Positions 1 through 64,000 of a DNA stretch of 64,000 bases are shown piece by piece (the stretch's first letter is position 1; the number at the start of each line of letters is the position of its first letter). Source of the DNA: Paracoccus saliphilus (GTDB taxonomy: Bacteria; Pseudomonadota; Alphaproteobacteria; Rhodobacterales; Rhodobacteraceae); contig NZ_CP067140.1 of NCBI RefSeq assembly GCF_028553805.1, positions 3,100,001-3,164,000 of the forward strand, in the 5' to 3' direction. The translations under genes and the position numbers were made by a program. The notes below the pieces were generated by a model. The model was given only the letters and a program-made list of their open reading frames with translations, did not search any database and was not told the origin of the DNA.

Positions 1-355
1 GCCCCGCCACCCGCTGCGGCATCGCCCGCGCCAGCAGCAGCGCGATCCAGCCTCCCATGCTGGAGCCCACCAGGATCTGCGGCCCCTCGGTCAGGGTGGT
101 CAGCGCGGCAGCGGCATCCGCGAACCAGTCACCGATGCAGCCTTCCTCGAAGGCACCGCTGCTGTCGCCATGCCCGGAATAGTCGAAGCGCAGGAAACCC
201 CGCCCCTGCCCGCGCGCCCAATGCTCCAGGTGCATGGCCTTGGTGCCGGACATATCGGACTTGAATCCACCCAGGAAAACGATCCCGGTTCCCTTTCCCT
301 TCAACAGGTTATAGGCAATTCTCCGGCCCTGCGGCGTATCGAGAAAATCAGTCAT
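1..355 (-). CDS. Alpha/beta hydrolase, ABHD10-like (C-terminus outside window)
   Basis: The first 118 residues of a serine hydrolase are visible; the rest lies beyond base 1. The start is the ATG at 353-355. The nucleophile elbow GSSMGG places the catalytic serine at residue 99. An early [14 protein letters not shown] stretch and an [11 protein letters not shown] stretch are typical of the ABHD10-like / small alpha-beta hydrolase group of alphaproteobacteria. The acid and histidine of the triad would be in the missing part. It is divergent from thrS, with about 118 bp between the start codons. The substrate is unknown; esters or acyl-thioesters are likely from the family. Confidence 0.85.
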
Positions 356-383
356 AGGTTATTCCCCATCATCTTGCCCTATC

Positions 384-412
384 TTGACAGTTTTCGCGCA
401 GAGGTCCATGGG
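384..412 (+). promoter_or_regulatory. Possible thrS promoter
   Basis: A perfect TTGACA at 384-389 lies about 85 bp upstream of the thrS ATG, in the short gap to the divergent hydrolase. The matching -10 (CATGGG or ATGGGA after 17-18 bp) is poor, so only the -35 is convincing. Confidence 0.3.
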
Positions 413-473
413 ACAGCCTCGACATACCCGCAGCCGGGCGTTCCGTGGGCGCCAAACCGACGAGGAGGACGAC

Positions 474-2420
474 ATGTCCCAGATCTCTCTTTCCTTCCCC
501 GATGGCAATTCGCGCGACTACCCCGCCGGCACCACCGCCGCCGAGGTCGCCGAAAGCATCGCGCCCAGCCTTGCCAAGCGGGCGATCTCGGCCAATCTGG
601 ACGGCCGCCATATCGACCTTGCATGGCCGATCGCCGAATCCGGCGCGATCACCATCAACACAATGAAAGACGAGGTCCCCGCGCTTGAACTGATCCGCCA
701 TGATTTTGCCCATGTCATGGCCCGCGCGGTGCAGGAGATCTGGCCCGACGTCAAGGTGACCATCGGACCGGTGCGCGACTATGGCTGGTTCTATGACTTT
801 GATCGCAAAGAACCTTTCACCCCCGAGGATCTTGGCCGGATCGAGGCGAAGATGAAGGAGATCATCGTCGCCCGCGACCCTATCCGCACCGAGGTCTGGG
901 AGCGCGACCGCGCCATCGCCCATTACAGGGAACAGAACGAGCCCTTCAAGCTGGAACTGATCAACCGCATTCCCGAGGGCGAGGACGTGCGGATGTATTG
1001 GCATGGGGAGTGGCAGGATCTCTGCCGTGGCCCGCATCTGCAGAATACCGGCCAACTGCCTGCAGACGCGTTCCGCCTGACCCATGTCGCGGGCGCCTAT
1101 TGGTTGGGCGACGCCTCTCGCCCCATGCTGCAGCGCATTTATGGCGTGGCGTTCCGCAACAAGGCCGATCTGAAAGCGCATCTGACCATGCTGGAAGAGG
1201 CCGCCAAGCGCGATCACCGCAAGCTGGGCCGCGAGATGGAGCTGTTCCATTTCCAGGAGGAAGCGCCGGGCATGGTCTTCTGGCATCCGAATGGCTGGAC
1301 GATCTATCGCGAGCTGGAGGCCTATATGCGCCGCCGCCAGATCAAGGCGGGCTACAAGGAAATCAAGACTCCCCAGGTAGTTGACCGTATCCTGTGGGAA
1401 AAATCCGGCCATTGGGAAGCCTACCGCGAGAATATGTTCATCGTCGAGGTGGACGAGGAAGGCGCGAAGGAAAAGCGCACCAACGCGCTGAAACCGATGA
1501 ATTGCCCCTGCCATGTGCAGATCTACAACCAGGGCTTGAAATCCTATCGCGACCTGCCCCTGCGGCTGGCCGAGTTCGGATCCTGCCACCGCTATGAAAG
1601 CTCTGGCTCGATGCACGGGCTGATGCGGGTGCGCGGTTTCGTGCAGGACGATGCGCATATCTTCTGTACCGAGGACCAGATAGAGGCCGAATGCGCGAAT
1701 TTCATCGCGCTGCTCAGCTCGGTCTATGCCGATCTCGGCTTCGAGAGTTTCGACATCAAGCTGTCCACGCGCCCCGAAACCCGCGTCGGCTCGGACGAGA
1801 TCTGGGACAAGGCGGAATCGGCGCTCGAAGCGGCGATCCTCAAGGTCCGCAACGATTTCGTGGTCGATCCCGGCGAGGGTGCATTCTACGGCCCCAAGCT
1901 GGATTTCAAATTGACGGATGCCATCGGCCGCGAATGGCAATGCGGCACCTTCCAGGTCGATTTCAACCTGCCCGTGCGGCTGGATGCGGAATATATCGGC
2001 GAGGATGGCGGCAAGCATCGCCCGGTCATGCTGCACCGCGCCATTCTTGGCAGTTTCGAGCGCTTCATCGGCATCCTGATCGAGAACTATTCCGGCAAGA
2101 TGCCGCTCTGGCTGGCGCCGCGCCAGGTGGTGGTCGCCTCGATCGTCTCGGATGCCGACGATTATGTGCACCGGGTCGTGGACGCCCTGCGCGCCGCCGG
2201 TCTGCGCGCCGAGGCCGATACGCGGAATGAAAAGATCAACTACAAGGTCCGCGAACATTCCGTCGGAAAGGTGCCCGCAATCCTTGCCATCGGCATGAAA
2301 GAGGTAGAGGCTGGCACCGTGTCGCTGCGCCGTCTGGACAGCCAGGGCAGCCGCACATTGTCTTTGGAAGAGGTCGTGGCAGAGCTGTCTGCCGAGGCAA
2401 CACCCCCTGATTTGCGCTGA
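474..2420 (+). CDS. thrS: Threonine--tRNA ligase
   Basis: This 648-residue cytosolic enzyme charges tRNA-Thr with threonine. The order is an N-terminal TGS domain (about 1-60), the editing/SAD domain with HDFAH (H76, H80), the class II catalytic core and a C-terminal anticodon-binding domain. The zinc-binding cysteine is in MNCPCH (C344). Motif 2 follows [17 protein letters not shown], and motif 3 is around the [11 protein letters not shown] stretch. The ATG at 474 was chosen because GAGGAGG precedes it by 5 bp and the protein then begins at the TGS domain. An in-frame TTG at 384 would add 30 residues unlike the family. Length is normal and no threonine leader or T-box is visible. Confidence 0.97.
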
Positions 2421-2671
2421 ATCCGGGGGTTATCCGACACATCGACGGGATATCGTGAACATTAAACCGCCGATGACAACAAAACTTCACGCCTCTGTTG
2501 CTGGAAGCATCGCTTTCCGGCTTGTGTTTTCTGTTGATTCGTTCATGCTGACATTCGCGTGAGCGACAGACTTTCTACCGCCTCCCGATCATGGGCAGCC
2601 GGCAAGACTGAAAGCGGGGCTGCACGGCCCGGGGCAATCTCGCCTCGGGATAATGCGAAGGAGATACGGTT

Positions 2672-2878
2672 ATGGCGACCGGAACGGTAAAATGGTTCAA
2701 CGCCACCAAGGGCTTTGGCTTCATTGCCCCCGATGACGGAGGCAAGGATGTGTTCGTACATATTTCGGCGGTTGAGCGCGCCGGATTGACCGGACTGCAG
2801 GACAATCAGAAAATCGAATACGAGCTGCAATCGGGCCGCGACGGCCGCGCTTCGGCTGGCGATCTGCGATTGCTCTGA
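2672..2878 (+). CDS. Cold-shock domain protein, CspA family
   Basis: This 68-residue single cold-shock domain protein carries both nucleic-acid-binding motifs, KGFGFI (RNP1) and VFVHI (RNP2). It begins MATGTVKWFN. It should bind single-stranded RNA or DNA and act as an RNA chaperone. AAGGAG precedes the ATG by 8 bp. It is monocistronic, with a 251 bp leader region upstream and a strong terminator 23 bp after the stop. Long 5' leaders in the family often control translation at low temperature, but I see no specific element here. A second paralogue lies at 59112-59318. Confidence 0.93.
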   Translation: MATGTVKWFNATKGFGFIAPDDGGKDVFVHISAVERAGLTGLQDNQKIEYELQSGRDGRASAGDLRLL

Positions 2879-2900
2879 GCCTATCCTGACAAGATTTCGA

Positions 2901-2927
2901 AACGGCCCGTTCGCGCGGGCCGTTTTC
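2901..2927 (+). terminator. Rho-independent terminator of the cold-shock gene
   Basis: A perfect 9-bp stem, AACGGCCCG paired with CGGGCCGTT, encloses a six-base loop (TTCGCG) and is followed by TTTT. It lies 23 bp after the stop codon. Confidence 0.88.
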
Positions 2928-3037
2928 AATTGAAACCGGAATACCCGGACTCTCTTGCAGACAAACCGATCCGATGTGGTTTCCCATCCGATGCGTTTTC
3001 TTTATTCAGGCGCTGGCAACATCATCGGAGAACCATC

Positions 3038-4504
3038 ATGAATCTGGCCGAGCATGTGCTGCGCGCTGGCGCTTCCTGTCCTGACAAGCTGGCGTTGTCC
3101 GTGATCGGGCCATCGCGGGCGGAACGCTGGTCCTATGCTCGCCTGATCGCCGCCGTGCGCGGAACCGCCACCGGGTTGCTGCGGGCGGGGTTGCAGCCCG
3201 GCGACCGGCTGCTGATGCGGTTGGGAAACACGGCGGCCTTTCCGGTTGCCTATCTCGGCGCCATCGCGGCAAGCATCGTGCCGATCCCGACCTCGGCCAT
3301 GCTGACCCGGCGCGAGATCACCAAACTCGCCGCCGAGACCGAGCCCGCCATGATCGTCGCAGGCGAGGGCATCGCCCTGCCCGACCACCCGGCCCCGATC
3401 CTGTCCGAGGCCGGGCTGGCCGATTACATGGACCTTCCCCCCGCCGATTACGCACAGGGAGACCCCGAGCGGCTGGCCTATATCATCTATACATCGGGCA
3501 GTTCCGGTCAGCCCCGCGCGGTCATGCATGCCCATCGCGCCATCCTCGCCCGGCGGATGATGTTCGACGGCTGGTATGGGCTTCGCGAAAGCGATCGCGT
3601 CATGCATGCGGGCGCTTTCAACTGGACCTTCACCCTCGGCACCGGCCTGATGGATCCCTGGACCATGGGCGCGACCGCCTTGATCCCCGCCGATGGCACC
3701 GCGCTGGAACAGCTTCCGCTTCTGGCCTCGCGTCACGGGGCCACCATCCTCGCCGGTGCGCCGGGAGTGTTCCGCCGCATCCTTCGCGCGGACTGGCAGC
3801 CCGTCGCAAATCTGCGCCACGGCCTTGTGGCGGGCGAGCGTCTCGACCCCGGCCTCCGTGCCGACTGGACCGCCCGCACCGGCACCGACCTGCACGAGGC
3901 GATGGGCGCGTCGGAGATCTCGACTTTCATCTCGGGCAGTCCCGACCGTCCCGCGCCCGCGGGCACCGCCGGGTATCCGCAACCCGGACGCCATGTCGCC
4001 ATCCTCGATGATGACGGCACGCCGCAACCGCCCGGCACGCCGGGGGCACTGGCCGTGCGCCGCGACGATCCGGGGCTGTTCCTGGGTTATCTGGGCCAGC
4101 CCGAGGAGACCGCCGCCCGCCATCGCGGCGACTGGTTCCTGACCGGGGACCAGGCGCAAGAGGATGAAAGCGGTGCCATCACCCTGCTTGGCCGCGCCGA
4201 TGACATCATGAATGCCGGCGGCTTCCGCGTCGCCCCGCCCGAGATCGAAGAGGTTCTGTCCGGCTTTCCCGGCGCGGGCGATGTCGCGGTGGCGGAACTC
4301 TCGGTCGGTCCCGGCAACAGCATTATCGCCGCCTTCTGGACCGGCCCCGCCGATGAGGCAGAGCTGCGCGGATTCGCGGAATCCAATCTCGCGCGTTATA
4401 AACAGCCTCGCGAATATATCCGGCTCGACGCCCTGCCCCGCACGGCCACCGGCAAGATCAACCGCCGCGCATTGCGCGCCGCCCACAGCAAGGACCCGGC
4501 ATGA
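3038..4504 (+). CDS. Class I adenylate-forming acyl/aryl-CoA ligase
   Basis: This 488-residue ligase should activate a carboxylic acid with ATP and coenzyme A. The P-loop-like motif reads YTSGSSGQPRAVMHAH, the adenosine motif is MGASEIS, and the hinge reads LTGDQAQEDESGAITLLGRADD without more than family variation. The catalytic lysine sits in RTATGKINRR (K473). It resembles short benzoate- or 4-chlorobenzoate-CoA ligases more than long-chain FadD. The ATG at 3038 was chosen because CGGAGA lies just upstream; upstream codons do not look coding. Its last codons overlap the next gene (ATGA), so the two are translationally coupled. The substrate cannot be read from sequence. Confidence 0.88.
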   Translation: MNLAEHVLRAGASCPDKLALSVIGPSRAERWSYARLIAAVRGTATGLLRAGLQPGDRLLMRLGNTAAFPVAYLGAIAASIVPIPTSAMLTRREITKLAAETEPAMIVAGEGIALPDHPAPILSEAGLADYMDLPPADYAQGDPERLAYIIYTSGSSGQPRAVMHAHRAILARRMMFDGWYGLRESDRVMHAGAFNWTFTLGTGLMDPWTMGATALIPADGTALEQLPLLASRHGATILAGAPGVFRRILRADWQPVANLRHGLVAGERLDPGLRADWTARTGTDLHEAMGASEISTFISGSPDRPAPAGTAGYPQPGRHVAILDDDGTPQPPGTPGALAVRRDDPGLFLGYLGQPEETAARHRGDWFLTGDQAQEDESGAITLLGRADDIMNAGGFRVAPPEIEEVLSGFPGAGDVAVAELSVGPGNSIIAAFWTGPADEAELRGFAESNLARYKQPREYIRLDALPRTATGKINRRALRAAHSKDPA

Positions 4505-5133
4505 TCCGCCTCGACATCTTCTCGGACCCGGTCTGCCCCTGGTGCCTGATCGGCAAGCTGGAACTGGATCGCGCGCTGGAAAGCCGCCCCGATCATCCGT
4601 TCGAGATCATCTGGCATCCTTTTCGCCTGAATCCGCAGATGCCCGCCGAGGGCATGGATCGCCTTGAATATCTCAAGGCCAAGCCGGGTGCCGCCGATGC
4701 CGCCCGCGCCGTCGCGGAACGCGCCGCCGGGATGGGGCTGGAACTGCAATTGCCCGAGCGGCAGCCCAACACCACCGACGCCCATCGCCTGATGCATTGG
4801 GCGGGACTGGAGGGCGCCCAGAGCCGGGTGATGTCGGGCCTGCTGCGTGCCTATTGGCAGGAGGCACGCGATATCGGCGACAAGGCCGAACTGGCCCGCA
4901 TCGCCAAGGCCGCGGGCATGGACGAGGCCGTGACCGCCCGGCTTCTGGCCGGGGATGCCGACCGCGAAGAGGTGATCGGGCGCGAAATGCATGCCCGCGA
5001 ACGCGGCATCAACGCGGTGCCGACCTTCATCGTGGCCGACACCCACGCCGTCAGCGGCGCCCAGCCATCCGAGCTATGGCAGAATGTCATTGACGACTTG
5101 ACGACTTCGGATGGCAAAACCCCGTTGCAATAA
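4501..5133 (+). CDS. DsbA-family oxidoreductase, FrnE-like
   Basis: This 210-residue cytosolic thioredoxin-fold protein has an N-terminal CPWC active site (C12, C15) inside a DsbA/2-hydroxychromene-isomerase-like fold. No signal peptide is visible. FrnE homologues have disulfide isomerase or oxidoreductase activity and are linked to oxidative stress. Others act in polyketide or aromatic metabolism. The gene overlaps the CoA ligase by four bases, so the pair is co-translated, but a shared pathway is only inferred. The C-terminal half keeps the helical insert and ends with an NAVPTFI-like segment containing the cis-Pro (VPTF). Confidence 0.87.
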   Translation: MIRLDIFSDPVCPWCLIGKLELDRALESRPDHPFEIIWHPFRLNPQMPAEGMDRLEYLKAKPGAADAARAVAERAAGMGLELQLPERQPNTTDAHRLMHWAGLEGAQSRVMSGLLRAYWQEARDIGDKAELARIAKAAGMDEAVTARLLAGDADREEVIGREMHARERGINAVPTFIVADTHAVSGAQPSELWQNVIDDLTTSDGKTPLQ

Positions 5134-5212
5134 ACGCGCCTGCGGCATCATTCCCTGATCGGCACGCAAATCACCGCTTGATGCTTTCGGCGGGTCATGC
5201 TGATCTGCGCCG

Positions 5213-5788
5213 ATGAAAAATCAGCGCCTTCTCTCCTATCTGGCCGTTCCCGCCATTCTCGCCATCACCGGGCTGTGGCTCTGGTGGCGCGGGCGCGTGC
5301 TGATCTGCAAATGCGGCACGCTCCGGCTCTGGCATGGCGAGGTGGTGAGTTCCGAGAATTCCCAGCACCTGCTGGACTGGTACAGCCCGAGCCATCTTAT
5401 CCATGGCTTCATCTTCTTTGCCTTGATCGCGCTTTTCTGCCGCCTCTTCCGGTTGAAGATGCGGTTCCTTCCAGCACTGACCATCGCCACATTGGTCGAG
5501 GCCGCGTGGGAGCTGGTCGAAAACAGCGACAGCGTCATCGAGCGCTATCGCGCCGTGACGATCTCTCTCGACTATTATGGCGATTCCGTCGTGAACTCGC
5601 TTTCGGATATCGTGATGATGATCCTCGGTTTCGCCCTGGCGTCGCGTTTCCCGGTCTGGCTGTCAGTCCTGCTGGTGATCGCCCTGGAAGTCGTGACGAT
5701 GCTGGTGATCCGGGACGGCTTGCTGCTGAATATCGTGATGCTTCTCAACCCGCTCGACGCGATCCGAGAGTGGCAAGCGGCGCGCTAG
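5213..5788 (+). CDS. UPF0314 / DUF2585 membrane protein
   Basis: This 191-residue integral membrane protein of unknown function has about five hydrophobic helices. The first is near residues 9-26, another pair surrounds HGFIFFALIALF and the last lie in the C-terminal third. The family hallmarks ICKCGTLRLWHGE, PSHLIHGF and AAWELVENSDSVIERYR are all present, and they contain conserved Cys, His and Glu residues. Length matches the family, which is largely restricted to Alphaproteobacteria. The upstream gene ends 79 bp before it. I cannot assign a biochemical role. Confidence 0.9.
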   Translation: MKNQRLLSYLAVPAILAITGLWLWWRGRVLICKCGTLRLWHGEVVSSENSQHLLDWYSPSHLIHGFIFFALIALFCRLFRLKMRFLPALTIATLVEAAWELVENSDSVIERYRAVTISLDYYGDSVVNSLSDIVMMILGFALASRFPVWLSVLLVIALEVVTMLVIRDGLLLNIVMLLNPLDAIREWQAAR

Positions 5789-5926
5789 AGCAGTTTGCGG
5801 TTAATCAGGCTCAGTTCCGAATTGCGTCCCGTGATGGCCGGGGGCGCTGCCCCCGGACCCCCGGGATATTTGCATGAAGAAGAAGCGGGGAGAGTGATTT
5901 CGATAAAGCGCAAATTGCTCTAGAAC
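5786..5926. repeat. MITE-like element with inverted arms around a GC-rich repeat
   Basis: The left arm CTAGAGCAGTTTGCGGTTAA (from 5787) matches the reverse complement of the right arm ending at 5925, CTAGAGCAATTTGCGCTTTA. The similarity continues for about 35 bases with a few mismatches. Between them (5837-5890) sits a short GC-rich palindrome, GGGGGCGCTGCCCCC, followed by GACCCCCGGGATATTTG and a GAAGAAGAAG run. A relative of this core is at 8451-8511 on the other strand. There is no coding capacity. The arms abut the end of the UPF0314 gene. Confidence 0.7.
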
Positions 5927-5950
5927 GTTCCCCTTTCCGCAAAAGCGAAT

Positions 5951-5974
5951 GGGCCGGAAAATCCCGGCCCTTTT
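5951..5974 (+). terminator. Terminator between convergent genes
   Basis: A perfect 7-bp stem, GGGCCGG with CCGGCCC, has loop AAAATC and is followed by TTTT on the + strand. It lies just past the stop of the opposing flavoprotein gene, so it may also serve that gene. Confidence 0.75.
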
Positions 5975-5975
5975 C

Positions 5976-8396
5976 TCATGCGCGCAGCCTTTTTCCCTCG
6001 GGATCGAATGGCGGCTCGGCGAGGATGGTGGCGCGATGCGGTCTGCCCAGCACCATGACTTCGACCTCATCACCCGGCACGGCGTCCTTCACATATCCGA
6101 GCGCCAGCGACATCCCGACGCTGTAGCCATAGCCCCCCGAGGTCACCCGGCCGATGCCTTCGCCATCCTTGAAGATCGGCTCGCCGCCGGTCGCATCGGC
6201 GTTCGACGCATTCACATCCGCCTCGTCCAGATGCAGCATCACCAGGCGCTCGCGGGCGGGATTGTCCAGGACCCCGGAAACGGCGTCCTTGTTGAGGAAC
6301 TGCTTCTCCAGCTTGCACAATCGGTCCAGCCCCACTTCCTGCGGCCAGTATTCAGGGCTGTATTCCCGGCTCCATGACCCGTAACCCTTCTCGATACGCA
6401 GCGACATCAGCGCGCGACCGCCCACCGGACCGGCCCCGAACTCGCGCCCGGCCTCCAGTAACGCCTCGTAAAGCCGCGCCTGATCCTCGCTGCGGCAATG
6501 CAGTTCCCAGCCAAGATCGCCGGTAAACGAGACACGCAGCGCCAGAAGTTCGATCCCCGCCAGCGTGATCCGCTGAGAGCGCATGAAGGGGAAATCCTCA
6601 CTCGCCAGAGATGCATTGGTCAGCTTTTGCAGCAACGCCCGCGACCGAGGCCCGGCGACGTTGAAGCCGCAGATCGCCTCGGTCATCGAGGTGAATTCCG
6701 TGCCCTCGGGCAGCGGCACCTGCTTGAAGAAGCGCTTGTGATAACGTTCGGCCATGCCGGACCCGATGATCCAGAACTCGTCCTCGGCCACGCGGGTCAC
6801 GGTGAAATCGCCCGCGATGCCGCCCCGCTTGCCGATCAGCGGCGTCAGGCATGAGCGGCCCACCGCTTTCGGCATGTTATTGGCAAAGACCGCGTTCAGC
6901 CAATCGGCAGCCCCCGGCCCCTCGCAGCGATACTTGGCGAAGTTCGAGATGTCGATGATCCCCGCCCGCTCGCGCAGCATCCGGCATTCCTGCCCGACCT
7001 GCTCCCACCAGTTCTGCCGCGTGAAGCCGTTCGTATCCGTCGTGCCGGGGGTGTCCGCGAACCAGGTTGGATGCTCCCACCCGGCATTCAGACCAAAGAC
7101 CGCGCCCAGTTCGTGTTGCATCTCGTAGACCGGGCGGGTCCGCGCCGGACGGCCCGCGCTGCGTTCCTCACCGGGGAAATGGATAGCGAAGCGATGGGCG
7201 TATTGATCCTGAACCCGCGCCTTGGTGAATTCCTTCGTGGTCCAGCGATCGAACCGGGCCATGTCCCATGCGAACATGTCGTATTCGGTCTCGCCCTCGA
7301 TGATCCATTGCGCCGCCATCAGCCCCATGCCGCCGGACTGGCTGAATCCGGGGATGATGCCGTTGCAACAGAAATAGCCATCCAGTTCCGGCACCGGCCC
7401 CATCAGCACATTGCCATCCGGCGACCAGATCATCGGCCCGTTGATGCCGCGCTTGATCCCCGCCTCGCCCAGGGTGGGGACACGGGTGATCGCATTCATC
7501 AGGTTTTCCTCGATCCGCTCCAGGTCGTCGGGGAACAGCTCATGGGCGAAATCGAGCGGCGTGCCCTCTTCGGCCCAGAACCGCATGTCGCGCTCATATG
7601 CGCCGACCAGCAGACCCTTGCCTTCCTGGCGCAGGTAATACTCGCCGTCGCGGTCGCTGACCGAGGGCAGCCGGCGGTCCATGCCGTCGATATCCGCCAT
7701 GGTTTCGGTGACGAAATACTGGTGTTCGGTCGGCTGCAGCGGCAGCTCTATCCCGGCCAGTGCAGCCACCTCGCGCCCCCACAGCCCGGCCGCGTTCACC
7801 ACCCATTTCGTACGAATATCGCCCTTGGGCGTGCGGACGATCCAGCTTCCATCCTCCTGCCGCTCGGTCGCCGTCACCGGGGTAAAGCGGTGGATCTCGC
7901 CGCCGCGCTGCCGCGCGCCCACCGCATAAGCATTGGTCACCCCGGAAGGGTCGACATTGCCGCCCTCGGGCTCGTACATGACGCAGCGGATACCGTCGAA
8001 ATTGACCAGAGGGTTCAGCTCGCGCGCCTCCTCTATGCTGATCTCGTAGAAATTCATCCCGTAAAGCTTCGCCTTGGCCGCCTGCAGGCGCAGCTGATGC
8101 TCGCGCGCCTCGGTCTGCGCCAGGTAAAGCGATCCGGGCTGGAACACGCCGCAGCTCTGGCCGGTCTCGGCCTCCAGCTCCTTGTAAAGCGACATGGTGT
8201 AATGCTGGATTCGGCTGATATTGGTGCTGTCATGCAGCCCGTGAATATTGGCGGCGGCATGCCAGGTGCTGCCGCTGGTCAGCTCGTCCCGTTCCAGCAG
8301 GACAACATCCGACCACCCCAGCTTGGTGAGGTGGTAAAGGATCGAGCAGCCGATCACGCCTCCGCCAATCACGACCGCTTGCGCTTCTGTTCGCAT
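5976..8396 (-). CDS. FAD-dependent N-demethylase, dimethylglycine/sarcosine dehydrogenase-like with GcvT domain
   Basis: The 806-residue protein begins with a DAO-type FAD domain (dinucleotide motif VVIGGGVIGCSIL near residue 8) and ends with a folate-binding GcvT aminomethyltransferase module (about 430-800). The GSTWHAA motif carries His46, the residue that binds FAD covalently in dimethylglycine and sarcosine dehydrogenases. Such enzymes remove N-methyl groups and pass the one-carbon unit to tetrahydrofolate. The start at 8396 has GAGGAA 4-5 bp upstream; an earlier in-frame codon would add an unlikely proline-rich tail. Paralogues are common in Rhodobacteraceae and differ in substrate, so I do not assign one. 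Copies of a repeat lie on both sides of the gene. Confidence 0.85.
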   Translation of the reverse strand: MRTEAQAVVIGGGVIGCSILYHLTKLGWSDVVLLERDELTSGSTWHAAANIHGLHDSTNISRIQHYTMSLYKELEAETGQSCGVFQPGSLYLAQTEAREHQLRLQAAKAKLYGMNFYEISIEEARELNPLVNFDGIRCVMYEPEGGNVDPSGVTNAYAVGARQRGGEIHRFTPVTATERQEDGSWIVRTPKGDIRTKWVVNAAGLWGREVAALAGIELPLQPTEHQYFVTETMADIDGMDRRLPSVSDRDGEYYLRQEGKGLLVGAYERDMRFWAEEGTPLDFAHELFPDDLERIEENLMNAITRVPTLGEAGIKRGINGPMIWSPDGNVLMGPVPELDGYFCCNGIIPGFSQSGGMGLMAAQWIIEGETEYDMFAWDMARFDRWTTKEFTKARVQDQYAHRFAIHFPGEERSAGRPARTRPVYEMQHELGAVFGLNAGWEHPTWFADTPGTTDTNGFTRQNWWEQVGQECRMLRERAGIIDISNFAKYRCEGPGAADWLNAVFANNMPKAVGRSCLTPLIGKRGGIAGDFTVTRVAEDEFWIIGSGMAERYHKRFFKQVPLPEGTEFTSMTEAICGFNVAGPRSRALLQKLTNASLASEDFPFMRSQRITLAGIELLALRVSFTGDLGWELHCRSEDQARLYEALLEAGREFGAGPVGGRALMSLRIEKGYGSWSREYSPEYWPQEVGLDRLCKLEKQFLNKDAVSGVLDNPARERLVMLHLDEADVNASNADATGGEPIFKDGEGIGRVTSGGYGYSVGMSLALGYVKDAVPGDEVEVMVLGRPHRATILAEPPFDPEGKRLRA

Positions 8397-8450
8397 TTTT
8401 CCTCGCGCTTCTGGTGCAGGAGCCGGCGGGATCACCCGGAAACAAACTCC

Positions 8451-8511
8451 GCCCTTCTTCTTTGTTCAAATACCTTGCGGGGGTCTGGGGGCGCAAAGCC
8501 CCCAGCCTTCA
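8451..8511 (-). repeat. GC-rich intergenic repeat, second copy
   Basis: Read on the - strand it has GGGGGCTTTGCGCCCCC, then AGACCCCCG, TATTTG and AAAGAAGAAGG. This is the same order of blocks as the core at 5837-5890. The GC-rich part is palindromic. It lies 55 bp upstream of the flavoprotein start. The remainder of the gap (8512-8670) shows nothing recognisable. Confidence 0.7.
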
Positions 8512-8670
8512 AGACAAGGGGCATGATATTGCGGGCATCGATTCCGCAGAAGCAGATTTCCGACATTATCTGGCCTGCTTCAGAGGGCGGCAAGCAGGTC
8601 CCCGGCCCTTATCCATCCGCATGGATGAGGGATCGTTCCTACCCCGATACCTGGGACTATTCGCGATCGG

Positions 8671-9339
8671 CTATGTCCGGCTGTCGTCCACCGCGGACCG
8701 GATCATCGCCGCAGCCCCCGCCGCAATCGTCTTGACGATGGCCTCGTCCGGCTGATCCCGGTTCAACCAATCGCGCATCGGTCCGAAGGCCGACAGAAAG
8801 ACCATCAAGTTCGCGACGATTTCCAGCCGCTGATCCCCGGCCTCGATTCCCAGCCTGTCCGCGAGCTGATCCGCCAGGTCTTTCATCACCGCGATCTCGC
8901 GCAGGCGCATGGCCTTGCGATCTTCGGGCGGAAGATGCGGGATGGTCCTGTATGCCAGCAAGGTTCCCTTCCGCTTGAATTTCCAGCTATCCGCAAAATA
9001 CCGTTCAAGCGCCTGTTCGAGGGAAAGCGCGTCGTCCAGCAGGATTTCGGGCAGGGTCGGCACATCCGCGTTGAACCAGAGCTGGTTCAGCAGGCGGCGC
9101 AGAATATCGTTCTTGTTCGCGATATAATCGTAGATGCTGGCCTGATTGACCCCGGAACGCGCGCAGATATCGCGGATTGTCGTGGCCGCGAAACCTTTTT
9201 CCAGGAAAAGTTCCAGCGCGGCATCGCAGATCTGTTGCCGCTTTTCCTGGATCAGGGTCTGGTTCTGGACGTTGTTGATATCCGCTTCTTCCAGAAGCTC
9301 TTCGCGCACCGCGCGCAAACGTGCATTTTCCCGCCCCAC
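8671..9339 (-). CDS. TetR/AcrR-family repressor
   Basis: This 222-residue regulator has an N-terminal TetR helix-turn-helix near residues 35-80 (RQQICDAALELFLEKGF, then TTIRDICARSGVNQASIYDY). A helical ligand-binding domain follows. The start appears to be GTG at 9339; no ATG is available before the HTH. A TGACAACTGTCT operator lies 61 bp upstream at 9400-9411, in a position that suits autoregulation. The same palindrome recurs in the promoters of acyl-CoA genes to 36 kb, which makes this protein the leading candidate for their repressor (inference). TetR proteins such as FadR, LiuR and PsrA types commonly sense acyl-CoAs. Confidence 0.88.
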   Translation of the reverse strand: MGRENARLRAVREELLEEADINNVQNQTLIQEKRQQICDAALELFLEKGFAATTIRDICARSGVNQASIYDYIANKNDILRRLLNQLWFNADVPTLPEILLDDALSLEQALERYFADSWKFKRKGTLLAYRTIPHLPPEDRKAMRLREIAVMKDLADQLADRLGIEAGDQRLEIVANLMVFLSAFGPMRDWLNRDQPDEAIVKTIAAGAAAMIRSAVDDSRT

Positions 9340-9376
9340 TGGTCAGAAACCCCCGCTGATTATCCGGCTGTCTGGC

Positions 9377-9411
9377 AGACTAGCTGCCCGCGATATGGGT
9401 GACAACTGTCT
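9377..9411 (-). promoter_or_regulatory. Operator and possible promoter of the TetR gene
   Basis: TGACAACTGTCT (9400-9411) matches the shared palindrome TGAC-N4-GTCA at 11 of 12 positions. Read on the - strand it contains TTGTCA, which is followed after 17 bp by a weak -10, TAGTCT (9377-9382). The operator would therefore cover the -35. Confidence 0.6.
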
Positions 9412-9434
9412 CTCCCTTCCAGGCATGCGCCGTC

Positions 9435-9851
9435 TCAGGCGCTTTTGCGATAGCGGAAAACACCGTTTCCCGTGGCGATATCCTCGCCGGTTTCATCGGT
9501 GATCTTGCCCTCGGCAAAGAATGTCGAGCGTCCGCCGCCGATACGCCTGCCTTCGGCAATCAGGATCTGGCCCGCGGGACGGGAGAGAAAGGTCGTCGTC
9601 AGCGAAAGCGTCATCCCCATTCGCTTGCGCTCCGGGTCACCGGTATAACACCCAGCGTAACCCATCACCGTGTCCAGCAACATGGAATAGATGCCGCCAT
9701 GCGGAATACCGTGGCGATTTTCCAAATAGGGCCGGATCGGCATCTCGAACCGCGCCCAGTCCCGGGACCAGCCGGTGATCCGATATCCCAGATGGGTCTG
9801 GAGCGGATAGGGGTCCTCGACAAGATAATCTTCGACTTCGTCCATATGCAT
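9435..9851 (-). CDS. PaaI-family (hotdog) acyl-CoA thioesterase
   Basis: This 138-residue protein has the single hotdog domain of the PaaI/YbgC-like thioesterases. The catalytic helix region reads RHGIPHGGIYSMLLDTVMG, with the HGG signature and an Asp in the helix. It should hydrolyse an acyl- or aryl-CoA thioester, probably as a homotetramer. An AGAAGA purine run precedes the ATG at 9849-9851; a second in-frame ATG two codons later is an alternative start. It is co-transcribed with the IclR regulator, whose stop is 6 bp upstream. Context suggests a role in clearing CoA esters in the neighbouring catabolic locus. Confidence 0.87.
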   Translation of the reverse strand: MHMDEVEDYLVEDPYPLQTHLGYRITGWSRDWARFEMPIRPYLENRHGIPHGGIYSMLLDTVMGYAGCYTGDPERKRMGMTLSLTTTFLSRPAGQILIAEGRRIGGGRSTFFAEGKITDETGEDIATGNGVFRYRKSA

Positions 9852-9857
9852 TCTTCT

Positions 9858-10655
9858 TCAGCCTGTTCCTTGCCTGCCAATCATGCGCGCGGATTCGATC
9901 AATCTGCTGCCATATTCCGAGATCAGGATATCGGGCGACACCAGAAAGGATGGGCCTCCCACATTCAACCCATATATGCGGTCGCCATCCAGCGCCTCGA
10001 CCGGAACGGCGATTCCGTTGACTTCCTTTCGCCATTTCCCGAACGAAGTGGTGAAGCCATACTTGGCGAAATCCTCCTGCGCCTCGCCCAGGCTTTTCCG
10101 GATCACGGCCTCGTTCTCCGGATGCTCCCTGATGGCGAGTTGCAACATCTCTTCGCGCTCGTCCTGCGGCATGCCGACAAGGACCGCGCGGCCGATGGCG
10201 GAATAGAACAGCGGCAGGCGCGCACCCACATTCATCGTCAGCGATACCGCCTGGTTAGAGCGCCGCACGGCCATGTAGATGACCTGCAACCGGTGCCGTT
10301 CGGCAAGGGCCGCGGTCACATATGGGTTGGGTCCCGAGCACAGCTTGCGCATCTCCTGCTTGGCGAGCGCGCCGATCTCCATCCCGGCCAATGCGCTGAA
10401 CCCGAGCGCGAGCACACCGGCACCAAGCCGATAGGCCCCGGTCGCATCGGATTGCACGAGATAGCCAAGCTTGCACAACGTATATGTCAGGCGGCTGACG
10501 GTGGGCTTGGGCAACCTGGTCCGGCTTGCGATTTCCTGGTTGGTCAGCGTTGTCTCGTCAAGGCGAAAGCAGCGCAGGACCTCGAAGCCCCGGGCAATTG
10601 CAGTGACGAAGTTCCGGTCGCCCTCGGCCTCCATATCATCGTTGATCCTGCTCAT
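9858..10655 (-). CDS. IclR-family transcriptional regulator
   Basis: The 265-residue protein has an N-terminal winged helix (about 15-75) with the IclR hallmark LPKPTVSRLTYTL, and a C-terminal GAF-like effector domain (about 90-255). IclR proteins usually sense carboxylates or aromatic acids. It heads a two-gene operon with the PaaI-like thioesterase. The adjacent TRAP transporter genes, in the same orientation upstream, are obvious candidate targets. A loose GTTCG-N16-CGAAC inverted repeat sits about 70-95 bp upstream of its start, but I would not call it an operator with confidence. Confidence 0.88.
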   Translation of the reverse strand: MSRINDDMEAEGDRNFVTAIARGFEVLRCFRLDETTLTNQEIASRTRLPKPTVSRLTYTLCKLGYLVQSDATGAYRLGAGVLALGFSALAGMEIGALAKQEMRKLCSGPNPYVTAALAERHRLQVIYMAVRRSNQAVSLTMNVGARLPLFYSAIGRAVLVGMPQDEREEMLQLAIREHPENEAVIRKSLGEAQEDFAKYGFTTSFGKWRKEVNGIAVPVEALDGDRIYGLNVGGPSFLVSPDILISEYGSRLIESARMIGRQGTG

Positions 10656-10848
10656 CGCCGGTTCCTTCGAATTCCGCCACCTTGATGGCCTGAACGCCCC
10701 GTATTCATCTTCAAGGCCGTTCGCGAATATTTCACATTTCGAACGGCAATTTCAACGTTATACGAGGTATAGTTCAACCAAAATCGCATGCCCGGCCTGA
10801 ATCGCGGAGGGACCGTCCAGTTTTTGACCTCACAAGACAAGGCCCAAG

Positions 10849-12162
10849 TCAGCCATAGAACAATTCCGGTATGAACAGCACGATCCCAGGGAACAGGATC
10901 ATCAGCAGCACCCCGAGCAGGGTCACCAGAACATAGGGAATGACCGAGGCATAGATATCCCCCATCGTGACATCGGGTGGGGCCACCCCTTTCAGGTAGA
11001 AGAGGTTAAATCCGAAAGGCGGCGTCATGTAGCCCACCTCCATCATGATGATGAAAAGAATGCCGAACCAGATCGGATCGAATCCCGCCTCGCGCACCAC
11101 CGGCAGAAAGACCGGCAAGGTGATCAGCATGATTCCCACCGGATCGAGCACCATCCCGAACAGGAAAAGGACCAGCAGCATGAACAGCAGCGCCCCCCAT
11201 CTGCCGCCGGGAATGAATTCCATGAGGTTGGAAATCAGGCTTTGCGCCCCGAGCGCGGTATAGGCGGCGGAAAAGGCATGCGCCGCGAACAGGATCCACA
11301 TGACCAGCGCCGTCAACCGGAGCGTGGCAACCGCCGTCTCATGCGTCACCTTCCATGAGAGCTGACCGTTGATCATGGTCGCCACCAATGCGCCGAAGAC
11401 CCCGATTGCGGCGGCCTCGGTCGGGGTCGCGAATCCGCCAAAGATGGCCCCCAGCACGATGGTCACGATCAGGATCGGCAGGATGACCGCGCGCAGCGAC
11501 CGCAGTTTCGGCCCCCAGCCAGTCCGCTCCTCCTTCGGCAGCGCCGGTCCCAGTTCCGGCTGCAGCCAGCAGCGCACGCCGATATAGATCGAGACCAGCA
11601 CGAACAGGGTCAAACCGGGACCTATGCCCGCCGCGAACAGGCGACCCACCGAGACCTCGGTCAGCAGCGAATAGAGCACCATCAGGATGGAGGGCGGGAT
11701 CAGGATGCCCCAACCGCCGCCCGCGTTGATCGCGCCCAGTGCCAGCTTCTTGTCATAGCCGCGCTCCAGCATCTTGGGCAGCGCGATGGTACCCATCGTC
11801 ACCACGGCGGCACCCGAAATCCCTGACATCGCCGCGAAGATCACGCAGATCAGCACCGTGCCAATGGCCAGCCCCCCGCGCAGCCCGCCCCACCATTGAT
11901 GCATCATGTCATAAAGATCATTCGCGACGCCAGATTTCTCGAGCAAGATGGCCATGTAAACGAAGAGCGGAATGGCCATCAGCGTGGGCGATTGCATCGT
12001 CTCCCACATTTTCGAGGCGAGCAGGTAGAATCCGATCGCTCCCATCTCGTAATAGAGAAACACCACGGAAACGCCGCCCAGCACGAAGGCCAGTGGCGAG
12101 CCCAGCAGGACGAACAGCAGCAGGCAGCCGAAGAACAGCAGGGTAAGAAGTTCGACGCTCAT
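10849..12162 (-). CDS. dctM: TRAP transporter large permease, DctM
   Basis: This 437-residue protein has about 12 membrane helices and is the cation-coupled transport subunit of a tripartite TRAP system. The beginning LLTLLFFGCLLLFVLLGSPL and the internal GGGWGILIPPSI loop are characteristic. It overlaps the small permease gene by four bases (its ATG lies within the end of dctQ), and the binding-protein gene is further upstream. The substrate is presumably an organic acid feeding the CoA-ligase pathways nearby; that is inference from context only. Confidence 0.93.
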   Translation of the reverse strand: MSVELLTLLFFGCLLLFVLLGSPLAFVLGGVSVVFLYYEMGAIGFYLLASKMWETMQSPTLMAIPLFVYMAILLEKSGVANDLYDMMHQWWGGLRGGLAIGTVLICVIFAAMSGISGAAVVTMGTIALPKMLERGYDKKLALGAINAGGGWGILIPPSILMVLYSLLTEVSVGRLFAAGIGPGLTLFVLVSIYIGVRCWLQPELGPALPKEERTGWGPKLRSLRAVILPILIVTIVLGAIFGGFATPTEAAAIGVFGALVATMINGQLSWKVTHETAVATLRLTALVMWILFAAHAFSAAYTALGAQSLISNLMEFIPGGRWGALLFMLLVLFLFGMVLDPVGIMLITLPVFLPVVREAGFDPIWFGILFIIMMEVGYMTPPFGFNLFYLKGVAPPDVTMGDIYASVIPYVLVTLLGVLLMILFPGIVLFIPELFYG

Positions 12163-12722
12163 AGATGGGTCTCCTGCGGATCAGAACCATGCGGTGCCCC
12201 GGCGGGTTTGCCGAACACATCCTCGGGCACGGGCAAGTCCAGAAGCACCCGAATATCGGCCCAAAGACGGATACAACCCTGCAAAAGCAGCAAAATCGCT
12301 GCGACCGGGATCAGGGATTTCGTCGGCCAGAGAGGCGGATTCCACATGGAATTGGACCGTTCCATCCCCGTTATCGCGTCAGAGGCAAGCACCCATCCCT
12401 GCCAGAGAAGCACCCCGACAAAGAGCAGGAACAGCGGCCAGGTCAGAATATCCAGCAGCGCCTTCCGCTTGCGGCTGAAGCTGCCATAGAAGATATCGAC
12501 ATTCACATGCTCTCGCTCGGCCAGCAGGTATCCACCGCCGATGATCGCATAGCCTCCGAAGATCAGCGTGGCCAGTTCGGCGGTCCAGATCGCCGGTTGC
12601 CCGACCACATAGCGCATGACCACGTCGGCCAACAGCAAACCGAAAAGGATCAGGACCGCGAGAGAAGCCCAACGCCCGATGAAACGATTGAAACGCGTAA
12701 TGACACGTGCCGCTTGAAACAT
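12159..12722 (-). CDS. dctQ: TRAP transporter small permease, DctQ
   Basis: The 187-residue protein has four predicted helices and the DctQ-like central segment EREHVNVDIFYGSFSRKRK. It partners DctM in the inner membrane. The ATG at 12720-12722 is preferred. It has AAGGA about 10 bp upstream, while an in-frame TTG 36 bases earlier adds residues of no family character. It is coupled to dctM by a four-base overlap. Upstream, 136 bp separate it from the binding-protein gene, and that gap contains a perfect hairpin. Confidence 0.9.
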   Translation of the reverse strand: MFQAARVITRFNRFIGRWASLAVLILFGLLLADVVMRYVVGQPAIWTAELATLIFGGYAIIGGGYLLAEREHVNVDIFYGSFSRKRKALLDILTWPLFLLFVGVLLWQGWVLASDAITGMERSNSMWNPPLWPTKSLIPVAAILLLLQGCIRLWADIRVLLDLPVPEDVFGKPAGAPHGSDPQETHL

Positions 12723-12818
12723 GATCCAAAATCCTTGTGCTGGCGTTGCGACATGCAACCCGATCAGAACAGTCCGGGATTACCCTCATCCGATCCGGAT
12801 TCGCGAACCCATGTGAAC

Positions 12819-12849
12819 GGTTCGCGGCGAGCAGTTTCCGCCGCGAACC
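12819..12849 (-). terminator. Hairpin between dctP and dctQ
   Basis: A perfect 11-bp stem, GGTTCGCGGCG with CGCCGCGAACC, has a 9-base loop and begins about 10 bp after the dctP stop. There is no strong U-tract after it on the - strand, so partial termination or 3'-end protection of dctP mRNA is more likely than full termination. Confidence 0.75.
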
Positions 12850-12858
12850 GCATCAGCA

Positions 12859-13920
12859 TCAACTGTAACCAAGATCCGTCATCAGGGTGCGGTAGATATC
12901 CGCCGCCTTGGTTGCCTGTTCGCTCTTTTGCCCCTCGGCTTCGAGGATCTTCGTGGACGCCTCGGCCAGAAGTTCGAGAACATCGTCCGGCAGGGTCACG
13001 ACCTCCACCCCCTGGTTGGCAACGCCATCGGCGAGCGCCAGCGCCTCCTGATGCTGATATTCAGCCGTGCGCAGGAAGAACCGCGCCTGCACCGTGTCCA
13101 GGAAGGCGGTGCGCAGATCGTCGCTCAACTCCTCCAGCGCGTTCAGGTTGACGATGTAGGAATCCGTCGTCTGCGCCAGGACGGGCTTGTAGTGATACTT
13201 GCACACCTCCCACAGCGACATGGATTGCGCCCCGATCGCCGCCCCCCAATGCGCCCCGTCGACAACGCCGGAACTCAATGCCTGGTACAGCTCCGATCCG
13301 GGGACATATTGCGGGGCGGCTCCGGCGGCGGAAAGATAATCCAGCATCGCGCCCGAAGACCGGATCTTCAGACCGCTGAAATCGGCGGCGGCTTCGATCT
13401 TCTTCGACGCGGTCATCTCGACCGGCAACACCTTTTCCGACAGAAGCATGACGCCCTTGGGTGCCAGCTCCTCGTTCAGCAATGCCTCGAGCCCGAGATT
13501 CTTCAGCGCATGTTCGAACTCCCAAGCCTGGCGGAACGTGCCGGGAATGCCATAGACGAAATTCGCGACACTCGCCTGATCCTCGAAATAGGACGCGGCG
13601 AGCGTGCCCATCGGCACCACGCCCTTGCTGACGATATTGAAGATATCCGGACCCTTGGCGAATTCCCCGGCGCCGAGCAATTCCATCTTGAAGGCCCCGT
13701 CGGTCCGCTCTTCCAGGGTGCTGGCCATCTTGCCGAGGCTGGCGTCGAAGGATGCCGAGGCTTTGGGCCAATGCGACTGGATACGCCAGGTCACCTCTCC
13801 GGCGGCAATTGCCTTGCCGACAAGCGCCGGCGACGCGACGGCGGCGACCGCACCGCCGCGAAGCAGGGCACGCCGGTTCATTCCCTTGTGCGTTGCAGTG
13901 GTTTTCAGTGTGTTTTTCAT
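12859..13920 (-). CDS. dctP: TRAP transporter substrate-binding protein, DctP
   Basis: The 353-residue periplasmic binding protein starts with a twin-arginine signal (NRRALLRGGA followed by a hydrophobic Ala-rich stretch and AIAA), so Tat export is likely. The mature part has the DctP pattern WRIQSHWP, the core around GLKIRSSG, and DGAHWG. It delivers substrate to DctQM. Tat-exported DctP proteins are known among those for keto acids and other organic acids. It is the first gene of the dctPQM operon. One imperfect copy of the shared TGAC-N4-GTC(A) palindrome is 97 bp upstream. Confidence 0.92.
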   Translation of the reverse strand: MKNTLKTTATHKGMNRRALLRGGAVAAVASPALVGKAIAAGEVTWRIQSHWPKASASFDASLGKMASTLEERTDGAFKMELLGAGEFAKGPDIFNIVSKGVVPMGTLAASYFEDQASVANFVYGIPGTFRQAWEFEHALKNLGLEALLNEELAPKGVMLLSEKVLPVEMTASKKIEAAADFSGLKIRSSGAMLDYLSAAGAAPQYVPGSELYQALSSGVVDGAHWGAAIGAQSMSLWEVCKYHYKPVLAQTTDSYIVNLNALEELSDDLRTAFLDTVQARFFLRTAEYQHQEALALADGVANQGVEVVTLPDDVLELLAEASTKILEAEGQKSEQATKAADIYRTLMTDLGYS

Positions 13921-14016
13921 GTTTTCCTCCCTGTTTTCAGCCAGCCGGTCCGTCTTCTTCGAAACACGGCCGCGACAAGTCTCGATATGCTAATCAGCCC
14001 AGGATACCCCCGACCC

Positions 14017-14028
14017 TGACAAACGTCC
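14017..14028 (-). promoter_or_regulatory. Imperfect shared operator upstream of dctP
   Basis: TGACAAACGTCC matches TGAC-N4-GTCA at all but one arm position; a further GTCA follows at 14029-14032. The promoter around it is unclear, unlike the other copies. Confidence 0.4.
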
Positions 14029-14037
14029 GTCAAATTC

Positions 14038-16041
14038 TCAACTTATTTCTTCTGACGAAGCCGTGTAACCCGTTGCCGTTTCGTCCGGCGGTCTCCGCTT
14101 TCTCGCGTCGCCCCAGATCAGGAAGACGAGTACGGCGGATGCGGCCCCTCCGGCCAGCGTCGTGATCAGGCCGGGGAAGCTGAACGCGAACCCGGCCGCC
14201 GCCAGTGGCAGACGCAACCACGGACGCACCGAACCGACGCCAAGCAGATAGCCTTCAAGCCCGCCCGACAGCAGGATGATCCCCGCGATGATCGATGGCA
14301 GAACGTAGATCAGCGGCGTCAGATCTCCCTGAAGCACCAGCGCTGGCTGGAACAGGAAGAACAGCGGAACAAAATAGATCACCACGCCAAGGCGCATCGC
14401 GGTGAACGAGGTCTGCATCGGGCGCGCCCCGGCGATTGTCGCGGCCAGGAAGGCCGCCGCGCCGACAGGTGGCGTGATCACCGACAGCATCGCGTAATAG
14501 ACGATGAAGAAATGCACCGCGATGGTGTTCAGGCCGCCGACATTGATGATCGCAGGCGCCAGCGTCACGGCCAGGAAGATATAGGCCACGATGGCAAGAC
14601 CCGCCATTCCCATGATGAAACAGGCCAGAACTCCGAACAGGATGATCAGGTAGATATTCCCTCCGCCAAGCGCGACCAGCCCGGACGTCACCGACCCGGT
14701 CACGCCGGTGATCGTCAGCGCGCTGACCACGAAGGCGATGGGCAGGATGATGGCCGCGGTCTGCGTGACCAGCAGACCGATCTGCCGCAGGGTCTGGAAC
14801 AGGCGGCGCGGTGTCATGCGGGTTTCCGGCCGCAGGAAGCTCAGCAGGATCATGAGACCGCTGGCATACCATGGCGCGTAGTATTCCCAACGCATATACA
14901 GCAGTCCCCAGACCAGGAAGATCAGCACCAGCAGGAACGGCCAGCCCCGCAGCAGGACCTTGCCGGCATTGGGGATCTCTGCTTCCTTCATCCCGGTCAG
15001 CCCCTTGCGCGCCGCATAGGCATCGACCTGCAGGATAAGCCCGAAATAGAACAGCAGCGAGGGCAGGATGGCGGCAACCATGACCGTCGCGTAATCCACA
15101 CCGATGGTGATCGCCATGACGAACGCAATGGCCCCCATGACCGGCGGCATGACGACACCGCCGGTCGAGGAACAGGCCTCGATGGCCGCCGCGTAATGCG
15201 CTGGATAGCCCACTTTCTTCATGGTCGGGATGGTGATCGAGCCGGTACCCGCGATATTCGAGAAAATCGATCCCGAAAGCGATCCGAAAAATGCCGAGGC
15301 GACGATGGAGACCTTGGCCGGGCCGCCGCGATAACGCCCGAAACCCGCATTCGCGAGATCGATGAAGAACTCGCCCGCGCCGGTCGCGATCAGCACCCCG
15401 GCAAAGACGAGAAAGCCCAGCACGATCTCGGCGACGATCTTGGTGGTGATGCCCAGCATCCCCTCGGCGCGGAAGACATGCGCCTCGATCATCTGCTCGA
15501 AACCGTAGGGAATGCCCATCAGCAGTCCCGGAAACAGGTCGGCGACAAGCGGATAGAGCCCCAGCAGAAAGACCACCAGCAAGAACGGCAACCCGCCCGA
15601 ACGCCGCGCCAGTTCCAGCATCAAGAGCCAGATCACCACTCCCATGGGAAGATTGGTCCAGCCAGCTTGCACCATGTCCCATGCATGGAGCGAGAACCAG
15701 AGACTGATCCCCAGGGCGGTGACCGCGGCGGCGATATCGAAAAGCGGGAAGCGTTTCTGGCCCTGGAAGGCAGGGAGCGCGACGAAGGCCATCGCGGTGA
15801 ACAGCCCGATGAAGATCCAGTAATACTGCCCCTCCAGCAGCCGTTGCCCCATGATAGGCACGCCGAAGACATAGGCCAGCCCGAACCCCAGCCCGATGGT
15901 GCAGAGCGCGACGAACAGGATACTGGGAAGCGTGAAGAACCCGCCGAGACGGCTATGATCGGGGTCGGCGGCGGGTGCCGCCGCGGGCACACCGCCCGCA
16001 TCCGTGACATCCGACGAGGTTTCAAGTTCAGAATGCGACAT
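14038..16041 (-). CDS. TRAP transporter fused 4TM/12TM permease
   Basis: The 667-residue protein fuses the small and large TRAP permease subunits, as is usual for TAXI-type systems. A short polar N-terminus (residues 1-30) is followed by about 16-18 hydrophobic helices. Family motifs include GGVVMPPVMGA and the ITPPVGAAAFLAA stretch. The ATG at 16039-16041 is preferred; a GTG at 16101 would place a hairpin inside the coding sequence. The gene follows its TAXI binding-protein gene, so the two form a complete transporter. The substrate is unknown. Confidence 0.92.
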   Translation of the reverse strand: MSHSELETSSDVTDAGGVPAAAPAADPDHSRLGGFFTLPSILFVALCTIGLGFGLAYVFGVPIMGQRLLEGQYYWIFIGLFTAMAFVALPAFQGQKRFPLFDIAAAVTALGISLWFSLHAWDMVQAGWTNLPMGVVIWLLMLELARRSGGLPFLLVVFLLGLYPLVADLFPGLLMGIPYGFEQMIEAHVFRAEGMLGITTKIVAEIVLGFLVFAGVLIATGAGEFFIDLANAGFGRYRGGPAKVSIVASAFFGSLSGSIFSNIAGTGSITIPTMKKVGYPAHYAAAIEACSSTGGVVMPPVMGAIAFVMAITIGVDYATVMVAAILPSLLFYFGLILQVDAYAARKGLTGMKEAEIPNAGKVLLRGWPFLLVLIFLVWGLLYMRWEYYAPWYASGLMILLSFLRPETRMTPRRLFQTLRQIGLLVTQTAAIILPIAFVVSALTITGVTGSVTSGLVALGGGNIYLIILFGVLACFIMGMAGLAIVAYIFLAVTLAPAIINVGGLNTIAVHFFIVYYAMLSVITPPVGAAAFLAATIAGARPMQTSFTAMRLGVVIYFVPLFFLFQPALVLQGDLTPLIYVLPSIIAGIILLSGGLEGYLLGVGSVRPWLRLPLAAAGFAFSFPGLITTLAGGAASAVLVFLIWGDARKRRPPDETATGYTASSEEIS

Positions 16042-16074
16042 GGTATCGGCCCGGTTGTGGCAATTGACGCTGAT

Positions 16075-16096
16075 TGCCGGCCCGTCGGGGCCGGCA
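16075..16096 (-). terminator. Hairpin between TAXI gene and its permease gene
   Basis: A perfect 9-bp stem, TGCCGGCCC with GGGCCGGCA, has a 4-base loop and starts about 11 bp after the TAXI stop on the - strand. No U-tract follows, so mRNA stabilisation or partial termination is likely. Confidence 0.75.
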
Positions 16097-16107
16097 GGCA
16101 CTTCCGA

Positions 16108-17304
16108 TCACAGCCTCGAACGGAACCCTTCGAGATCCGCCGTGTGCTTTTCCAGGATGGCGATGAAGTCGGGGTTGTCGAAACTGATCTTCACCCCCTG
16201 CTCGCCCGCCTCTTCCATCGCCGCCTTGCGTGCCGCGATCCAGGTATCCATCTTCTCGATGGCGGCATTGTTCCAGGCGTCATCGGCCTCGCTCCACTGC
16301 CCGATCTCGCGCAGGTATTTCATCGTTCCCTCATGCACCGGAAGCGGGGACCGGTCGAGATATTTGCGGAATTCCTCGACCGACATCCGCGCAGCCAGGG
16401 GATGGGTATCCTTGTAGCTGTCATAAGCGGTGTGCATCCATTTCGCGAGATTGTAGACAAGCTCGGTCTCGGTATCCGCGGGCACTCCGTACAAGAAATT
16501 CGATGTCGCCCCGCCGACGCCCCGCGCCGTCTTCACGCCCATCGAGATCTCGGTCGGCACAAGCATCGGGCGCGAGTCGAGATATCTCGACCAGCCCTCG
16601 GAATTGCCGGGTTCGAGCGAAAGCCAGCGAATCCCGCCGGGCGCGCCCTCCATCTCGGACAGGACGGAGCTGATCGCCGCGCAATAGGCGACATCGGCCT
16701 TGCCCTCGACGACCGAGCGGCAATTCTCGGCATAGCTGGAAGCGGGAACATAGGAAATCAGCGATTCAGCCTCCTCCGCGCTCAGGCCCAGATATGCTGG
16801 CAGCCCCTGCTCCACGGCGGACACCATGGGCGGAGAGAAGAGACCAGCCGCCACGCTGTATCCGCCCTTCTTCAGGTCCTCCAGCGATTGCAGGTCGGAA
16901 TCCCCGGCCACGACATAACCCCAGGGCGTGTCGTTATGGTGCCAGACGACCCGCTGCGGCACCGGTTTCTGGCTTGCATATCCGTCTATGCCTTGCGTCT
17001 GGTAACGCATTTCCGCGGCTGAAACGGAGGAGACCATGATGTCGCGGCGATCCGTCAGGCGGGTATAGCGCATGGTTTCGCTGTCCTCGGGCACGACCCG
17101 GACAGTCATGCCCGTGTCCGCTTGCAGGATAGGCGCCCATCCATTGGTCGAGGCGAAGCTGCCGCTGGCCGTTCCGGGCGTACCGATCACCAGCAGGCGC
17201 GGCCAGTCGAAACCTTCCTGCGCAAATGCTGTGCCCGACAGGCCAAGCACCGCCACAATCGAGCCGAGGATACCTGCGGTTCTGATATTCGGCCTTTTCA
17301 TCAT
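16108..17304 (-). CDS. TAXI-family TRAP substrate-binding protein
   Basis: The 398-residue periplasmic protein has a classical signal peptide ending GTAFA-Q, and the TAXI-family beginning LLVIGTPGTASGSF. Later it has the AGLFSPPMVSAVE segment and a C-terminal DNPDFIAILEKH region. It delivers ligand to the fused permease encoded just downstream. A very strong GGGGAGGAG ribosome site precedes the ATG-ATG start. Its promoter, about 170 bp upstream, carries a perfect copy of the shared operator. This ties this uptake system to the acyl-CoA regulon. Confidence 0.92.
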   Translation of the reverse strand: MMKRPNIRTAGILGSIVAVLGLSGTAFAQEGFDWPRLLVIGTPGTASGSFASTNGWAPILQADTGMTVRVVPEDSETMRYTRLTDRRDIMVSSVSAAEMRYQTQGIDGYASQKPVPQRVVWHHNDTPWGYVVAGDSDLQSLEDLKKGGYSVAAGLFSPPMVSAVEQGLPAYLGLSAEEAESLISYVPASSYAENCRSVVEGKADVAYCAAISSVLSEMEGAPGGIRWLSLEPGNSEGWSRYLDSRPMLVPTEISMGVKTARGVGGATSNFLYGVPADTETELVYNLAKWMHTAYDSYKDTHPLAARMSVEEFRKYLDRSPLPVHEGTMKYLREIGQWSEADDAWNNAAIEKMDTWIAARKAAMEEAGEQGVKISFDNPDFIAILEKHTADLEGFRSRL

Positions 17305-17432
17305 TTCTCCTCCCCTATGTTTTCCGTCACTTGCCCAGGCAGTTCATCCATGTCCGATCCGGCGCGCGGCAATGGAAAGCCTCCCCTCTTTCCAGTCCGG
17401 CGATCTCTGTCGATTCCGGGCGAACCACAATT

Positions 17433-17475
17433 CCTGACGACTGTCAGGATATGTATGTCCGCCTCTGCGTGTCAA
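17433..17475 (-). promoter_or_regulatory. Promoter and operator of the TAXI transporter operon
   Basis: On the - strand TTGACA (17470-17475) is followed after 18 bp by TATCCT (17446-17451). This runs straight into the palindrome CCTGACAGTCGTCAGG (17433-17448). A repressor bound there would cover the -10 and start site. Confidence 0.75.
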
Positions 17476-17524
17476 TGCATTCCGGAACCTGGCAACAAAG
17501 AGAACCGGCGCATCGGGATGCCGA

Positions 17525-18175
17525 TCAGCTATAGGTCAGCATCGCCTGGCCCTCTCGCGACATCAGGTGTGGAACCGCGTTGAATTCATGCAGGTAGAAG
17601 GCGCGTTCCGAGAAGATGAACCTCGTCATGGACGTATTCTTGATCTGCAGGTTGAGCTGCATCATTTGCGCATCCGGAGCATCAAGAGCATTCGCGGTCA
17701 TGCGCCCGATCACCCCGCCCGAACTCACGACAAGCACTCTCTTCGCATCCGTCCCGATGGCGAACCGGCGGGCGGATTCGACGCGAGTGGCAAAATCCTG
17801 CCAGCTTTCCTTCGCGCCACCAAATCTGCCCGCCTGCCACGCCAGGACCGTTTCGCGCAGATTGCGGAAATGCGATTTGCGGTCGGCCTTTATGTCATCC
17901 GGAACCACGCCCCCGAACCGTGCGTGAAGAAGATCGTCGAAATCATACTCGTTGAACCCTGCATGCTCTTCGGGTGACGCCTCGAAACCCATAGACGTCA
18001 GCGTTTCCCGCTGCCGCACAAGCGTTCCCGTGACCAGGCGGTCGGGGATCCAGCCGGTCCCGCGCAGCATCTCCCCCACCGCGCGGGATTGACGATGCCC
18101 AAGTTCGGACAACCGGTCGTAATTGTCGGTCCCAAAGGAGGCCTGACCGTGCCGGATCACCAACAGCTCTGCCAT
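17525..18175 (-). CDS. Histidine phosphatase family protein
   Basis: The 216-residue phosphoglycerate-mutase-like protein has the RHGQ phosphohistidine motif at residues 8-11 (LLVIRHGQAS). The second catalytic histidine should lie near VVSSGGVIG, but in that stretch the usual His is replaced by Ser (VSSGG instead of VSHGG), a deviation worth noting. It follows the thiolase gene by 22 bp and is likely co-transcribed. The substrate is unknown; members act on sugar phosphates, phosphoproteins or small phosphate esters. A second family member is at 22933-23589. Confidence 0.85.
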   Translation of the reverse strand: MAELLVIRHGQASFGTDNYDRLSELGHRQSRAVGEMLRGTGWIPDRLVTGTLVRQRETLTSMGFEASPEEHAGFNEYDFDDLLHARFGGVVPDDIKADRKSHFRNLRETVLAWQAGRFGGAKESWQDFATRVESARRFAIGTDAKRVLVVSSGGVIGRMTANALDAPDAQMMQLNLQIKNTSMTRFIFSERAFYLHEFNAVPHLMSREGQAMLTYS

Positions 18176-18197
18176 ATCTTGCTACAACCCTACGAGA

Positions 18198-19400
18198 TCA
18201 CAGCACTTCGAACAGCCCGGCGGCACCCATGCCACCGCCCACGCACATGGTGCAGACCACGTATTTCGCGCCACGGCGCTTGCCCTCGATCAAGGCGTGA
18301 CCGACCATTCGGGCGCCCGACATCCCGTAAGGATGCCCGACCGAGATCGCGCCGCCATTCACGTTCAGCAGCTCATCCGGTATCCCCAGGACACGCGCCG
18401 AATGCAGGACCTGGCAGGCAAAGGCCTCGTTCAGTTCCCACAACCCGATATCGTCCATCTTCAAACCATGCGCCTGAAGCAGTTTGGGCACAGCATGGAT
18501 CGGACCGATGCCCATCTCATCGGGGGCAAGCCCCGCCGCCATAACGCCGACGTAGCGGCCAAGCGGCTGAAGCCCCATCTTCTCGGCCCGTTTGGCCTCC
18601 ATCAGAACCGAGGCCGATGCACCGTCCGACAATTGCGAGGCATTGCCCGCGGTGATGTGCCGGCCTTCCTTGACCCGCTGACCGTCTTTGAACACCGGCG
18701 ACAGGCCTTGCAGGTTTTCAAGCGTCGTCGAAGGCCGGTTGCCTTCGTCCTTGGTCAGCTCGACCTCTTCGTCCGAGACCTCTTTCGTCTCCTTGTTGAC
18801 CACCTTCTTGATCGTTTTCATCGGCACGATCTCGTCATCGAACAGCCCCGCCTTCTGCGCTGCCGCCGTCCGTTGCTGGGAGCGCAGCGCATAGGCATCC
18901 TGATCCTCGCGGGTCACGCCATAGCGGTCCGCCACGATCTCGGCGGTTTCCAGCATGGTCATGTAGAGAGACGGCACATGCTCTTCGATCCACGGGTCCG
19001 TACGGCGGTCCAGGCGGATATTCTGGTTCTGCACGAGGCTGATGCTTTCGACGCCGCCACCGATGACCACCTCCATACCGTCATGCACGATCTGCTTGGC
19101 CGCAGTCGCGATCGCCATCATGCCCGAGGCGCATTGCCGGTCGATCGACATGCCCGCGATGGTATCCGGGAGCCCCGCCCGGATCACTGCCTGGCGGCCG
19201 ATATTCCCGCCGGTGCTGCCCTGCTGGATGGCGCAGCCGATCACGCTGTCCTGGATTTCCGCGGGATCAACGCCGGAACGCTTCACCGCATGTTCGACGG
19301 CATGGGCGATCAGCGCCTGAGCCTGTGTGTCGTTGAACGCCCCCCGGAAAGCCTTGCCGATAGGGGTGCGGGCGGTGGATACGATAACGGCGTCACGCAT
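18198..19400 (-). CDS. Acetyl-CoA C-acyltransferase (thiolase)
   Basis: The 400-residue thiolase has its nucleophile cysteine in DRQCASGM (C90). It also has the catalytic histidine in [16 protein letters not shown], and the C-terminal [13 protein letters not shown] motif containing the second cysteine. It should cleave 3-oxoacyl-CoA to acetyl-CoA plus a shortened acyl-CoA in the last step of beta-oxidation. It lies 121 bp downstream of two acyl-CoA dehydrogenase genes in the same orientation, which supports a catabolic direction. Chain-length preference cannot be read. Confidence 0.94.
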
Positions 19401-19521
19401 TGTCTGATCTCCTCTCGTTTCTCGATTTTCGCGGCCCGGAGATTGCGATCACTGTCCGATCCGGTCCGCATGAACATTCATTGTGGCGGCGGGTCTGGAT
19501 TTCGTCAGAACCCGCCTGCGC

Positions 19522-20637
19522 TCAGATCCCCCGCAGGGCCGCGACCTGCTCGGCGTGGTAGCCATAATCGCCTAGCCACTCCGCGCTCACACGGGCGCGT
19601 TTCATGTAGAACCCCATGTCATATTCATCGGTCATGCCGATCCCACCATGCATCTGCACGCCTTCCATCACGGCCAGTTGCGCAGTCGAGGTCGCGCGGG
19701 CCTTGGCCAGCGATACCGCAAGCGTGGCCTCGTCCGGGTTCCCGTCCAGAACCCGGCCCGCATTGAGAATCGCCGAAGCCGTCACCTCGATCTCGCACCA
19801 CAGATGCGCAGCGCGATGCTGTAGCGCCTGAAAACTGCCGATGGGCTGACCGAACTGCTTGCGTTCCTTCAGATAGCCGAGTGTCATGTCGAATGCGCCG
19901 GCCGCCAGTCCTGACATCTCGGCGGCCAACGCCGCCTGCCCAGCCTCCAATGCCGGTTTCAGGATCGTCATCGCATCGCCGACCTGCCCCAGAACATCGT
20001 CCCCGGTCGCCTCGACATCCTCGAACGCGATCCGCGCGGCATCGCGGGAATCGATCATGTCCTGAGCCGTCCGGGTGATCCCGGTGCGATCCGAGGGCAG
20101 CTCGAACAGGGTTAGCCCCGATTCTGTGCGCGCAAGCACCAGCAGACGATCCGCAAACCCGCCATCGACCACGAAGCATTTATCTCCAGACAGCCGAAAG
20201 CCGTTGCCCTGGCGTTCGGCACTCATCGTCGTGGCTTCGGGTGCGAATTTATGTGCCTCGTCGATGGCCAGCGCGTAGGTCAACTCACCCGAGGCGATTG
20301 CCGCCATCGCGCTCTTCGCCCTTTCCCCTCCGATCCGCCGCAGGATCGTCACGGCGATGACCGCGCTGGACAAAAACGGGGTGCTAGCCAATGTCCGGCC
20401 CATCTCATGTGCCAGCATCCCTGCCGCGGCATGTCCCATATCCACGCCGCCCGCCTCTTCGGGGATCAGCACTCCGGCCCAGCCCATGTCGCAGATCCGC
20501 TTCCACAGTGCGGGGTCATATGCCCTGCCGGAATCGCGCAGATCACGCAGAGCCCGAACCGGCGCGGCATCATCCAGGAACCCGCGTGCGCTGTCGGCAA
20601 GCATCGCTTCGTCTTCAGTTTTCACAAGTGTACTCAT
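19522..20637 (-). CDS. Acyl-CoA dehydrogenase (second of a pair)
   Basis: The 371-residue flavoprotein-family member oxidises an acyl-CoA at the alpha-beta bond. It has the usual N-terminal helical domain, beta domain and C-terminal helices, with the end motif MHGGIGMTDEYDMGFYMKRA. The ATG at 20635-20637 is chosen because an upstream TTG lies inside the previous gene. Only one base separates it from the stop of the other dehydrogenase gene, so the two subunits are translationally coupled. Adjacent 370/390-residue dehydrogenases often form mixed tetramers in which each subunit supplies part of the active site; that is inferred here. Confidence 0.9.
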   Translation of the reverse strand: MSTLVKTEDEAMLADSARGFLDDAAPVRALRDLRDSGRAYDPALWKRICDMGWAGVLIPEEAGGVDMGHAAAGMLAHEMGRTLASTPFLSSAVIAVTILRRIGGERAKSAMAAIASGELTYALAIDEAHKFAPEATTMSAERQGNGFRLSGDKCFVVDGGFADRLLVLARTESGLTLFELPSDRTGITRTAQDMIDSRDAARIAFEDVEATGDDVLGQVGDAMTILKPALEAGQAALAAEMSGLAAGAFDMTLGYLKERKQFGQPIGSFQALQHRAAHLWCEIEVTASAILNAGRVLDGNPDEATLAVSLAKARATSTAQLAVMEGVQMHGGIGMTDEYDMGFYMKRARVSAEWLGDYGYHAEQVAALRGI

Positions 20638-20638
20638 C

Positions 20639-21817
20639 TCACGACCCCGGAAGTCCAAGAACTCTGCGCGCCAGAATTGTCAGCATCACCTCGCTGGTGC
20701 CTCCCTCGATGGAATTCGCCTTGGTGCGCAGCCAATCCGCGGCGCGATTGCCGACCGGGCCGTCCCATTCCAGCGCATCGCTGCCACAGGCCGACATGAT
20801 CAGCTCGTGGCGGCGCTTGTTCAGTTCGGTTCCCATGTATTTCAGCATCGCCGACGCGTTCCCGACGCCCTTCCCGGCCTCGGCCATATCCTTGTAGCGC
20901 TCGATGGTCAGACCGGTGGCCAGGGCATCCACCTCGCAGCGGATCGCGGCTGCACGCAGGGTCGGATCCTGTGCGGACGGCTCACCGGCCATCTGCGCCA
21001 TGACCGCGCCCAGGGCACGACCACCGGACAGCCCGGTGCCGCCGCTGCTGATCATCTCGCGCTCATGTGTCAGCAGGTATTTCGCCACGTCCCAACCGCG
21101 ATTTTCCTCACCAACGATTTGACCCTTGGGCACTTTGACATTGTCGAAAAAGGTCTCGCAGAACGGCGACGCCCCCGAGATCAGCCGGATCGGCCGCGTG
21201 GTGACGCCAGGATCACCCATGTCGATCAGCAGAAACGAGATCCCCTTGTGCTTCGGCACATCCCTGTCGGTTCTGACCAATGCAAAGATCCAATCGGCCT
21301 TGTCGGCATATGAGGTCCAGATCTTCTGACCGTTCACCAGCCAGTGATCCCCCTTGTCCTCGCCCCTTGTCTGGACGCTGGCGAGGTCCGATCCCGCGCC
21401 CGGCTCGGAATATCCCTGGCACCAGCGTATCTCGCCGCGTGCGATCTGTGGCAGGTAGTGCCGGTTTTGCTCTGGCGTCCCGAATTGCAGCAAGGCGGGC
21501 CCCAGCATCGAAATGCCGAAGCTTTTCAGCGGTGGGCGAGCATTGATCCGCTCCATCTCCTCCAGGAAGACTTTCTCTTCGGCCCGGCTCAGCCCCGCGC
21601 CCCCGTATTCGGTGGGCCAGCGCGGCACGGTCAGCCCCCTCGCAGATGCACGCTCCAGCCAGAGCCGTTGGGATTCGCTGGAAAATGTCCAGTTTTTTCC
21701 GCCCCAACAGATCGCGTCATCCGTGATTCGGCCATCGCGCATCTGCTGCGGACAATTCTCTTCGAGCCAGCTCCGCATCTCGGCCCGAAACGCCTTCAGG
21801 CTGTCTTCGCCTTGCAT
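20639..21817 (-). CDS. Acyl-CoA dehydrogenase (first of a pair)
   Basis: The 392-residue enzyme has the FAD/substrate signature RWCQGYSEPGAGSDLAS and a C-terminal NSIEGGTSEVML motif, with Glu in the region of the catalytic base. The ATG at 21815-21817 has a GAGGGGAGG ribosome site. It starts an apparent operon of two dehydrogenases, thiolase and histidine phosphatase. The gene is divergent from a quinone-oxidoreductase-like gene, and the shared 119 bp gap holds a perfect CAAAAT-N3-ATTTTG palindrome. That differs from the operator of the neighbouring genes, so this operon may have its own regulator. Confidence 0.92.
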   Translation of the reverse strand: MQGEDSLKAFRAEMRSWLEENCPQQMRDGRITDDAICWGGKNWTFSSESQRLWLERASARGLTVPRWPTEYGGAGLSRAEEKVFLEEMERINARPPLKSFGISMLGPALLQFGTPEQNRHYLPQIARGEIRWCQGYSEPGAGSDLASVQTRGEDKGDHWLVNGQKIWTSYADKADWIFALVRTDRDVPKHKGISFLLIDMGDPGVTTRPIRLISGASPFCETFFDNVKVPKGQIVGEENRGWDVAKYLLTHEREMISSGGTGLSGGRALGAVMAQMAGEPSAQDPTLRAAAIRCEVDALATGLTIERYKDMAEAGKGVGNASAMLKYMGTELNKRRHELIMSACGSDALEWDGPVGNRAADWLRTKANSIEGGTSEVMLTILARRVLGLPGS

Positions 21818-21854
21818 ATCAGCCTCCCCTCTGACCTGCTCGTGTTCCGCTGTG

Positions 21855-21869
21855 CAAAATTGCATTTTG
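21855..21869. promoter_or_regulatory. Perfect palindrome in divergent promoter
   Basis: CAAAAT-TGC-ATTTTG is a perfect 6+6 inverted repeat around three bases. On the - strand it overlaps where a -10 would lie for the dehydrogenase operon (TTGTCA at 21879-21884, then 17 bp, then AATTTT). It is a likely operator for an unidentified regulator. Confidence 0.5.
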
Positions 21870-21877
21870 AAAAATGA

Positions 21878-21907
21878 TTGACAAGACGTTTTGTTCGCTG
21901 GCCTATT
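21878..21907 (+). promoter_or_regulatory. Promoter of the quinone-oxidoreductase-like gene
   Basis: TTGACA (21878-21883) is followed after 18 bp by CCTATT, about 30 bp upstream of the ATG at 21937. The -35 is perfect and the -10 moderate. Confidence 0.5.
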
Positions 21908-21936
21908 GAGGCCGCGATCAGGAGAAGGAGCACGAC

Positions 21937-22932
21937 ATGAAAGCAATGCTGAGTCATGAGCCGGGCGGACCCGACACATTGGTCATGACAGAGCTTCCGG
22001 ACCCCGAGCCGAAAGCGGGCGAGGTGCGAATCCGCGTTCGCGCAGCGGGGCTGAATTTTCCCGATACGCTGATCATCAGGGACTTGTACCAGGTCAAACC
22101 TCCGCGCCCCTTCGCTCCCGGTGGCGAGGTCGCGGGCGAAATCGAGGCCGTGGGCGAAAATGTCAACGGATTGGTGCCGGGTGACCGGGTGCTGGCGCTG
22201 ACCGGGCATGGCGGCTTTGCCACCCATGTGATCGCCGAGGCGGCGCGCACCGTCAGGATTCCCGACCGGATGCCCTTCGATGAGGCCGCCTGTTTCATCT
22301 TCACCTATGCGACATCGCATCACGCCCTCAAGGACCGGGCGCAGATCAAGGCCGGGGAAACGCTGCTGATCCTAGGGGCCGCCGGAGGCGTGGGCGCAGC
22401 CGCGATCGAACTGGCCAAAGCAGCCGGGGCCAAGGTGATCGCGGCGGTCTCGTCGGAAGAAAAAGCAAAATTCTGCCGCGAGCTTGGTGCAGATGAGACC
22501 ATTGTCTACCCGCTCGAAATGGATCGCGATGCGCAGAAGGCCTTTTCCGACCAGATCAAATCCCTGTCGGACGGCAATGGCGTAGATATCGTCTATGACG
22601 CGGTTGGCGGGGCATATGCGGAACCCGCCTTGCGGGCGCTGGCCTGGAAGGGCCGCTTCCTCGTGGTAGGCTTCCCGGCGGGGATTCCGAAAATCCCCCT
22701 CAACCTCACCCTTCTGAAGGGCAGCCAGATCGTCGGGGTATTCTGGGGTGCCGCCGTCCGCCGCGAACCCGCCGGCCATGCCGAGAACATGGCCGAGCTG
22801 TTTGCGCTTTATGAAAAGGGACAGGTCAAACCGCGCATCCATGCCCGGTATCCGCTGGAGCAGGCGGCGGACGCACTGACGCTCATGCAGGATCGCAAAG
22901 TGCTGGGCAAGGTGGTACTGACCGTCGATTGA
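21937..22932 (+). CDS. NADPH:quinone oxidoreductase-like medium-chain reductase
   Basis: The 331-residue protein belongs to the MDR superfamily without the structural zinc loop. It starts MKAMLSHEPGGPDTL, has the AGLNFPDTLIIRDLYQ segment and a nucleotide-binding LILGAAGGVGAAAIELAK motif near residue 150. Members reduce quinones, enones or acryloyl-/enoyl-CoA esters. AGGAGAAGGAG lies 7-10 bp before the ATG. The gene ends directly against the convergent phosphatase gene. In this setting an acyl-CoA-related reductase is plausible but not shown. Confidence 0.87.
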   Translation: MKAMLSHEPGGPDTLVMTELPDPEPKAGEVRIRVRAAGLNFPDTLIIRDLYQVKPPRPFAPGGEVAGEIEAVGENVNGLVPGDRVLALTGHGGFATHVIAEAARTVRIPDRMPFDEAACFIFTYATSHHALKDRAQIKAGETLLILGAAGGVGAAAIELAKAAGAKVIAAVSSEEKAKFCRELGADETIVYPLEMDRDAQKAFSDQIKSLSDGNGVDIVYDAVGGAYAEPALRALAWKGRFLVVGFPAGIPKIPLNLTLLKGSQIVGVFWGAAVRREPAGHAENMAELFALYEKGQVKPRIHARYPLEQAADALTLMQDRKVLGKVVLTVD

Positions 22933-23589
22933 TCAGTCCAGATGCGCCGTATCGTTGAACCGCCTTGCGATCATCGTCTCGCCCCGGATCACCAATTGGC
23001 TGATCGAGCCATTCGCGGCACCGTTGAATGCAAAGGGCCTTGCACCGGTCGCGATCGACATCGCGGCACCGATCACTCCGCCATGTACGAAGACCGCGAC
23101 CCGCTGGTCGGGATGGGCTTCCGCGATCCGCAGCAGCGCGGCGCGAACGCGGCCGTGAAGCGCGGCAGTGGTCTCGGCTCCGGGGATTTCGCCCCACTCG
23201 TGCAGGGCCTTGGCACGCTCGAAAGCCGGGTGCCGCTCTGCCGCGTGAAAGCGGTAAAGCCCGCCATCCCATTCGCCAAGATGCACCTCGCGCAAATCGG
23301 CCTCTACCTTCGGGGTGATCCCCAGCCTTTCCGCCAGAGGCGCCGCGGTCTGCCGCGTTCGCTGCAAACTCGTAACATAGATAGCCGCGATGCCTGCGTC
23401 TTGCAGCCGCGCGCCAACCGCCCGCGCCTGCGCCTCGCCGTCCGGATGCAGCGCCGGGTCGCCATGCCCGTCTTTCAGCGGAAAGCTCTCGCCCCGAATC
23501 GCGGGCATGGATTCACCGTGACGGACCAACAGCAGGTCCGCCGCTCCGGGCGGTGGGGCAAAGCGGCTCTGGCGGACTTCATTGCTCAT
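22933..23589 (-). CDS. Histidine phosphatase family protein
   Basis: The 218-residue phosphoglycerate-mutase-like protein has the phosphohistidine motif LLLVRHGES near residue 20 and the second histidine in AVFVHGGVIG. Both catalytic histidines are therefore present, in contrast to the paralogue at 17525-18175. It is preceded by a short Pro/Ala-rich N-terminus. Its stop is adjacent to the stop of the convergent reductase gene. Substrate unknown. Confidence 0.87.
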   Translation of the reverse strand: MSNEVRQSRFAPPPGAADLLLVRHGESMPAIRGESFPLKDGHGDPALHPDGEAQARAVGARLQDAGIAAIYVTSLQRTRQTAAPLAERLGITPKVEADLREVHLGEWDGGLYRFHAAERHPAFERAKALHEWGEIPGAETTAALHGRVRAALLRIAEAHPDQRVAVFVHGGVIGAAMSIATGARPFAFNGAANGSISQLVIRGETMIARRFNDTAHLD

Positions 23590-23636
23590 ATCGACCCTTT
23601 CTCGACTCGACCGGATATAGCCACAAGGAACAGATC

Positions 23637-24641
23637 ATGACAAACCGACAGATCGTTGTCGCCGAATTGCCCAAGGACGCGCTGACACCCGACCACTACA
23701 AGATGACGACAACGTCGATCCCCGAGCCGGATGACGGCGAAGTGCAGTTGCGCATCATCCTGATGTCCATCGACGCGGCGAACCGCTCATGGTTGAAAGG
23801 GGCGACCTACCGCGCCGCCGTCCATGCCGGAGATCCGATGCCGACCTACGCGGTCGCCGAGGTCACCAAGTCGCGCAGCCCCGATCTCGCCGTTGGCGAT
23901 CTGGTGATCGGATCGGCAAGCTGGTCGGACTATGTCACGGCCCCTGCGGACAAACTGCGCAAGATGCCCGATATCCGGCCCCTGTCGCATCTGCTGTCAG
24001 TCTACGGGGTCGCGGGGAAGACAGCCTATCATGGATTGATCACTGTCGGCAGGGCGGTCGCGGGGGAAACGGTCCTCGTGTCCGCCGCCGCCGGTTCGGT
24101 CGGCGGGTTCGTCGGCCAGATCGCCAAGGCCATGGGCTGCCATGTCATCGGCATCGCCGGAGGGGCCGAAAAATGCAACTGGGTGACTTCGGAACTGGGC
24201 TTCGACGCCTGCCTGGATTACCGCGACAGTGGCTTCAACAAGGCCTTGCGGGCAGCCTGCGGCGAGGGCGTCGATGTCTATTTCGACAATGTCGGCGGCA
24301 AGATCCTTGAGGCCGCCCTGTTCAACATGAAGGAAAAGGGGCGCGTCGTCTGCTGCGGCGCCATCAGCCAATATGACACCGACACGCCCTCTGGCCCCCG
24401 CAACCTGCCGGGGCTTGTCGTGACCAAGCGGCTGCGGATGGAAGGCTTCATCGTCAGCGATTTCGCGCGGGAGGACGAGAAGGCCATGAAGGCGCTGCGC
24501 CACTGGGTCGATGCGGGCCAGATCAAGGTGACCGAGGATATTTTCGACGGTCTCGAACGTGCCCCCGAAGCGCTGATCGACCTGCTGGCCGGCGGCAATA
24601 CCGGCAAGCGCATGGTGCGCGTCTCCGCCGACCCCAGCTGA
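23637..24641 (+). CDS. NADP-dependent enone reductase, MDR family (CurA / leukotriene-B4 dehydrogenase type)
   Basis: The 334-residue zinc-free MDR protein has the beginning VVAELPKD, the MSIDAANRSWL segment, the cofactor motif VSAAAGSVGGFVGQIAK and the signature VDVYFDNVGGKILEAAL. These are typical of 2-alkenal / curcumin / prostaglandin reductase relatives. It should reduce activated carbon-carbon double bonds with NADPH. The ATG at 23637 has AAGGA 8 bp upstream. It is followed after 14 bp by the MaoC gene, so the two form an operon. Confidence 0.88.
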   Translation: MTNRQIVVAELPKDALTPDHYKMTTTSIPEPDDGEVQLRIILMSIDAANRSWLKGATYRAAVHAGDPMPTYAVAEVTKSRSPDLAVGDLVIGSASWSDYVTAPADKLRKMPDIRPLSHLLSVYGVAGKTAYHGLITVGRAVAGETVLVSAAAGSVGGFVGQIAKAMGCHVIGIAGGAEKCNWVTSELGFDACLDYRDSGFNKALRAACGEGVDVYFDNVGGKILEAALFNMKEKGRVVCCGAISQYDTDTPSGPRNLPGLVVTKRLRMEGFIVSDFAREDEKAMKALRHWVDAGQIKVTEDIFDGLERAPEALIDLLAGGNTGKRMVRVSADPS

Positions 24642-24655
24642 CGAGGAGAACGGGT

Positions 24656-25126
24656 ATGTCATCCCTGCAAAATGCGTTGGAACATTACCAGGCCCGGATC
24701 GGCAGCGAGATCGGGGAATCAAGCTGGGTCACCGTGGACCAGCAAATGGTGGATACCTTCGCCGAGACCACCCGCGACAAACAGTGGATCCATATCGACC
24801 CGGAACGCGCCGCGAAGGATACCCCCTTCGGCGGCACGATCGCGCATGGTTTCCTGACTCTGTCCCTGGCCAGCGGCTTTGCCTCTGAATGTTTCAAGCC
24901 GAGGCCGGGGCAAGTCATGGGCATCAATTACGGCCTGAACAAGGTTCGCTTCCTGAACCCGGTCAAGGTCGGATCACGCCTGCGGGGTAAATTCACCCTG
25001 CAGGGGATTTCTGTCCGAAGCGATACCGAGTTACTGCGCGAAACGCTTCTGACGATCGAGATCGAGGGCGCAGAGCGCCCCGCACTGGTGGCCGAATGGC
25101 TTGGAATTTCCGTGTTCGACGACTGA
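24656..25126 (+). CDS. MaoC-family (R)-specific enoyl-CoA hydratase
   Basis: The 156-residue hotdog-fold protein has the hydratase-2 motif FAETTRDKQWIHIDPERA near residue 40 with the catalytic Asp/His pair, and FGGTIAHGFLTLSL after it. It should hydrate trans-2-enoyl-CoA to (R)-3-hydroxyacyl-CoA, or do the reverse. GAGGAGAACGGGT precedes the ATG. It is paired with the enone reductase upstream. Both belong to the acyl-CoA locus although neither carries its own copy of the shared operator. Confidence 0.9.
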   Translation: MSSLQNALEHYQARIGSEIGESSWVTVDQQMVDTFAETTRDKQWIHIDPERAAKDTPFGGTIAHGFLTLSLASGFASECFKPRPGQVMGINYGLNKVRFLNPVKVGSRLRGKFTLQGISVRSDTELLRETLLTIEIEGAERPALVAEWLGISVFDD

Positions 25127-25152
25127 TGTCATGTCCCACGGGGGAGGCGGTC

Positions 25153-25947
25153 CTACGCCCCCCTGAACACCGGCTTGCGCTTTTCGACAAAGGCCGCCGC
25201 CGCCTCCTTGTGATCCGCGGTCAACATCGACAGGGCGTGGTTTTGCGCCTCTTGATCAAAGCATGCGCTCAGATCCGCGCCTGTCTCGGCCAAGGCAATA
25301 TTCTGCTTGATCCGGCCATAGGTCAGCGTCGGCCCTGCTGCCAGTTGGCGGGCAAGCGCCATCGCCTCGTCCAAGGCACTGCCCGAGGCAACGGACCGGG
25401 TCATCAAGCCGATCTCGGCGGCTTCCTTTCCGGACAGCAGAGGCGAAGTCAGGTATAGTTCCCTTGCCTTCGCGGCCCCAAGCATCTGCGTCATGAAATA
25501 AGTGCCGCCATAATCCCCCGACAGGCCAACCTTGGCGAACGCCGTGGTGATCTTGGCGTCCTCGGCACAGATACGCAGATCGCAGGCCAACGCCATCGAC
25601 AGCCCCGCACCCGCAGCCGAGCCTTCGATCGCGGCTATGGTCGGCTTGGGCATGTCATGGAGATATTGCGAGACGCTCATCCGTTCGCGCAGGCGCTGCT
25701 TTCGTTCCCCCGGCGAGAGTTCCGCCCCCTGCCCTTCATTCATCGCCTTGACGTCTCCACCCACGCAGAAATGCCCCTCGGCCCCGGTCAGCAGAACCGC
25801 CCGCACCTCGGCATCCATCGACGCACGGGCAGCGGCATCGCGCAGGGCCAGTGTCATCTCGGGGTTGAGCGCATTGCGACGCTCGGGCCGATTCATGGTG
25901 AGGATCAGCAAGCCGTCTTTGAATTCCTGCAGCAGTGTGTCTGACAT
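25153..25947 (-). CDS. Crotonase-superfamily protein, PaaG/isomerase-like
   Basis: The 264-residue protein has the crotonase fold, with the oxyanion-hole segments HFCVGGDVKAM and SAAGAGLSMALACDLRI. Both hydratase glutamates are absent: the first position is Ser117 and the second falls at Phe137. Asp145 in GDYGG matches the catalytic Asp of PaaG-type isomerases instead. I therefore expect double-bond isomerisation or another crotonase reaction rather than simple hydration. The gene is divergent from the CoA-ligase gene, and its promoter carries the shared operator. Confidence 0.88.
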   Translation of the reverse strand: MSDTLLQEFKDGLLILTMNRPERRNALNPEMTLALRDAAARASMDAEVRAVLLTGAEGHFCVGGDVKAMNEGQGAELSPGERKQRLRERMSVSQYLHDMPKPTIAAIEGSAAGAGLSMALACDLRICAEDAKITTAFAKVGLSGDYGGTYFMTQMLGAAKARELYLTSPLLSGKEAAEIGLMTRSVASGSALDEAMALARQLAAGPTLTYGRIKQNIALAETGADLSACFDQEAQNHALSMLTADHKEAAAAFVEKRKPVFRGA

Positions 25948-26342
25948 GGATGGTCCTTTCGGATCGTTTCATCACGAGATTTCATTCACCGGGCAATCCG
26001 GGTGCGAAGTGTCAACCAGACCGCTTCCCCATCGGAGTTTGCCCGCGCAATCCTGGCAATGCAGCAGTTTTTCATGGCGCACTGACAACTGTCAGGATAA
26101 TGTGACCGTAATACGTGGTCAAGAACACCGCAGCCGATGAAACGATTCATTGTCCGCCATCAAGATTTGCGGCCACGCCTTTCCGAGGCCTGGATTCGGA
26201 TCATGGCCGTCACGCAGATTTTGCGGAATTGAATTTCGACATGCGGTATTGGCAGGTTCGGAAATTGTGACTAGTCTCCCGCAGCAGGAGGCCGCTTGGG
26301 GGAGGAAGCTTCGTGAGACGACTCGATTTGGGAGGGGACCAG
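25948..26342. other. Divergent intergenic region, crotonase / CoA ligase
   Basis: This 395 bp gap has no credible coding sequence. It contains the promoter-operator described separately and, 8 bp from it, a second arm pair TGACC-N9-GGTCA (26103-26121). No convincing promoter for the rightward ligase gene is visible; it may share the operator region from about 240 bp upstream. Confidence 0.6.
26082..26122 (-). promoter_or_regulatory. Promoter and perfect shared operator of the crotonase gene
   Basis: On the - strand TTGACC (26117-26122) is followed after 17 bp by TATCCT (26094-26099), which overlaps the palindrome CTGACAGTTGTCAG (26082-26095). The layout is the same as at 17433-17475 and 35774-35816. 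Confidence 0.75.
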
Positions 26343-28082
26343 ATGACAAGTTCAAGGCAGGTAGAGGCGGATACGAACATCTCTCAATGCCCGATGACCT
26401 TCGAGCAGGCCGTGCAACATGTCGAAAGCAGCAATCCGATGTTCCAGACAACATCGGTGACGGTCCGGGGAATCACCTACAAGGCGTTCAGGAACTGCCC
26501 GCGAAACCTGCCCGAGATGATGCGCTCCAGCAGGGAAAAGCATGACAACGGAGCCGCCGATTACCTGGTCTATCGCGACGAGCGCTGGAGCTATGACGCG
26601 TTTTGCAGCGATGTCGACAGGATGGCCCATATCCTGCGCGACCGGTTCGGCCTTTCAAAGGGAAGCCGGGTCGCCATCGCGATGCGCAATTACCCCGAAT
26701 TCCTGGTCATGATGCTCGCCATATCCTCGATCGGCGGCGTGGCGGTCCTTTTGAACGCCTGGTGGACGACGGAGGAATTCGAATACGCTCTTCAGGACAG
26801 CGGGGCGAAATTCGTCGTCGCGGACGGTCCCCGGCTTGAACGGCTGCAGCCATTGATCGCCCCGCTCTCTCTGACCACGATCGGCGTGCGGGACGGCGAA
26901 GCGCTTGCATCCCACGCCTACACGGCTTTGCGGGACAGCATCACGCCCGGCGCCATGCTCGAGACCGAGATCGAGCCCGACGAGGATTTCGCGATCATCT
27001 ATTCCTCGGGCACGACGGGTCAGCCGAAAGGCGTCGTCCAGACCCATCGCGGCGCGATCACGGCGGTCTATTCATGGCTTATGCAGGTTGCCATCGGGCC
27101 GTTGGTCATGCCGCCCGGACCCGACACGCCCCCCATGCCGCCGGCATCGGTTCTGATTGTCACGCCGCTTTTCCACGTCACCGCCTCGCATACGCAGTTC
27201 CTCTACAGCCTGGCCGCACCCGCCAAGGTGACGCTGCTGCATAAATGGGATCCCCATGAGGCGATCCGGCTGATCAAGGAGGAGAATGTCACCCGCTTCC
27301 TCGGCGTGCCGACGCAATCGGCCGAACTCATGGACGCCATTCGCGACACCGGGGAAACATTGCCCTCGCTCAGATATATCGGTGCCGGCGGGGCCAAGCG
27401 GCCCGCAGCGCAGGTGGCGAAACTGGCCGAGACCTTCCCGATGGCGAATGTGGCGACGGGCTGGGGAATGACCGAAACCAACGCCCTCGGGATCGGCATG
27501 CTCGGCGATGCCTATAAGCAGCGCCCGAACGCTGCCGGACGTCTCTATCCGCCGGTGCAGGAAATCCGCATCCTTGACGACGACGGCAACGAGGTTCCAA
27601 ACGGCACCCTGGGCGAGATCACCGTCAAGAGCCTTGCCAATATGCGATGCTACCTGAACAAGCCGGAAGAGACGGCGGCAATCCTGAAGGACGGTTGGCT
27701 GAGCACGGGCGATCTGGGCGTGATCGACGATGACGGTTTCGTCACCATCCTGGATCGCAAGAAGCATATCATCATCCGGGGGGGCGAGAATATCTCCTGC
27801 CTCGAAGTCGAAGGTGCCCTGCATCGGCATCCCGATGTGATCGAGGCCTGCGCCTTTTCCGTTCCCGACGAAAGATTGGGCGAGATCGTGGGGATTGCCG
27901 TCCATCTGCGCGACGAAGCCTCTTTGACCCATGCCGAGATGGCGGGTTTCCTGAAGGACCATCTGGCCAGGTTCAAGATCCCCGAGAAATTGTGGTGCCA
28001 GCACGAACCGCTTTTGCGCGGCACCACGGACAAGACAGACCGCCGTGCCATTCGCGCCGCCTGTCTCGGGCAATCCTCCTGA
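26343..28082 (+). CDS. Acyl-CoA ligase (class I AMP-forming)
   Basis: The 579-residue enzyme activates a carboxylic acid to its CoA ester. It has the ATP-binding motif IIYSSGTTGQPKGVVQTH, the WGMTETNA adenosine motif, the hinge ILDRKKHIIIRGGENIS, and the catalytic lysine in GTTDKTDRR (K564). It resembles long- or medium-chain fatty-acyl and steroid-acid ligases more than the ligase at 3038. GGGAGGGG lies 5-12 bp before the ATG. It is followed after 28 bp by the hydroxyacyl-CoA dehydrogenase, so it probably heads the operon 26343-31001. Confidence 0.9.
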   Translation: MTSSRQVEADTNISQCPMTFEQAVQHVESSNPMFQTTSVTVRGITYKAFRNCPRNLPEMMRSSREKHDNGAADYLVYRDERWSYDAFCSDVDRMAHILRDRFGLSKGSRVAIAMRNYPEFLVMMLAISSIGGVAVLLNAWWTTEEFEYALQDSGAKFVVADGPRLERLQPLIAPLSLTTIGVRDGEALASHAYTALRDSITPGAMLETEIEPDEDFAIIYSSGTTGQPKGVVQTHRGAITAVYSWLMQVAIGPLVMPPGPDTPPMPPASVLIVTPLFHVTASHTQFLYSLAAPAKVTLLHKWDPHEAIRLIKEENVTRFLGVPTQSAELMDAIRDTGETLPSLRYIGAGGAKRPAAQVAKLAETFPMANVATGWGMTETNALGIGMLGDAYKQRPNAAGRLYPPVQEIRILDDDGNEVPNGTLGEITVKSLANMRCYLNKPEETAAILKDGWLSTGDLGVIDDDGFVTILDRKKHIIIRGGENISCLEVEGALHRHPDVIEACAFSVPDERLGEIVGIAVHLRDEASLTHAEMAGFLKDHLARFKIPEKLWCQHEPLLRGTTDKTDRRAIRAACLGQSS

Positions 28083-28110
28083 CATCACCGGAAACAAGCA
28101 AGGAATTCCC

Positions 28111-29421
28111 ATGGCTCAAGACACCATGACGACATCGCCCGCGTCCGAGGACAGCAACACCTATATCACGGCCGCCACCAAGGCTGCCTGGACCGTTCCG
28201 GGGCTGGATGCCTCCACGCCCCGCCGCGACATCAAGACCGTCGGCATTATCGGCGCGGGCACGATGGGAGGCGGTATCGCGATGAACTTCGCGACCGCCG
28301 GGTTCCCGGTCAAGATCGTCGAGACCACGCAGGAAGCGCTTGATCGCGGCTTGCAGGTCGTCCGCAAGAATTACCAGCGCAGCGCCGACAAGGGCCGCTT
28401 CCCGCAGGACGAGGTCGGGAAACGGATGGACCGGCTGGAGGGACGGCTTGCCATCGCGGATCTGGGCGATTGTGATCTGGTCATCGAGGCGGTGTTCGAG
28501 AACATGGATCTCAAGCACAAGATCTTCACCGAGCTGGACAAGGTCATGAAACCGGGTGCCATCCTGGCCACCAACACCTCGGCCCTGAATATCGACGAGA
28601 TTGCCAGCGTGACGAAACGCCCCGAGGATGTGATCGGTCTGCATTTCTTCTCGCCCGCCAACGTCATGAAACTGCTCGAAATCGTGCGCGCCGAGCATAC
28701 AAAAAATGACGTGGTCGCGACCTGCATGGACCTGGCCCGCAAGATCGACAAGATCGCGACGCTGGTCGGCGTCTGCCCCGGATTCGTCGGCAACCGGATG
28801 CTGTTCACACGGCAAAAGCAGGCGATGAAGCTGATCCGCAAAGGGGTGCTGCCCTGGGATATCGACGCCGCCATCAATGCTTTCGGCTTCAAGATGGGAC
28901 CGTTCCAGATGAGCGACCTCGCCGGGCTGGACATTGGCTGGTCCAAGGGGGCCACGACCCAGAACCCGATCCGCGACGCCCTGTGCGAGATGGACCGGCG
29001 CGGGCAAAAGACCAAGGCGGGGTATTACGATTACGACGATGCGCGCAAACCGATCCCCTCGGAGGTCACCGCGGGCATCATCCGCGACATCACCGGGGCA
29101 GAGCCGGTCACGATGTCCCAGGATGAGATCATCGAGACCTGCATCTTCCCGATGATCAACGAGGCAGTGAAGATCCTTGAAGAGAACAAGGCGCAGCGCC
29201 CCTCGGATATCGATGTGGTCTGGCTGAACGGCTACGGCTGGCCCGCGGACAAGGGCGGCCCGATGTTCTTCGGCGATATGGTCGGTGCCAAGGCGGTGCT
29301 GGCCCGGATGGAAAAGCTTGGCGCCGAAGATCCCGAGTTCGCGCCCGCCGACACGCTGCGCAAACTTGCCGAAACGGATGGCAAGTTCACCGAAATCGAC
29401 TGCGGAGGGCTGAAGACATGA
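28111..29421 (+). CDS. 3-hydroxyacyl-CoA dehydrogenase (stand-alone)
   Basis: The 436-residue enzyme has an NAD-binding Rossmann domain with [17 protein letters not shown] near residue 46. It also has the catalytic-dyad region [17 protein letters not shown], and two C-terminal 3HCDH domains. This is the domain set of the C-terminal half of FadB, without the N-terminal hydratase. The gene after it supplies a separate hydratase through a four-base overlap. It oxidises (S)-3-hydroxyacyl-CoA to 3-oxoacyl-CoA. The ATG at 28111 has CAAGGA 7-8 bp upstream. Confidence 0.93.
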
Positions 29422-30197
29422 GCTATGAATTCATCACGACCGAACGGCGGGGCCATATCCTCGTCGTCACCATGAACCGGCCCGAGGTCTACAACGCGAT
29501 GCATTCCGACATGCATCACGAGATGAGCGAATGCTGGGACAGTTTCGCCGCCGATCAGGACCTGTGGGTCGCGGTCCTCACCGGGGCGGGCGACAAGGCT
29601 TTCACCGCCGGGAACGATCTGAAGGCCACTGCGAAAGGCGGCAACAAGAAGGGCATGCCGCCCACCGGTTTTGCCGGGCTTAGCTCGCGCTTTGACCTGG
29701 AAAAGCCGATCATCGCAGCGGTCAACGGATTCGCCATGGGTGGCGGCTTCGAGACGGCCTTGTCCTGCGATATCATCATCGCCTCCGAGCGCGCAAAATT
29801 CGCCCTGCCCGAGGTGAAGGTGGGCTTCTTCGCCGCCGCCTCGGGGGTGCAGCGGCTGTCGCGCTATATCGGCCGCCTCGCCGCGCAAGAGCTGATGTTC
29901 ACCGGCCGCACGATCGATGCGCAGGAAGCGCTCAAGCTTGGCTGTTGCAACGAGGTCGTGCCGCATGAGCAGTCGCTGTCCCGCGCCATGGAACTGGCCG
30001 GGCAGATCTGCACCGTTTCCCCGTCCTCGGTGAAGGCGACCAAGCGCGTGCTCAACCAGCTCGCCGTGACCGAGGGCCTGCCGGGAAGCCTTGAATATTC
30101 CCGCGAAGTCCAGCGCGACCTGGCACAGACCGAGGATTTCTCGGAGGGCGTCAAAGCCTTTGTCGAAAAGCGCAAACCCGATTGGGTCAACCGATAG
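29418..30197 (+). CDS. Enoyl-CoA hydratase (crotonase)
   Basis: The 259-residue crotonase has both hydratase glutamates, E112 in GGGFETALSCDI and E132 in LPEVKVGFF. It should therefore be a true hydratase acting on trans-2-enoyl-CoA. The oxyanion-hole segment is AFTAGNDLKA. It overlaps the dehydrogenase gene by ATGA, giving equal translation of the two activities that FadB carries in one chain. The segment after E132 (FFAAASGV) departs from the usual GAGG turn. Confidence 0.92.
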   Translation: MSYEFITTERRGHILVVTMNRPEVYNAMHSDMHHEMSECWDSFAADQDLWVAVLTGAGDKAFTAGNDLKATAKGGNKKGMPPTGFAGLSSRFDLEKPIIAAVNGFAMGGGFETALSCDIIIASERAKFALPEVKVGFFAAASGVQRLSRYIGRLAAQELMFTGRTIDAQEALKLGCCNEVVPHEQSLSRAMELAGQICTVSPSSVKATKRVLNQLAVTEGLPGSLEYSREVQRDLAQTEDFSEGVKAFVEKRKPDWVNR

Positions 30198-30236
30198 AAC
30201 GAAGCCGGCGATGCCGCTGGAAAAGGAGTTTCAAAG

Positions 30237-31001
30237 ATGTTGTTCGACCTCACAGGAAAAACCGCCCTGCTGACCGGAGCCTCGAAGGGCATGGGCCTTG
30301 CGATGGCCAAGGCGCTGGCGGAACATGGCGCGACCGTGGTGATCTCGGCCCGCAAGCAGGACCAGCTTGACGCGGCCGCAGCCGAGATCAACGCGATGGG
30401 GAAGGGCAAGGCACATGCCGTTGCCTGCAATGTCGGCTACAAGGATCAATTACAGGCGCTGGTCGACCAGACCCATTCCCTTGCCGGCAAGATCGATGCG
30501 GTGATCGGCAATGCCGGGGTGAACCCCTATTACGGCCCGACCTCGGAAATCCCCGACGACGCCTATGACAAGACCATGAAGGCCAATGTGCAATCCAATC
30601 TGTGGCTGGCCAAAATGGTCGCGCCGGACATGATCGAGAAGGGGTCGGGGTCGATGGCGTTCACCTCTTCCATCGGCGCGTTCAAACCCTCGGTCATGCT
30701 GGGGACATATGGCATGTCAAAACTGGCGCTGATCGGGCTGGTACGCAATCTTGCCGCCGAGTTCGGGCCCAAGGGCTTGCGCTTCAACGCCATCTGCCCC
30801 GGCCTCGTGCGCACGGAATTCGCCCGCGAACTCTGGGACAATCCCGATGTCGAGAAGCGGATCAAGAACGACATCCCCCTGCGCCGCCTCGGCGAGCCCG
30901 AGGATTTCGCCGGTCTCGCGGTCTATCTCGCATCCGATGCCAGCCGCTACATGACCGGGCAGGCGCTGACCGTCTGCGGCGGCTCGAACATGTGGACTTG
31001 A
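30237..31001 (+). CDS. SDR-family NAD(P) oxidoreductase
   Basis: This 254-residue classical short-chain dehydrogenase has the cofactor motif LLTGASKGMGLAMA at residue 12 onward and the NAGVN motif. The catalytic region has Ser in FTSSIGAF, and the YGMSK tetrad. The residues after the first beta strand (SARKQ) are compatible with NADP. It ends the operon that starts with the CoA ligase, 39 bp after the hydratase. The likely substrates are hydroxy- or ketoacyl compounds from the pathway. Confidence 0.9.
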   Translation: MLFDLTGKTALLTGASKGMGLAMAKALAEHGATVVISARKQDQLDAAAAEINAMGKGKAHAVACNVGYKDQLQALVDQTHSLAGKIDAVIGNAGVNPYYGPTSEIPDDAYDKTMKANVQSNLWLAKMVAPDMIEKGSGSMAFTSSIGAFKPSVMLGTYGMSKLALIGLVRNLAAEFGPKGLRFNAICPGLVRTEFARELWDNPDVEKRIKNDIPLRRLGEPEDFAGLAVYLASDASRYMTGQALTVCGGSNMWT

Positions 31002-31025
31002 ACGGGTCTTCTTGCGGTTCGCCCC

Positions 31026-31895
31026 TTACGCCTTGCGCGTCACGGGGCGGACCAGCCCTTCCTGCGCCACGCTGGCGACCAACCGTCCCGCACGGTCATA
31101 GATCAGCCCGCGATTGAAGCCGCGCGCGCCTCCGGTAAACGGGGCATCCAGCGCGTAGAGGTGCCAATCCTCGAACTGGATCGGGGTGTGAAACCACATC
31201 GCGTGATCGAGACTGGCGCTCATCACATTGCCCTTCAGCCATGTCAGGCCATGCGGACGCAGCGACGAGCCCAACAGGCTCATGTCGGATGCATAGGCCA
31301 GCAGGCAATGCTGCATCTCGGGCGGCTGGCCTTCCGCGCCCGGCATCCGGAACCACAGGTGATTCCGGTCATCTGTCTTGACCGGGTCGAGCAAGTCGCG
31401 CGGCGCGACTTCGCGGACATCTATCGGCCTTTCGCGCAGGAAATCCGGCTGCTTGTTCTTGGGGATCCGGTCGGCATAGGCGGCCCGCAGGTCATGCTGG
31501 TCGGTCAGGTTCTCGGGACCTTCGGTGTCCGGCATGGGGTGCTGGTAATCCCACCCCGCCTCTTCGATCTGGAACGAGGCGGACAGGTTCAGAATCTGCT
31601 TTCCATGCTGGATGGCTACCACGCGCCGGGTGGTGAAGCTGCCGCCGTCGCGGGCGCGGTCGACCTGGTAGATGATCGGGATCTCGGGATCGCCCGGCCG
31701 GATGAAATAAGCATGCAGTGAATGGCAGGCCCGATCCGGCACCGTCCGGTAAGCCGCCATCAGGGCCTGCGCGATCACATGCCCCCCGAAGATCCGCGCC
31801 CCACCCTGCCCCTGATAGGCAAAGCCCCGGAACATATCGACTTCGAGCCGTTCGATATCGAGCAGTTCAAGCAGTTTTCGCGCAGCTTCGGTCAT
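31026..31895 (-). CDS. tesB: Acyl-CoA thioesterase II
   Basis: The 289-residue double-hotdog thioesterase has the family motifs FRGFAYQGQGGARIFGGHVI near the start and SLDHAMWFHTP in the second domain, where the catalytic Asp lies. The C-terminal QEGLVR end is also typical. It hydrolyses medium- and long-chain acyl-CoAs and may relieve CoA trapping. It is convergent with the SDR gene and carries the shared operator 51 bp upstream. Confidence 0.93.
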   Translation of the reverse strand: MTEAARKLLELLDIERLEVDMFRGFAYQGQGGARIFGGHVIAQALMAAYRTVPDRACHSLHAYFIRPGDPEIPIIYQVDRARDGGSFTTRRVVAIQHGKQILNLSASFQIEEAGWDYQHPMPDTEGPENLTDQHDLRAAYADRIPKNKQPDFLRERPIDVREVAPRDLLDPVKTDDRNHLWFRMPGAEGQPPEMQHCLLAYASDMSLLGSSLRPHGLTWLKGNVMSASLDHAMWFHTPIQFEDWHLYALDAPFTGGARGFNRGLIYDRAGRLVASVAQEGLVRPVTRKA

Positions 31896-31922
31896 GACGA
31901 TCAGTCCCTTGAAATCATGTCG

Positions 31923-31958
31923 CTTATCGCAGCAATCCCAAGGATTGACAACTGTCAG
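31923..31958 (-). promoter_or_regulatory. Promoter and shared operator of tesB
   Basis: TGACAACTGTCA (31946-31957) is a perfect core. On the - strand its TTGTCA half doubles as a -35, with GATAAG (31923-31928) 17 bp downstream as the -10. Repressor binding would block the -35. Confidence 0.65.
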
Positions 31959-31971
31959 GAAGCGCCATCCG

Positions 31972-33387
31972 CTACCTCCACCGCGTGGCCCTGACAGCCA
32001 GCGCGATCACCACTCCGTAGGCCAGCATGCCTGTGGCAATCGCGATGAACACGGCCTGCACGCCCAAATCGGTCAGGCTGATCAGGGCCAATGCGCCGCC
32101 GATGGCAATGAGGATGCGGCAGATGCTGCCGACGACCGGCCACATCATTCGCCCTGCGCCCTGGCTGGCGAAATACATCGCCAGCCCCAGGCCGAAAAAG
32201 AAGTAGAAGGGCGCGACGGTCCGGAAATAGGCCCGGCCAACCGCAAGCGGCTCGGCTTGCTCGGGGCTCAGGAAGATGCGCAGCCACAGATCCGGCATGA
32301 ATGCCAGCAACAGGCCGACCCCACCGACAATCGTCGCCGCCGCCAGAGAGCCGATCCAGGCAATGGCCAGCCCGCGATCCCGTTTGCCCGCGCCGATATT
32401 TGCGCCGACCATGCTGGTCATCGCCGCGCCGATCCCGAAAATGATCGGGATCATCAGAAACTCGAGCCGTGCACCCAAACCGTAACCCGCGAGCGCCGCC
32501 TCGCCGAACCGGGCAACGATGCCGACCATCAGGACAATGGTCAGGATTGTCAGGACTGAGTTGAGCGATGCCGACAGCCCGACTCGCAGGATATCGGCAA
32601 ACAATGCGGGGCTTGGCCGCACGGAGCCCTCCCGCAACGACAGCCCCGCCCGCCCGGAAAGGACATAGCCAAGCGCGGCAATCGCACCGATGCCGTAAGC
32701 CAGCACCATGCCAAGGGCGAGACCAGATATGCCGAGCGCCGGAAAAGGCCCCCAACCCAGACCGAACGCCCCGGAGAGCGGGATCGAGCCCGCCGAGACC
32801 AGCACCAGCATCAGCGCCGGCGTGAACATGTTCCCGGTTCCACGGATGACGCTGAGCGTCGAATGGCACATCCACAGCGACACGCAGCCCGGAAAGAATA
32901 TCGCGGCATAGGCTAAAGCCGCCTGCACGGCATCGCCCCGCCCCCCGAGCAACCCGAATATCGTGGGCCCGAAAAGAGCCATCAGCACCGCCGACAGGCA
33001 GGCGATGCTCACCCCCAGTATCCACGCCACCACCACCAGGCCGGCGGCGCGTTCGGTATTTTCTGCCCCGAGCGCGCGCGCGATGGCCGAGGAAATCGCC
33101 CCGCCCATGGCACCGGCAGAAAGGGCTTGCGTCAATGTCACCAGCGGAAAGACCAGCGCCAGGCCGGCCAGAGCCGTCACCCCCATCCGCCCCGCGAAAT
33201 AGGCCTCCGAGATGCTCATGGCGGCCTGCACCAACATCGCGATGGCATTGGGCGCGGCAAGCCGCGCCAGCGTCGGTCCGATCGGCCCCTCCAGGAACCT
33301 GCGGGTGCGTTTCGCCCGGATCAGCGCCGCCGTCGCGGCTCGTCCGACCGGGGCGACAACAGGGGCGTCGGGTTCTCGAAGCGACAT
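31972..33387 (-). CDS. MATE-family efflux transporter
   Basis: The 471-residue inner-membrane protein has about 12 helices in two related halves, with the MATE-type start RLAAPNAIAMLVQAAMSI and AYFAGRMG. It is expected to export drugs or metabolites in exchange for Na+ or H+. The ATG at 33385-33387 was chosen; its first 40 residues are polar. It stands between tesB and an SDR in the same orientation and could be co-transcribed with the latter (68 bp gap). Its cargo is unknown. Confidence 0.92.
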   Translation of the reverse strand: MSLREPDAPVVAPVGRAATAALIRAKRTRRFLEGPIGPTLARLAAPNAIAMLVQAAMSISEAYFAGRMGVTALAGLALVFPLVTLTQALSAGAMGGAISSAIARALGAENTERAAGLVVVAWILGVSIACLSAVLMALFGPTIFGLLGGRGDAVQAALAYAAIFFPGCVSLWMCHSTLSVIRGTGNMFTPALMLVLVSAGSIPLSGAFGLGWGPFPALGISGLALGMVLAYGIGAIAALGYVLSGRAGLSLREGSVRPSPALFADILRVGLSASLNSVLTILTIVLMVGIVARFGEAALAGYGLGARLEFLMIPIIFGIGAAMTSMVGANIGAGKRDRGLAIAWIGSLAAATIVGGVGLLLAFMPDLWLRIFLSPEQAEPLAVGRAYFRTVAPFYFFFGLGLAMYFASQGAGRMMWPVVGSICRILIAIGGALALISLTDLGVQAVFIAIATGMLAYGVVIALAVRATRWR

Positions 33388-33455
33388 GACCGTATGTTCC
33401 TTGCATTGCCGCCGCCAGCGGGCCTACACGGGTTCGCCATGCAGACCTCGCCGGA

Positions 33456-34235
33456 TCAGGCGCCCTTGGTCATCGGGTTGTATTTCCGGTTCAGCCGCTG
33501 CATCCCGCCGATCCAGCGATCATAATCATCCGTCTTGCGGCGCATATATTCCAGCACTTCCTTATGTGGAAGCACCAGGAAGGTCTCGCTCTCGATCGCG
33601 GCGAGGCATTCCCCGGCCACGACATCGGGCTCCAGCAGACCGTTGACGCTGGCAACGCCGCCCTCCTTGCCCCTGATCATGTCGGTATTGACCGCTTGCG
33701 GGCAAAGCACCGAAACCTTGATCCCCTGATCACCATAGGTCAGCGCCAGCCATTCCGAGAACGCGACCGCCGCATGTTTCGTCACCGCATAGGGGGCCGA
33801 GCCGACCTGGCTCAGCAATCCGGCGGCAGAGGCGGTGTTCAGGAAGTAGCCGCCGCCCCGCTCGATCATCCGGGGAACCATGTGGCGGGCTGTCCAGATA
33901 TGGGACATCACGTTGATCTCCCAAATATCCTGCCATTGCTCATCCGGCACCTCGGGGCCACCGCGGATCGAGATCCCGGCATTGCAGCAGAACAGGTCAA
34001 TCGGCCCCAGCCCGGTTTCGACCTCCTCGATCAGCGCCTTGATCTCATCCTCGGCGGTCACATCGACCCTTCGCCCGATCCCGCCGATCTCGCTTGCCGT
34101 CTGCATCACCCCGTCTTCATTGCGGTCCGCGCAGATGATCTGCTTCGCCCCGGCCGCATGAAACCGATGGGCGAGGGACCGGCCGATTCCCCCGGCAGCC
34201 CCGGTCACGACAACGATACGGTCCTTGACCTGCAT
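33456..34235 (-). CDS. SDR-family oxidoreductase
   Basis: The 259-residue short-chain dehydrogenase has the cofactor motif VVVTGAAGGIGRSLA near residue 8, CNAGIS, catalytic Ser in NTASAAG and YAVTK. An Asp at the end of the second strand (ICADRN) favours NAD. It is separated by only 2 bp from the ACAD10/11-type dehydrogenase gene upstream. Its likely role is oxidation or reduction of a hydroxyl or keto group in the same pathway. Confidence 0.9.
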   Translation of the reverse strand: MQVKDRIVVVTGAAGGIGRSLAHRFHAAGAKQIICADRNEDGVMQTASEIGGIGRRVDVTAEDEIKALIEEVETGLGPIDLFCCNAGISIRGGPEVPDEQWQDIWEINVMSHIWTARHMVPRMIERGGGYFLNTASAAGLLSQVGSAPYAVTKHAAVAFSEWLALTYGDQGIKVSVLCPQAVNTDMIRGKEGGVASVNGLLEPDVVAGECLAAIESETFLVLPHKEVLEYMRRKTDDYDRWIGGMQRLNRKYNPMTKGA

Positions 34236-34237
34236 GA

Positions 34238-35533
34238 TTAATCTCTCCTGCCCCGGGTCCGTATCGCAGCTTGACGGTCATTGGAATTCTCGAAAGCCTG
34301 CCGCTCGGCGCGTGCGATAACATGGTGATGCACCTCGTCGGGTCCATCGGCGAAACGCAGGGTGCGTTGCTTCATATACATCTCGGGCAGTTCCGACCAC
34401 TGGCTGATGCCCGTCGCGCCATGCATCTGCATCGCGTCGTCGATGATCTTGCAGCATTTCTCGGGCACCATGGCCTTGGCCTTGGACACCCAGATCCGGG
34501 CTTCCTTGTTGCCCAGCACATCCATCGCCTTTGCCGCCTTGAGGACCAGCAACCGCATGGCGTCGATCTCGATCCGGCTGCGCGAGATGGTTTCCATGTT
34601 CTTGCCCAGATCGATGATCTTCTTGCCGAACGCCTCGCGCGTCAGCCCGCGATGGATCATCAGGTCGAGCGCCTTTTCCGCCGCACCGATAGAGCGCATG
34701 CAATGGTGAATCCGGCCCGGCCCCAGCCTGAGCTGGCTGATCTCGAAGCCGCGCCCCTCGCCCCAGAGGATGTTTTCCTCGGGCACCCGGACATCGGTGA
34801 AACGGATATGCATATGGCCATGCGGGGCATCGTCATGTCCGAACACGTTCATCGGCCCCAGGATCTCGACCCCCGGCCAATCGATCGGGACAAGGATCTG
34901 GCTTTGCTGCCGGAACGGCTCGGCATCGGGCGAGGTCTTGACCATGACGATCATGATCTTGCAGCGCGGATCCCCTGCCCCCGAGATGTAATATTTCTCG
35001 CCGTTGATCACCCATTCGCCGTTTTCCAGCACGGCACGGGTGCCGATATTCCTGGCATCCGACGAGGCGACATCCGGCTCGGTCATCGCGAAGGCCGAGC
35101 GGATTTCACCATTCAGCAGCGGTTTCAGCCACTTGTCCTTCTGCTCCCGCGTGCCGACCCGCTCCAACACTTCCATATTGCCGGTATCGGGCGCCGCGCA
35201 GTTCAGGGATTGCGGCGCAAGCGGGTTCTTCCCCAGTTCGAAAGCGATATAGGCATAATCCAGATTGGACAGCCCCTCGCCGGTTTCGGCATTCGGCAGG
35301 AAGAAATTCCACAACCCGGCGGCCTTCGCCTTGGCCTTGAGGTCCTCGATGATCTCAATCTGCCCCGGCGCGAAGGCAAAGCGCTCTTCGCGGTTCCGGC
35401 CAAGCTCTTCATACTCGGCCAGCGCGGGGTCGCAATTGTCGCGGATATGCCCGACGACCTTTTCGAGCAACGGCCTCGCGGCTTCGGACATTGCCAGATT
35501 GTGAAGTTCATCCTGCGGATTCGCCTGTGTCAT
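34238..35533 (-). CDS. Acyl-CoA dehydrogenase, ACAD10/ACAD11-type
   Basis: The 431-residue dehydrogenase has FAMTEPDVASSDARNI for FAD and substrate binding, and the C-terminal LRFADGPDEVHH motif that marks the ACAD10/11 group. In the human proteins this domain is fused to an aminoglycoside-phosphotransferase-like kinase. Here the kinase is a separate gene, divergent, at 35937. The pair is known from other bacteria to process 4-hydroxyacyl-CoAs by phosphorylation and elimination. Its promoter carries a perfect shared operator. Confidence 0.92.
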   Translation of the reverse strand: MTQANPQDELHNLAMSEAARPLLEKVVGHIRDNCDPALAEYEELGRNREERFAFAPGQIEIIEDLKAKAKAAGLWNFFLPNAETGEGLSNLDYAYIAFELGKNPLAPQSLNCAAPDTGNMEVLERVGTREQKDKWLKPLLNGEIRSAFAMTEPDVASSDARNIGTRAVLENGEWVINGEKYYISGAGDPRCKIMIVMVKTSPDAEPFRQQSQILVPIDWPGVEILGPMNVFGHDDAPHGHMHIRFTDVRVPEENILWGEGRGFEISQLRLGPGRIHHCMRSIGAAEKALDLMIHRGLTREAFGKKIIDLGKNMETISRSRIEIDAMRLLVLKAAKAMDVLGNKEARIWVSKAKAMVPEKCCKIIDDAMQMHGATGISQWSELPEMYMKQRTLRFADGPDEVHHHVIARAERQAFENSNDRQAAIRTRGRRD

Positions 35534-35773
35534 GTTGCTCCCCTAACTTGTCTCAATTCGCTGCCTTGTCCTGCATATCCGGCTTACCCGGCTGGATTCG
35601 CGCCGACACTGCAGCCTTCGCCATAAGCTTCACGGCCCCGCGGATCAGTGTTCGGCGGCCGGAACCCGGCACCCGCCATTGTTCATTCACTCGACTGATC
35701 GGAAGGGTCATGGTGAAGCCGCCCGGATGAATTCCCGTCGCTTCCGACCTTCTCCTGTGACAAGACCGGAAAA

Positions 35774-35816
35774 CTGACAGTTGTCAGTAATAGCTTCCGA
35801 CCGCGAAACCGGTCAA
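35774..35816 (-). promoter_or_regulatory. Promoter and perfect shared operator of the ACAD10/11-type gene
   Basis: On the - strand TTGACC (35811-35816) is followed after 18 bp by TATTAC (35787-35792). This runs into CTGACAACTGTCAG (35774-35787). It gives a leader of about 240 bases before the ATG. Confidence 0.75.
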
Positions 35817-35865
35817 GCCCCGAAGCTGCATTTTTGCGTATCATGCAAATTCTGTCGTCGGCCGA

Positions 35866-35911
35866 TTGACCCCGCCCTCCGCCACAATTATAAATTTCTG
35901 ACAAATGTCAG
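35866..35911 (+). promoter_or_regulatory. Promoter and perfect shared operator of the kinase gene
   Basis: TTGACC (35866-35871), 17 bp, TATAAA (35889-35894), then CTGACAAATGTCAG (35898-35911) from three bases after the -10. This is the clearest promoter in the window, with the operator over the expected start site and 25 bp before the ATG. Confidence 0.8.
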
Positions 35912-35936
35912 GAACAATTGACGCAGGCAGGTTCCA

Positions 35937-37019
35937 ATGCCCCACGAACACGCATCCACCCCGGTATTGATCGAACCGCTCTCGCGCCACAAGTTCGACA
36001 GCACCGCCCTGCGCGACTGGCTGGCGGCAAGATTGCCCGAGGCAAGCGACGGGATCGAGGTCCGGCAATTTCAGGGCGGCATGTCCAATCCGACATTCAT
36101 GCTGACCTGCCGGTCCGGGGCGCGGTTCGTGTTGCGCAAGAAGCCGCCCGGCAAGCTGTTGCCAAAGGCGCATGCCGTGGATCGCGAATACAGGGTGATG
36201 CACGCGCTTGGCCCCACATCCGTTCCGGTTCCCGAGATGGTGGCCTATTGCGACGACCCCGAGATCATCGGTGCCGAGTTCTTCGTGATGCGTTTCGTGG
36301 ACGGGCGGATCATTCCCGATCCGGCCATGACACCGATCCCGCGCGATCAACGCCCCGCGATGATGTTCTCGCTGGTGGATACGCTGGCCGAGTTGCATCG
36401 GATCGACTGGCTTGCCGCGGGGCTGGAAGGTTTCGGGCGGCCCGAAGGATATCTCACGCGCCAGACCCTTCGCTGGTCCGCGCAATATGAAGCCGCGAAA
36501 TCCGATCTTCCCGCCGATTTCGACTATTCGCAGATGGACTGGCTGCGCGACTGGCTGATCGAACATGCCGGAGTGGCCGATTACAGCGCGATTGCGCATG
36601 GTGATTTCCGCCTCGGCAACGTCATCGTTCACCCTGACGAGCCGCGGGTCATCTCGGTCCTGGATTGGGAATTGTCGACCATCGGCCATCCCATCGCCGA
36701 TCTCGCCTATCTCTGCCTTCAATATCGCCTGCCGACAGATTTGCCCGGCTCTTACGATCTTCTGGGGGCAGGCCTGCCGCCCGAAGAGGACGTGCTCGCG
36801 CGGTATTGCGACAAGGCCGGGCTGGATGGCGTCCGGGATTGGCCGGTCTTCCTGGCCTTCGCCTGTTTCCGCTATGCGGCCATCGTGCAGGGCGTCGCGG
36901 CCCGTGCCGCCCGCGGCAACGTCAGCAGCGCAAGCGCAGATCCGGCGACCGACGGCGCCCGTGCCCGGCGCGTGGCCGAAGTTGGCGCGGATATCGCTCG
37001 AAAAATGGCCACTTCCTGA
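35937..37019 (+). CDS. Phosphotransferase-family kinase, ACAD10/11 kinase-type
   Basis: The 360-residue protein has the aminoglycoside-phosphotransferase fold. It has a glycine-rich N-lobe loop with [10 protein letters not shown], the ATP-binding lysines in [10 protein letters not shown], the catalytic loop [12 protein letters not shown] (Asp in HGD) and the metal-binding Asp in LDWELSTIG. These match bacterial homologues of the ACAD10/ACAD11 N-terminal kinase, such as LvaA of levulinate catabolism. The expected substrate is a 4-hydroxyacyl-CoA, not an antibiotic. It is divergent from its dehydrogenase partner and shares the same operator type. Confidence 0.9.
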
Positions 37020-37140
37020 CAGAGGTAACGGCCGCTTTTCCGTGCAATCCAAGATTGCACCTCACAGCCAGACTCGGCTAGGCAATATCCGATACCGCCG
37101 TGACACGCGCTCCGTCACCTTCAAAAACCGGGAAATTCCA

Positions 37141-38154
37141 ATGCCGATGAAATCTGCTGCCCTGATTGCAACGACCGCCCTGCTGCCGATGGCCGCCCTG
37201 TCTCAGGAAATGCCGGACCCGAAGGTCCTTGTGATTACCATGTTCGATGGTGAGACGCAGCCCTGGCTCGACAATCTGGATCTGTCCGAGGAAATCGCTA
37301 TCCCCGGCCTTCCCGAATCCGCACCGGCCCTGTCATGCAACGGCAATCTTTGCGTCATGACGACGACGATGGGCTTTGCCAACGCCGCCAGTTCGGTTGC
37401 CGCCGTTGCGCTGAGCGACAAGGTGGATCTCCGTGACAGCTATGTCCTCGTTGCGGGAATCGCCGGGGTGGACCCCGAAGAGGGCACCCTGGGTTCCGCC
37501 CATTGGGCACGATATGTCGTCGATGCCGGTCTGCGTCACCTGATCGACCCCCGCGAAATTCCCGAAACCTGGGAGAGCGGGTCTCTCGCCCTGGGCACCT
37601 CCGAGCCGGGGGGCGAAGGCGGCTGGACCGCCGGAACCGAGCTCTACGAACTGAACCCGGAGCTGACCCAACGCGCGCTGGAGATAACCAAGGACACGGA
37701 ACTTGCCGATAGCGAGAAAGCTGCAGAATACCGGGCGGCATATTCCGCCGAAGCGGCGCAAAAGGCACCTTTCGTCAGTGCCTGTGACACGTTGTCGGCC
37801 GACACTTACTGGCATGGCGCCATCATCGCGCAAGAGATGGAAGCCCGCGTCGCGCGGCTGACCGAAGGAAATGGCGTCTACTGCACCTCTCAAATGGAGG
37901 ACAACGCGACACTTGCCGCCTTGGAACGGGCGGCAGGGGCCGGGAAAATCGATTTCGATCGCATCGCCATCCTCAGGACCGCCTCGAATTTCGACCGGCA
38001 GGCCGAGGGGCAGACGGCCGCGGAATCGCTCGGTGCCGATTCCGGGGGATTCGGTCCGGCCACGGAAAACGCCTTCCGCGTCGGAAACGCATTCGCGCAG
38101 GAGATCATCTCGAATTGGGAGGCCTGGGCGGACGGAGTTCCAACCAGTAACTGA
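37141..38154 (+). CDS. Purine nucleoside permease (NUP) family protein, secreted
   Basis: The 337-residue protein has a signal peptide (MKSAALIATTALLPMAALS) and the NUP-family start PKVLVITMFDGETQPWL. Further on it has the TTMGFANAASS, VAGIAGVDPEEGTLGSAHWA and SACDTLSADTYWHG segments. No other membrane segments are visible, so a transport role seems doubtful. The fold of the family is related to nucleoside phosphorylases. It is likely periplasmic and may act on nucleosides. It begins 121 bp after the kinase gene and is followed by a hairpin. Confidence 0.85.
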   Translation: MPMKSAALIATTALLPMAALSQEMPDPKVLVITMFDGETQPWLDNLDLSEEIAIPGLPESAPALSCNGNLCVMTTTMGFANAASSVAAVALSDKVDLRDSYVLVAGIAGVDPEEGTLGSAHWARYVVDAGLRHLIDPREIPETWESGSLALGTSEPGGEGGWTAGTELYELNPELTQRALEITKDTELADSEKAAEYRAAYSAEAAQKAPFVSACDTLSADTYWHGAIIAQEMEARVARLTEGNGVYCTSQMEDNATLAALERAAGAGKIDFDRIAILRTASNFDRQAEGQTAAESLGADSGGFGPATENAFRVGNAFAQEIISNWEAWADGVPTSN

Positions 38155-38178
38155 GGCACAGGTAGCAGCTACTCAAGG

Positions 38179-38205
38179 ACTGACGCCCCATTCCAAGGCG
38201 TCAGT
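38179..38205 (+). terminator. Terminator-like hairpin after the NUP gene
   Basis: A 9-bp stem, ACTGACGCC with GGCGTCAGT, extends by AAGGA/TTCCTT across one bulged base. It lies about 25 bp after the stop. The tail has only a short T-rich stretch. Confidence 0.65.
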
Positions 38206-38255
38206 TCCTTGACCATGAAGCACCGAGCCACATCAGAGGATAGATGGGTTTCCGG

Positions 38256-39248
38256 TCAACCGCACAGAAAATTCCGTTTGAATGTCCGCATCACGAAATT
38301 CACCGCCTCGGGGCGAGGATGCCGAAGATCGACGCCCATGGCATCGGGCAGAAACGCGGTGATGATCTCGTAGGAGGGAAAATAGTGCAGATGCGGGTCT
38401 TCGCCGAACTCGCGCATTACCTCGTCGATTGCCATCCGCAAGGACGCCTTGGAAACCGAATTGGCCGTGATGCAGGACACCGGGCGGAACGTGGCGGCCA
38501 GCGGCACGGGTGACAATGTAAAGATGATCTCGGCATCCGGACGAAACTCCCGGATTGTGCGATAGACATTCGTCAGGTTCCGGCGGTTCTCCTCGACACC
38601 CATAACGCGGAAACCGTGCCGTTCTGGATCGAACCGTTGATTGGGGATGGCTCGCCAGAACACGTCCCCGGTAATCTTGTCATACCAGACTTCCGAAAGC
38701 CCGAGGGTAAAGATGAACACCTCCGTCTTGCGAAAGATGTCACGGGTCGTCTCGCGGATGTCCGGCGACATTTCGGCATCGGTGCCGTCCGGGTTCTGCC
38801 AGACCGATTCCTCGGGAGAATGACCGCCGATCGCCCAATCGAATTGCTGGCGCAGCGCCGCGCTGTTCACGATCCCCTCGCCCGAGCGAATGATATGGGC
38901 GTTGAGACCGATATCGTCGCCAAAGACATTATAGCCCTTGCGCAACAGGAATTTCGTGACCTCCGCCGCGAAACAGCTTCCGAAGGCCGTGATGTAATGA
39001 TCGCGCGTGATGAAAGGCTTCTCCGGAAACCAGCCATGCCCGACATATTTCTCCACCGCACCCGGCTCGTCCAGGCTTTCGCGCATCGGGTGGTAGTTCG
39101 TCGTTGCCCCGCGATACCAGCTGCCATGTGCCCGGCGTTTCTTTCCCGCCATCTGGTAATAGAGCAGGTGCGGCTTTTCGGATTCATCCTCGGCAACGGC
39201 AAAATCCTTGGTGGGCCGGTTATTCCCGATGATCCTGCCTTTCGTCAT
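38256..39248 (-). CDS. GSCFA-domain protein
   Basis: The 330-residue protein carries the GSCFA signature (TAFGSCFAAEV) and the later FTLGLSEVWYD and TLSPVPLAATF segments of this SGNH-hydrolase-like family. The catalytic Ser would be in GSCFA. Members are linked to polysaccharide or cell-surface modification, but the reaction is not established. The ATG at 39246-39248 has GGGAGGG upstream; an earlier in-frame codon would add Cys/Arg-rich residues without family character. It is downstream of phoB in the same direction, after a 217 bp gap that has no Pho box. Confidence 0.85.
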   Translation of the reverse strand: MTKGRIIGNNRPTKDFAVAEDESEKPHLLYYQMAGKKRRAHGSWYRGATTNYHPMRESLDEPGAVEKYVGHGWFPEKPFITRDHYITAFGSCFAAEVTKFLLRKGYNVFGDDIGLNAHIIRSGEGIVNSAALRQQFDWAIGGHSPEESVWQNPDGTDAEMSPDIRETTRDIFRKTEVFIFTLGLSEVWYDKITGDVFWRAIPNQRFDPERHGFRVMGVEENRRNLTNVYRTIREFRPDAEIIFTLSPVPLAATFRPVSCITANSVSKASLRMAIDEVMREFGEDPHLHYFPSYEIITAFLPDAMGVDLRHPRPEAVNFVMRTFKRNFLCG

Positions 39249-39429
39249 GCGACCCTCCCGTTCACTCCGCCACGCCATATCACGGCAACAGGCTCGCAGT
39301 GTAAAGGACTTGCACGGCATGTAGCGTCCCGTGCCAATAACGAAACGCGGCACGCCGTAGCGGAAACATCCCGAAGGCAGGACATGCCGTCCAAGCCACG
39401 ATCCAGAGATTCCGATCGGACCTCTGCCG

Positions 39430-39465
39430 CAGCCTGCCGGGGCTGCCGTTCAAGCGTGCAGGCTG
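39430..39465 (-). terminator. Weak hairpin after phoB
   Basis: CAGCCTGC (39430-39437) pairs with GCAGGCTG (39458-39465) over a 20-base loop directly after the phoB stop. The loop is long and there is no U-tract, so this is uncertain. Confidence 0.3.
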
Positions 39466-40155
39466 TCAGCCAAGCGCGTAACCGGTGCCGCGCACGGTGC
39501 GCACCGGATTGTCGCCGCCATTGGTCATCAGCGCCTTGCGCAGCCGCCCGACATGCACGTCGATGGTGCGGGTATCGACATAGATATCGCGGCCCCAGAC
39601 CCGGTCCAGCAACTGCTCGCGGGTCCAGACCCGGCCCGGTTTTTCCATCAGCGTGGATAGCAGCCGGAACTCGGTCGGGCCCAGATGCAGGGGCTGTCCT
39701 GCGCGAAAGACCCTGTGCTCGGCCGCATCCAGGATGATATCGCCGAAACTCAGCCTCTCGCCCATGGTCGAGGGGCGGGTGCGGCGCAACTGGGTCCGAA
39801 GGCGGGCCATCAGCTCGACCACGGAGTAAGGCTTGACGACATAATCATCGGCGCCGGTTTCCAGACCACGCACCCGGTCCGTCTCTTCGCTGCGTGCCGA
39901 GAGCATGATGATCGGAATCCCGCGGGTCGCCGGATCGGCCTTGACCTGACGGCAGACCTCGATCCCCGAGACCTTGGGCAGCATCCAGTCCAGCACCAGA
40001 AGGTCGGGCTGCTCCTCCTGCACCAGCAGCAAGGCGTCCTCGCCATTATCGGCGACCACGACCTCGAAGCCCTCGGCCTCGAGATTGTATTGCAGGACCT
40101 CACGCTGCGCGTTCTCGTCTTCGACAACCAATACGCAAGGGGCCTGTATCGTCAT
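39466..40155 (-). CDS. phoB: Phosphate regulon response regulator PhoB
   Basis: The 229-residue regulator has a receiver domain (1-120) with acidic pair E12/D13, phospho-acceptor D56 in LLVLDWMLP and the conserved lysine in VVKPYS. A C-terminal OmpR/PhoB winged helix ends IDVHVGRLRKAL...VRTVRGTGYALG. It activates genes with Pho boxes under phosphate limitation. It is the last gene of pstSCAB-phoU-phoB, 3 bp after phoU. The cognate sensor PhoR is not adjacent and is absent from the window. Confidence 0.95.
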   Translation of the reverse strand: MTIQAPCVLVVEDENAQREVLQYNLEAEGFEVVVADNGEDALLLVQEEQPDLLVLDWMLPKVSGIEVCRQVKADPATRGIPIIMLSARSEETDRVRGLETGADDYVVKPYSVVELMARLRTQLRRTRPSTMGERLSFGDIILDAAEHRVFRAGQPLHLGPTEFRLLSTLMEKPGRVWTREQLLDRVWGRDIYVDTRTIDVHVGRLRKALMTNGGDNPVRTVRGTGYALG

Positions 40156-40158
40156 CTC

Positions 40159-40887
40159 TTATCCCTCATTGCTCGCGATTCCCGCATCGCTCGACACGCT
40201 GCTGGCCTTGGGCCGGCTGTCATCCGGCAATTCTCCGGTCACCAGATAGATCACCTGCTCGGCAATCGAAGTCGCGTGGTCGCCCATCCGTTCAACATTC
40301 TTGGCGATGAAATGCAGATGCATGCAGGCGGTGATGTTGCGCGGGTCCTCCATCATATGGGTCAGAAATTCGCGGAACAAAGCGTTATACATCTGGTCCA
40401 CTTCCAGGTCGCGCTGGCGGACATCCTCGGCCAGTTCGCCATCGCGGCGGATATAGCTGTCCAGCGCATCCTGCAGCATCTTGCTGACTGCCTGCGACAT
40501 GCGGCGTATCGCCATGCCCGAGCCGTCGATCACCGGCATCTGCGTCAGCACATCGGTCCGCTTCGCCATGTTCTTGGCGTAATCGCCCACACGCTCCAGC
40601 GAGGCGGCGATCTTCATCACCGCCAGAACCATGCGCAGATCGGTGGCCGTGGGTGCGCGCAGGGCGATCAGCCGCGCCGCATCCTCGTTGATCTGCAATT
40701 CCAGCGTATCGATTGCCTTGTCCCGGCGGCGGACCTCTTCGGCCAGCTCCTCGTCCCGGGCATCCAGTGCCGTCGCGGCGTCCGAGATGGCGACTTCGAC
40801 CATGCCGCCCATCTTGACGACCTGCGCCTGGATCGTCTCCAGGTCGCGGTCGAACGCGGAGGATATATGCTTGTCGCGGTTAATCAT
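40159..40887 (-). CDS. phoU: Phosphate signalling protein PhoU
   Basis: The 242-residue protein has the two PhoU three-helix repeats, each with a metal-binding E-x-x-x-D-type segment, as in LERVGDYAKNMAKR and VERMGDHATSIAEQ. It links the state of the Pst transporter to PhoR. The long first helix begins MINRDKHISSAFDRDLE. It is placed 18 bp after pstB. Length is normal. Confidence 0.95.
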   Translation of the reverse strand: MINRDKHISSAFDRDLETIQAQVVKMGGMVEVAISDAATALDARDEELAEEVRRRDKAIDTLELQINEDAARLIALRAPTATDLRMVLAVMKIAASLERVGDYAKNMAKRTDVLTQMPVIDGSGMAIRRMSQAVSKMLQDALDSYIRRDGELAEDVRQRDLEVDQMYNALFREFLTHMMEDPRNITACMHLHFIAKNVERMGDHATSIAEQVIYLVTGELPDDSRPKASSVSSDAGIASNEG

Positions 40888-40905
40888 TCCTGCCTCCTCC
40901 GGGCA

Positions 40906-41703
40906 TCAGCCAATGCGGCCCGAGATATAAGCCTCGGTGCGTGAATCCTGTGGTTTCGTAAAGATATCGTCGGTCTCACCATATTCCACCAGGTTGCCCA
41001 GGTGGAAAAAGGCGGTCTTCTGGCTGACGCGGGCGGCCTGCTGCATCGAATGCGTCACGATGACGACCGAGAATTCCTCGCGCAGCTTGTCGATCAGCTC
41101 TTCGACCTGTCCGGTAGCAATGGGGTCGAGCGCCGAGCAGGGCTCGTCCATCAGCAGCACCTCGGGCGCGGTCGCCACGGCGCGGGCAATGCAGAGGCGC
41201 TGTTGCTGGCCGCCCGACAAGCCGGTGCCGGGTTCCTGCAAGCGGTCCTTGACCTCGTTCCACAGCGCCGAGCCGCGCAGAGATTTCTCGACGATCTCGT
41301 CCAGCTCGGCCTTGTTGCGGGCCAGGCCGTGGATACGCGGACCGTAGGCCACGTTGTCATAGATCGACTTGGGAAAGGGGTTCGGCTTCTGAAACACCAT
41401 GCCGACCTTGGCGCGCAACTGCACCGGATCGACGCGGCGATCATAGATATCTTCGCCGTCGAGCCGGATCTGGCCCTCGATACGGGCGATCGGGATGGTG
41501 TCGTTCATCCGGTTGATGCAGCGCAGGAATGTCGATTTTCCGCAGCCCGACGGGCCGATGAAGGCTGTCACGGTCTTGTCGAGGATCTCGACATCCACAT
41601 CCTTGATGGCATGGGTGTCGCCGTAATAGACCTGCACATTCTTGGCCGAGATCTTGATATCCTGCTGTGTCACGGCACTCTCCGCTCGGTTGATGTCGTA
41701 CAT
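40906..41703 (-). CDS. pstB: Phosphate ABC transporter ATP-binding protein PstB
   Basis: The 265-residue ATPase has Walker [10 protein letters not shown], signature [14 protein letters not shown] and Walker [14 protein letters not shown]. The PstB-type [14 protein letters not shown]-loop follows Walker A. It energises phosphate uptake through PstC and PstA. It lies 24 bp after pstA. Confidence 0.96.
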
Positions 41704-41727
41704 TATTCTAGGCTCCTCTCGCCGATA

Positions 41728-43083
41728 TTACCAACGGCGCTCGAACCGGCGGCGCAGGAAAATGGCCAGCAAGTTCATGCAGAAAAGGAAGATCAGCAGC
41801 ACGATGATCGCTCCCGAGGCCCGCTCGATAAAGGCGGGGTCGGCGCGCTGCGTCCAGTTATAGACCTGCACCGGAAGGGCCGAGGCCGGGTCGAACAGAC
41901 CTTCGGGCGGGGCGTCGGGAAACTCGCGGACAAAGGCCACCATGCCGATCAGCAGCAGCGGCGCGGTCTCGCCCAGGGCCTGCGCCAGCCCGATGATCGT
42001 GCCGGTCAGGATGCCGGGCATGGCCAGCGGCAGGACATGGTGGAACACCGACTGCATCTTGGAGGCACCGACGCCAAGCGCCGCGTCGCGGATGGATGGC
42101 GGCACCGCCTTCAGCGCGGCACGGGTCGAGATGATGATCGTCGGCAGCGTCATCAGCGTCAGGACCAGCCCGCCAACAATAGGCGCCGATTGCGGCAAGC
42201 CGGCGAAATTGATGAAGGCGGCAAGACCGAGGATACCGAAGACGATAGACGGAACGGCGGCGAGATTCGAGATATTCACCTCGATCACATCGGTCCAGCG
42301 ATTCTTCGGCGCGAATTCCTCGAGATAGATCGAGGCCGCCACCCCGATCGGCACGGCAAGACACAGCACCACCAGCATCATGTAGAACGAGCCGAGGATC
42401 GCCACGCCAACGCCTGCCGCCTCGGGCCGCTGATCCGAGGCGTCGGGGTTGGTGATGAAGTTCCAGTTGAAGCGTGTGACCAGCTTTCCCTGCTCTTGCA
42501 GCGCATCGGCCAGCATCAGTTGCTGCGGCGAGGTATTGCCATCGGCGGCCGCGCTTTCCATCGTCACGCGGCCCTTGAAATAACCGTCGATCCGGCCATT
42601 CACCAGCACGTTCACGTCAACCGACTGCCCGACCAGTTCGGGATCCGCCAGAACGCGGTCGCGCAGCTGCGCCGAGGCCTCTTTCGACACCAGGCCGCTG
42701 ATGTCCTTGTCCGCCAGTTCGTCGATCTCGATCCCCGAGGAGGAGACAGCGGTCCCCACCGCACGATCCAGCACCTTGCCATAGGACAGGGTCAGCACCT
42801 TGGACATCTCATCCGGGTTGCGGTTACCCTTGGGGTCCAGCGTCTCGGCATCCAGCGCGACCGGGATCGACAGGTAGGTCTGCCGGAACGCCCCCGCTCC
42901 GCCCCCGATAATCGAGGTCAGCAGCACGATCAGCGCGATCATCGCGATCCCGATGGCACTGGCGCCATAAAGGCGAAAGCGCTTCTCGGCGGCATTGCGG
43001 CGGCGGGTACGGGCATCCGCGATCATCAGCGAGGATTTCGGTGCGGGCACATCGCCGGTTTGCGGCATCGGTAAATCGGTCAT
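41728..43083 (-). CDS. pstA: Phosphate ABC transporter permease PstA
   Basis: The 451-residue permease is longer than the E. coli form (about 300). It carries the N-terminal DUF3333-type extension common in Alphaproteobacteria, here about residues 20-220, with one helix and a periplasmic part. The C-terminal half has the typical helices and the coupling motif around EALGVGASKM-like AALGVGASKMQSV. It overlaps pstC by four bases. Confidence 0.95.
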   Translation of the reverse strand: MTDLPMPQTGDVPAPKSSLMIADARTRRRNAAEKRFRLYGASAIGIAMIALIVLLTSIIGGGAGAFRQTYLSIPVALDAETLDPKGNRNPDEMSKVLTLSYGKVLDRAVGTAVSSSGIEIDELADKDISGLVSKEASAQLRDRVLADPELVGQSVDVNVLVNGRIDGYFKGRVTMESAAADGNTSPQQLMLADALQEQGKLVTRFNWNFITNPDASDQRPEAAGVGVAILGSFYMMLVVLCLAVPIGVAASIYLEEFAPKNRWTDVIEVNISNLAAVPSIVFGILGLAAFINFAGLPQSAPIVGGLVLTLMTLPTIIISTRAALKAVPPSIRDAALGVGASKMQSVFHHVLPLAMPGILTGTIIGLAQALGETAPLLLIGMVAFVREFPDAPPEGLFDPASALPVQVYNWTQRADPAFIERASGAIIVLLIFLFCMNLLAIFLRRRFERRW

Positions 43084-44285
43084 TCGTACTGCTCGCGATA
43101 TTTGCGCACGATATAGAGCGCGACAATGTTCAGGCCCAGGGTGATGACGAACAGCGTCAGGCCAAGGGCAAAGGCCACCAGCGTCTCGGGCGCGGCGAAA
43201 TCGTTGTCGCCGGTCAACTGGCTGACGATCTTGACGGTGATCGTGGTCATCGCCTCGAAGGGATTGAGCCCCAGCCTCGCTGCGGCACCGGCCCCCAGCA
43301 CTACGATCATCGTCTCGCCGATGGCACGGCTGGCGGCCAGCAGCACCGCCCCCACGACCCCCGGAAGGGCGGCGGGCAGGACCACCTGGCGGATGGTCTC
43401 GGACGGGGTCGAGCCCAGGCCGAGCGCCCCGTCCCGCATGCTTTGCGGCACCGCGTTGATGATGTCATCGGATAGCGAGCTGACAAAGGGGATCAGCATG
43501 ATGCCCATCACCAATCCGGCGGTCAGCACCGATGAACCGGAGCTTCCCAGCCCCATCGGCTCGGCGAAATAATCGCGCAGCATGGGACCCACGGTGATCA
43601 GGGCAAACAGACCGTAGACGATGGTCGGGATGCCGGCCAGAACCTCGATGGCGGGCTTGGCGATGCCGCGCACGCGCTTGCTGGCATATTCCGACATGTA
43701 GATGGCAGCGAACATCCCGATCGGCACCGCGACCAGCAGCGCGATCAGGCTGATATAGAGCGTGCCCCAAAGCAGCGGCAGGACGCCCAGTTCGGAATTG
43801 CCCTGGAAGCGCGGGGTCCATTCCGTTCCGAAGAAGAAATCCAGCCAATTGTACTGCTGGAAGAAATTCCCCGTCTCGAAGATCAGCGACAGCACGATCC
43901 CGGCGGTGGTCAGAATGGCGATGGAAGAACAGAAGATCAAAACCCCCATCACGATCCGCTCGACCGTGTTGCGGGCCTGGTATTCGACACCGATGCGGGT
44001 GATGCTCCAGCCAAGGCCGGCGATGGCGGCGGCCAGTGCAAGCAGCCCCACGAGGCTGACGATCTCGGGGGAAAGAACCTCTGCCATGCGCAGGATCGAC
44101 GCGGCGATCATCACGATGATGGCCGGGGTCAGCGTCATCAGCGCCACGCTGGCACCGTGATAGGTCGGGCGGCTATGCAGACTGCGAATATCGGACCCGG
44201 CAGTGGCATAGGCCCGGCTGCGTCCGATCAGGTAACCGGCAATGGCCAACAACAGGCTGGCAAGCAGTGCCCATGACAGCGGCAT
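43080..44285 (-). CDS. pstC: Phosphate ABC transporter permease PstC
   Basis: The 401-residue permease has an N-terminal set of two to three extra helices before the conserved BPD_transp_1 core. The core contains GVLPLLWGTLYISL, AGIPTIVYGLFAL and GLGSTPSETIRQV (coupling loop). The ATG at 44283-44285 has AAGGA 7 bp upstream. It works with PstA as a heterodimer. It is separated from pstS by 76 bp that contain a perfect 14-bp hairpin. Confidence 0.94.
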   Translation of the reverse strand: MPLSWALLASLLLAIAGYLIGRSRAYATAGSDIRSLHSRPTYHGASVALMTLTPAIIVMIAASILRMAEVLSPEIVSLVGLLALAAAIAGLGWSITRIGVEYQARNTVERIVMGVLIFCSSIAILTTAGIVLSLIFETGNFFQQYNWLDFFFGTEWTPRFQGNSELGVLPLLWGTLYISLIALLVAVPIGMFAAIYMSEYASKRVRGIAKPAIEVLAGIPTIVYGLFALITVGPMLRDYFAEPMGLGSSGSSVLTAGLVMGIMLIPFVSSLSDDIINAVPQSMRDGALGLGSTPSETIRQVVLPAALPGVVGAVLLAASRAIGETMIVVLGAGAAARLGLNPFEAMTTITVKIVSQLTGDNDFAAPETLVAFALGLTLFVITLGLNIVALYIVRKYREQYE

Positions 44286-44322
44286 TTGACGTTTCCTTGC
44301 GTAATGGCGTCGGTGAAAGGGA

Positions 44323-44354
44323 CCGGGCGGCGCGGAACGCTCCGCGCCGCCCGG
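44323..44354 (-). terminator. Hairpin between pstS and pstC
   Basis: A perfect 14-bp stem, CCGGGCGGCGCGGA with TCCGCGCCGCCCGG, has a 4-base loop and begins 8 bp after the pstS stop. The - strand tail TCCCTTTC is weakly U-rich. It probably gives partial termination and protects pstS mRNA. Confidence 0.85.
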
Positions 44355-44361
44355 ATACCGT

Positions 44362-45393
44362 TTACTGTGACATGGTCGTTTCGTTGGCCACGGCTTCCTG
44401 CGTCGCGGCCAGTTCGGGATCGGAGACCAGGCCGTATTCGGCCAGCGGGCCATCCGGTCCGGCCAGTTCGTCGGCGACGAAGAACTCGGCATATTCCTTC
44501 AGACCCGGGATCTCGCCGATATGCTGTTTCTTGACATAGAAGAACAGCGGGCGGGAAACCGGGTATTCGCCCGAGGCGATGGTCTCGGTCGAAGGCGAGA
44601 CACCCGACATGGTGCCCACTTTTAGCTTGTCGGTGTTGTTCTCGTAGAAGGACAGACCGAACACGCCGATGCCGTTGGGATCGCTTTCGATGCGGGCCAG
44701 TGTCTCGGTGTAATCGCCGTCGATATCGACCGACTTGCCGTCGGTGCGCAGGCTCATGCAGGCGGTTTCGGCTTCGTCCTCATCGCCCATTTCGGCGGCA
44801 AAGACTTCCATCGCGCCCGATTCCTCGCAGCCGGCCAGCATGACCTTTTCCTCGAAGACTTCGCGGGTGCCGTGCTTGGTGCCGGGAACGAATGCCAGGA
44901 TTTCCTGATCCGGCAGATCCGGGTTCACTTCGCTCCAGTTGGCGGCGGCATTGTCAACGATCTCACCGTCCTTGACGACCTGGGCGGCCAGGGCATTGAA
45001 CCAGTCAGCCGGGGTATAGACGAAATCCGGGCCGCTGGTGGCATTGGCGAAGACGATCCCGTCATAACCGACGCGAACCTCGATGATGTCGGTCACGCCG
45101 TTGGCGGCGCAGGTCTCGATCTCGCTGTCCTTGATGGCGCGGCTGGCATTGGCGATATCGACGGTGTTCTCGCCCACGCCTTCGCAGAATTTCTTGAGAC
45201 CAGCCGACGAGCCGCCCGATTCCACCACCGGGGTCGGGAAGTCGGTGTTCTCGCCAAAGGCTTCGGCGACAATCGTGGCATAGGGAAGCACGGTCGAGGA
45301 ACCGGCGATCTGGATCTGGTCACGCGCCGCGGCAGCGGTCGCGGACAATGCGATGACGGACAGGGCCGTTGCAGTGAGGCCGAGGGATTTCAT
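44362..45393 (-). CDS. pstS: Phosphate ABC transporter substrate-binding protein PstS
   Basis: The 343-residue periplasmic protein has a signal peptide (about 1-23, ending ATAAAA-R) and the phosphate-binding signature QIAGSSTVLPYA, then ESGGSSAGLK and PGTKHGTREVFE. The size is the larger type found in marine and alphaproteobacterial PstS/PhoX-like binders. GGGAG precedes the ATG. It is the first gene of the operon and has a Pho box array about 57-96 bp upstream. Confidence 0.95.
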   Translation of the reverse strand: MKSLGLTATALSVIALSATAAAARDQIQIAGSSTVLPYATIVAEAFGENTDFPTPVVESGGSSAGLKKFCEGVGENTVDIANASRAIKDSEIETCAANGVTDIIEVRVGYDGIVFANATSGPDFVYTPADWFNALAAQVVKDGEIVDNAAANWSEVNPDLPDQEILAFVPGTKHGTREVFEEKVMLAGCEESGAMEVFAAEMGDEDEAETACMSLRTDGKSVDIDGDYTETLARIESDPNGIGVFGLSFYENNTDKLKVGTMSGVSPSTETIASGEYPVSRPLFFYVKKQHIGEIPGLKEYAEFFVADELAGPDGPLAEYGLVSDPELAATQEAVANETTMSQ

Positions 45394-45449
45394 AGGGTAC
45401 TCCCTGAGTTGGGTGTGGAAACTAGCGAGGCTGTGGGTATTCTCGAATC

Positions 45450-45489
45450 ATGACCGTTAAGCGACTGTTTCGTGACAGTTTCATGACAG
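45450..45489 (-). promoter_or_regulatory. Pho box array upstream of pstS
   Basis: On the - strand four 11-base repeats follow each other: CTGTCATGAAA, CTGTCACGAAA, CAGTCGCTTAA, CGGTCATGATT. The first two make a near-perfect Pho box; the last two are a weaker second one. This is the expected PhoB binding site. A possible -10, GAATAC, is at 45437-45442. Confidence 0.88.
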
Positions 45490-45612
45490 CGCCCGCTACA
45501 GCCTTGCTGACTGCCCCGATATATCCAGCCCGATGAATTCGCCTTCTACGAGACCGGCGGGACCGGGCTCCGCCTTGCCTGCACCACGGCTGATCCCGCC
45601 TGCCCCGTCAAC

Positions 45613-45641
45613 TTGACGCCTTCCATGCAGCCCGACATAGT
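45613..45641 (+). promoter_or_regulatory. Promoter of the amino acid ABC transporter operon
   Basis: TTGACG (45613-45618), 17 bp, CATAGT (45636-45641), about 40 bp upstream of the binding-protein ATG. Confidence 0.5.
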
Positions 45642-45681
45642 GGCCGAGGTTACAAGGACATTCTGGCTAGGGGGACTACCT

Positions 45682-46449
45682 ATGAAACACCCATTGAAGA
45701 CGCTTTTCCTGCTTTCCTGCTTCGGCATGGGTCTGGGGTTCGCCGGAATCGCCAATGCCCAGGAAGAGACCCTCGACGTGGTCACCGACCCAAGCTTCGT
45801 GCCGTTCGAGATGATGGACCAGGATTCCGGCGAGATGGTCGGGTTCGACATGGACATCATCAACGAGGTCGCCGAGCGTGCCGGGTTCGAGGTCAATCTT
45901 CGCACCATGGATTTCAACGGCATCATTCCCGCCGTGCAGACCGGCAATGTCGATATCGCCATCGCCGGGATCACCATCACCGATGAGCGCGCCGAGATCG
46001 TCGATTTCTCGGACCCCTATTATGACAGCGGCCTGCGCCTGCTGGTTGGCGCCGATGACGACAGCATCGAGACCGTCGAGGATCTCGAGGGCAAGACGGT
46101 CGCCACCAAGATCGGCTCGACCAGCTACGACTATCTTCAGGAAAACCTCGGCGACAGCGCCGAGATCACGCCCTATCCGGGTTCCAGCGACATGTATATG
46201 GCCCTGCTTGGCGGAAGCGCCGATGCGGTCTTCTACGACGCGCCCAATGTCGGCTATTTCTCGCAGACCCAGGGAGAGGGCCGCGCCAGGACGGTCGGCC
46301 CGCTTTACGAGGGGCAGCAATACGGCATCGTGCTGGTCAAGGACAGCGAATGGGTCGAACCGGTGAACGAGGCTCTCGCGTCCATGAAAGAGGACGGCAC
46401 CTATGACGAGATCCACACGAAGTGGTTCGGCAGCTCGAGCGAAGAGTGA
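45682..46449 (+). CDS. Polar amino acid ABC transporter substrate-binding protein
   Basis: The 255-residue SBP-family-3 protein has a signal peptide ending GIANA-Q and the core pattern VVTDPSFVPFEMMDQDSGE, GFDMDIINEVAERAG, ITITDERAEIVDFSDPYY. Asp-212-type end region DGTYDEIHTKWFG is also typical. The ligand-contacting Arg usually found after ITITDER is preserved (TDERAE). It should bind an amino acid, perhaps a polar one, and hand it to the permease downstream. GGGGGA precedes the ATG. The operon is divergent from pstS. Confidence 0.92.
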   Translation: MKHPLKTLFLLSCFGMGLGFAGIANAQEETLDVVTDPSFVPFEMMDQDSGEMVGFDMDIINEVAERAGFEVNLRTMDFNGIIPAVQTGNVDIAIAGITITDERAEIVDFSDPYYDSGLRLLVGADDDSIETVEDLEGKTVATKIGSTSYDYLQENLGDSAEITPYPGSSDMYMALLGGSADAVFYDAPNVGYFSQTQGEGRARTVGPLYEGQQYGIVLVKDSEWVEPVNEALASMKEDGTYDEIHTKWFGSSSEE

Positions 46450-46468
46450 TCTTCGCATCCTGATCCTG

Positions 46469-46496
46469 CGGGGCCGGATCGCTGGATCCGGCCCCG
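46469..46496 (+). terminator. Hairpin between binding-protein and permease genes (amino acid ABC)
   Basis: A perfect 12-bp stem, CGGGGCCGGATC with GATCCGGCCCCG, has loop GCTG and starts 20 bp after the stop. No U-tract follows (TGTCATTC), so partial termination or 3' protection is likely. Confidence 0.8.
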
Positions 46497-46570
46497 TGTC
46501 ATTCAACCTGCTGCGCTGTCTGCCCTCCATCCCGTGGAAAGCGTTTATTGTATTCTGACGGAGGCCCATC

Positions 46571-47242
46571 TTGGACGTCAATTTCCAATTCGACTGGCAG
46601 GCGGCCTTCGCCTCGCTTCCGCATCTCGTGGCGGGGATTCCCTACACGCTCCTGATCTCTTTCGGCGGGCTGGCCATCGGGTTCTTCATCGGCATCTTCT
46701 TCGGCCTGTTGCGGATCAGCCCGGTCGCGTGGCTGCGCTGGCCCGCGATCGTCTATATCGAGATATTCCGGGGCACGCCGGTCCTGGTCCAGGTGCTGTT
46801 CATCTTCTATGGCCTGCCGCAGCTCCTCGGCGGTCCGATCAACGCGCTGGTCGCCGGCATCGCCGCCATCGCCGTCAATTCCGGTGCCTATATCTCCGAG
46901 ATCGTCCGCGGCGGCGTGCAATCCATCGAGCGCGGACAGCGCGAAGCAGGTCTTTCGCTCGGCCTCTCTCGGGTTCAGACATTCCGCGACATCATCTGGC
47001 CGCAGGCGTTCCGGCGCATGATCCCCTCGCTCGGCAATCAGGGCATCATCAGCATCAAGGACACCTCGCTGTTCTCTGTCATCGGGGTCGGAGAGCTGGT
47101 GCGCCAGGGACAGATATATATCGCCACCACCTTTACCGCGCTCGAAGTCTACCTGATGGTCGCCCTGCTCTACCTGGCGATCACCCTGTCGCTGTCCATC
47201 GCGCTGCGCATGCTCGAACGCAAGGGGCTGGTGGGCCAATGA
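46571..47242 (+). CDS. Polar amino acid ABC transporter permease
   Basis: The 223-residue HisM/GlnP-family permease starts at TTG (46571), which is preceded by GGAGG at the usual distance. The N-terminus [18 protein letters not shown] is typical of the family, so no ATG is needed. It has the [20 protein letters not shown] motif and the coupling loop [20 protein letters not shown]. Its stop overlaps an ATG of the ATPase reading frame. Confidence 0.92.
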
Positions 47243-47271
47243 CCGGGGCGAAGACAGAAGGAAATCCCGAC

Positions 47272-48045
47272 ATGACGCATGAAAAGCAGGCCCCGGACAG
47301 CGCGCCCATCGTCAGCCTGAGCAAGCTCAACAAGCATTTCGGCGAGCTGCATGTGCTCAAGGATATCGACCTGACGGTCGTTCCCGGCGAGGTCGTGGTG
47401 GTCATCGGCGCCAGCGGCTCGGGCAAATCGACCCTGATCCGCTGCGTCAACGGGCTGGAAGAGTTCCAGCAGGGCGAACTGGAAGTCGATGGCAACACCC
47501 TGCTGCCGAACGGCAAGGCCACAAAGGCATTGCAGAAGATCCGCACCGAGGTCGGCATGGTCTTCCAGCAGTTCAACCTCTTCCCCCATCTGAGCGTCCT
47601 CGACAACGTGACCCTGGCGCCGATGCGGGTTCGCGGCTGGAGCCGGGACGACGCCACCGCCACCGCCCGGCGGCTATTGGCAAGAGTGGGTATCAGCGAT
47701 CAGGCCGACAAATACCCCAGCCAGCTTTCCGGCGGTCAGCAGCAAAGGGTGGCGCTGGCCAGGGCCTTGGCGATGGAACCGCGCCTGATGCTGTTCGACG
47801 AGCCGACATCCGCGCTGGACCCCGAGATGATCGGCGAGGTGCTGGACGCCATGCGCGAGCTGGCCAAAGAGGGCATGACCATGATGATCGTGACCCACGA
47901 GATGGGTTTCGCCCGCGAGGTCGCCGACCGGGTGATCTTCATCGAGAAAGGCCGGATCGCCGAAGAAGGGCCGCCGGAAAAGATCTTCGACACCCCTGAA
48001 CACCCCGCAACCCAAAGCTTCCTGTCTCGGGTCCTCAAACACTGA
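47272..48045 (+). CDS. Amino acid ABC transporter ATP-binding protein, GlnQ/HisP-type
   Basis: The 257-residue ATPase has Walker [10 protein letters not shown], the Q-loop [16 protein letters not shown], signature [15 protein letters not shown] and Walker [14 protein letters not shown]. The ATG at 47272 has GAAGGA about 8 bp upstream. An alternative in-frame ATG at 47239 overlaps the permease stop (ATGA) and would add 11 residues. It completes a three-gene uptake system. Confidence 0.93.
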
Positions 48046-48108
48046 TCCACCTTCTCCCCGTCCCGGCGCATGGGCAGCCCTGACGGATGAGAAATAAGCA
48101 GCAATGTC

Positions 48109-48120
48109 GAACTACAGTTC
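48109..48120. promoter_or_regulatory. Possible operator of the second TetR gene
   Basis: GAAC-TACA-GTTC is a perfect 4+4 palindrome about 55 bp upstream of the TetR start, followed by the palindrome CACATGTG. It may be an autoregulatory site. Confidence 0.3.
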
Positions 48121-48173
48121 ACATGTGTTTATTTCTCTTGCCGCTATCTGACCCAAGACCTATGCTCGGAACC

Positions 48174-48854
48174 ATGGGAGTGACGGATATCCAGGGCGAG
48201 GATGCAAAGACGTCAGGCTGGCGCGGCTCGCGCGAGCTTTGGCTGAAGGCCGCCAAACGGGCTTTCCTCGACACCGGGCTCGACGCGGTGAAAATCCAGC
48301 CACTCGCCATCAGCCTGAACATCTCGCGCACCAGCTTTTATTGGTTCTTCAAGGATCGAAACGCCCTTCTCGACGCGCTTCTGGAAGAATGGGAGGCCAA
48401 GAACACCGGTGCCTTCACCGATGCCTGCGAGGCCTATGCAGAGACGCCGGCCGAAGCGGTCCTGAACCTGATCGGCGTCTTCCTGGATGAGAAAGTTTTC
48501 GAGCCGCGTCTTGATCTCGCCATACGCGGTTGGGCGCATCAATCCGACCCGGTGATGGCCCGCGTCAATGCCGCGGATGAGCGCCGCCTCGCGGCGATCC
48601 GTGCGCTGTTCGAACGTTTCGGCTATCCGGCGGACGAGGCCGATACGAGGGCGCGCACGGTCTATCTGACCCAGATCGGCTATATCTCGATGCAGGTGCG
48701 GGAAAGCCTGCAGACCCGCATGACCCGCGTCCCCCGATATGTCGAGATCTTCTCGGACCATGCGCCGACGCCAAGCGAGCTGGCCCGATTTCATGCGCGA
48801 CACGGATATTCGCCGCAAGAAAGCGACGCGGAAGAACCGGCAAGCAAGCCATAA
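48174..48854 (+). CDS. TetR-family transcriptional regulator
   Basis: The 226-residue protein has a TetR-type N-terminal HTH, seen in LWLKAAKRAFLDTGLDAVKI and LAISLNISRTSFYWFFKDRN. A helical C-terminal domain follows. The start is uncertain: ATG at 48174 is used, with ATG at 48162 as an alternative. It stands 213 bp upstream of the N-methylproline-demethylase-like gene in the same direction, and that gene is its likely target. Its HTH has the unusual SFYWFF in place of the common SLYxYF. Confidence 0.85.
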   Translation: MGVTDIQGEDAKTSGWRGSRELWLKAAKRAFLDTGLDAVKIQPLAISLNISRTSFYWFFKDRNALLDALLEEWEAKNTGAFTDACEAYAETPAEAVLNLIGVFLDEKVFEPRLDLAIRGWAHQSDPVMARVNAADERRLAAIRALFERFGYPADEADTRARTVYLTQIGYISMQVRESLQTRMTRVPRYVEIFSDHAPTPSELARFHARHGYSPQESDAEEPASKP

Positions 48855-49013
48855 TCCGGCCACCATCCGAATAGCTGAAGCAAGAGCAATACGGCGTCGC
48901 GGGTATCCGCGATTTGCCCGGTATCATTGTCAAACATCAACCCCATCGTGCCATAGACATCGATATGCAGCCTATGCGTGTCTCACAAAAAATATACACC
49001 AATGAACTTTTTA

Positions 49014-49035
49014 TTGACAAAAATGAACATTTCAT
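49014..49035 (+). promoter_or_regulatory. Possible promoter/operator of the demethylase gene
   Basis: TTGACA (49014-49019) is followed by a palindrome ATGAA-CAT-TTCAT (49023-49035). The surrounding 50 bp are AT-rich for this genome. A -10 is not obvious. Confidence 0.35.
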
Positions 49036-49067
49036 GAAATCCTCTTGGCAAAGCCAGGGAGGTTCCC

Positions 49068-51104
49068 ATGTCCAGAGACCCGCTTCTCCAGCCCTATCAG
49101 CTGAAGCATCTGACGCTGAAAAACCGGCTGATGATCACCAGCCACGAGCCTGCCTATCCCGAGGATGGCATGCCCAAGGAACGCTACCGCGCCTATCATG
49201 CCGAGCGGGCGCGGGCCGGGGTGGCGCTGACCATGACCGCCGGTTCTGCCTCGGTGGCGCGGGATAGCCCGCCGGTTTTCAACAATATCCTGGCCTGGAA
49301 GGACGAAGTGGTCGGCTGGATGAAGCAACTGACCGACGAATGTCATGAACATGACTGCGCGGTGATGATCCAGCTTACCCATCTGGGCCGCCGCACCCGG
49401 TGGGACAAGGCCGACTGGCTGCCCGTGGTCTCTCCCGGACATGAACGCGAAGCCTCGCACAAGGCCTTTCCCAAGAAGGCCGAGGATTGGGACATCGCCC
49501 GAATCATCGAGGATTACGCCGACGCGGCAGAGCGGATGCAGGCGGCGGGGCTCGACGGGATCGAGTTGCAGGCCTATGGCCACCTGATGGACCAGTTCTG
49601 GTCACCGCTGACCAATGAGCTGGATGGGCCCTATGGCGGCAGTCTCGACAACCGGCTGCGCTTTACCTTCGACACGCTCAAGGCGATCCGCGACCGGGTC
49701 GGGCCGGATTTCATCGTCGGTGTCCGCTACACGGGGGACGAGGAATTGCCGGGCGGGCTCACCAAGGAAGACGGGCTGGAGATCTCGCGCCGCCTGAAAG
49801 ATTGCGGCATGGTCGATTTCCTGAATGTCATCAAGGGGCATATCGACACCGATGCGGGCCTGACCGACGTAATCCCGGTGCAGGGCATGCGCTCTGCCCC
49901 GCATCTGGATTTCGCCGGAGAGATCCGGGCGACGACCGAATTCCCGACCTTCCATGCCGCCAAGATCCAGGACGTGGCCACCGCCCGCCATGCCATTGCA
50001 AGCGGCAAGCTGGACATGGTCGGCATGACCCGCGCGCATATGGCCGATCCGCATATCGTCGCCAAGATCATCCGCGGCGAAGAGGACCGCATCCGTCCCT
50101 GTGTCGGCGCGAACTACTGCCTCGACCGGATCTACCAGGGCGGCATGGCGCTATGCTTGCACAACCCGGCGACGGGGCGAGAGCTTGAGCAACCGCACCA
50201 AATCCCGCAGGCCGGTGAAAAGCGCCGCGTGGTCATCGTCGGCGCCGGTCCGGCGGGGCTGGAGGCCGCGCGTGTCGCCGCCGAGCGGGGGCACGAGGTC
50301 ATCGTGCACGAGGCGGCGAATGATCCGGGTGGGCAGATCCGGCTGACGTCCCAGACCGCGCGGCGACAGGAAATGATCCAGATCATCCAGTGGCGCCATG
50401 ACGAATGCGAACGCTTGGGCGTCACCTTCCATTTCAACAGCTTCGCCGACGAGGAAACGGTGCAGGCGGACAAGCCGGATGTGGTGATCGTGGCCACGGG
50501 CGGGTTGCCGCATACCGAGGTGCTGGCGTCGGGCGACGAACTGGTCGTATCAGCGTGGGACATCCTCTCCGGCGATGCGCGGCCGGGCGAGAACGTGCTG
50601 ATCTATGACGACGCAGGCGACTATGCCGCGCTGCAGGCGGCCGAGAAGATCGCCGCCACCGGCGCGAAGGTCGAGATCATGACCCGCGACCGCAGCTTCG
50701 CGCCCGAGGTGATGGCGATGTCGCTGACGCCGTCGATGCGCGAGTTGCAGCAGCGCGACGTGACATTCACCGTGCTGTGGAAACTGAACGCGGTACGGCG
50801 CGAGGGCAATCAACTGCTTGCCACGATCGGCAGCGATTACGGCGGCGTCACGCGCGAACGGCAGGTTGATCAGGTCGTGGTCAATCACGGCACAAGGCCG
50901 CTGGATGACATCTATTTCGACCTCCGCTCCGGCTCGGTCAATCTGGGCGAGGTGGATTACGAGGCGCTGGTCGCAGGTCAGCCGCAGCAGGTCCAGCGCA
51001 ATCCCGAGGGCAGCTACCAGCTATTCCGCATCGGCGACGCCGTGGCCGCGCGCAATACCCATGCCGCCATCTACGATGCCTTGCGGCTGGTAAAGGTTCT
51101 CTGA
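49068..51104 (+). CDS. N-methylproline demethylase-like flavoprotein (TMADH/DgcA family)
   Basis: The 678-residue enzyme has an FMN-binding Old-Yellow-Enzyme barrel (1-about 370), an Fe-S-type cysteine region, and a C-terminal ADP/FAD-binding domain starting VVIVGAGPAGLEAARVA. The cysteines are C345, C351 and C363. The residue at the position of the second TMADH cysteine (348) is Ala. GGGAGG precedes the ATG. Relatives remove N-methyl groups from N-methylproline or dimethylglycine. The gene beside it, in convergent orientation, is putR, and putA follows. N-methylproline, giving proline for PutA, is therefore the best guess. Confidence 0.82.
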   Translation: MSRDPLLQPYQLKHLTLKNRLMITSHEPAYPEDGMPKERYRAYHAERARAGVALTMTAGSASVARDSPPVFNNILAWKDEVVGWMKQLTDECHEHDCAVMIQLTHLGRRTRWDKADWLPVVSPGHEREASHKAFPKKAEDWDIARIIEDYADAAERMQAAGLDGIELQAYGHLMDQFWSPLTNELDGPYGGSLDNRLRFTFDTLKAIRDRVGPDFIVGVRYTGDEELPGGLTKEDGLEISRRLKDCGMVDFLNVIKGHIDTDAGLTDVIPVQGMRSAPHLDFAGEIRATTEFPTFHAAKIQDVATARHAIASGKLDMVGMTRAHMADPHIVAKIIRGEEDRIRPCVGANYCLDRIYQGGMALCLHNPATGRELEQPHQIPQAGEKRRVVIVGAGPAGLEAARVAAERGHEVIVHEAANDPGGQIRLTSQTARRQEMIQIIQWRHDECERLGVTFHFNSFADEETVQADKPDVVIVATGGLPHTEVLASGDELVVSAWDILSGDARPGENVLIYDDAGDYAALQAAEKIAATGAKVEIMTRDRSFAPEVMAMSLTPSMRELQQRDVTFTVLWKLNAVRREGNQLLATIGSDYGGVTRERQVDQVVVNHGTRPLDDIYFDLRSGSVNLGEVDYEALVAGQPQQVQRNPEGSYQLFRIGDAVAARNTHAAIYDALRLVKVL

Positions 51105-51125
51105 CGCCACGAACAAAGACCGGCT

Positions 51126-51147
51126 GGCGGCACGATCCCGTGCCGCC
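51126..51147. terminator. Bidirectional hairpin between convergent genes
   Basis: A perfect 9-bp stem, GGCGGCACG with CGTGCCGCC, has a 4-base loop. It lies in the 47 bp between the demethylase and putR stops. There is no clear T-tract on either side. Confidence 0.6.
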
Positions 51148-51151
51148 CCGC

Positions 51152-51622
51152 TCATTCCTCTGGCGAGAGCCAGTTCTGCTCGATCACGGCCTCCATCGAC
51201 ACATAGCTGGAGGTGCCGCTGACATGCGGCAGGGTCGAGATCTTCTCTCCCATGATGCGGCGAAAATCGGCCATGTCGCGTGACCGAAGCTTCACCAGGT
51301 AATCGAAACCTCCGGCGATCATGTAGCATTCCTCGACCTCGGGGATCAGGCGGATGGCGGCGTTGAACTGTTCCAGCGCGCGTTGCCGCGTATCGCTCAG
51401 GCGGATCTCCATATAGGTCACATGGGTCAGCCCCAGCTTCAGGGGCGACAGGATCGCGCGATAGCCGGTGATCAGCCCCATCTCCTCCATCTGCCTGATA
51501 CGGGCAGCCACCGGGGTCTTCGACAGGCCGACCTTTCGCGCCAATTCGCTGATCGGAATGCGGGCATTGGCGACCAGCTCGGCCAGGATCTTGCGATTGG
51601 CAATGTCCAACTCATCCGTCAT
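51152..51622 (-). CDS. putR: Lrp/AsnC-family regulator PutR
   Basis: The 156-residue regulator has an N-terminal HTH (DIANRKILAELVANARIPIS, then LARKVGLSKTPVAARIRQME) and a C-terminal RAM ligand-binding domain. It is divergent from putA. In Rhodobacter and related genera the gene in this place activates putA when proline is present. The ATG at 51620-51622 gives the family length; an ATG at 51691 would add 23 residues and leave little room for the promoter. The 110 bp before putA are AT-rich, as expected for Lrp sites. Confidence 0.88.
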   Translation of the reverse strand: MTDELDIANRKILAELVANARIPISELARKVGLSKTPVAARIRQMEEMGLITGYRAILSPLKLGLTHVTYMEIRLSDTRQRALEQFNAAIRLIPEVEECYMIAGGFDYLVKLRSRDMADFRRIMGEKISTLPHVSGTSSYVSMEAVIEQNWLSPEE

Positions 51623-51732
51623 CTCCTGAATACCCCACGAAATTAGGTCTATCTGACCACCAATATCATCATATTCGGTCACTTCGACCATGACTTATCC
51701 GGTATCACGCGAAAAATGACAAGGAGACCGCC

Positions 51733-54700
51733 ATGACCGTGACCGATCCGATCGCCTTCTCGCCGGATGCCAAGTTTCGCCCCCAGGATGCCCTGCTGCA
51801 GGAACTGGTCGCCCAAGCCGCGTTGAGCGAGACGGATCGTGAACGGATCACCCGCCGGGCCGCCGATCTGGTCCGCCGCATCCGAACCGAGGCCAAGCCG
51901 ACATTGATGGAGCATTTCCTGTCGGAATACGGGCTTTCGACCAGCGAGGGCGTGGCGCTGATGTGCCTGGCCGAGGCGATGCTGCGGGTTCCCGACCGGA
52001 TGACCATCGATGCGCTGATCGAGGACAAGATCGCCCCCTCGGACTGGGGCAAGCATCTGGGCGAGGCGTCGTCGCCCCTGGTCAATGCCTCGACCTGGGC
52101 ATTGATGCTGACCGGCAAGGTCCTGGATGACGAGCAGCCGGGCATGGCGGGGACGCTGCGCGGGGCGGTCAGGCGCCTTGGAGAGCCGGTGATCCGCACC
52201 GCCGTGGGGCGCGCGATGAAGGAAATGGGGCGGCAATTCGTTTTGGGGCAAAGCATCGGCAAGGCGCTGACACGCGCCGAAACCCGCGAAGCGCAGGGCT
52301 ATAGCTACAGCTACGACATGCTGGGCGAGGCGGCGATGACGGCGGCGGATGCAGCGCGCTATGCCCGCGCCTATTCCGATGCCATCGCCGCGATCGCGGG
52401 GGCCTGCAACCGGGGTTCGGTGCAGGACAATCCCGGCATCTCGATCAAGCTGTCGGCGCTGCATCCGCGTTACGAGGTGGCGCAGGAAGAGCGGGTGCTG
52501 AGCGAGTTGGTCCCGGTGGTGCTCGAACTGGCGCAACAGGCCAGGGCCGCGGGCATGGGCATGAATATCGACGCCGAGGAACAGGACCGGCTGGTTATCT
52601 CGCTGAAGGTGATCGAGGCGGTTCTGTCCGATCCCTCGCTTGCCGGATGGGACGGTTTCGGCGTCGTCGTGCAGGCTTATGGCAAGCGCGCGGGAGAAAC
52701 CATCGACTGGCTCTATCGCACCGCCGAAAGGCTGGACCGCAGGATCATGGTGCGGCTGGTCAAGGGCGCCTATTGGGATACCGAGATCAAGCATGCGCAG
52801 GTCGAGGGGTTGGCGGATTTCCCGCTGTTCACCAGCAAGGCTGCGACCGATGTCAGCTATATCGCCAATGCGCGAAAGCTGATCGGCTATGCCGACCGCA
52901 TCTATCCGCAATTCGCCACCCATAACGCCCAGACCGTCGCGGCGATCCTCGAGATGGCCGGGGAGATCGATTACGAGTTTCAGCGCCTGCACGGGATGGG
53001 AGAGCGGCTGCATGATATCGTGCTGCGCGAAACCGGGGGGCGCTGCCGCATCTATGCGCCGGTCGGGGCGCATCGCGACCTGCTGGCCTATCTGGTCCGG
53101 CGCCTGCTGGAAAACGGCGCGAACTCCTCTTTCGTCAACCAGATCGTCGATGAGGACGTCAGCCCAGAAGAGGTCGCCCACGATCCTTTCAAGGAACTGC
53201 ACGTGGCGAAACCGCCTTCGGGTCTCGTCGCGCCGCATGCGCTGTTCGGCGCGGACAGGCCTAATTCGGCAGGTTTCGACCTGACCGACGAACCCACCCT
53301 GGCCCGCATCGAGGCCGCGCGCAATGTGATACTGTCCGATGCCGCGCCGCTGACCGTCTCGGAACCCACCGGTTCTGCCGGTCCGGTCGTCAACTCGGTC
53401 ACAGGCGAGGCCATCGCGCAGGTGACCTGCGCCGATATGGCGACCACCACCCGCGCCATCGATGAGGCGCGGATATGGGATGCCCCACCCGCCACGCGCG
53501 CCGCCGTCTTGCGCCGCGCCGCCGATCTCTACGAACGGCATTTCGGCGAGATCTTCGCCATTCTCGGGCAGGAAGCCGGGAAATCCCTGCCGGATGCGGT
53601 GGGAGAGTTGCGCGAGGCGGTGGATTTCCTGCGCTATTATGCATTGCAGGGCGAAGCCGCCGCCGGAACACCGCGCGGAATCATCACCGCGATCAGCCCG
53701 TGGAATTTCCCGCTGGCGATCTTCACCGGCCAGATCGCGGCCGCATTGATGGCCGGGAACGCCGTGCTGGCCAAACCGGCCGAGCAGACCCCGCTGGTCG
53801 CCGCCCTCGCCATCCGCCTGCTGCATGAGGCGGGCGTGCCGCGCAGCGCGCTGCAATTCCTGCCGGGCAAGGGCTCGACAGTCGGTGCGGCGCTAACCTC
53901 GGACCCGCGCATCGCGGGCGTCGTCTTTACCGGATCGACCGACACGGCGCGGATCATCGCGCGGGGCATGGCCGACAAGCTTGCCCCCGGCACACCGCTG
54001 ATCGCCGAAACGGGCGGCCTGAACGCGATGATCGTCGATTCCACCGCGCTCCCGGAACAGGCGGTGCGCGACATCATCGCCTCGTCCTTCCAGTCCGCCG
54101 GTCAGCGGTGCTCGGCGCTGCGCTGTCTTTACGTGCAGGAGGACGTCGCGCCCCTGTTGATCGAGATGATCAAGGGCGCGATGGACCAGCTGAGCCTGGG
54201 CGATCCGTGGAAGCTGTCCACCGATGTCGGCCCGGTGATCGATGCCGAGGCACAGGCCGGGATCGCGGCCTATATCGAGACGCGCGGCAACAGTATCCTG
54301 CATCAGGTCAAGGCACCCGAACAGGGATATTTCGTGCCGCCGACCCTGCTGAAGGTGAACGGCATCGCCGATCTGGAACGCGAGATCTTCGGGCCGGTCC
54401 TGCATGTCGCCACATACCGAAACCGCGACCTCGGGAAGGTGATTGGCGATATCAATGCGCGCGGTTTCGGCCTGACTTTCGGCCTGCACAGCCGCATCGA
54501 TTCCCGCGTGCAAGAGGTTTCCGATGCCGTTCATACCGGCAATGTCTATGTGAACCGGAACCAGATCGGAGCCGTGGTGGGCAGCCAGCCCTTCGGTGGC
54601 GAGGGTCTGTCCGGCACCGGCCCCAAGGCGGGCGGTCCGAACTACCTGCCGCGCTTCCTTGCACCCCGGGCTGCGACGGTTCCGGCCAATGACTGGCAGA

Positions 54701-55140
54701 CAGAGGCCGATGAGGGCCAGATCCGTGCCCGGCTGGCCGCCCTGGCATCCCGCAAGATCGGTGAACGGATCATGCCCGGACCGACAGGAGAGCTGAACCG
54801 GCTGTCCATGCATGCCCGCCCCCCGGTCCTGTGTCTCGGACCCGGCAATGAAGCGGTGAATGCCCAGATCGCCGCGGTTGAGGCCATTGGCGGTCAGGCG
54901 GCCGGGCTTGAGGGCCAGCTGCCACCCGAGGCGTTACGGCAACTCTCTAGCTTCTCGGCGGCGCTGTGGTGGGGCGGCGAGGCGCAAGGCCGGGAATATG
55001 CCCGTGCCCTGGCCGGTCGCGAAGGCGAGATCGTGCAACTGATCTGCGCTTCGCCCGATCTGGCCCATGTCGCGCATGAGCGGCATCTCTGCGTGGACAC
55101 CACCGCAGCCGGCGGTAATGCCGCGCTGCTGGCTGGATAG
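51733..55140 (+). CDS. putA: Bifunctional proline dehydrogenase / P5C dehydrogenase PutA
   Basis: The 1135-residue enzyme oxidises proline to glutamate. Order: N-terminal helical arm, FAD-dependent proline dehydrogenase barrel (about 170-450), aldehyde dehydrogenase domain (about 530-990), and a C-terminal ALDH-like tail. The P5C dehydrogenase residues are E759 and the nucleophile C793 in AGQRCSALRC. The ribbon-helix-helix DNA-binding domain of E. coli PutA is missing, so it cannot repress its own gene; PutR takes that role. AAGGAGA precedes the ATG. Confidence 0.95.
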   Translation: MTVTDPIAFSPDAKFRPQDALLQELVAQAALSETDRERITRRAADLVRRIRTEAKPTLMEHFLSEYGLSTSEGVALMCLAEAMLRVPDRMTIDALIEDKIAPSDWGKHLGEASSPLVNASTWALMLTGKVLDDEQPGMAGTLRGAVRRLGEPVIRTAVGRAMKEMGRQFVLGQSIGKALTRAETREAQGYSYSYDMLGEAAMTAADAARYARAYSDAIAAIAGACNRGSVQDNPGISIKLSALHPRYEVAQEERVLSELVPVVLELAQQARAAGMGMNIDAEEQDRLVISLKVIEAVLSDPSLAGWDGFGVVVQAYGKRAGETIDWLYRTAERLDRRIMVRLVKGAYWDTEIKHAQVEGLADFPLFTSKAATDVSYIANARKLIGYADRIYPQFATHNAQTVAAILEMAGEIDYEFQRLHGMGERLHDIVLRETGGRCRIYAPVGAHRDLLAYLVRRLLENGANSSFVNQIVDEDVSPEEVAHDPFKELHVAKPPSGLVAPHALFGADRPNSAGFDLTDEPTLARIEAARNVILSDAAPLTVSEPTGSAGPVVNSVTGEAIAQVTCADMATTTRAIDEARIWDAPPATRAAVLRRAADLYERHFGEIFAILGQEAGKSLPDAVGELREAVDFLRYYALQGEAAAGTPRGIITAISPWNFPLAIFTGQIAAALMAGNAVLAKPAEQTPLVAALAIRLLHEAGVPRSALQFLPGKGSTVGAALTSDPRIAGVVFTGSTDTARIIARGMADKLAPGTPLIAETGGLNAMIVDSTALPEQAVRDIIASSFQSAGQRCSALRCLYVQEDVAPLLIEMIKGAMDQLSLGDPWKLSTDVGPVIDAEAQAGIAAYIETRGNSILHQVKAPEQGYFVPPTLLKVNGIADLEREIFGPVLHVATYRNRDLGKVIGDINARGFGLTFGLHSRIDSRVQEVSDAVHTGNVYVNRNQIGAVVGSQPFGGEGLSGTGPKAGGPNYLPRFLAPRAATVPANDWQTEADEGQIRARLAALASRKIGERIMPGPTGELNRLSMHARPPVLCLGPGNEAVNAQIAAVEAIGGQAAGLEGQLPPEALRQLSSFSAALWWGGEAQGREYARALAGREGEIVQLICASPDLAHVAHERHLCVDTTAAGGNAALLAG

Positions 55141-55148
55141 GAATGACC

Positions 55149-55176
55149 AAGGGCCCCGCCGCGGCCTGGGGCCCTT
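55149..55176 (+). terminator. putA terminator
   Basis: A perfect 9-bp stem, AAGGGCCCC with GGGGCCCTT, has a 10-base loop and starts 8 bp after the stop. The tail is CGGGTTCTCCTCC, so the U-tract is weak. Confidence 0.75.
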
Positions 55177-55338
55177 CGGGTTCTCCTCCTGTGCTCGCAA
55201 CCTCCAGCCGGGAAACCCGCTCATCACATGCAAGCCGTTCCGACGAACGGCACTGGTTTTGCACAGCCCCGAAAACGGCATTTCTGCGGCAATGAGCAAG
55301 GCGGCCAGTCGCATAACCTCGTGGTTTTCCGAGGCACC

Positions 55339-55575
55339 TTACGGTCGTCGAACCGAGTTCCCGCCCGCAATGATCTGATTGATCATGTCGGCGACGGCCC
55401 GGTGCATTTCCATTTCAGCATCCGATCCGGTCGCGTTTTCGTGGGTTGACGCGGCATCGCTTAGAACCCCAATGATTTCGTGTTCTGGAAGCAGCCTGTT
55501 GTCATTCATGGCAAGCATAAGCGCTTCGCAGATGGAAAGGGCTGCAACTCCTGAATAATCTGTCGGGCCAGACAT
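55339..55575 (-). CDS. Conserved hypothetical small protein
   Basis: The 78-residue acidic protein begins MSGPTDYSGVAALSICEAL and continues with LPEHEIIGVL, AASTHENA and a C-terminal helix with ADMINQIIAGG. Similar proteins occur widely in Rhizobiales as hypothetical proteins. It is mostly helical with no cysteine cluster or membrane segment. The ATG at 55573-55575 has AAAGGA about 9 bp upstream; longer in-frame extensions do not look coding. It is divergent from the Crp/Fnr gene. Confidence 0.7.
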   Translation of the reverse strand: MSGPTDYSGVAALSICEALMLAMNDNRLLPEHEIIGVLSDAASTHENATGSDAEMEMHRAVADMINQIIAGGNSVRRP

Positions 55576-55727
55576 GCCGGACTGTCCTTTCTGCGGAAGA
55601 ATGGTCAGGACCAGAGACGACCCGACGAACCTCGCCATCCTCGCAGGATTTGCGGTAGGCTGAACTGATCGAAAGCAGTCTTGCGCCGAAACGCCCGGCA
55701 ATCAATCATCGCTTCTGGAGTGGCCTT

Positions 55728-56462
55728 TTGAACAGAACCGAAAATAGCCCCCTTGCCCGTAAGCTGGCCGCCTTTGTCGCCTTGTCGCCCGACGAATTCG
55801 CGGCCCTGAAGCAATTGCATCAGCGTCGCAGGACCTTTGTCGCCGGACGTGACATGGTTCATCAGGGACAATCGGATCAGGCCGCCTATATTCTCGAGTC
55901 CGGTTGGGTCTGCTCTTACAAGATCATGTCCGACGGCGCCCGCCAGATCGTGGACTTCCAGATTCCGGGGGATTTCCTGGGGTTGCGCAGCGTATTGCTT
56001 CAAACCTCGGATCATAGCATCGAGCCGATCACCGACATTCAGGCCGTCGAGGTTCTGGTGGACGATCTTCTGGGCGCCTTTGCACAGACACCACGGCTGG
56101 CAGCAGCCATCCTTTGGGCCGCTTCACGGGACGAGGCGATGGTCGTCGAACATCTCGTCGGTGTCGGACGGCGCGACGCGAATGCACGCATGGCGCATTT
56201 CCTGCTCGAACTCGGGGCCCGGTTGGCGCTTGTGGGCATGGGAGGCAAGGAAGGATATGCTTGCCCGTTGACGCAGTATCATCTTGCCGATGCGCTTGGA
56301 CTGAGCGCGGTGCATGTCAACCGGGTCCTGCGGCAGTTGCGGGAAGATGGGCTGGTCACATTCCGCGATGGGCAGGTGACAATCCACGATTACGACCGTC
56401 TCGTCACCTTGGCAGAGTTCGATCCCGCATATCTGGATCAGACGGGACCGATCCTGAAGTGA
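55728..56462 (+). CDS. Crp/Fnr-family transcriptional regulator
   Basis: The 244-residue protein has a cyclic-nucleotide-type beta-barrel (about 20-140), the dimerisation helix and a C-terminal winged helix with PLTQYHLADALGLSAVHVNRVLRQL. It lacks the N-terminal cysteines of FNR, so it is not an Fe-S oxygen sensor. The start is TTG at 55728 with a GGAG site; no suitable ATG precedes the conserved SPLARKLAAFVALS beginning. Proteins of this type are abundant in rhizobia and Methylobacterium. Targets may be the small genes around it. Confidence 0.88.
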   Translation: MNRTENSPLARKLAAFVALSPDEFAALKQLHQRRRTFVAGRDMVHQGQSDQAAYILESGWVCSYKIMSDGARQIVDFQIPGDFLGLRSVLLQTSDHSIEPITDIQAVEVLVDDLLGAFAQTPRLAAAILWAASRDEAMVVEHLVGVGRRDANARMAHFLLELGARLALVGMGGKEGYACPLTQYHLADALGLSAVHVNRVLRQLREDGLVTFRDGQVTIHDYDRLVTLAEFDPAYLDQTGPILK

Positions 56463-56484
56463 CAGGGCCGCATCCGGGCCGGCA

Positions 56485-56910
56485 TCACTCTCCGGTCTCG
56501 GAACCGCCCAGGAAGAATATCTGCGCCAGAATCAGAAGGATCATGGCAACCGCGAAAATCCTGCCGCCAGAGATCGTCATCCATGGCGCTTCCCCGGTTT
56601 CAGTTATCCTCGAGGCACGGAGAGACGAAGCTTCGGGAAGCAGCCGGGTCAATTCGCCTGCAACCGCTGCATGTTCACGAAGCAGCGCGGGGATATCCCG
56701 AACCTTGGACAGCGCCGAGCTCAGGCGATCATGCGCAGCGTCCCGTGACAGCATCGCAAGCTCTGACGCCTCTTTCCAGGGATCGAGCCCAAGTCTCGCG
56801 AGTGTCGAGAGAACGGTCACATCCTGTCCGTTTCTATCCTCGCCGACCGTGGCATATAGAAAGCGATCGAAATCGCTTCCGTCGGGCTTCAGATAACTGG
56901 CCGTGGACAT
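56485..56910 (-). CDS. Hypothetical membrane-anchored protein
   Basis: The 141-residue protein has a soluble N-terminal part starting MSTASYLKPDGSDFDRFLYA, with the VGEDRNGQDVTVLSTLARLGLDPWKEA segment typical of a conserved alphaproteobacterial family. A single C-terminal membrane helix follows (IFAVAMILLILAQIFFLGG). It would be a tail-anchored inner-membrane protein. CAGGAGAA precedes the ATG at 56908-56910. It is convergent with the Crp/Fnr gene. Function unknown. Confidence 0.72.
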   Translation of the reverse strand: MSTASYLKPDGSDFDRFLYATVGEDRNGQDVTVLSTLARLGLDPWKEASELAMLSRDAAHDRLSSALSKVRDIPALLREHAAVAGELTRLLPEASSLRASRITETGEAPWMTISGGRIFAVAMILLILAQIFFLGGSETGE

Positions 56911-57253
56911 GATGTTCTCCTGCTTTCGACGGATGGCGGGTTGTTGCACCATGCCGCCGCTTGTGACGAGTTTCTGATCGAAGGCGTTGGGGAAGAATTT
57001 TCCGGATCACCTTGATCCTACCATCTCGAATTCGGCTCCGCCTTGATGCAGATCAGTTGAGATCCGGGCGGATATATGCATTTCCGTGAACGGACCTGAT
57101 CCCAAAAGAGTTCGAGAGAAGCTAACACCGATCAGCACGGGATGACCGGGTTGAGAGTAGCGTTATCCATATCGCCAAGCCGCATTCTGCCGCAGCCATC
57201 AAGCTTGCGGCGGCAGGTGGCGCAAACAGGCGGGAAGCTCATGGAGGCTCGGG
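56911..57253. other. Intergenic region without visible features
   Basis: The 343 bp between the divergent membrane-protein gene and the next small gene contain no convincing reading frame, repeat or terminator. I searched for the alphaproteobacterial stress-sigma pattern GGAAC-N16/17-CGTT and did not find it. Confidence 0.5.
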
Positions 57254-57568
57254 ATGATAATGCGGTCGACCACGTCGATGGTCACATTCTCTCACCCATT
57301 CACCTTGTCCGGCTACCCGGACGAGCTTCCGGCAGGCGAATACGAGGTCATCGTGGAAGAGGAACTTCTGCAGGGGCTGAGTTTCGAAGCCTATCGCCGA
57401 ACGGCCACTCATCTGATGGTTCACGGACGCAAAGGCAAGGCAGGCATCACCGAGATGCGCCAGATCAGCAAGACGGATCTGGAAACGGCGCTCAACCGCG
57501 ATGGGGCGCTCGCCGGTAACAACGATAATCGCGACGCGGCGCGAATACAGCAGGAGAACTTGAAATGA
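57254..57568 (+). CDS. Conserved hypothetical protein
   Basis: The 104-residue cytosolic protein has the segments VTFSHPFTLSGYPDELPAG, YEVIVEEELLQGLSFEAYRR and a polar Asn/Asp-rich tail. The first part looks like a small beta-sandwich. Rhizobiales genomes carry similar proteins of unknown role. GGAGG lies 7 bp before the ATG. It overlaps the next gene by ATGA, so the two are coupled. Confidence 0.72.
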   Translation: MIMRSTTSMVTFSHPFTLSGYPDELPAGEYEVIVEEELLQGLSFEAYRRTATHLMVHGRKGKAGITEMRQISKTDLETALNRDGALAGNNDNRDAARIQQENLK

Positions 57569-57918
57569 ATACTCCCGAATGGCTGAAACCCGGCATTTAC
57601 GGCGCCCTGACCGGTGCTGTCTTTGTCGCCATCGTCGGCTTCACCTGGGGCGGTTGGGTCACCGGCGGCGGCGCCAACAAGATGGCCATGGACATGGCCC
57701 ATGACGACGTGATCGCGGCACTGGTCCCGGTCTGTGTCGATATGTCCCGCAGCGACACGGATCGGGCATCGAAGATCGCGACGATCCAGGAGGCCTCGAC
57801 CTACCAGAGACGCAGTGCGTTGATGGAAACCGGTTGGGCAACGGTTCCGGGCTCGGAAGAACCCAACCGGGACCTGGCGCAGGCTTGCGTCACGGCACTC
57901 GAACTCGACGCTGCGTGA
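57565..57918 (+). CDS. Conserved hypothetical protein with one membrane helix
   Basis: The 117-residue protein begins MNTPEWLKPGIYGALTGAVF, giving an uncleaved N-terminal membrane anchor (about 10-32). A periplasmic domain follows, with ALVPVCVDMSRSD, IQEASTYQRRSAL and METGWATVPGS. Two cysteines (in PVCVD and QACVTAL) could form a disulfide. The family is common in Alphaproteobacteria. It is translated together with the preceding gene. Confidence 0.75.
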   Translation: MNTPEWLKPGIYGALTGAVFVAIVGFTWGGWVTGGGANKMAMDMAHDDVIAALVPVCVDMSRSDTDRASKIATIQEASTYQRRSALMETGWATVPGSEEPNRDLAQACVTALELDAA

Positions 57919-58052
57919 TGGCGGCGGGTGGGGATCGAATGGCAAACCCATGCATATCGTTGCGGCAATGGTTCCCGCCGGGCCTTTCGTCTCGTGACGG
58001 ATGGCCCCGCGACGAGCTTGCCGTCGATACGCATGACGGAAGGAGCTGATAT

Positions 58053-58859
58053 ATGCGGATAAGCCTGGGCTGCCGTTTTCGATACGAGTTCGCGCAAGCG
58101 ACACCGATGATCGCGATGCTCAACGTGCATTACTCCCGTTTCGGAGATCTGGAGCGGCCCGACTATCTGACGACATTCCCCGCCGTCCCGCTGGACAGCT
58201 ATCGGGATGGCTACGGGAACTGGTGCACGCGGCTGGTCGCGCCCGGGGGGCACTTCACCTTGTCGACCGATAGTGTCTCGCGAGACCTTGGCACGACCGA
58301 TCCCGTTTCACCGGGCCTGAAACAGCATCTTGTCGAAGAGCTGCCCTCGGAAACGGTCGTCTTTCTTCTTGGAAGCCGCTACTGCGACACCGATCTCTTG
58401 TCCGAGGAAGCCTGGCGGCTGTTCGGGAATACCGAGCCGGGCTGGGCGCGGGTAGAGGCCATTTGCACCTTCGTGCATCGCCATGTCCGCTTCGGATACG
58501 AACACGCGCGCGCGACCCGCACCGCATCCCAGGCCTTTGCCGAGGGACATGGGGTTTGCCGTGATTTCACGCATCTGGCAATCACCTTCTGCCGCTGCAT
58601 GAATATCCCGGCACGCTACTGCACCGGCTATCTCAGCGATATCGGCGAGCCGAAGCCACATCCGCCGGGGGATTTCGCGGCCTGGATGGAGGTCTATCTG
58701 CAAGGACAGTGGCGGATGTTCGACCCGCGCAACAACACGCCCCGGATTGCCCGTATTCTCGTCGCCCGCGGTCGCGATGCCGCGGATGTTCCCCTGGTCC
58801 TTACATTCGGTGAAAACAAGCTGACGGAATTCAAGGTCTGGACGGAAGAAATAGAATAG
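58053..58859 (+). CDS. Transglutaminase-like protein
   Basis: The 268-residue protein has the N-terminal beta domain and transglutaminase core of a cytosolic family. The nucleophile is Cys169 in GHGVCRDFTHLA, and the Asp region is in FDPRNNTPRI. The catalytic histidine of HAWxEVYL is replaced by Ala209 (DFAAWMEVYL). The fold and cysteine are thus kept while the usual His is missing, so it may be inactive or use another residue. The C-terminal VARGRDAADVPL is a family hallmark. It follows the small membrane protein by 134 bp. Confidence 0.85.
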   Translation: MRISLGCRFRYEFAQATPMIAMLNVHYSRFGDLERPDYLTTFPAVPLDSYRDGYGNWCTRLVAPGGHFTLSTDSVSRDLGTTDPVSPGLKQHLVEELPSETVVFLLGSRYCDTDLLSEEAWRLFGNTEPGWARVEAICTFVHRHVRFGYEHARATRTASQAFAEGHGVCRDFTHLAITFCRCMNIPARYCTGYLSDIGEPKPHPPGDFAAWMEVYLQGQWRMFDPRNNTPRIARILVARGRDAADVPLVLTFGENKLTEFKVWTEEIE

Positions 58860-59111
58860 CCCGTCACGGCGGCCCGCGCATGTCGCAGCCATGGGAAGGT
58901 CCCAAGGATGAGCGGAATAAAGGGACGCTGAATTGCAGAATCGCAGTTTTCCATCACGGGGGCTTGCAATGGAATCGGTGCGTCCCTACCTAGGAGGTGC
59001 AAAGCATCTTCTTTCGACCTTCTGTTTCCTAACGGCCTCAGGCGATCTCTAGACGACTCTGAGCCGGGCCATCGCATAGTGTGGATGGCAAACAAACTAG
59101 GAGACATCACG

Positions 59112-59318
59112 ATGGCCAATGGCACCGTGAAATGGTTCAACCCCCAAAAAGGCTTCGGCTTCATCGCTCCCGAGCATGGCTCGAAGGATGTGTTCGTTCA
59201 CATCTCCACGCTTGAACGCGCCGGGCTGCAAGAGCTCAACGATGGACAAGCCGTGACTTTCGACGTCGAAAGCGGCCGGGACGGCCGCGAATCCGCGATC
59301 AATCTCGCACTGGCATAA
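59112..59318 (+). CDS. Cold-shock domain protein, CspA family (second copy)
   Basis: The 68-residue single-domain protein has KGFGFI and VFVHI motifs. It shares MA-GTVKWFN, GFGFIAP and ERAGL with the copy at 2672-2878. AGGAGACATCACG precedes the ATG. A 252 bp leader region lies upstream, without a recognised element. A large terminator follows. A fatty-acid desaturase gene is 430 bp downstream, which suits a cold-response setting. Confidence 0.93.
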   Translation: MANGTVKWFNPQKGFGFIAPEHGSKDVFVHISTLERAGLQELNDGQAVTFDVESGRDGRESAINLALA

Positions 59319-59338
59319 GCCTCTGCTTGAATGAACAG

Positions 59339-59375
59339 AGAGGCGGGGGCGGTCCTTGGACCGGTCCCGCCTCTG
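59339..59375 (+). terminator. Terminator of the second cold-shock gene
   Basis: A 9-bp stem, AGAGGCGGG with CCCGCCTCT, encloses a smaller stem GGTCC/GGACC, and the tail is GCAATTTAT. It starts 20 bp after the stop. Confidence 0.75.
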
Positions 59376-59466
59376 CAATTTATACGGGCCCGCGGCATTT
59401 CAATACGGGCACCGAGAGTATTATCTGGACGGACAGAACTTGATAGAGATCAACTGGGGAAATCCC

Positions 59467-59724
59467 ATGACATTCGTCGTTTCACCCGAAGGCGACACAC
59501 AAAAGATCAGCACGATCGAACAGGCCTTTTACTGGCTTCGCAAGAAATGGCCGGTCACCGATCACAACCGCGATTTCGCGCTCGATCGGATCGATGCCGC
59601 CATGCATTGCCTGGTGACGGTCGAAGACGCACGCAATGCCTTCCTTTCGGCCGCGAGAAGCGCGGGCTTCATGCCGGGCGGCATCGCGCGCCCGGGCGGC
59701 GGCCATTCACAACAGATGACTTGA
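59467..59724 (+). CDS. DUF982 protein
   Basis: The 85-residue protein matches the DUF982 pattern: a TFVVSPEGD start, IEQAFYWLRKKWPV, CLVTVEDARNAFLSAARSAGF. The family is found almost only in Alphaproteobacteria and has no known function. The ATG at 59467 is preceded by GGGGAAATCCC. It is followed by the desaturase gene after 25 bp, so the two are probably co-transcribed. Confidence 0.8.
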   Translation: MTFVVSPEGDTQKISTIEQAFYWLRKKWPVTDHNRDFALDRIDAAMHCLVTVEDARNAFLSAARSAGFMPGGIARPGGGHSQQMT

Positions 59725-59749
59725 AAACAAGGCATCGACGTCACTCCAA

Positions 59750-60760
59750 ATGAAAGATCACCGGTTGCAAGCTACTGAATGGACCCGGATCCTCGTCAAA
59801 TACCGCGAACCGATCCTCTCCCGCAGCATTTTCGAATTGGCCGTCACGCTTGGCCCCTTCGTGGCGATCTGGGCCCTTGCCTGGTGGACGCTCTCGATCA
59901 GCCCGTGGCTGGCGGCAGCGCTGGCCCTGATAAATGCGGCCTTCCTGGTGCGATTGTTCATGATCCAGCACGATTGCGGTCATGGCGCTTTTTTCAAGCA
60001 CCGCCCGCTCGGCGATTGGATAGGTCGAATTCTCGGAGTGCTGACGCTGACGCCATATGACGTATGGCGGAAAAACCATTCGATCCACCATGCGACGACC
60101 GGCAATCTGGACCGGCGCGGCACCGGTGACCTGCCGACCCTGACAGTCAGGGAATATCGGGCGAAATCATGGCTCGGCCGCGCCATGTACCGGTTGGTTC
60201 GCAATCCGGTCTTTCTATTCGGAATCGCCCCGATCTACTTGTTTTTCCTGCAGAACCGCCTGCCCATCGGCCAGATGCAGACAGGGCGGAGATATTGGAT
60301 CAGCGCCATGGCGACCAATGCCGCAATCGGCGCGGTCCTCGGGTTGATCCTATGGCTTGGCGGCATGAATGTGCTGCTTTTCGTGTTTCTGCCGACAACG
60401 ATCATGGCGGCGATCACGGGTGTATGGTTCTTTTATGTTCAGCATCAGTTCGAAGACACGGTCTGGGACAACGAGGAAGACTGGAACCTGCATGATGCCG
60501 CCTTCAGCGGAAGCTCGCATTACGACCTGCCCGGCATCCTGCGATGGATGACCGCGAATATCGGCGTCCACCATGTGCATCATCTGGCCAGCCGCATCCC
60601 CTTCTATCGCCTTGGCGAGGCGATAAGGGACCACGATCTTCTCGCGCAGTCCAAGCGCATCACGCTTTGGGAAAGCTTCCGTTGCGCCCGGCTTCATCTC
60701 TGGGACGAACAGAGCCGCAAGCTATTGTCGTTTTCGGATGCCCGGGCCCTGCCCGCCTGA
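59750..60760 (+). CDS. Fatty-acid desaturase
   Basis: The 336-residue membrane enzyme has the three histidine boxes of acyl-lipid desaturases: HDCGH (74-78), HSIHH (110-114) and HHVHH (274-278). About four helices surround them. It inserts a double bond into membrane acyl chains with a diiron centre and O2. The box spacing resembles DesA/omega-6-type enzymes; regiospecificity cannot be read. Cold-shock protein and desaturase side by side suggest membrane adjustment at low temperature. Confidence 0.93.
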   Translation: MKDHRLQATEWTRILVKYREPILSRSIFELAVTLGPFVAIWALAWWTLSISPWLAAALALINAAFLVRLFMIQHDCGHGAFFKHRPLGDWIGRILGVLTLTPYDVWRKNHSIHHATTGNLDRRGTGDLPTLTVREYRAKSWLGRAMYRLVRNPVFLFGIAPIYLFFLQNRLPIGQMQTGRRYWISAMATNAAIGAVLGLILWLGGMNVLLFVFLPTTIMAAITGVWFFYVQHQFEDTVWDNEEDWNLHDAAFSGSSHYDLPGILRWMTANIGVHHVHHLASRIPFYRLGEAIRDHDLLAQSKRITLWESFRCARLHLWDEQSRKLLSFSDARALPA

Positions 60761-60980
60761 TTTTCATGCGGGTCATACCCATGCCCGTTCGCGAAATTGC
60801 CGGAACGGTTCTGCCAGCAACTGATATGGATCAGCCCGCGACTTCTGTTTCCATGTAATTGTGCAAAATCGTGTGTGTCCGCACATCACGTGATCGCCAA
60901 ACCCGCACCTCGCCCTAGCCATTCGGCGAGCATCGGGTTCGGCGGCAATGTCACAGTTTCAAGCAAATCAGGAGAACGAC

Positions 60981-61112
60981 ATGGCAAAGGGCAAAAGCCG
61001 TCGCGGCAGAGAAGAAAAGAAACCGAAGCAAAAGAAGACCGAGACCGCTCCGGTCCCCTCGTTCAGCACCAACTTGAATATCGGAACGAAACCGAAGCCC
61101 AAGAAAAACTGA
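60981..61112 (+). CDS. Small basic conserved protein
   Basis: This 43-residue protein is very lysine-rich, beginning MAKGKSRRGREEKKPKQKK and ending in KPKPKKN. AGGAGAACGAC precedes the ATG at the normal distance. Short proteins starting MAKGQ-x-RSNREAKKPK are widely conserved in Rhizobiales, and this one fits that pattern. It may bind RNA, DNA or ribosomes, but nothing is established. A 220 bp gap separates it from the desaturase gene. Confidence 0.7.
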   Translation: MAKGKSRRGREEKKPKQKKTETAPVPSFSTNLNIGTKPKPKKN

Positions 61113-61253
61113 TCCGGCATTCCCGGTTCGGCAGCAGATCTGTTTGCCTGCTTTCCGTCTTTTCCTGATGAGCGCGGCAAGTTCGCGCGCATGCAGGACA
61201 AATTGTCGAATTTCCTTGCTGCATTGCCTGACATTGGCAGGTAGATTCCGTTT

Positions 61254-62033
61254 ATGTCGGACAATTCGAAAATCACATCCCCCGCTTTCGACGCATCGAA
61301 CAGGCCGGAACAGAGGAAAAACGAATCCATCGCCGATTGGCTCGGCCGACGGATCGTTTCCGGTGCGATCGGGCCGGATGAGACCGTTCCGAAGGAAATG
61401 GATTTCCTCGCCGAGACCGGGATATCCAGGGGCGCCTACCGCGAAGCACTGCGCAGGCTGGCGGGCAAGGGAATGCTGGTCACCAAGACCCGCAGCGGCA
61501 CCCGTGTCGCCCCGCGCGAGAAATGGTCCCTGCTCGACCCGGACGTGGTTCGCTGGAGCTTTGAAAGCGGCGCGCCCCCGGATTGGTATATCCGGGCGAT
61601 CTATGAATTGCGCGCGATGATCGAACCCCCGGCGGCGGCCTTCGCGGCCGAGCGCCGAAGCGAGGACGATCTGCGGCTGTTCCGCGACGCGCTGCATTCG
61701 ATGCGCTATTGCGACATGACCGAGGAAAGCTGGCACAATGCCGATGCAAGCTTTCACCGTGCGATCCTGATCAGTTCCCATAACCCGGTGCTGCTGTCGC
61801 TGGAGGCGGGGATCTGTGCCGCCGTCGCCTTTACCACGGCGTTCCGCTATCGCGACATGCCGAACCCGCATACGCGCAACCCGGTCGAGGAACATGCTGC
61901 CGTGTTCGAGCGGATCGAGGCGCGCGACTCTGTCGGTGCGCGCCAGTTGATGACCGGGCTGGTCGATACCGCACTGCTCGATTCCAGGGGCACCACGGTA
62001 TTCGATCTCGGGCTGCCGACGCTCAAGATCTGA
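61254..62033 (+). CDS. GntR-family regulator with FCD domain
   Basis: The 259-residue protein has an N-terminal GntR winged helix (about 20-95, with LAETGISRGAYREALRRLAG) and a C-terminal all-helical FCD domain. The FCD domain has metal-ligand Asp/His positions in WHNADASFHRAIL and EEHAAVFERI. Such DgoR/UxuR-like regulators sense sugar acids or related carboxylates. It is convergent with the sugar ABC permease gene, which is its obvious neighbour. A TGCC-N7-GGCA inverted repeat at 61226-61240 lies just upstream of its start. Confidence 0.88.
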   Translation: MSDNSKITSPAFDASNRPEQRKNESIADWLGRRIVSGAIGPDETVPKEMDFLAETGISRGAYREALRRLAGKGMLVTKTRSGTRVAPREKWSLLDPDVVRWSFESGAPPDWYIRAIYELRAMIEPPAAAFAAERRSEDDLRLFRDALHSMRYCDMTEESWHNADASFHRAILISSHNPVLLSLEAGICAAVAFTTAFRYRDMPNPHTRNPVEEHAAVFERIEARDSVGARQLMTGLVDTALLDSRGTTVFDLGLPTLKI

Positions 62034-62048
62034 GCGCCGACCCTAGGC

Positions 62049-62879
62049 TCAGCCCTTGACGCCGGAAGAGATCATCACCGCCTCGGTCACCTTTTTCTGG
62101 AAGATCAGATAGGCGATGACCACCGGCGCAGCGGCCAGAAGCGCAACCGACATGATCCGCGCATAGGCCACGCCGAATGCGTCATTGACTTGGGTGATCC
62201 CGACCGGAATCGTCATCATGTCCTCGGTCGTGATGACAAGGAAGGGCCATAGGAACGAGTTCCAGGACATGATGAAGGTAATGATGCCAAGCGCGGTGGT
62301 AATCCCCCAGTTCAGCGGCAGATAGACGCGGAACAAGAGGGTATAATCCCCGCCGCCATCGAGGACGACGGCTTCCTTCATCTCCTTGGGGACGGCATCG
62401 AAGAACTGCTTGTAGACGATGATCACCACCGGCACGACAAGCTGCGGCAGGATGATCCCACCCCATTTATTGATCAAACCAAGATCGTTCATCAGCACGA
62501 ATTGCGGCACCACCAGCGCCTGCGCCGGAACCATGAAACTGGCCAGAACGATGCCGTAAAGCAGCCTGCGGCCCGGAAATTCCATCTGGCTCAGCGCATA
62601 GGCGCACATCATGCCGGTGACCAGCACGATCAGGGTGATGAGAACCGAGGTGCCGATGGAGTTGATATACCAGTCGATCAGGCTGGTGTTGAACAGCGCA
62701 TCCACATAGGAGCTGATATTGAACTCGTCCGGCAGCAGCCCCGCCCCCTCGGACACCACCCGGTCCTCCGAGCGGATCGAGGTGACAAAGGCCCAGTAGA
62801 GCGGAAAGACCCAGATGATCCCCGCCACAAGGGTGATGCAGGTCAGGGCGATATTCTCGACGCGGCGCTGGTGGTTCAT
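62049..62879 (-). CDS. Carbohydrate ABC transporter permease, MalG-type
   Basis: The 276-residue permease has six helices and the coupling loop EAVVLDGGGDYTLLFRVYLP of the MalG/UgpE family. It ends AVMISSGVKG, a typical C-terminus for this group. It forms a heterodimer with the MalF-type permease encoded just upstream, with which it overlaps by four bases. The ligand may be a sugar, polyol or glycerol phosphate. Confidence 0.92.
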   Translation of the reverse strand: MNHQRRVENIALTCITLVAGIIWVFPLYWAFVTSIRSEDRVVSEGAGLLPDEFNISSYVDALFNTSLIDWYINSIGTSVLITLIVLVTGMMCAYALSQMEFPGRRLLYGIVLASFMVPAQALVVPQFVLMNDLGLINKWGGIILPQLVVPVVIIVYKQFFDAVPKEMKEAVVLDGGGDYTLLFRVYLPLNWGITTALGIITFIMSWNSFLWPFLVITTEDMMTIPVGITQVNDAFGVAYARIMSVALLAAAPVVIAYLIFQKKVTEAVMISSGVKG

Positions 62880-63763
62880 TTGCCTTTCCCTCCGATGCGC
62901 AGGATCTGAAATTGCAGGACAGAGATCACCACGATCAGCAGGAACAGAACCAGCGAGATCGCCGCCGCGTAGCCGCCGTGATTAAGCTGGAAAGCCTCGC
63001 GATAGACCATCAGCAGCAAGACGTAACTGGAGTTGAAGGGTCCGCCCTCGGATAGCAGGTAGATCTGGTCGAAGATTTTCAATTGCAGGATCAGTTGCAG
63101 CGTCAGCACCAGTGCCGTCACCGGCCACAGAAGCGGCCATGTGATCCGCCAGAACAATTGCCGCCTCGTGGCGCCGTCAAGCGCGGCAGCTTCGTAGAGT
63201 TCGGTGGGGATATTGCGCAGACCGGCAAGGAACAGCAGCACGTTGAACCCATTGGTCCACCAGATGGTCACGGTGGCGACGGTGGGCATGACCCAATTTG
63301 GATTCTTGAAGACCGGCACGGATTTACCGGTAAAGAACTCGATGACGGGTTGCAGGATCCCGAACTGGAAATCCAGCATCCAGGCCCAGATCTGCGTGAC
63401 CACGGATACCGGCAGCACATAAGGCGTGAAGAACATCACCAGCACCAGCGCCTGCATCCGCCCCGACAGGCGGTTCACGGCCAACGCGATGCCAAGCGCG
63501 ATCACCGTGGTCGGGATCACCGTCAACAGCACGAAATAGCCGTTATTGACAACCGAGGTATAGAACAGCTTGTCCGAGAAAAGCCGGATGTAATTGTCCA
63601 GCCCGATCCACTCTCCCCCGCCGATCAGCGGCGCGTTGGTAAAGCTCATCCGGACGACCTCGACCACCGGATAGGCAAAGACCAGCGCGAAGATCGCCAC
63701 GAATGGCAGGATCAGTGAAACGGCCACCAGCCTGTGCCGCGCCTTGTTCCGGATCATCGCCAT
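62876..63763 (-). CDS. Carbohydrate ABC transporter permease, MalF-type
   Basis: The 295-residue permease has six helices, the N-terminal LVAVSLILPFVAIFALVFAYP and the coupling loop YEAAALDGATRRQLFWRITWP of UgpA/MalF relatives. The start may be the ATG at 63763 or the one two codons later. The binding-protein gene lies upstream and continues past the window end. No ATPase gene is visible in the window. Confidence 0.92.
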   Translation of the reverse strand: MAMIRNKARHRLVAVSLILPFVAIFALVFAYPVVEVVRMSFTNAPLIGGGEWIGLDNYIRLFSDKLFYTSVVNNGYFVLLTVIPTTVIALGIALAVNRLSGRMQALVLVMFFTPYVLPVSVVTQIWAWMLDFQFGILQPVIEFFTGKSVPVFKNPNWVMPTVATVTIWWTNGFNVLLFLAGLRNIPTELYEAAALDGATRRQLFWRITWPLLWPVTALVLTLQLILQLKIFDQIYLLSEGGPFNSSYVLLLMVYREAFQLNHGGYAAAISLVLFLLIVVISVLQFQILRIGGKGK

Positions 63764-63792
63764 GTTCTACCCCATACCCCTTGCCAATGCGG

Positions 63793-63817
63793 CCCCCGCA
63801 CGCGGTGCGCGCGGGGG
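63793..63817 (-). terminator. Hairpin between sugar-binding-protein and permease genes
   Basis: CCCCCGC pairs with GCGGGGG over 7 bp, followed by an A-C mismatch and three more pairs around loop GGT. It starts about 8 bp after the binding-protein stop and resembles the other four hairpins of its kind in the window. Confidence 0.65.
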
Positions 63818-63824
63818 TAATCAG

Positions 63825-64000
63825 TCAGTTCATGCGGCTTTGCAGTTCCGATTTCACCTGCTCGACAGCCTCTTCGGGCGACATGTAGCCGTGCATGGCG
63901 GGCGAGATGATGTTCTCTGCCGCGTCATAGGCGGGAGAGGCGACACCGGCGACTTCGCTGCGCGGATCGTAGGTCGCCCGGTCGGCCAGCGTCGCATAGG
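63825..64000 (-). CDS. Sugar ABC transporter substrate-binding protein (C-terminus only)
   Basis: The last 57-58 residues are visible, ending ISPAMHGYMSPEEAVEQVKS and a short tail. This is the characteristic C-terminal helix of family-1 extracellular binding proteins (segment with SPEEAVEQ). The N-terminus lies beyond base 64000. It is the first known gene of the transport operon that includes both permeases. Confidence 0.8.
   Translation of the reverse strand, partial: YATLADRATYDPRSEVAGVASPAYDAAENIISPAMHGYMSPEEAVEQVKSELQSRMN

Follow-up and report, generated by a model that had tools for sequence, protein, structure and literature searches.

We identified a palindromic motif, CTGACA-NN-TGTCAG, to which a TetR-type repressor encoded nearby in Paracoccus saliphilus very probably binds, because the same site occurs beside the same genes in distant bearers of this TetR and was not found beside those genes in the TetR-less relatives examined. 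In the window (the whole 64,000-nucleotide stretch that was analysed), the motif lies upstream of TRAP transporter genes and acyl-CoA enzyme operons, and the proposal of a first-pass annotation that one repressor ties the two together is well supported by comparative evidence. We consider it likely that the TetR protein (8671–9339, minus strand) represses a multi-promoter regulon through this motif and is released by a CoA thioester.

The motif is longer than the TGAC-N4-GTCA palindrome first described at this locus. Five of the seven copies listed then are exact (17435, 26083, 31946, 35775 and 35899); those at 14017 and 9400 each carry one mismatch, although this had been acknowledged only for 14017. 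All seven lie in gaps outside genes in an ORF-based gene model, as stated at the time. The 12-base palindrome occurs 122 times genome-wide, compared with 31 for the reversed pattern; it is therefore too short for specificity and was dropped as a genome probe. By contrast, the 14-mer CTGACANNTGTCAG with at most one mismatch occurs five times in the window (starting at 17434, 26082, 31945, 35774 and 35898), where 0.04 copies are expected and none of 100 shuffles reached five. The scan of the 4.62-Mb genome with a 14-base palindrome, which had been proposed as a check, returned six such copies, five of them at this locus. All three perfect copies in the genome are within the window, and the sixth copy (C1:4089578) is located between the 3′ ends of two converging ORFs. 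Another extension of the core, TTGACNNNNGTCAA, has the wrong flank, with five genomic sites, none of them in the window and none in 109 loci. In weight-matrix scoring, the five strong window sites reach 15 to 26, the 14017 copy 18 and the 9400 copy −4.

Given that TGAC-N4-GTCA is so common in the genome and that its half-sites resemble −35 boxes, the palindromes might be artefacts of chance or base composition in promoter elements. The excess of the 14-mer and its conservation across many genera argue against this account, which is exceedingly improbable overall and, at the five strong sites, very unlikely. The boxes of CRP/FNR-type regulators (NnrR, DNR and FixK) can take the form TTGAC-N4-GTCAA, and an FNR-type box has the same arm core and spacing as the motif. 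The string TGACNNNNGTCA also occurs in a paper on nitrogen-oxide regulons. However, TTGAC-N4-GTCAA has no exact match in the 109 loci, the outer C and G of our motif are fixed in 90 distinct sites (in part through the selection of hits) and the motif targets are not respiratory genes. It is extremely unlikely that such a regulator owns the site.

The proposed targets of the TetR protein begin with two perfect matches 124 bp apart. One (35774–35787), with counterparts in relatives, is in the promoter of an ACAD10/11 (LvaC)-type acyl-CoA dehydrogenase gene (34238–35533, minus strand), and the other (35898–35911) is in that of an LvaA-like phosphotransferase gene (35937–37019, plus strand). Among solved structures, the dehydrogenase matches ACAD11 8v3u (385 bits), 8v3v (383 bits), the putative 4hr3 (370 bits) and ACAD11 2wbi (361 bits), with the next at 127 bits; its ADGPDEVH motif has the catalytic Asp where the 8v3v mutant has Asn. 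The phosphotransferase (PF01636) matches the kinase domain of ACAD11 over residues 10–356 (249 bits) and has HGD (HGDFRLGN) and DWE motifs, homology and motifs that mark it as a predicted LvaA-type 4-hydroxyacyl-CoA kinase. The short-chain dehydrogenase gene sdr2 (33456–34235, minus strand; PF00106) is also present.

A further perfect match (26082–26095), with counterparts in relatives, is located in the divergent gap between the crotonase-family gene ech1 (25153–25947, minus strand; PF00378) and an acyl-CoA synthetase operon, and may therefore serve both. This plus-strand acs–hcdh–ech2–sdr1 run encodes the synthetase (26313–28082; PF00501), a 3-hydroxyacyl-CoA dehydrogenase (28045–29421; PF02737/PF00725 from residue 65 on) with a true start that is probably inside the ORF, an enoyl-CoA hydratase (29418–30197; PF00378) and a short-chain dehydrogenase (30237–31001; PF13561). 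Upstream of a tesB-like acyl-CoA thioesterase II gene (31026–31895, minus strand; PF02551; TIGR00189 256 bits, cut-off 293), the site at 31945–31958 has one mismatch and has counterparts in P. methylarcula and P. alkanivorans. An ORF at 31955–33406, with no protein family and no homologue, was rejected as a gene; the gene at that place is the overlapping ORF 31972–33387, which encodes a MatE protein.

On the transport side, motif count, layout and relatives point to an operator at 17434–17447, overlapping the −10 element upstream of the minus-strand genes for a TAXI TRAP solute-binding protein (16108–17304; PF16868; TIGR02122 79.0 bits, cut-off 84.35) and a fused TRAP permease (14038–16101; TIGR02123 475 bits, cut-off 321). 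A weaker copy with two mismatches to the 14-mer (14016–14029) lies upstream of the TRAP transporter genes dctP–dctQ–dctM (10849–13920, minus strand; PF03480, PF04290 and PF06808). This sequence, CTGACAAACGTCCG, is identical in P. methylarcula, and related sites lie upstream of dctP in six loci; P. alkanivorans has no site with at most one mismatch there, and the copy is conserved in part of the relatives. Because the core enzymes are ACAD11/Lva-like, the locus as a whole suggests 4-hydroxyacyl-CoA catabolism.

The promoter layout reported by the first-pass annotation can be read in the sequence. At the TAXI, crotonase (minus strand), dehydrogenase and kinase promoters, TTGACA or TTGACC is followed after 17–18 bp by a TAT-type −10 element, and the palindrome overlaps this element or sits three bases further on, as expected of a repressor site. 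At tetR and tesB, the TTGTCA half itself serves as a candidate −35 element, 17 bp from TAGTCT and GATAAG, respectively. Across 99 sites, promoter-like −35/−10 pairs (matching at least 9 of 12 positions) have a −10 that abuts the site in 28 cases and ends 4–10 bases before it in 24, compared with 0 to 5 cases at eight other offsets. A second peak at +30/+36 (11 and 9 of the 99) is due in part to the likeness of the palindrome half to a −35 box.

The copy at 9400–9411 is a degenerate half-palindrome and is probably the −35 region of tetR (TTGTCA-N17-TAGTCT, minus strand) rather than an operator. Its right half is unconserved in P. methylarcula, P. alkanivorans and P. onubensis, where the TTGTCA half is at most retained (as it is in P. 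methylarcula). These relatives, together with the negative score, rule the copy out as an autoregulatory operator, and here a chance or promoter-element origin is likely. Among the relatives compared, no site at tetR itself is conserved in this lineage. The earlier argument that TetR is the first candidate because a copy lies upstream of its own gene therefore fails, whereas its candidacy stands on comparative evidence. In other TetR loci, a site lies within 400 bp upstream of tetR in 20 of 61, in many cases between tetR and a divergent gene.

The TetR protein has a TetR_N helix-turn-helix (PF00440, 54.0 bits, cut-off 24). Its AlphaFold model (pLDDT 88.8) consists of helices only; the best Foldseek hits are regulators of the TetR type (TMq about 0.6), and BkaR (6yj2), PfmR (3vpr) and Bacillus FadR (3whb) are weak fold matches (TM about 0.6). 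The protein does not reach the NCBIfam equivalog cut-offs of BetI (29 bits, cut-off 201) or MftR (39 bits, cut-off 225), nor those of four further regulators considered below. The recognition-helix core NQASIYDY is identical in 60 of 60 readable TetR loci and invariant across 35 aligned proteins; this invariance holds for the core and not for the whole ten-residue helix.

Relatives of this TetR were found at 61 loci in named genomes, mostly of alpha- and gamma-proteobacteria. These loci contain 101 copies of the motif and none of the reversed control; 52 of the loci have at least one motif copy, and the other nine have no site in the fetched flank. None of the 101 sites is inside a gene defined by homology (17 are inside predicted ORFs of the ORF-based model, many of these short), and 89 are found no more than 400 bp upstream of a gene belonging to this set. 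Paired sites, 97–171 bp apart, are also seen in other loci. Each of the five strong window copies is matched by a site at the corresponding gene in both P. methylarcula and P. alkanivorans, and the central bases differ at three of the five.

Around orthologues of the dehydrogenase gene (ACAD), 16 of 19 TetR-bearing genomes have a motif copy, compared with 0 of 12 genomes of the family that lack TetR (Fisher 3.2e-6, ignoring shared ancestry). The flanks in this comparison are unequal (five of the 19 TetR-bearing loci were scored on 1.5 kb, the others and all TetR-less loci on wide flanks), the TetR-bearing named genomes were hand-picked rather than randomly drawn and three of their stretches (G201, G202 and G205) were chosen after their sites were known. 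When only the nearest 1.5 kb around ACAD is considered, the contrast is weak, at 6 of 19 (3/3 plus 3/16) versus 0 of 12 (Fisher 0.06); as ACAD often sits inside an operon, wider flanks were used. Three of the 19 loci have no good site, two of them with degraded versions upstream of acs. One genome with a TetR of 54% identity has no motif copy in 80 kb around tetR, and no ACAD orthologue was found there.

In three Sulfitobacter/Roseobacter genomes with tetR on a separate contig, a site lies upstream of an acs–hcdh–ech2–ACAD–sdr operon, and one of them has an additional site upstream of dctP. Several of seven Sulfitobacter/Roseobacter ACAD regions have motif sites upstream of acs; a search of these seven for a shared palindrome with five-base arms gave no candidate that was taken up. 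The whole genome of Roseobacter GAI101 has 15 sites with no more than one mismatch, and none of these is perfect.

Co-occurrence with TetR is a correlation among relatives with common ancestry, and another, unlinked regulator of the same distribution could read the site. Against this, tetR borders or neighbours the sites in many alpha- and gamma-proteobacterial loci despite changed gene orders, and its recognition-helix core is invariant, which leaves the idea distinctly improbable. The genuine rival is the IclR-type regulator encoded at 9858–10655, two genes upstream of tetR. It is local, and members of the IclR family often control catabolic operons. Moreover, three Sulfitobacter/Roseobacter genomes have a 52–55% identical IclR about 13 kb from ACAD, and in two of them, G202 and G205, the IclR gene has a motif copy at a distance of about 200 bp. 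However, its orthologues do not track the motif: they reach at least 50% identity in only 7 of 23 tested TetR-bearing genomes (the best match is 37–46% in 13), and three genomes with the motif in their tetR loci have no IclR match at E ≤ 1e-20. We regard it as improbable that this IclR reads the palindrome, and favour the TetR protein.

Among the matches listed from the open-licence literature, we found no description of the motif or of this TetR. RutR and AcuR are also TetR-family proteins, but the NCBIfam scores are 22 (cut-off 368) and 28 (cut-off 247). The RutR operator has TTGAC arms as well, and the targets of both regulators are unrelated to those here. The TetR-type acyl-CoA repressors PsrA, Bacillus FadR, BkaR/Fad35R, FadP and LiuQ share the TetR fold with our protein, which falls far below the cut-offs of PsrA (33 bits, cut-off 300) and Bacillus FadR (30 bits, cut-off 200). 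Their known operator sites differ from CTGACANNTGTCAG. Fatty or branched acyl-CoA catabolic targets are given for PsrA, FadP and LiuQ in passages of PMC5343134. As a difference from these systems, the targets here include TRAP transporters and the ACAD11/Lva-type kinase and dehydrogenase. Compared with the levulinate (lva) pathway of Pseudomonas putida, our locus differs in that genes for TRAP uptake and beta-oxidation belong to a candidate TetR operator regulon. The lva genes of P. putida are under the control of LvaR, an activator of the sigma-54 type, and include the short-chain dehydrogenase LvaD; such an enzyme is also found here. An LvaA-like kinase, an LvaC-like dehydrogenase and an acyl-CoA synthetase, with roles taken from parts of PMC12440821 and PMC11342911, are likewise common to both.

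From these comparisons we infer how the system may work. A TetR dimer would bind CTGACA-NN-TGTCAG and, at the TAXI/TRAP, crotonase, dehydrogenase and kinase promoters, would block the start of RNA polymerase because the operator overlaps or abuts the −10 element; the sites that precede the acyl-CoA synthetase operon and tesB, and probably the one at dctP, would be bound as well. TetR would be released by a CoA thioester formed from the imported acid, for which a 4-hydroxyacyl-CoA or a subsequent intermediate is the most plausible candidate, and uptake and degradation would therefore be switched on together. More tentatively, this may be an undescribed, widespread regulator dedicated to 4-hydroxyacyl-CoA catabolism (the bacterial ACAD10/11 pathway) and released by 4-hydroxy- or 4-phospho-acyl-CoA. 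It would link the uptake of hydroxylated acids through TRAP transporters to the kinase–dehydrogenase pair in alpha- and gamma-proteobacteria, acting in trans when unlinked.

The finding would equip the pathway of the mammalian ACAD10/11 enzymes, which were assigned in two papers of 2024 and 2025 (PMC11342911 and PMC12440821), with a defined operator, its likely reader and a set of targets, and a sensor that detects hydroxy-acid CoA esters may be derived from it. In Paracoccus, Sulfitobacter, Pseudooceanicola, Marinobacter and Alloalcanivorax, the 14-mer would predict the genes of the pathway and the transporters that take up its substrate.

All seven copies of TGAC-N4-GTCA reported by the first-pass annotation lie where it had placed them, five exact and two with one mismatch. 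The bare palindrome occurs 122 times in the genome (4.62 Mb, two contigs, with the window at bases 3,100,001–3,164,000 of contig C1), so the pattern is not specific. The strong window copies have CTGACANNTGTCAG in common. Genome-wide this longer motif occurs six times: the three perfect copies all lie in the window locus, as do two of the three copies with a single mismatch; the third of these sits between the ends of converging ORFs. At one mismatch or fewer the window holds five copies against 0.04 expected, and at two mismatches seven, the extras being the dctP copy at 14016 and an unrelated one at 51219. Three identical TTGACAGCTGTCAA palindromes lie within 1.5 kb on contig C2 of the same genome (2228, 3495 and 3644) and are apparently unrelated to this regulon.

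Relatives of the TetR-family protein encoded at 8671..9339 (minus strand) were found at 61 loci in named genomes, mostly of alpha- and gammaproteobacteria (including Paracoccus, Sulfitobacter, Pseudooceanicola, Martelella, Breoghania, Marinobacter, Alloalcanivorax and Pseudomonas); the closest named orthologues are in Paracoccus methylarcula (92%) and P. alkanivorans (90%). Scanning these loci (1.12 Mb), which represent close relatives only and include near-duplicates such as L036 and L037, gave 101 motif copies at one mismatch or fewer, compared with none for the reversed pattern. The copies represent 90 distinct 22-base contexts, and 52 of the 61 loci have at least one. None lies inside a homology-defined gene, and 89 are within 400 bp upstream of a regulon-type gene (TAXI, acs, tetR, APH, ACAD, ech1, hcdh, dctP, ech2, sdr2 or thiolase). 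Under a cruder ORF-based gene model, which scores 82% of bases as inside genes, 84 of the 101 copies are outside and 17 inside. All five strong window sites recur beside the corresponding genes of P. methylarcula and P. alkanivorans; three of the five show changed central bases, and the tesB site differs by one arm letter. P. methylarcula has the dctP copy unchanged, and six other loci carry related sites upstream of dctP; no site was found upstream of dctP in P. alkanivorans at one mismatch.

A TetR orthologue (at least 54% identity) is present in 4 of 198 family genomes, including that of the window; three further genomes have matches of 30–32% only. Orthologues of the ACAD10/11-type dehydrogenase (ACAD; 34238..35533, minus strand) occur in 15 of the 198, and the motif lies within 1.5 kb of ACAD in all three with the TetR versus none of the 12 without it. 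Widening the flanks of these 12 to as much as about 9 kb a side still revealed no motif; in nine, the stretch includes an acyl-CoA synthetase (acs) homologue of at least 56%, so the operon start is covered there. Among 18 additional TetR-bearing named genomes of our choosing, 16 have an ACAD orthologue, and only three of these have the motif within 1.5 kb, because ACAD is often internal to an acs-headed operon. Two already positive loci were left at 1.5 kb flanks; wide stretches were taken for 11, of which eight had the motif; and for the remaining three (genomes G201, G202 and G205), all positive, the stretches were chosen with the sites already known. Overall, the motif occurs around ACAD in 16 of 19 loci with the TetR versus 0 of 12 without (Fisher 3.2e-6, ignoring ancestry and unequal flanks); with 1.5 kb flanks only, the counts are 6 of 19 and 0 of 12 (Fisher 0.06). 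Of the three misses, L183 and L184 have degraded versions of the site upstream of acs. G201, G202 and G205 carry the site ahead of acs and have tetR on a different contig, an arrangement that argues for the predicted regulator acting in trans; G201 has a second site upstream of dctP. Counting against the link, one genome with a TetR of 54% identity, G101, has no motif copy in 80 kb around tetR.

In all 60 readable loci (a count without L042 and the fragment L094), with overall identity down to 41%, the TetR recognition helix has the same core, NQASIYDY; residues flanking the core vary slightly, and the core is invariant in an alignment of 35 TetR proteins. The structure, predicted with confidence (pLDDT 88.8), bears a weak likeness to BkaR, PhlH, PfmR and Bacillus FadR (TM about 0.6), which as evidence is suggestive only. 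Just upstream of tetR, on the minus strand, are a 4HBT thioesterase (9435–9851) and an IclR-type regulator (9858–10655), whose match in P. methylarcula is divided between two overlapping pieces. It is improbable that this IclR protein reads the palindrome: in two Sulfitobacter/Roseobacter genomes an IclR gene has a motif copy about 200 bp away, but orthologues of at least 50% occur in only 7 of 23 TetR-bearing genomes and do not follow the motif. An FNR-type box is more improbable still, as none was found in 109 loci. G101, the unequal flanks and the copies beside IclR genes tell slightly against the TetR and in favour of the IclR. The proposal of one TetR tying uptake to acyl-CoA enzyme operons nonetheless holds on co-occurrence and conservation, and very probably describes a real, conserved regulon.

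The palindrome either overlaps the −10 box or begins three bases past it at the TAXI (17434), crotonase (26082), ACAD (35774) and kinase (35898) promoters, with TTGACA or TTGACC 17–18 bp upstream, bearing out the promoter layout first described. Promoter-like spacing (at least 9 of 12 matches) was scored at 99 distinct sites: 28 have a −10 abutting the site and 24 a −10 ending 4–10 bases before it, compared with 11 at +30, 9 at +36 and 0 to 5 at eight other offsets. Past the palindrome, the weight matrix reads G-(A/C)-T-A, which complements a −10 box of this type. The earlier argument from the copy upstream of tetR (9400) does not hold: the conserved half of that copy is probably the tetR −35 box, and the other half differs in relatives. 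Judged from sequence, the regulator most likely acts as a repressor.

Among the matches listed from open-licence papers, none describes the motif strings or the TetR in this context; table rows of a 2016 survey of 33 Proteobacteria regulators list FabR, FadP, LiuQ, PsrA and RutR as TetR members (PMC5343134). As far as searched, the regulon is new, but ordinary in kind.

Besides the dehydrogenase/kinase pair and two TRAP systems, the locus encodes a thiolase, an acyl-CoA synthetase, a thioesterase, hydratases and several acyl-CoA dehydrogenases. Two adjacent acyl-CoA dehydrogenases (19522–21979) most resemble PimC/PimD, though far under the profile cut-offs, which suggests a two-subunit enzyme. 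A MatE-family transporter gene (31972–33387), one end of which adjoins the tesB operator (31945), might encode a pathway-linked exporter. Histidine-phosphatase-family genes (17525–18175 and 22933–23589 in the window; L165 2872–3516, L167 2424–3068 and L182 10175–10819 elsewhere) recurrently adjoin a same-family kinase and, in L182, lie directly between dehydrogenase and kinase. Their product is a possible phosphatase partner in a phospho-acyl-CoA route.

ACAD resembles ACAD11 and has the distinctive catalytic Asp, and the kinase (35937..37019, plus strand) is ACAD11-kinase-like. For ACAD10/11 and LvaA/LvaC, passages of two papers describe phosphorylation of 4-hydroxyacyl-CoA and its conversion to enoyl-CoA (PMC12440821, PMC11342911). 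Together with the acs, sdr, hydratase and hydroxyacyl-CoA dehydrogenase genes, the pair suggests that the regulon serves the catabolism of 4-hydroxy or 4-oxo acids, an assignment at the level of substrate class.
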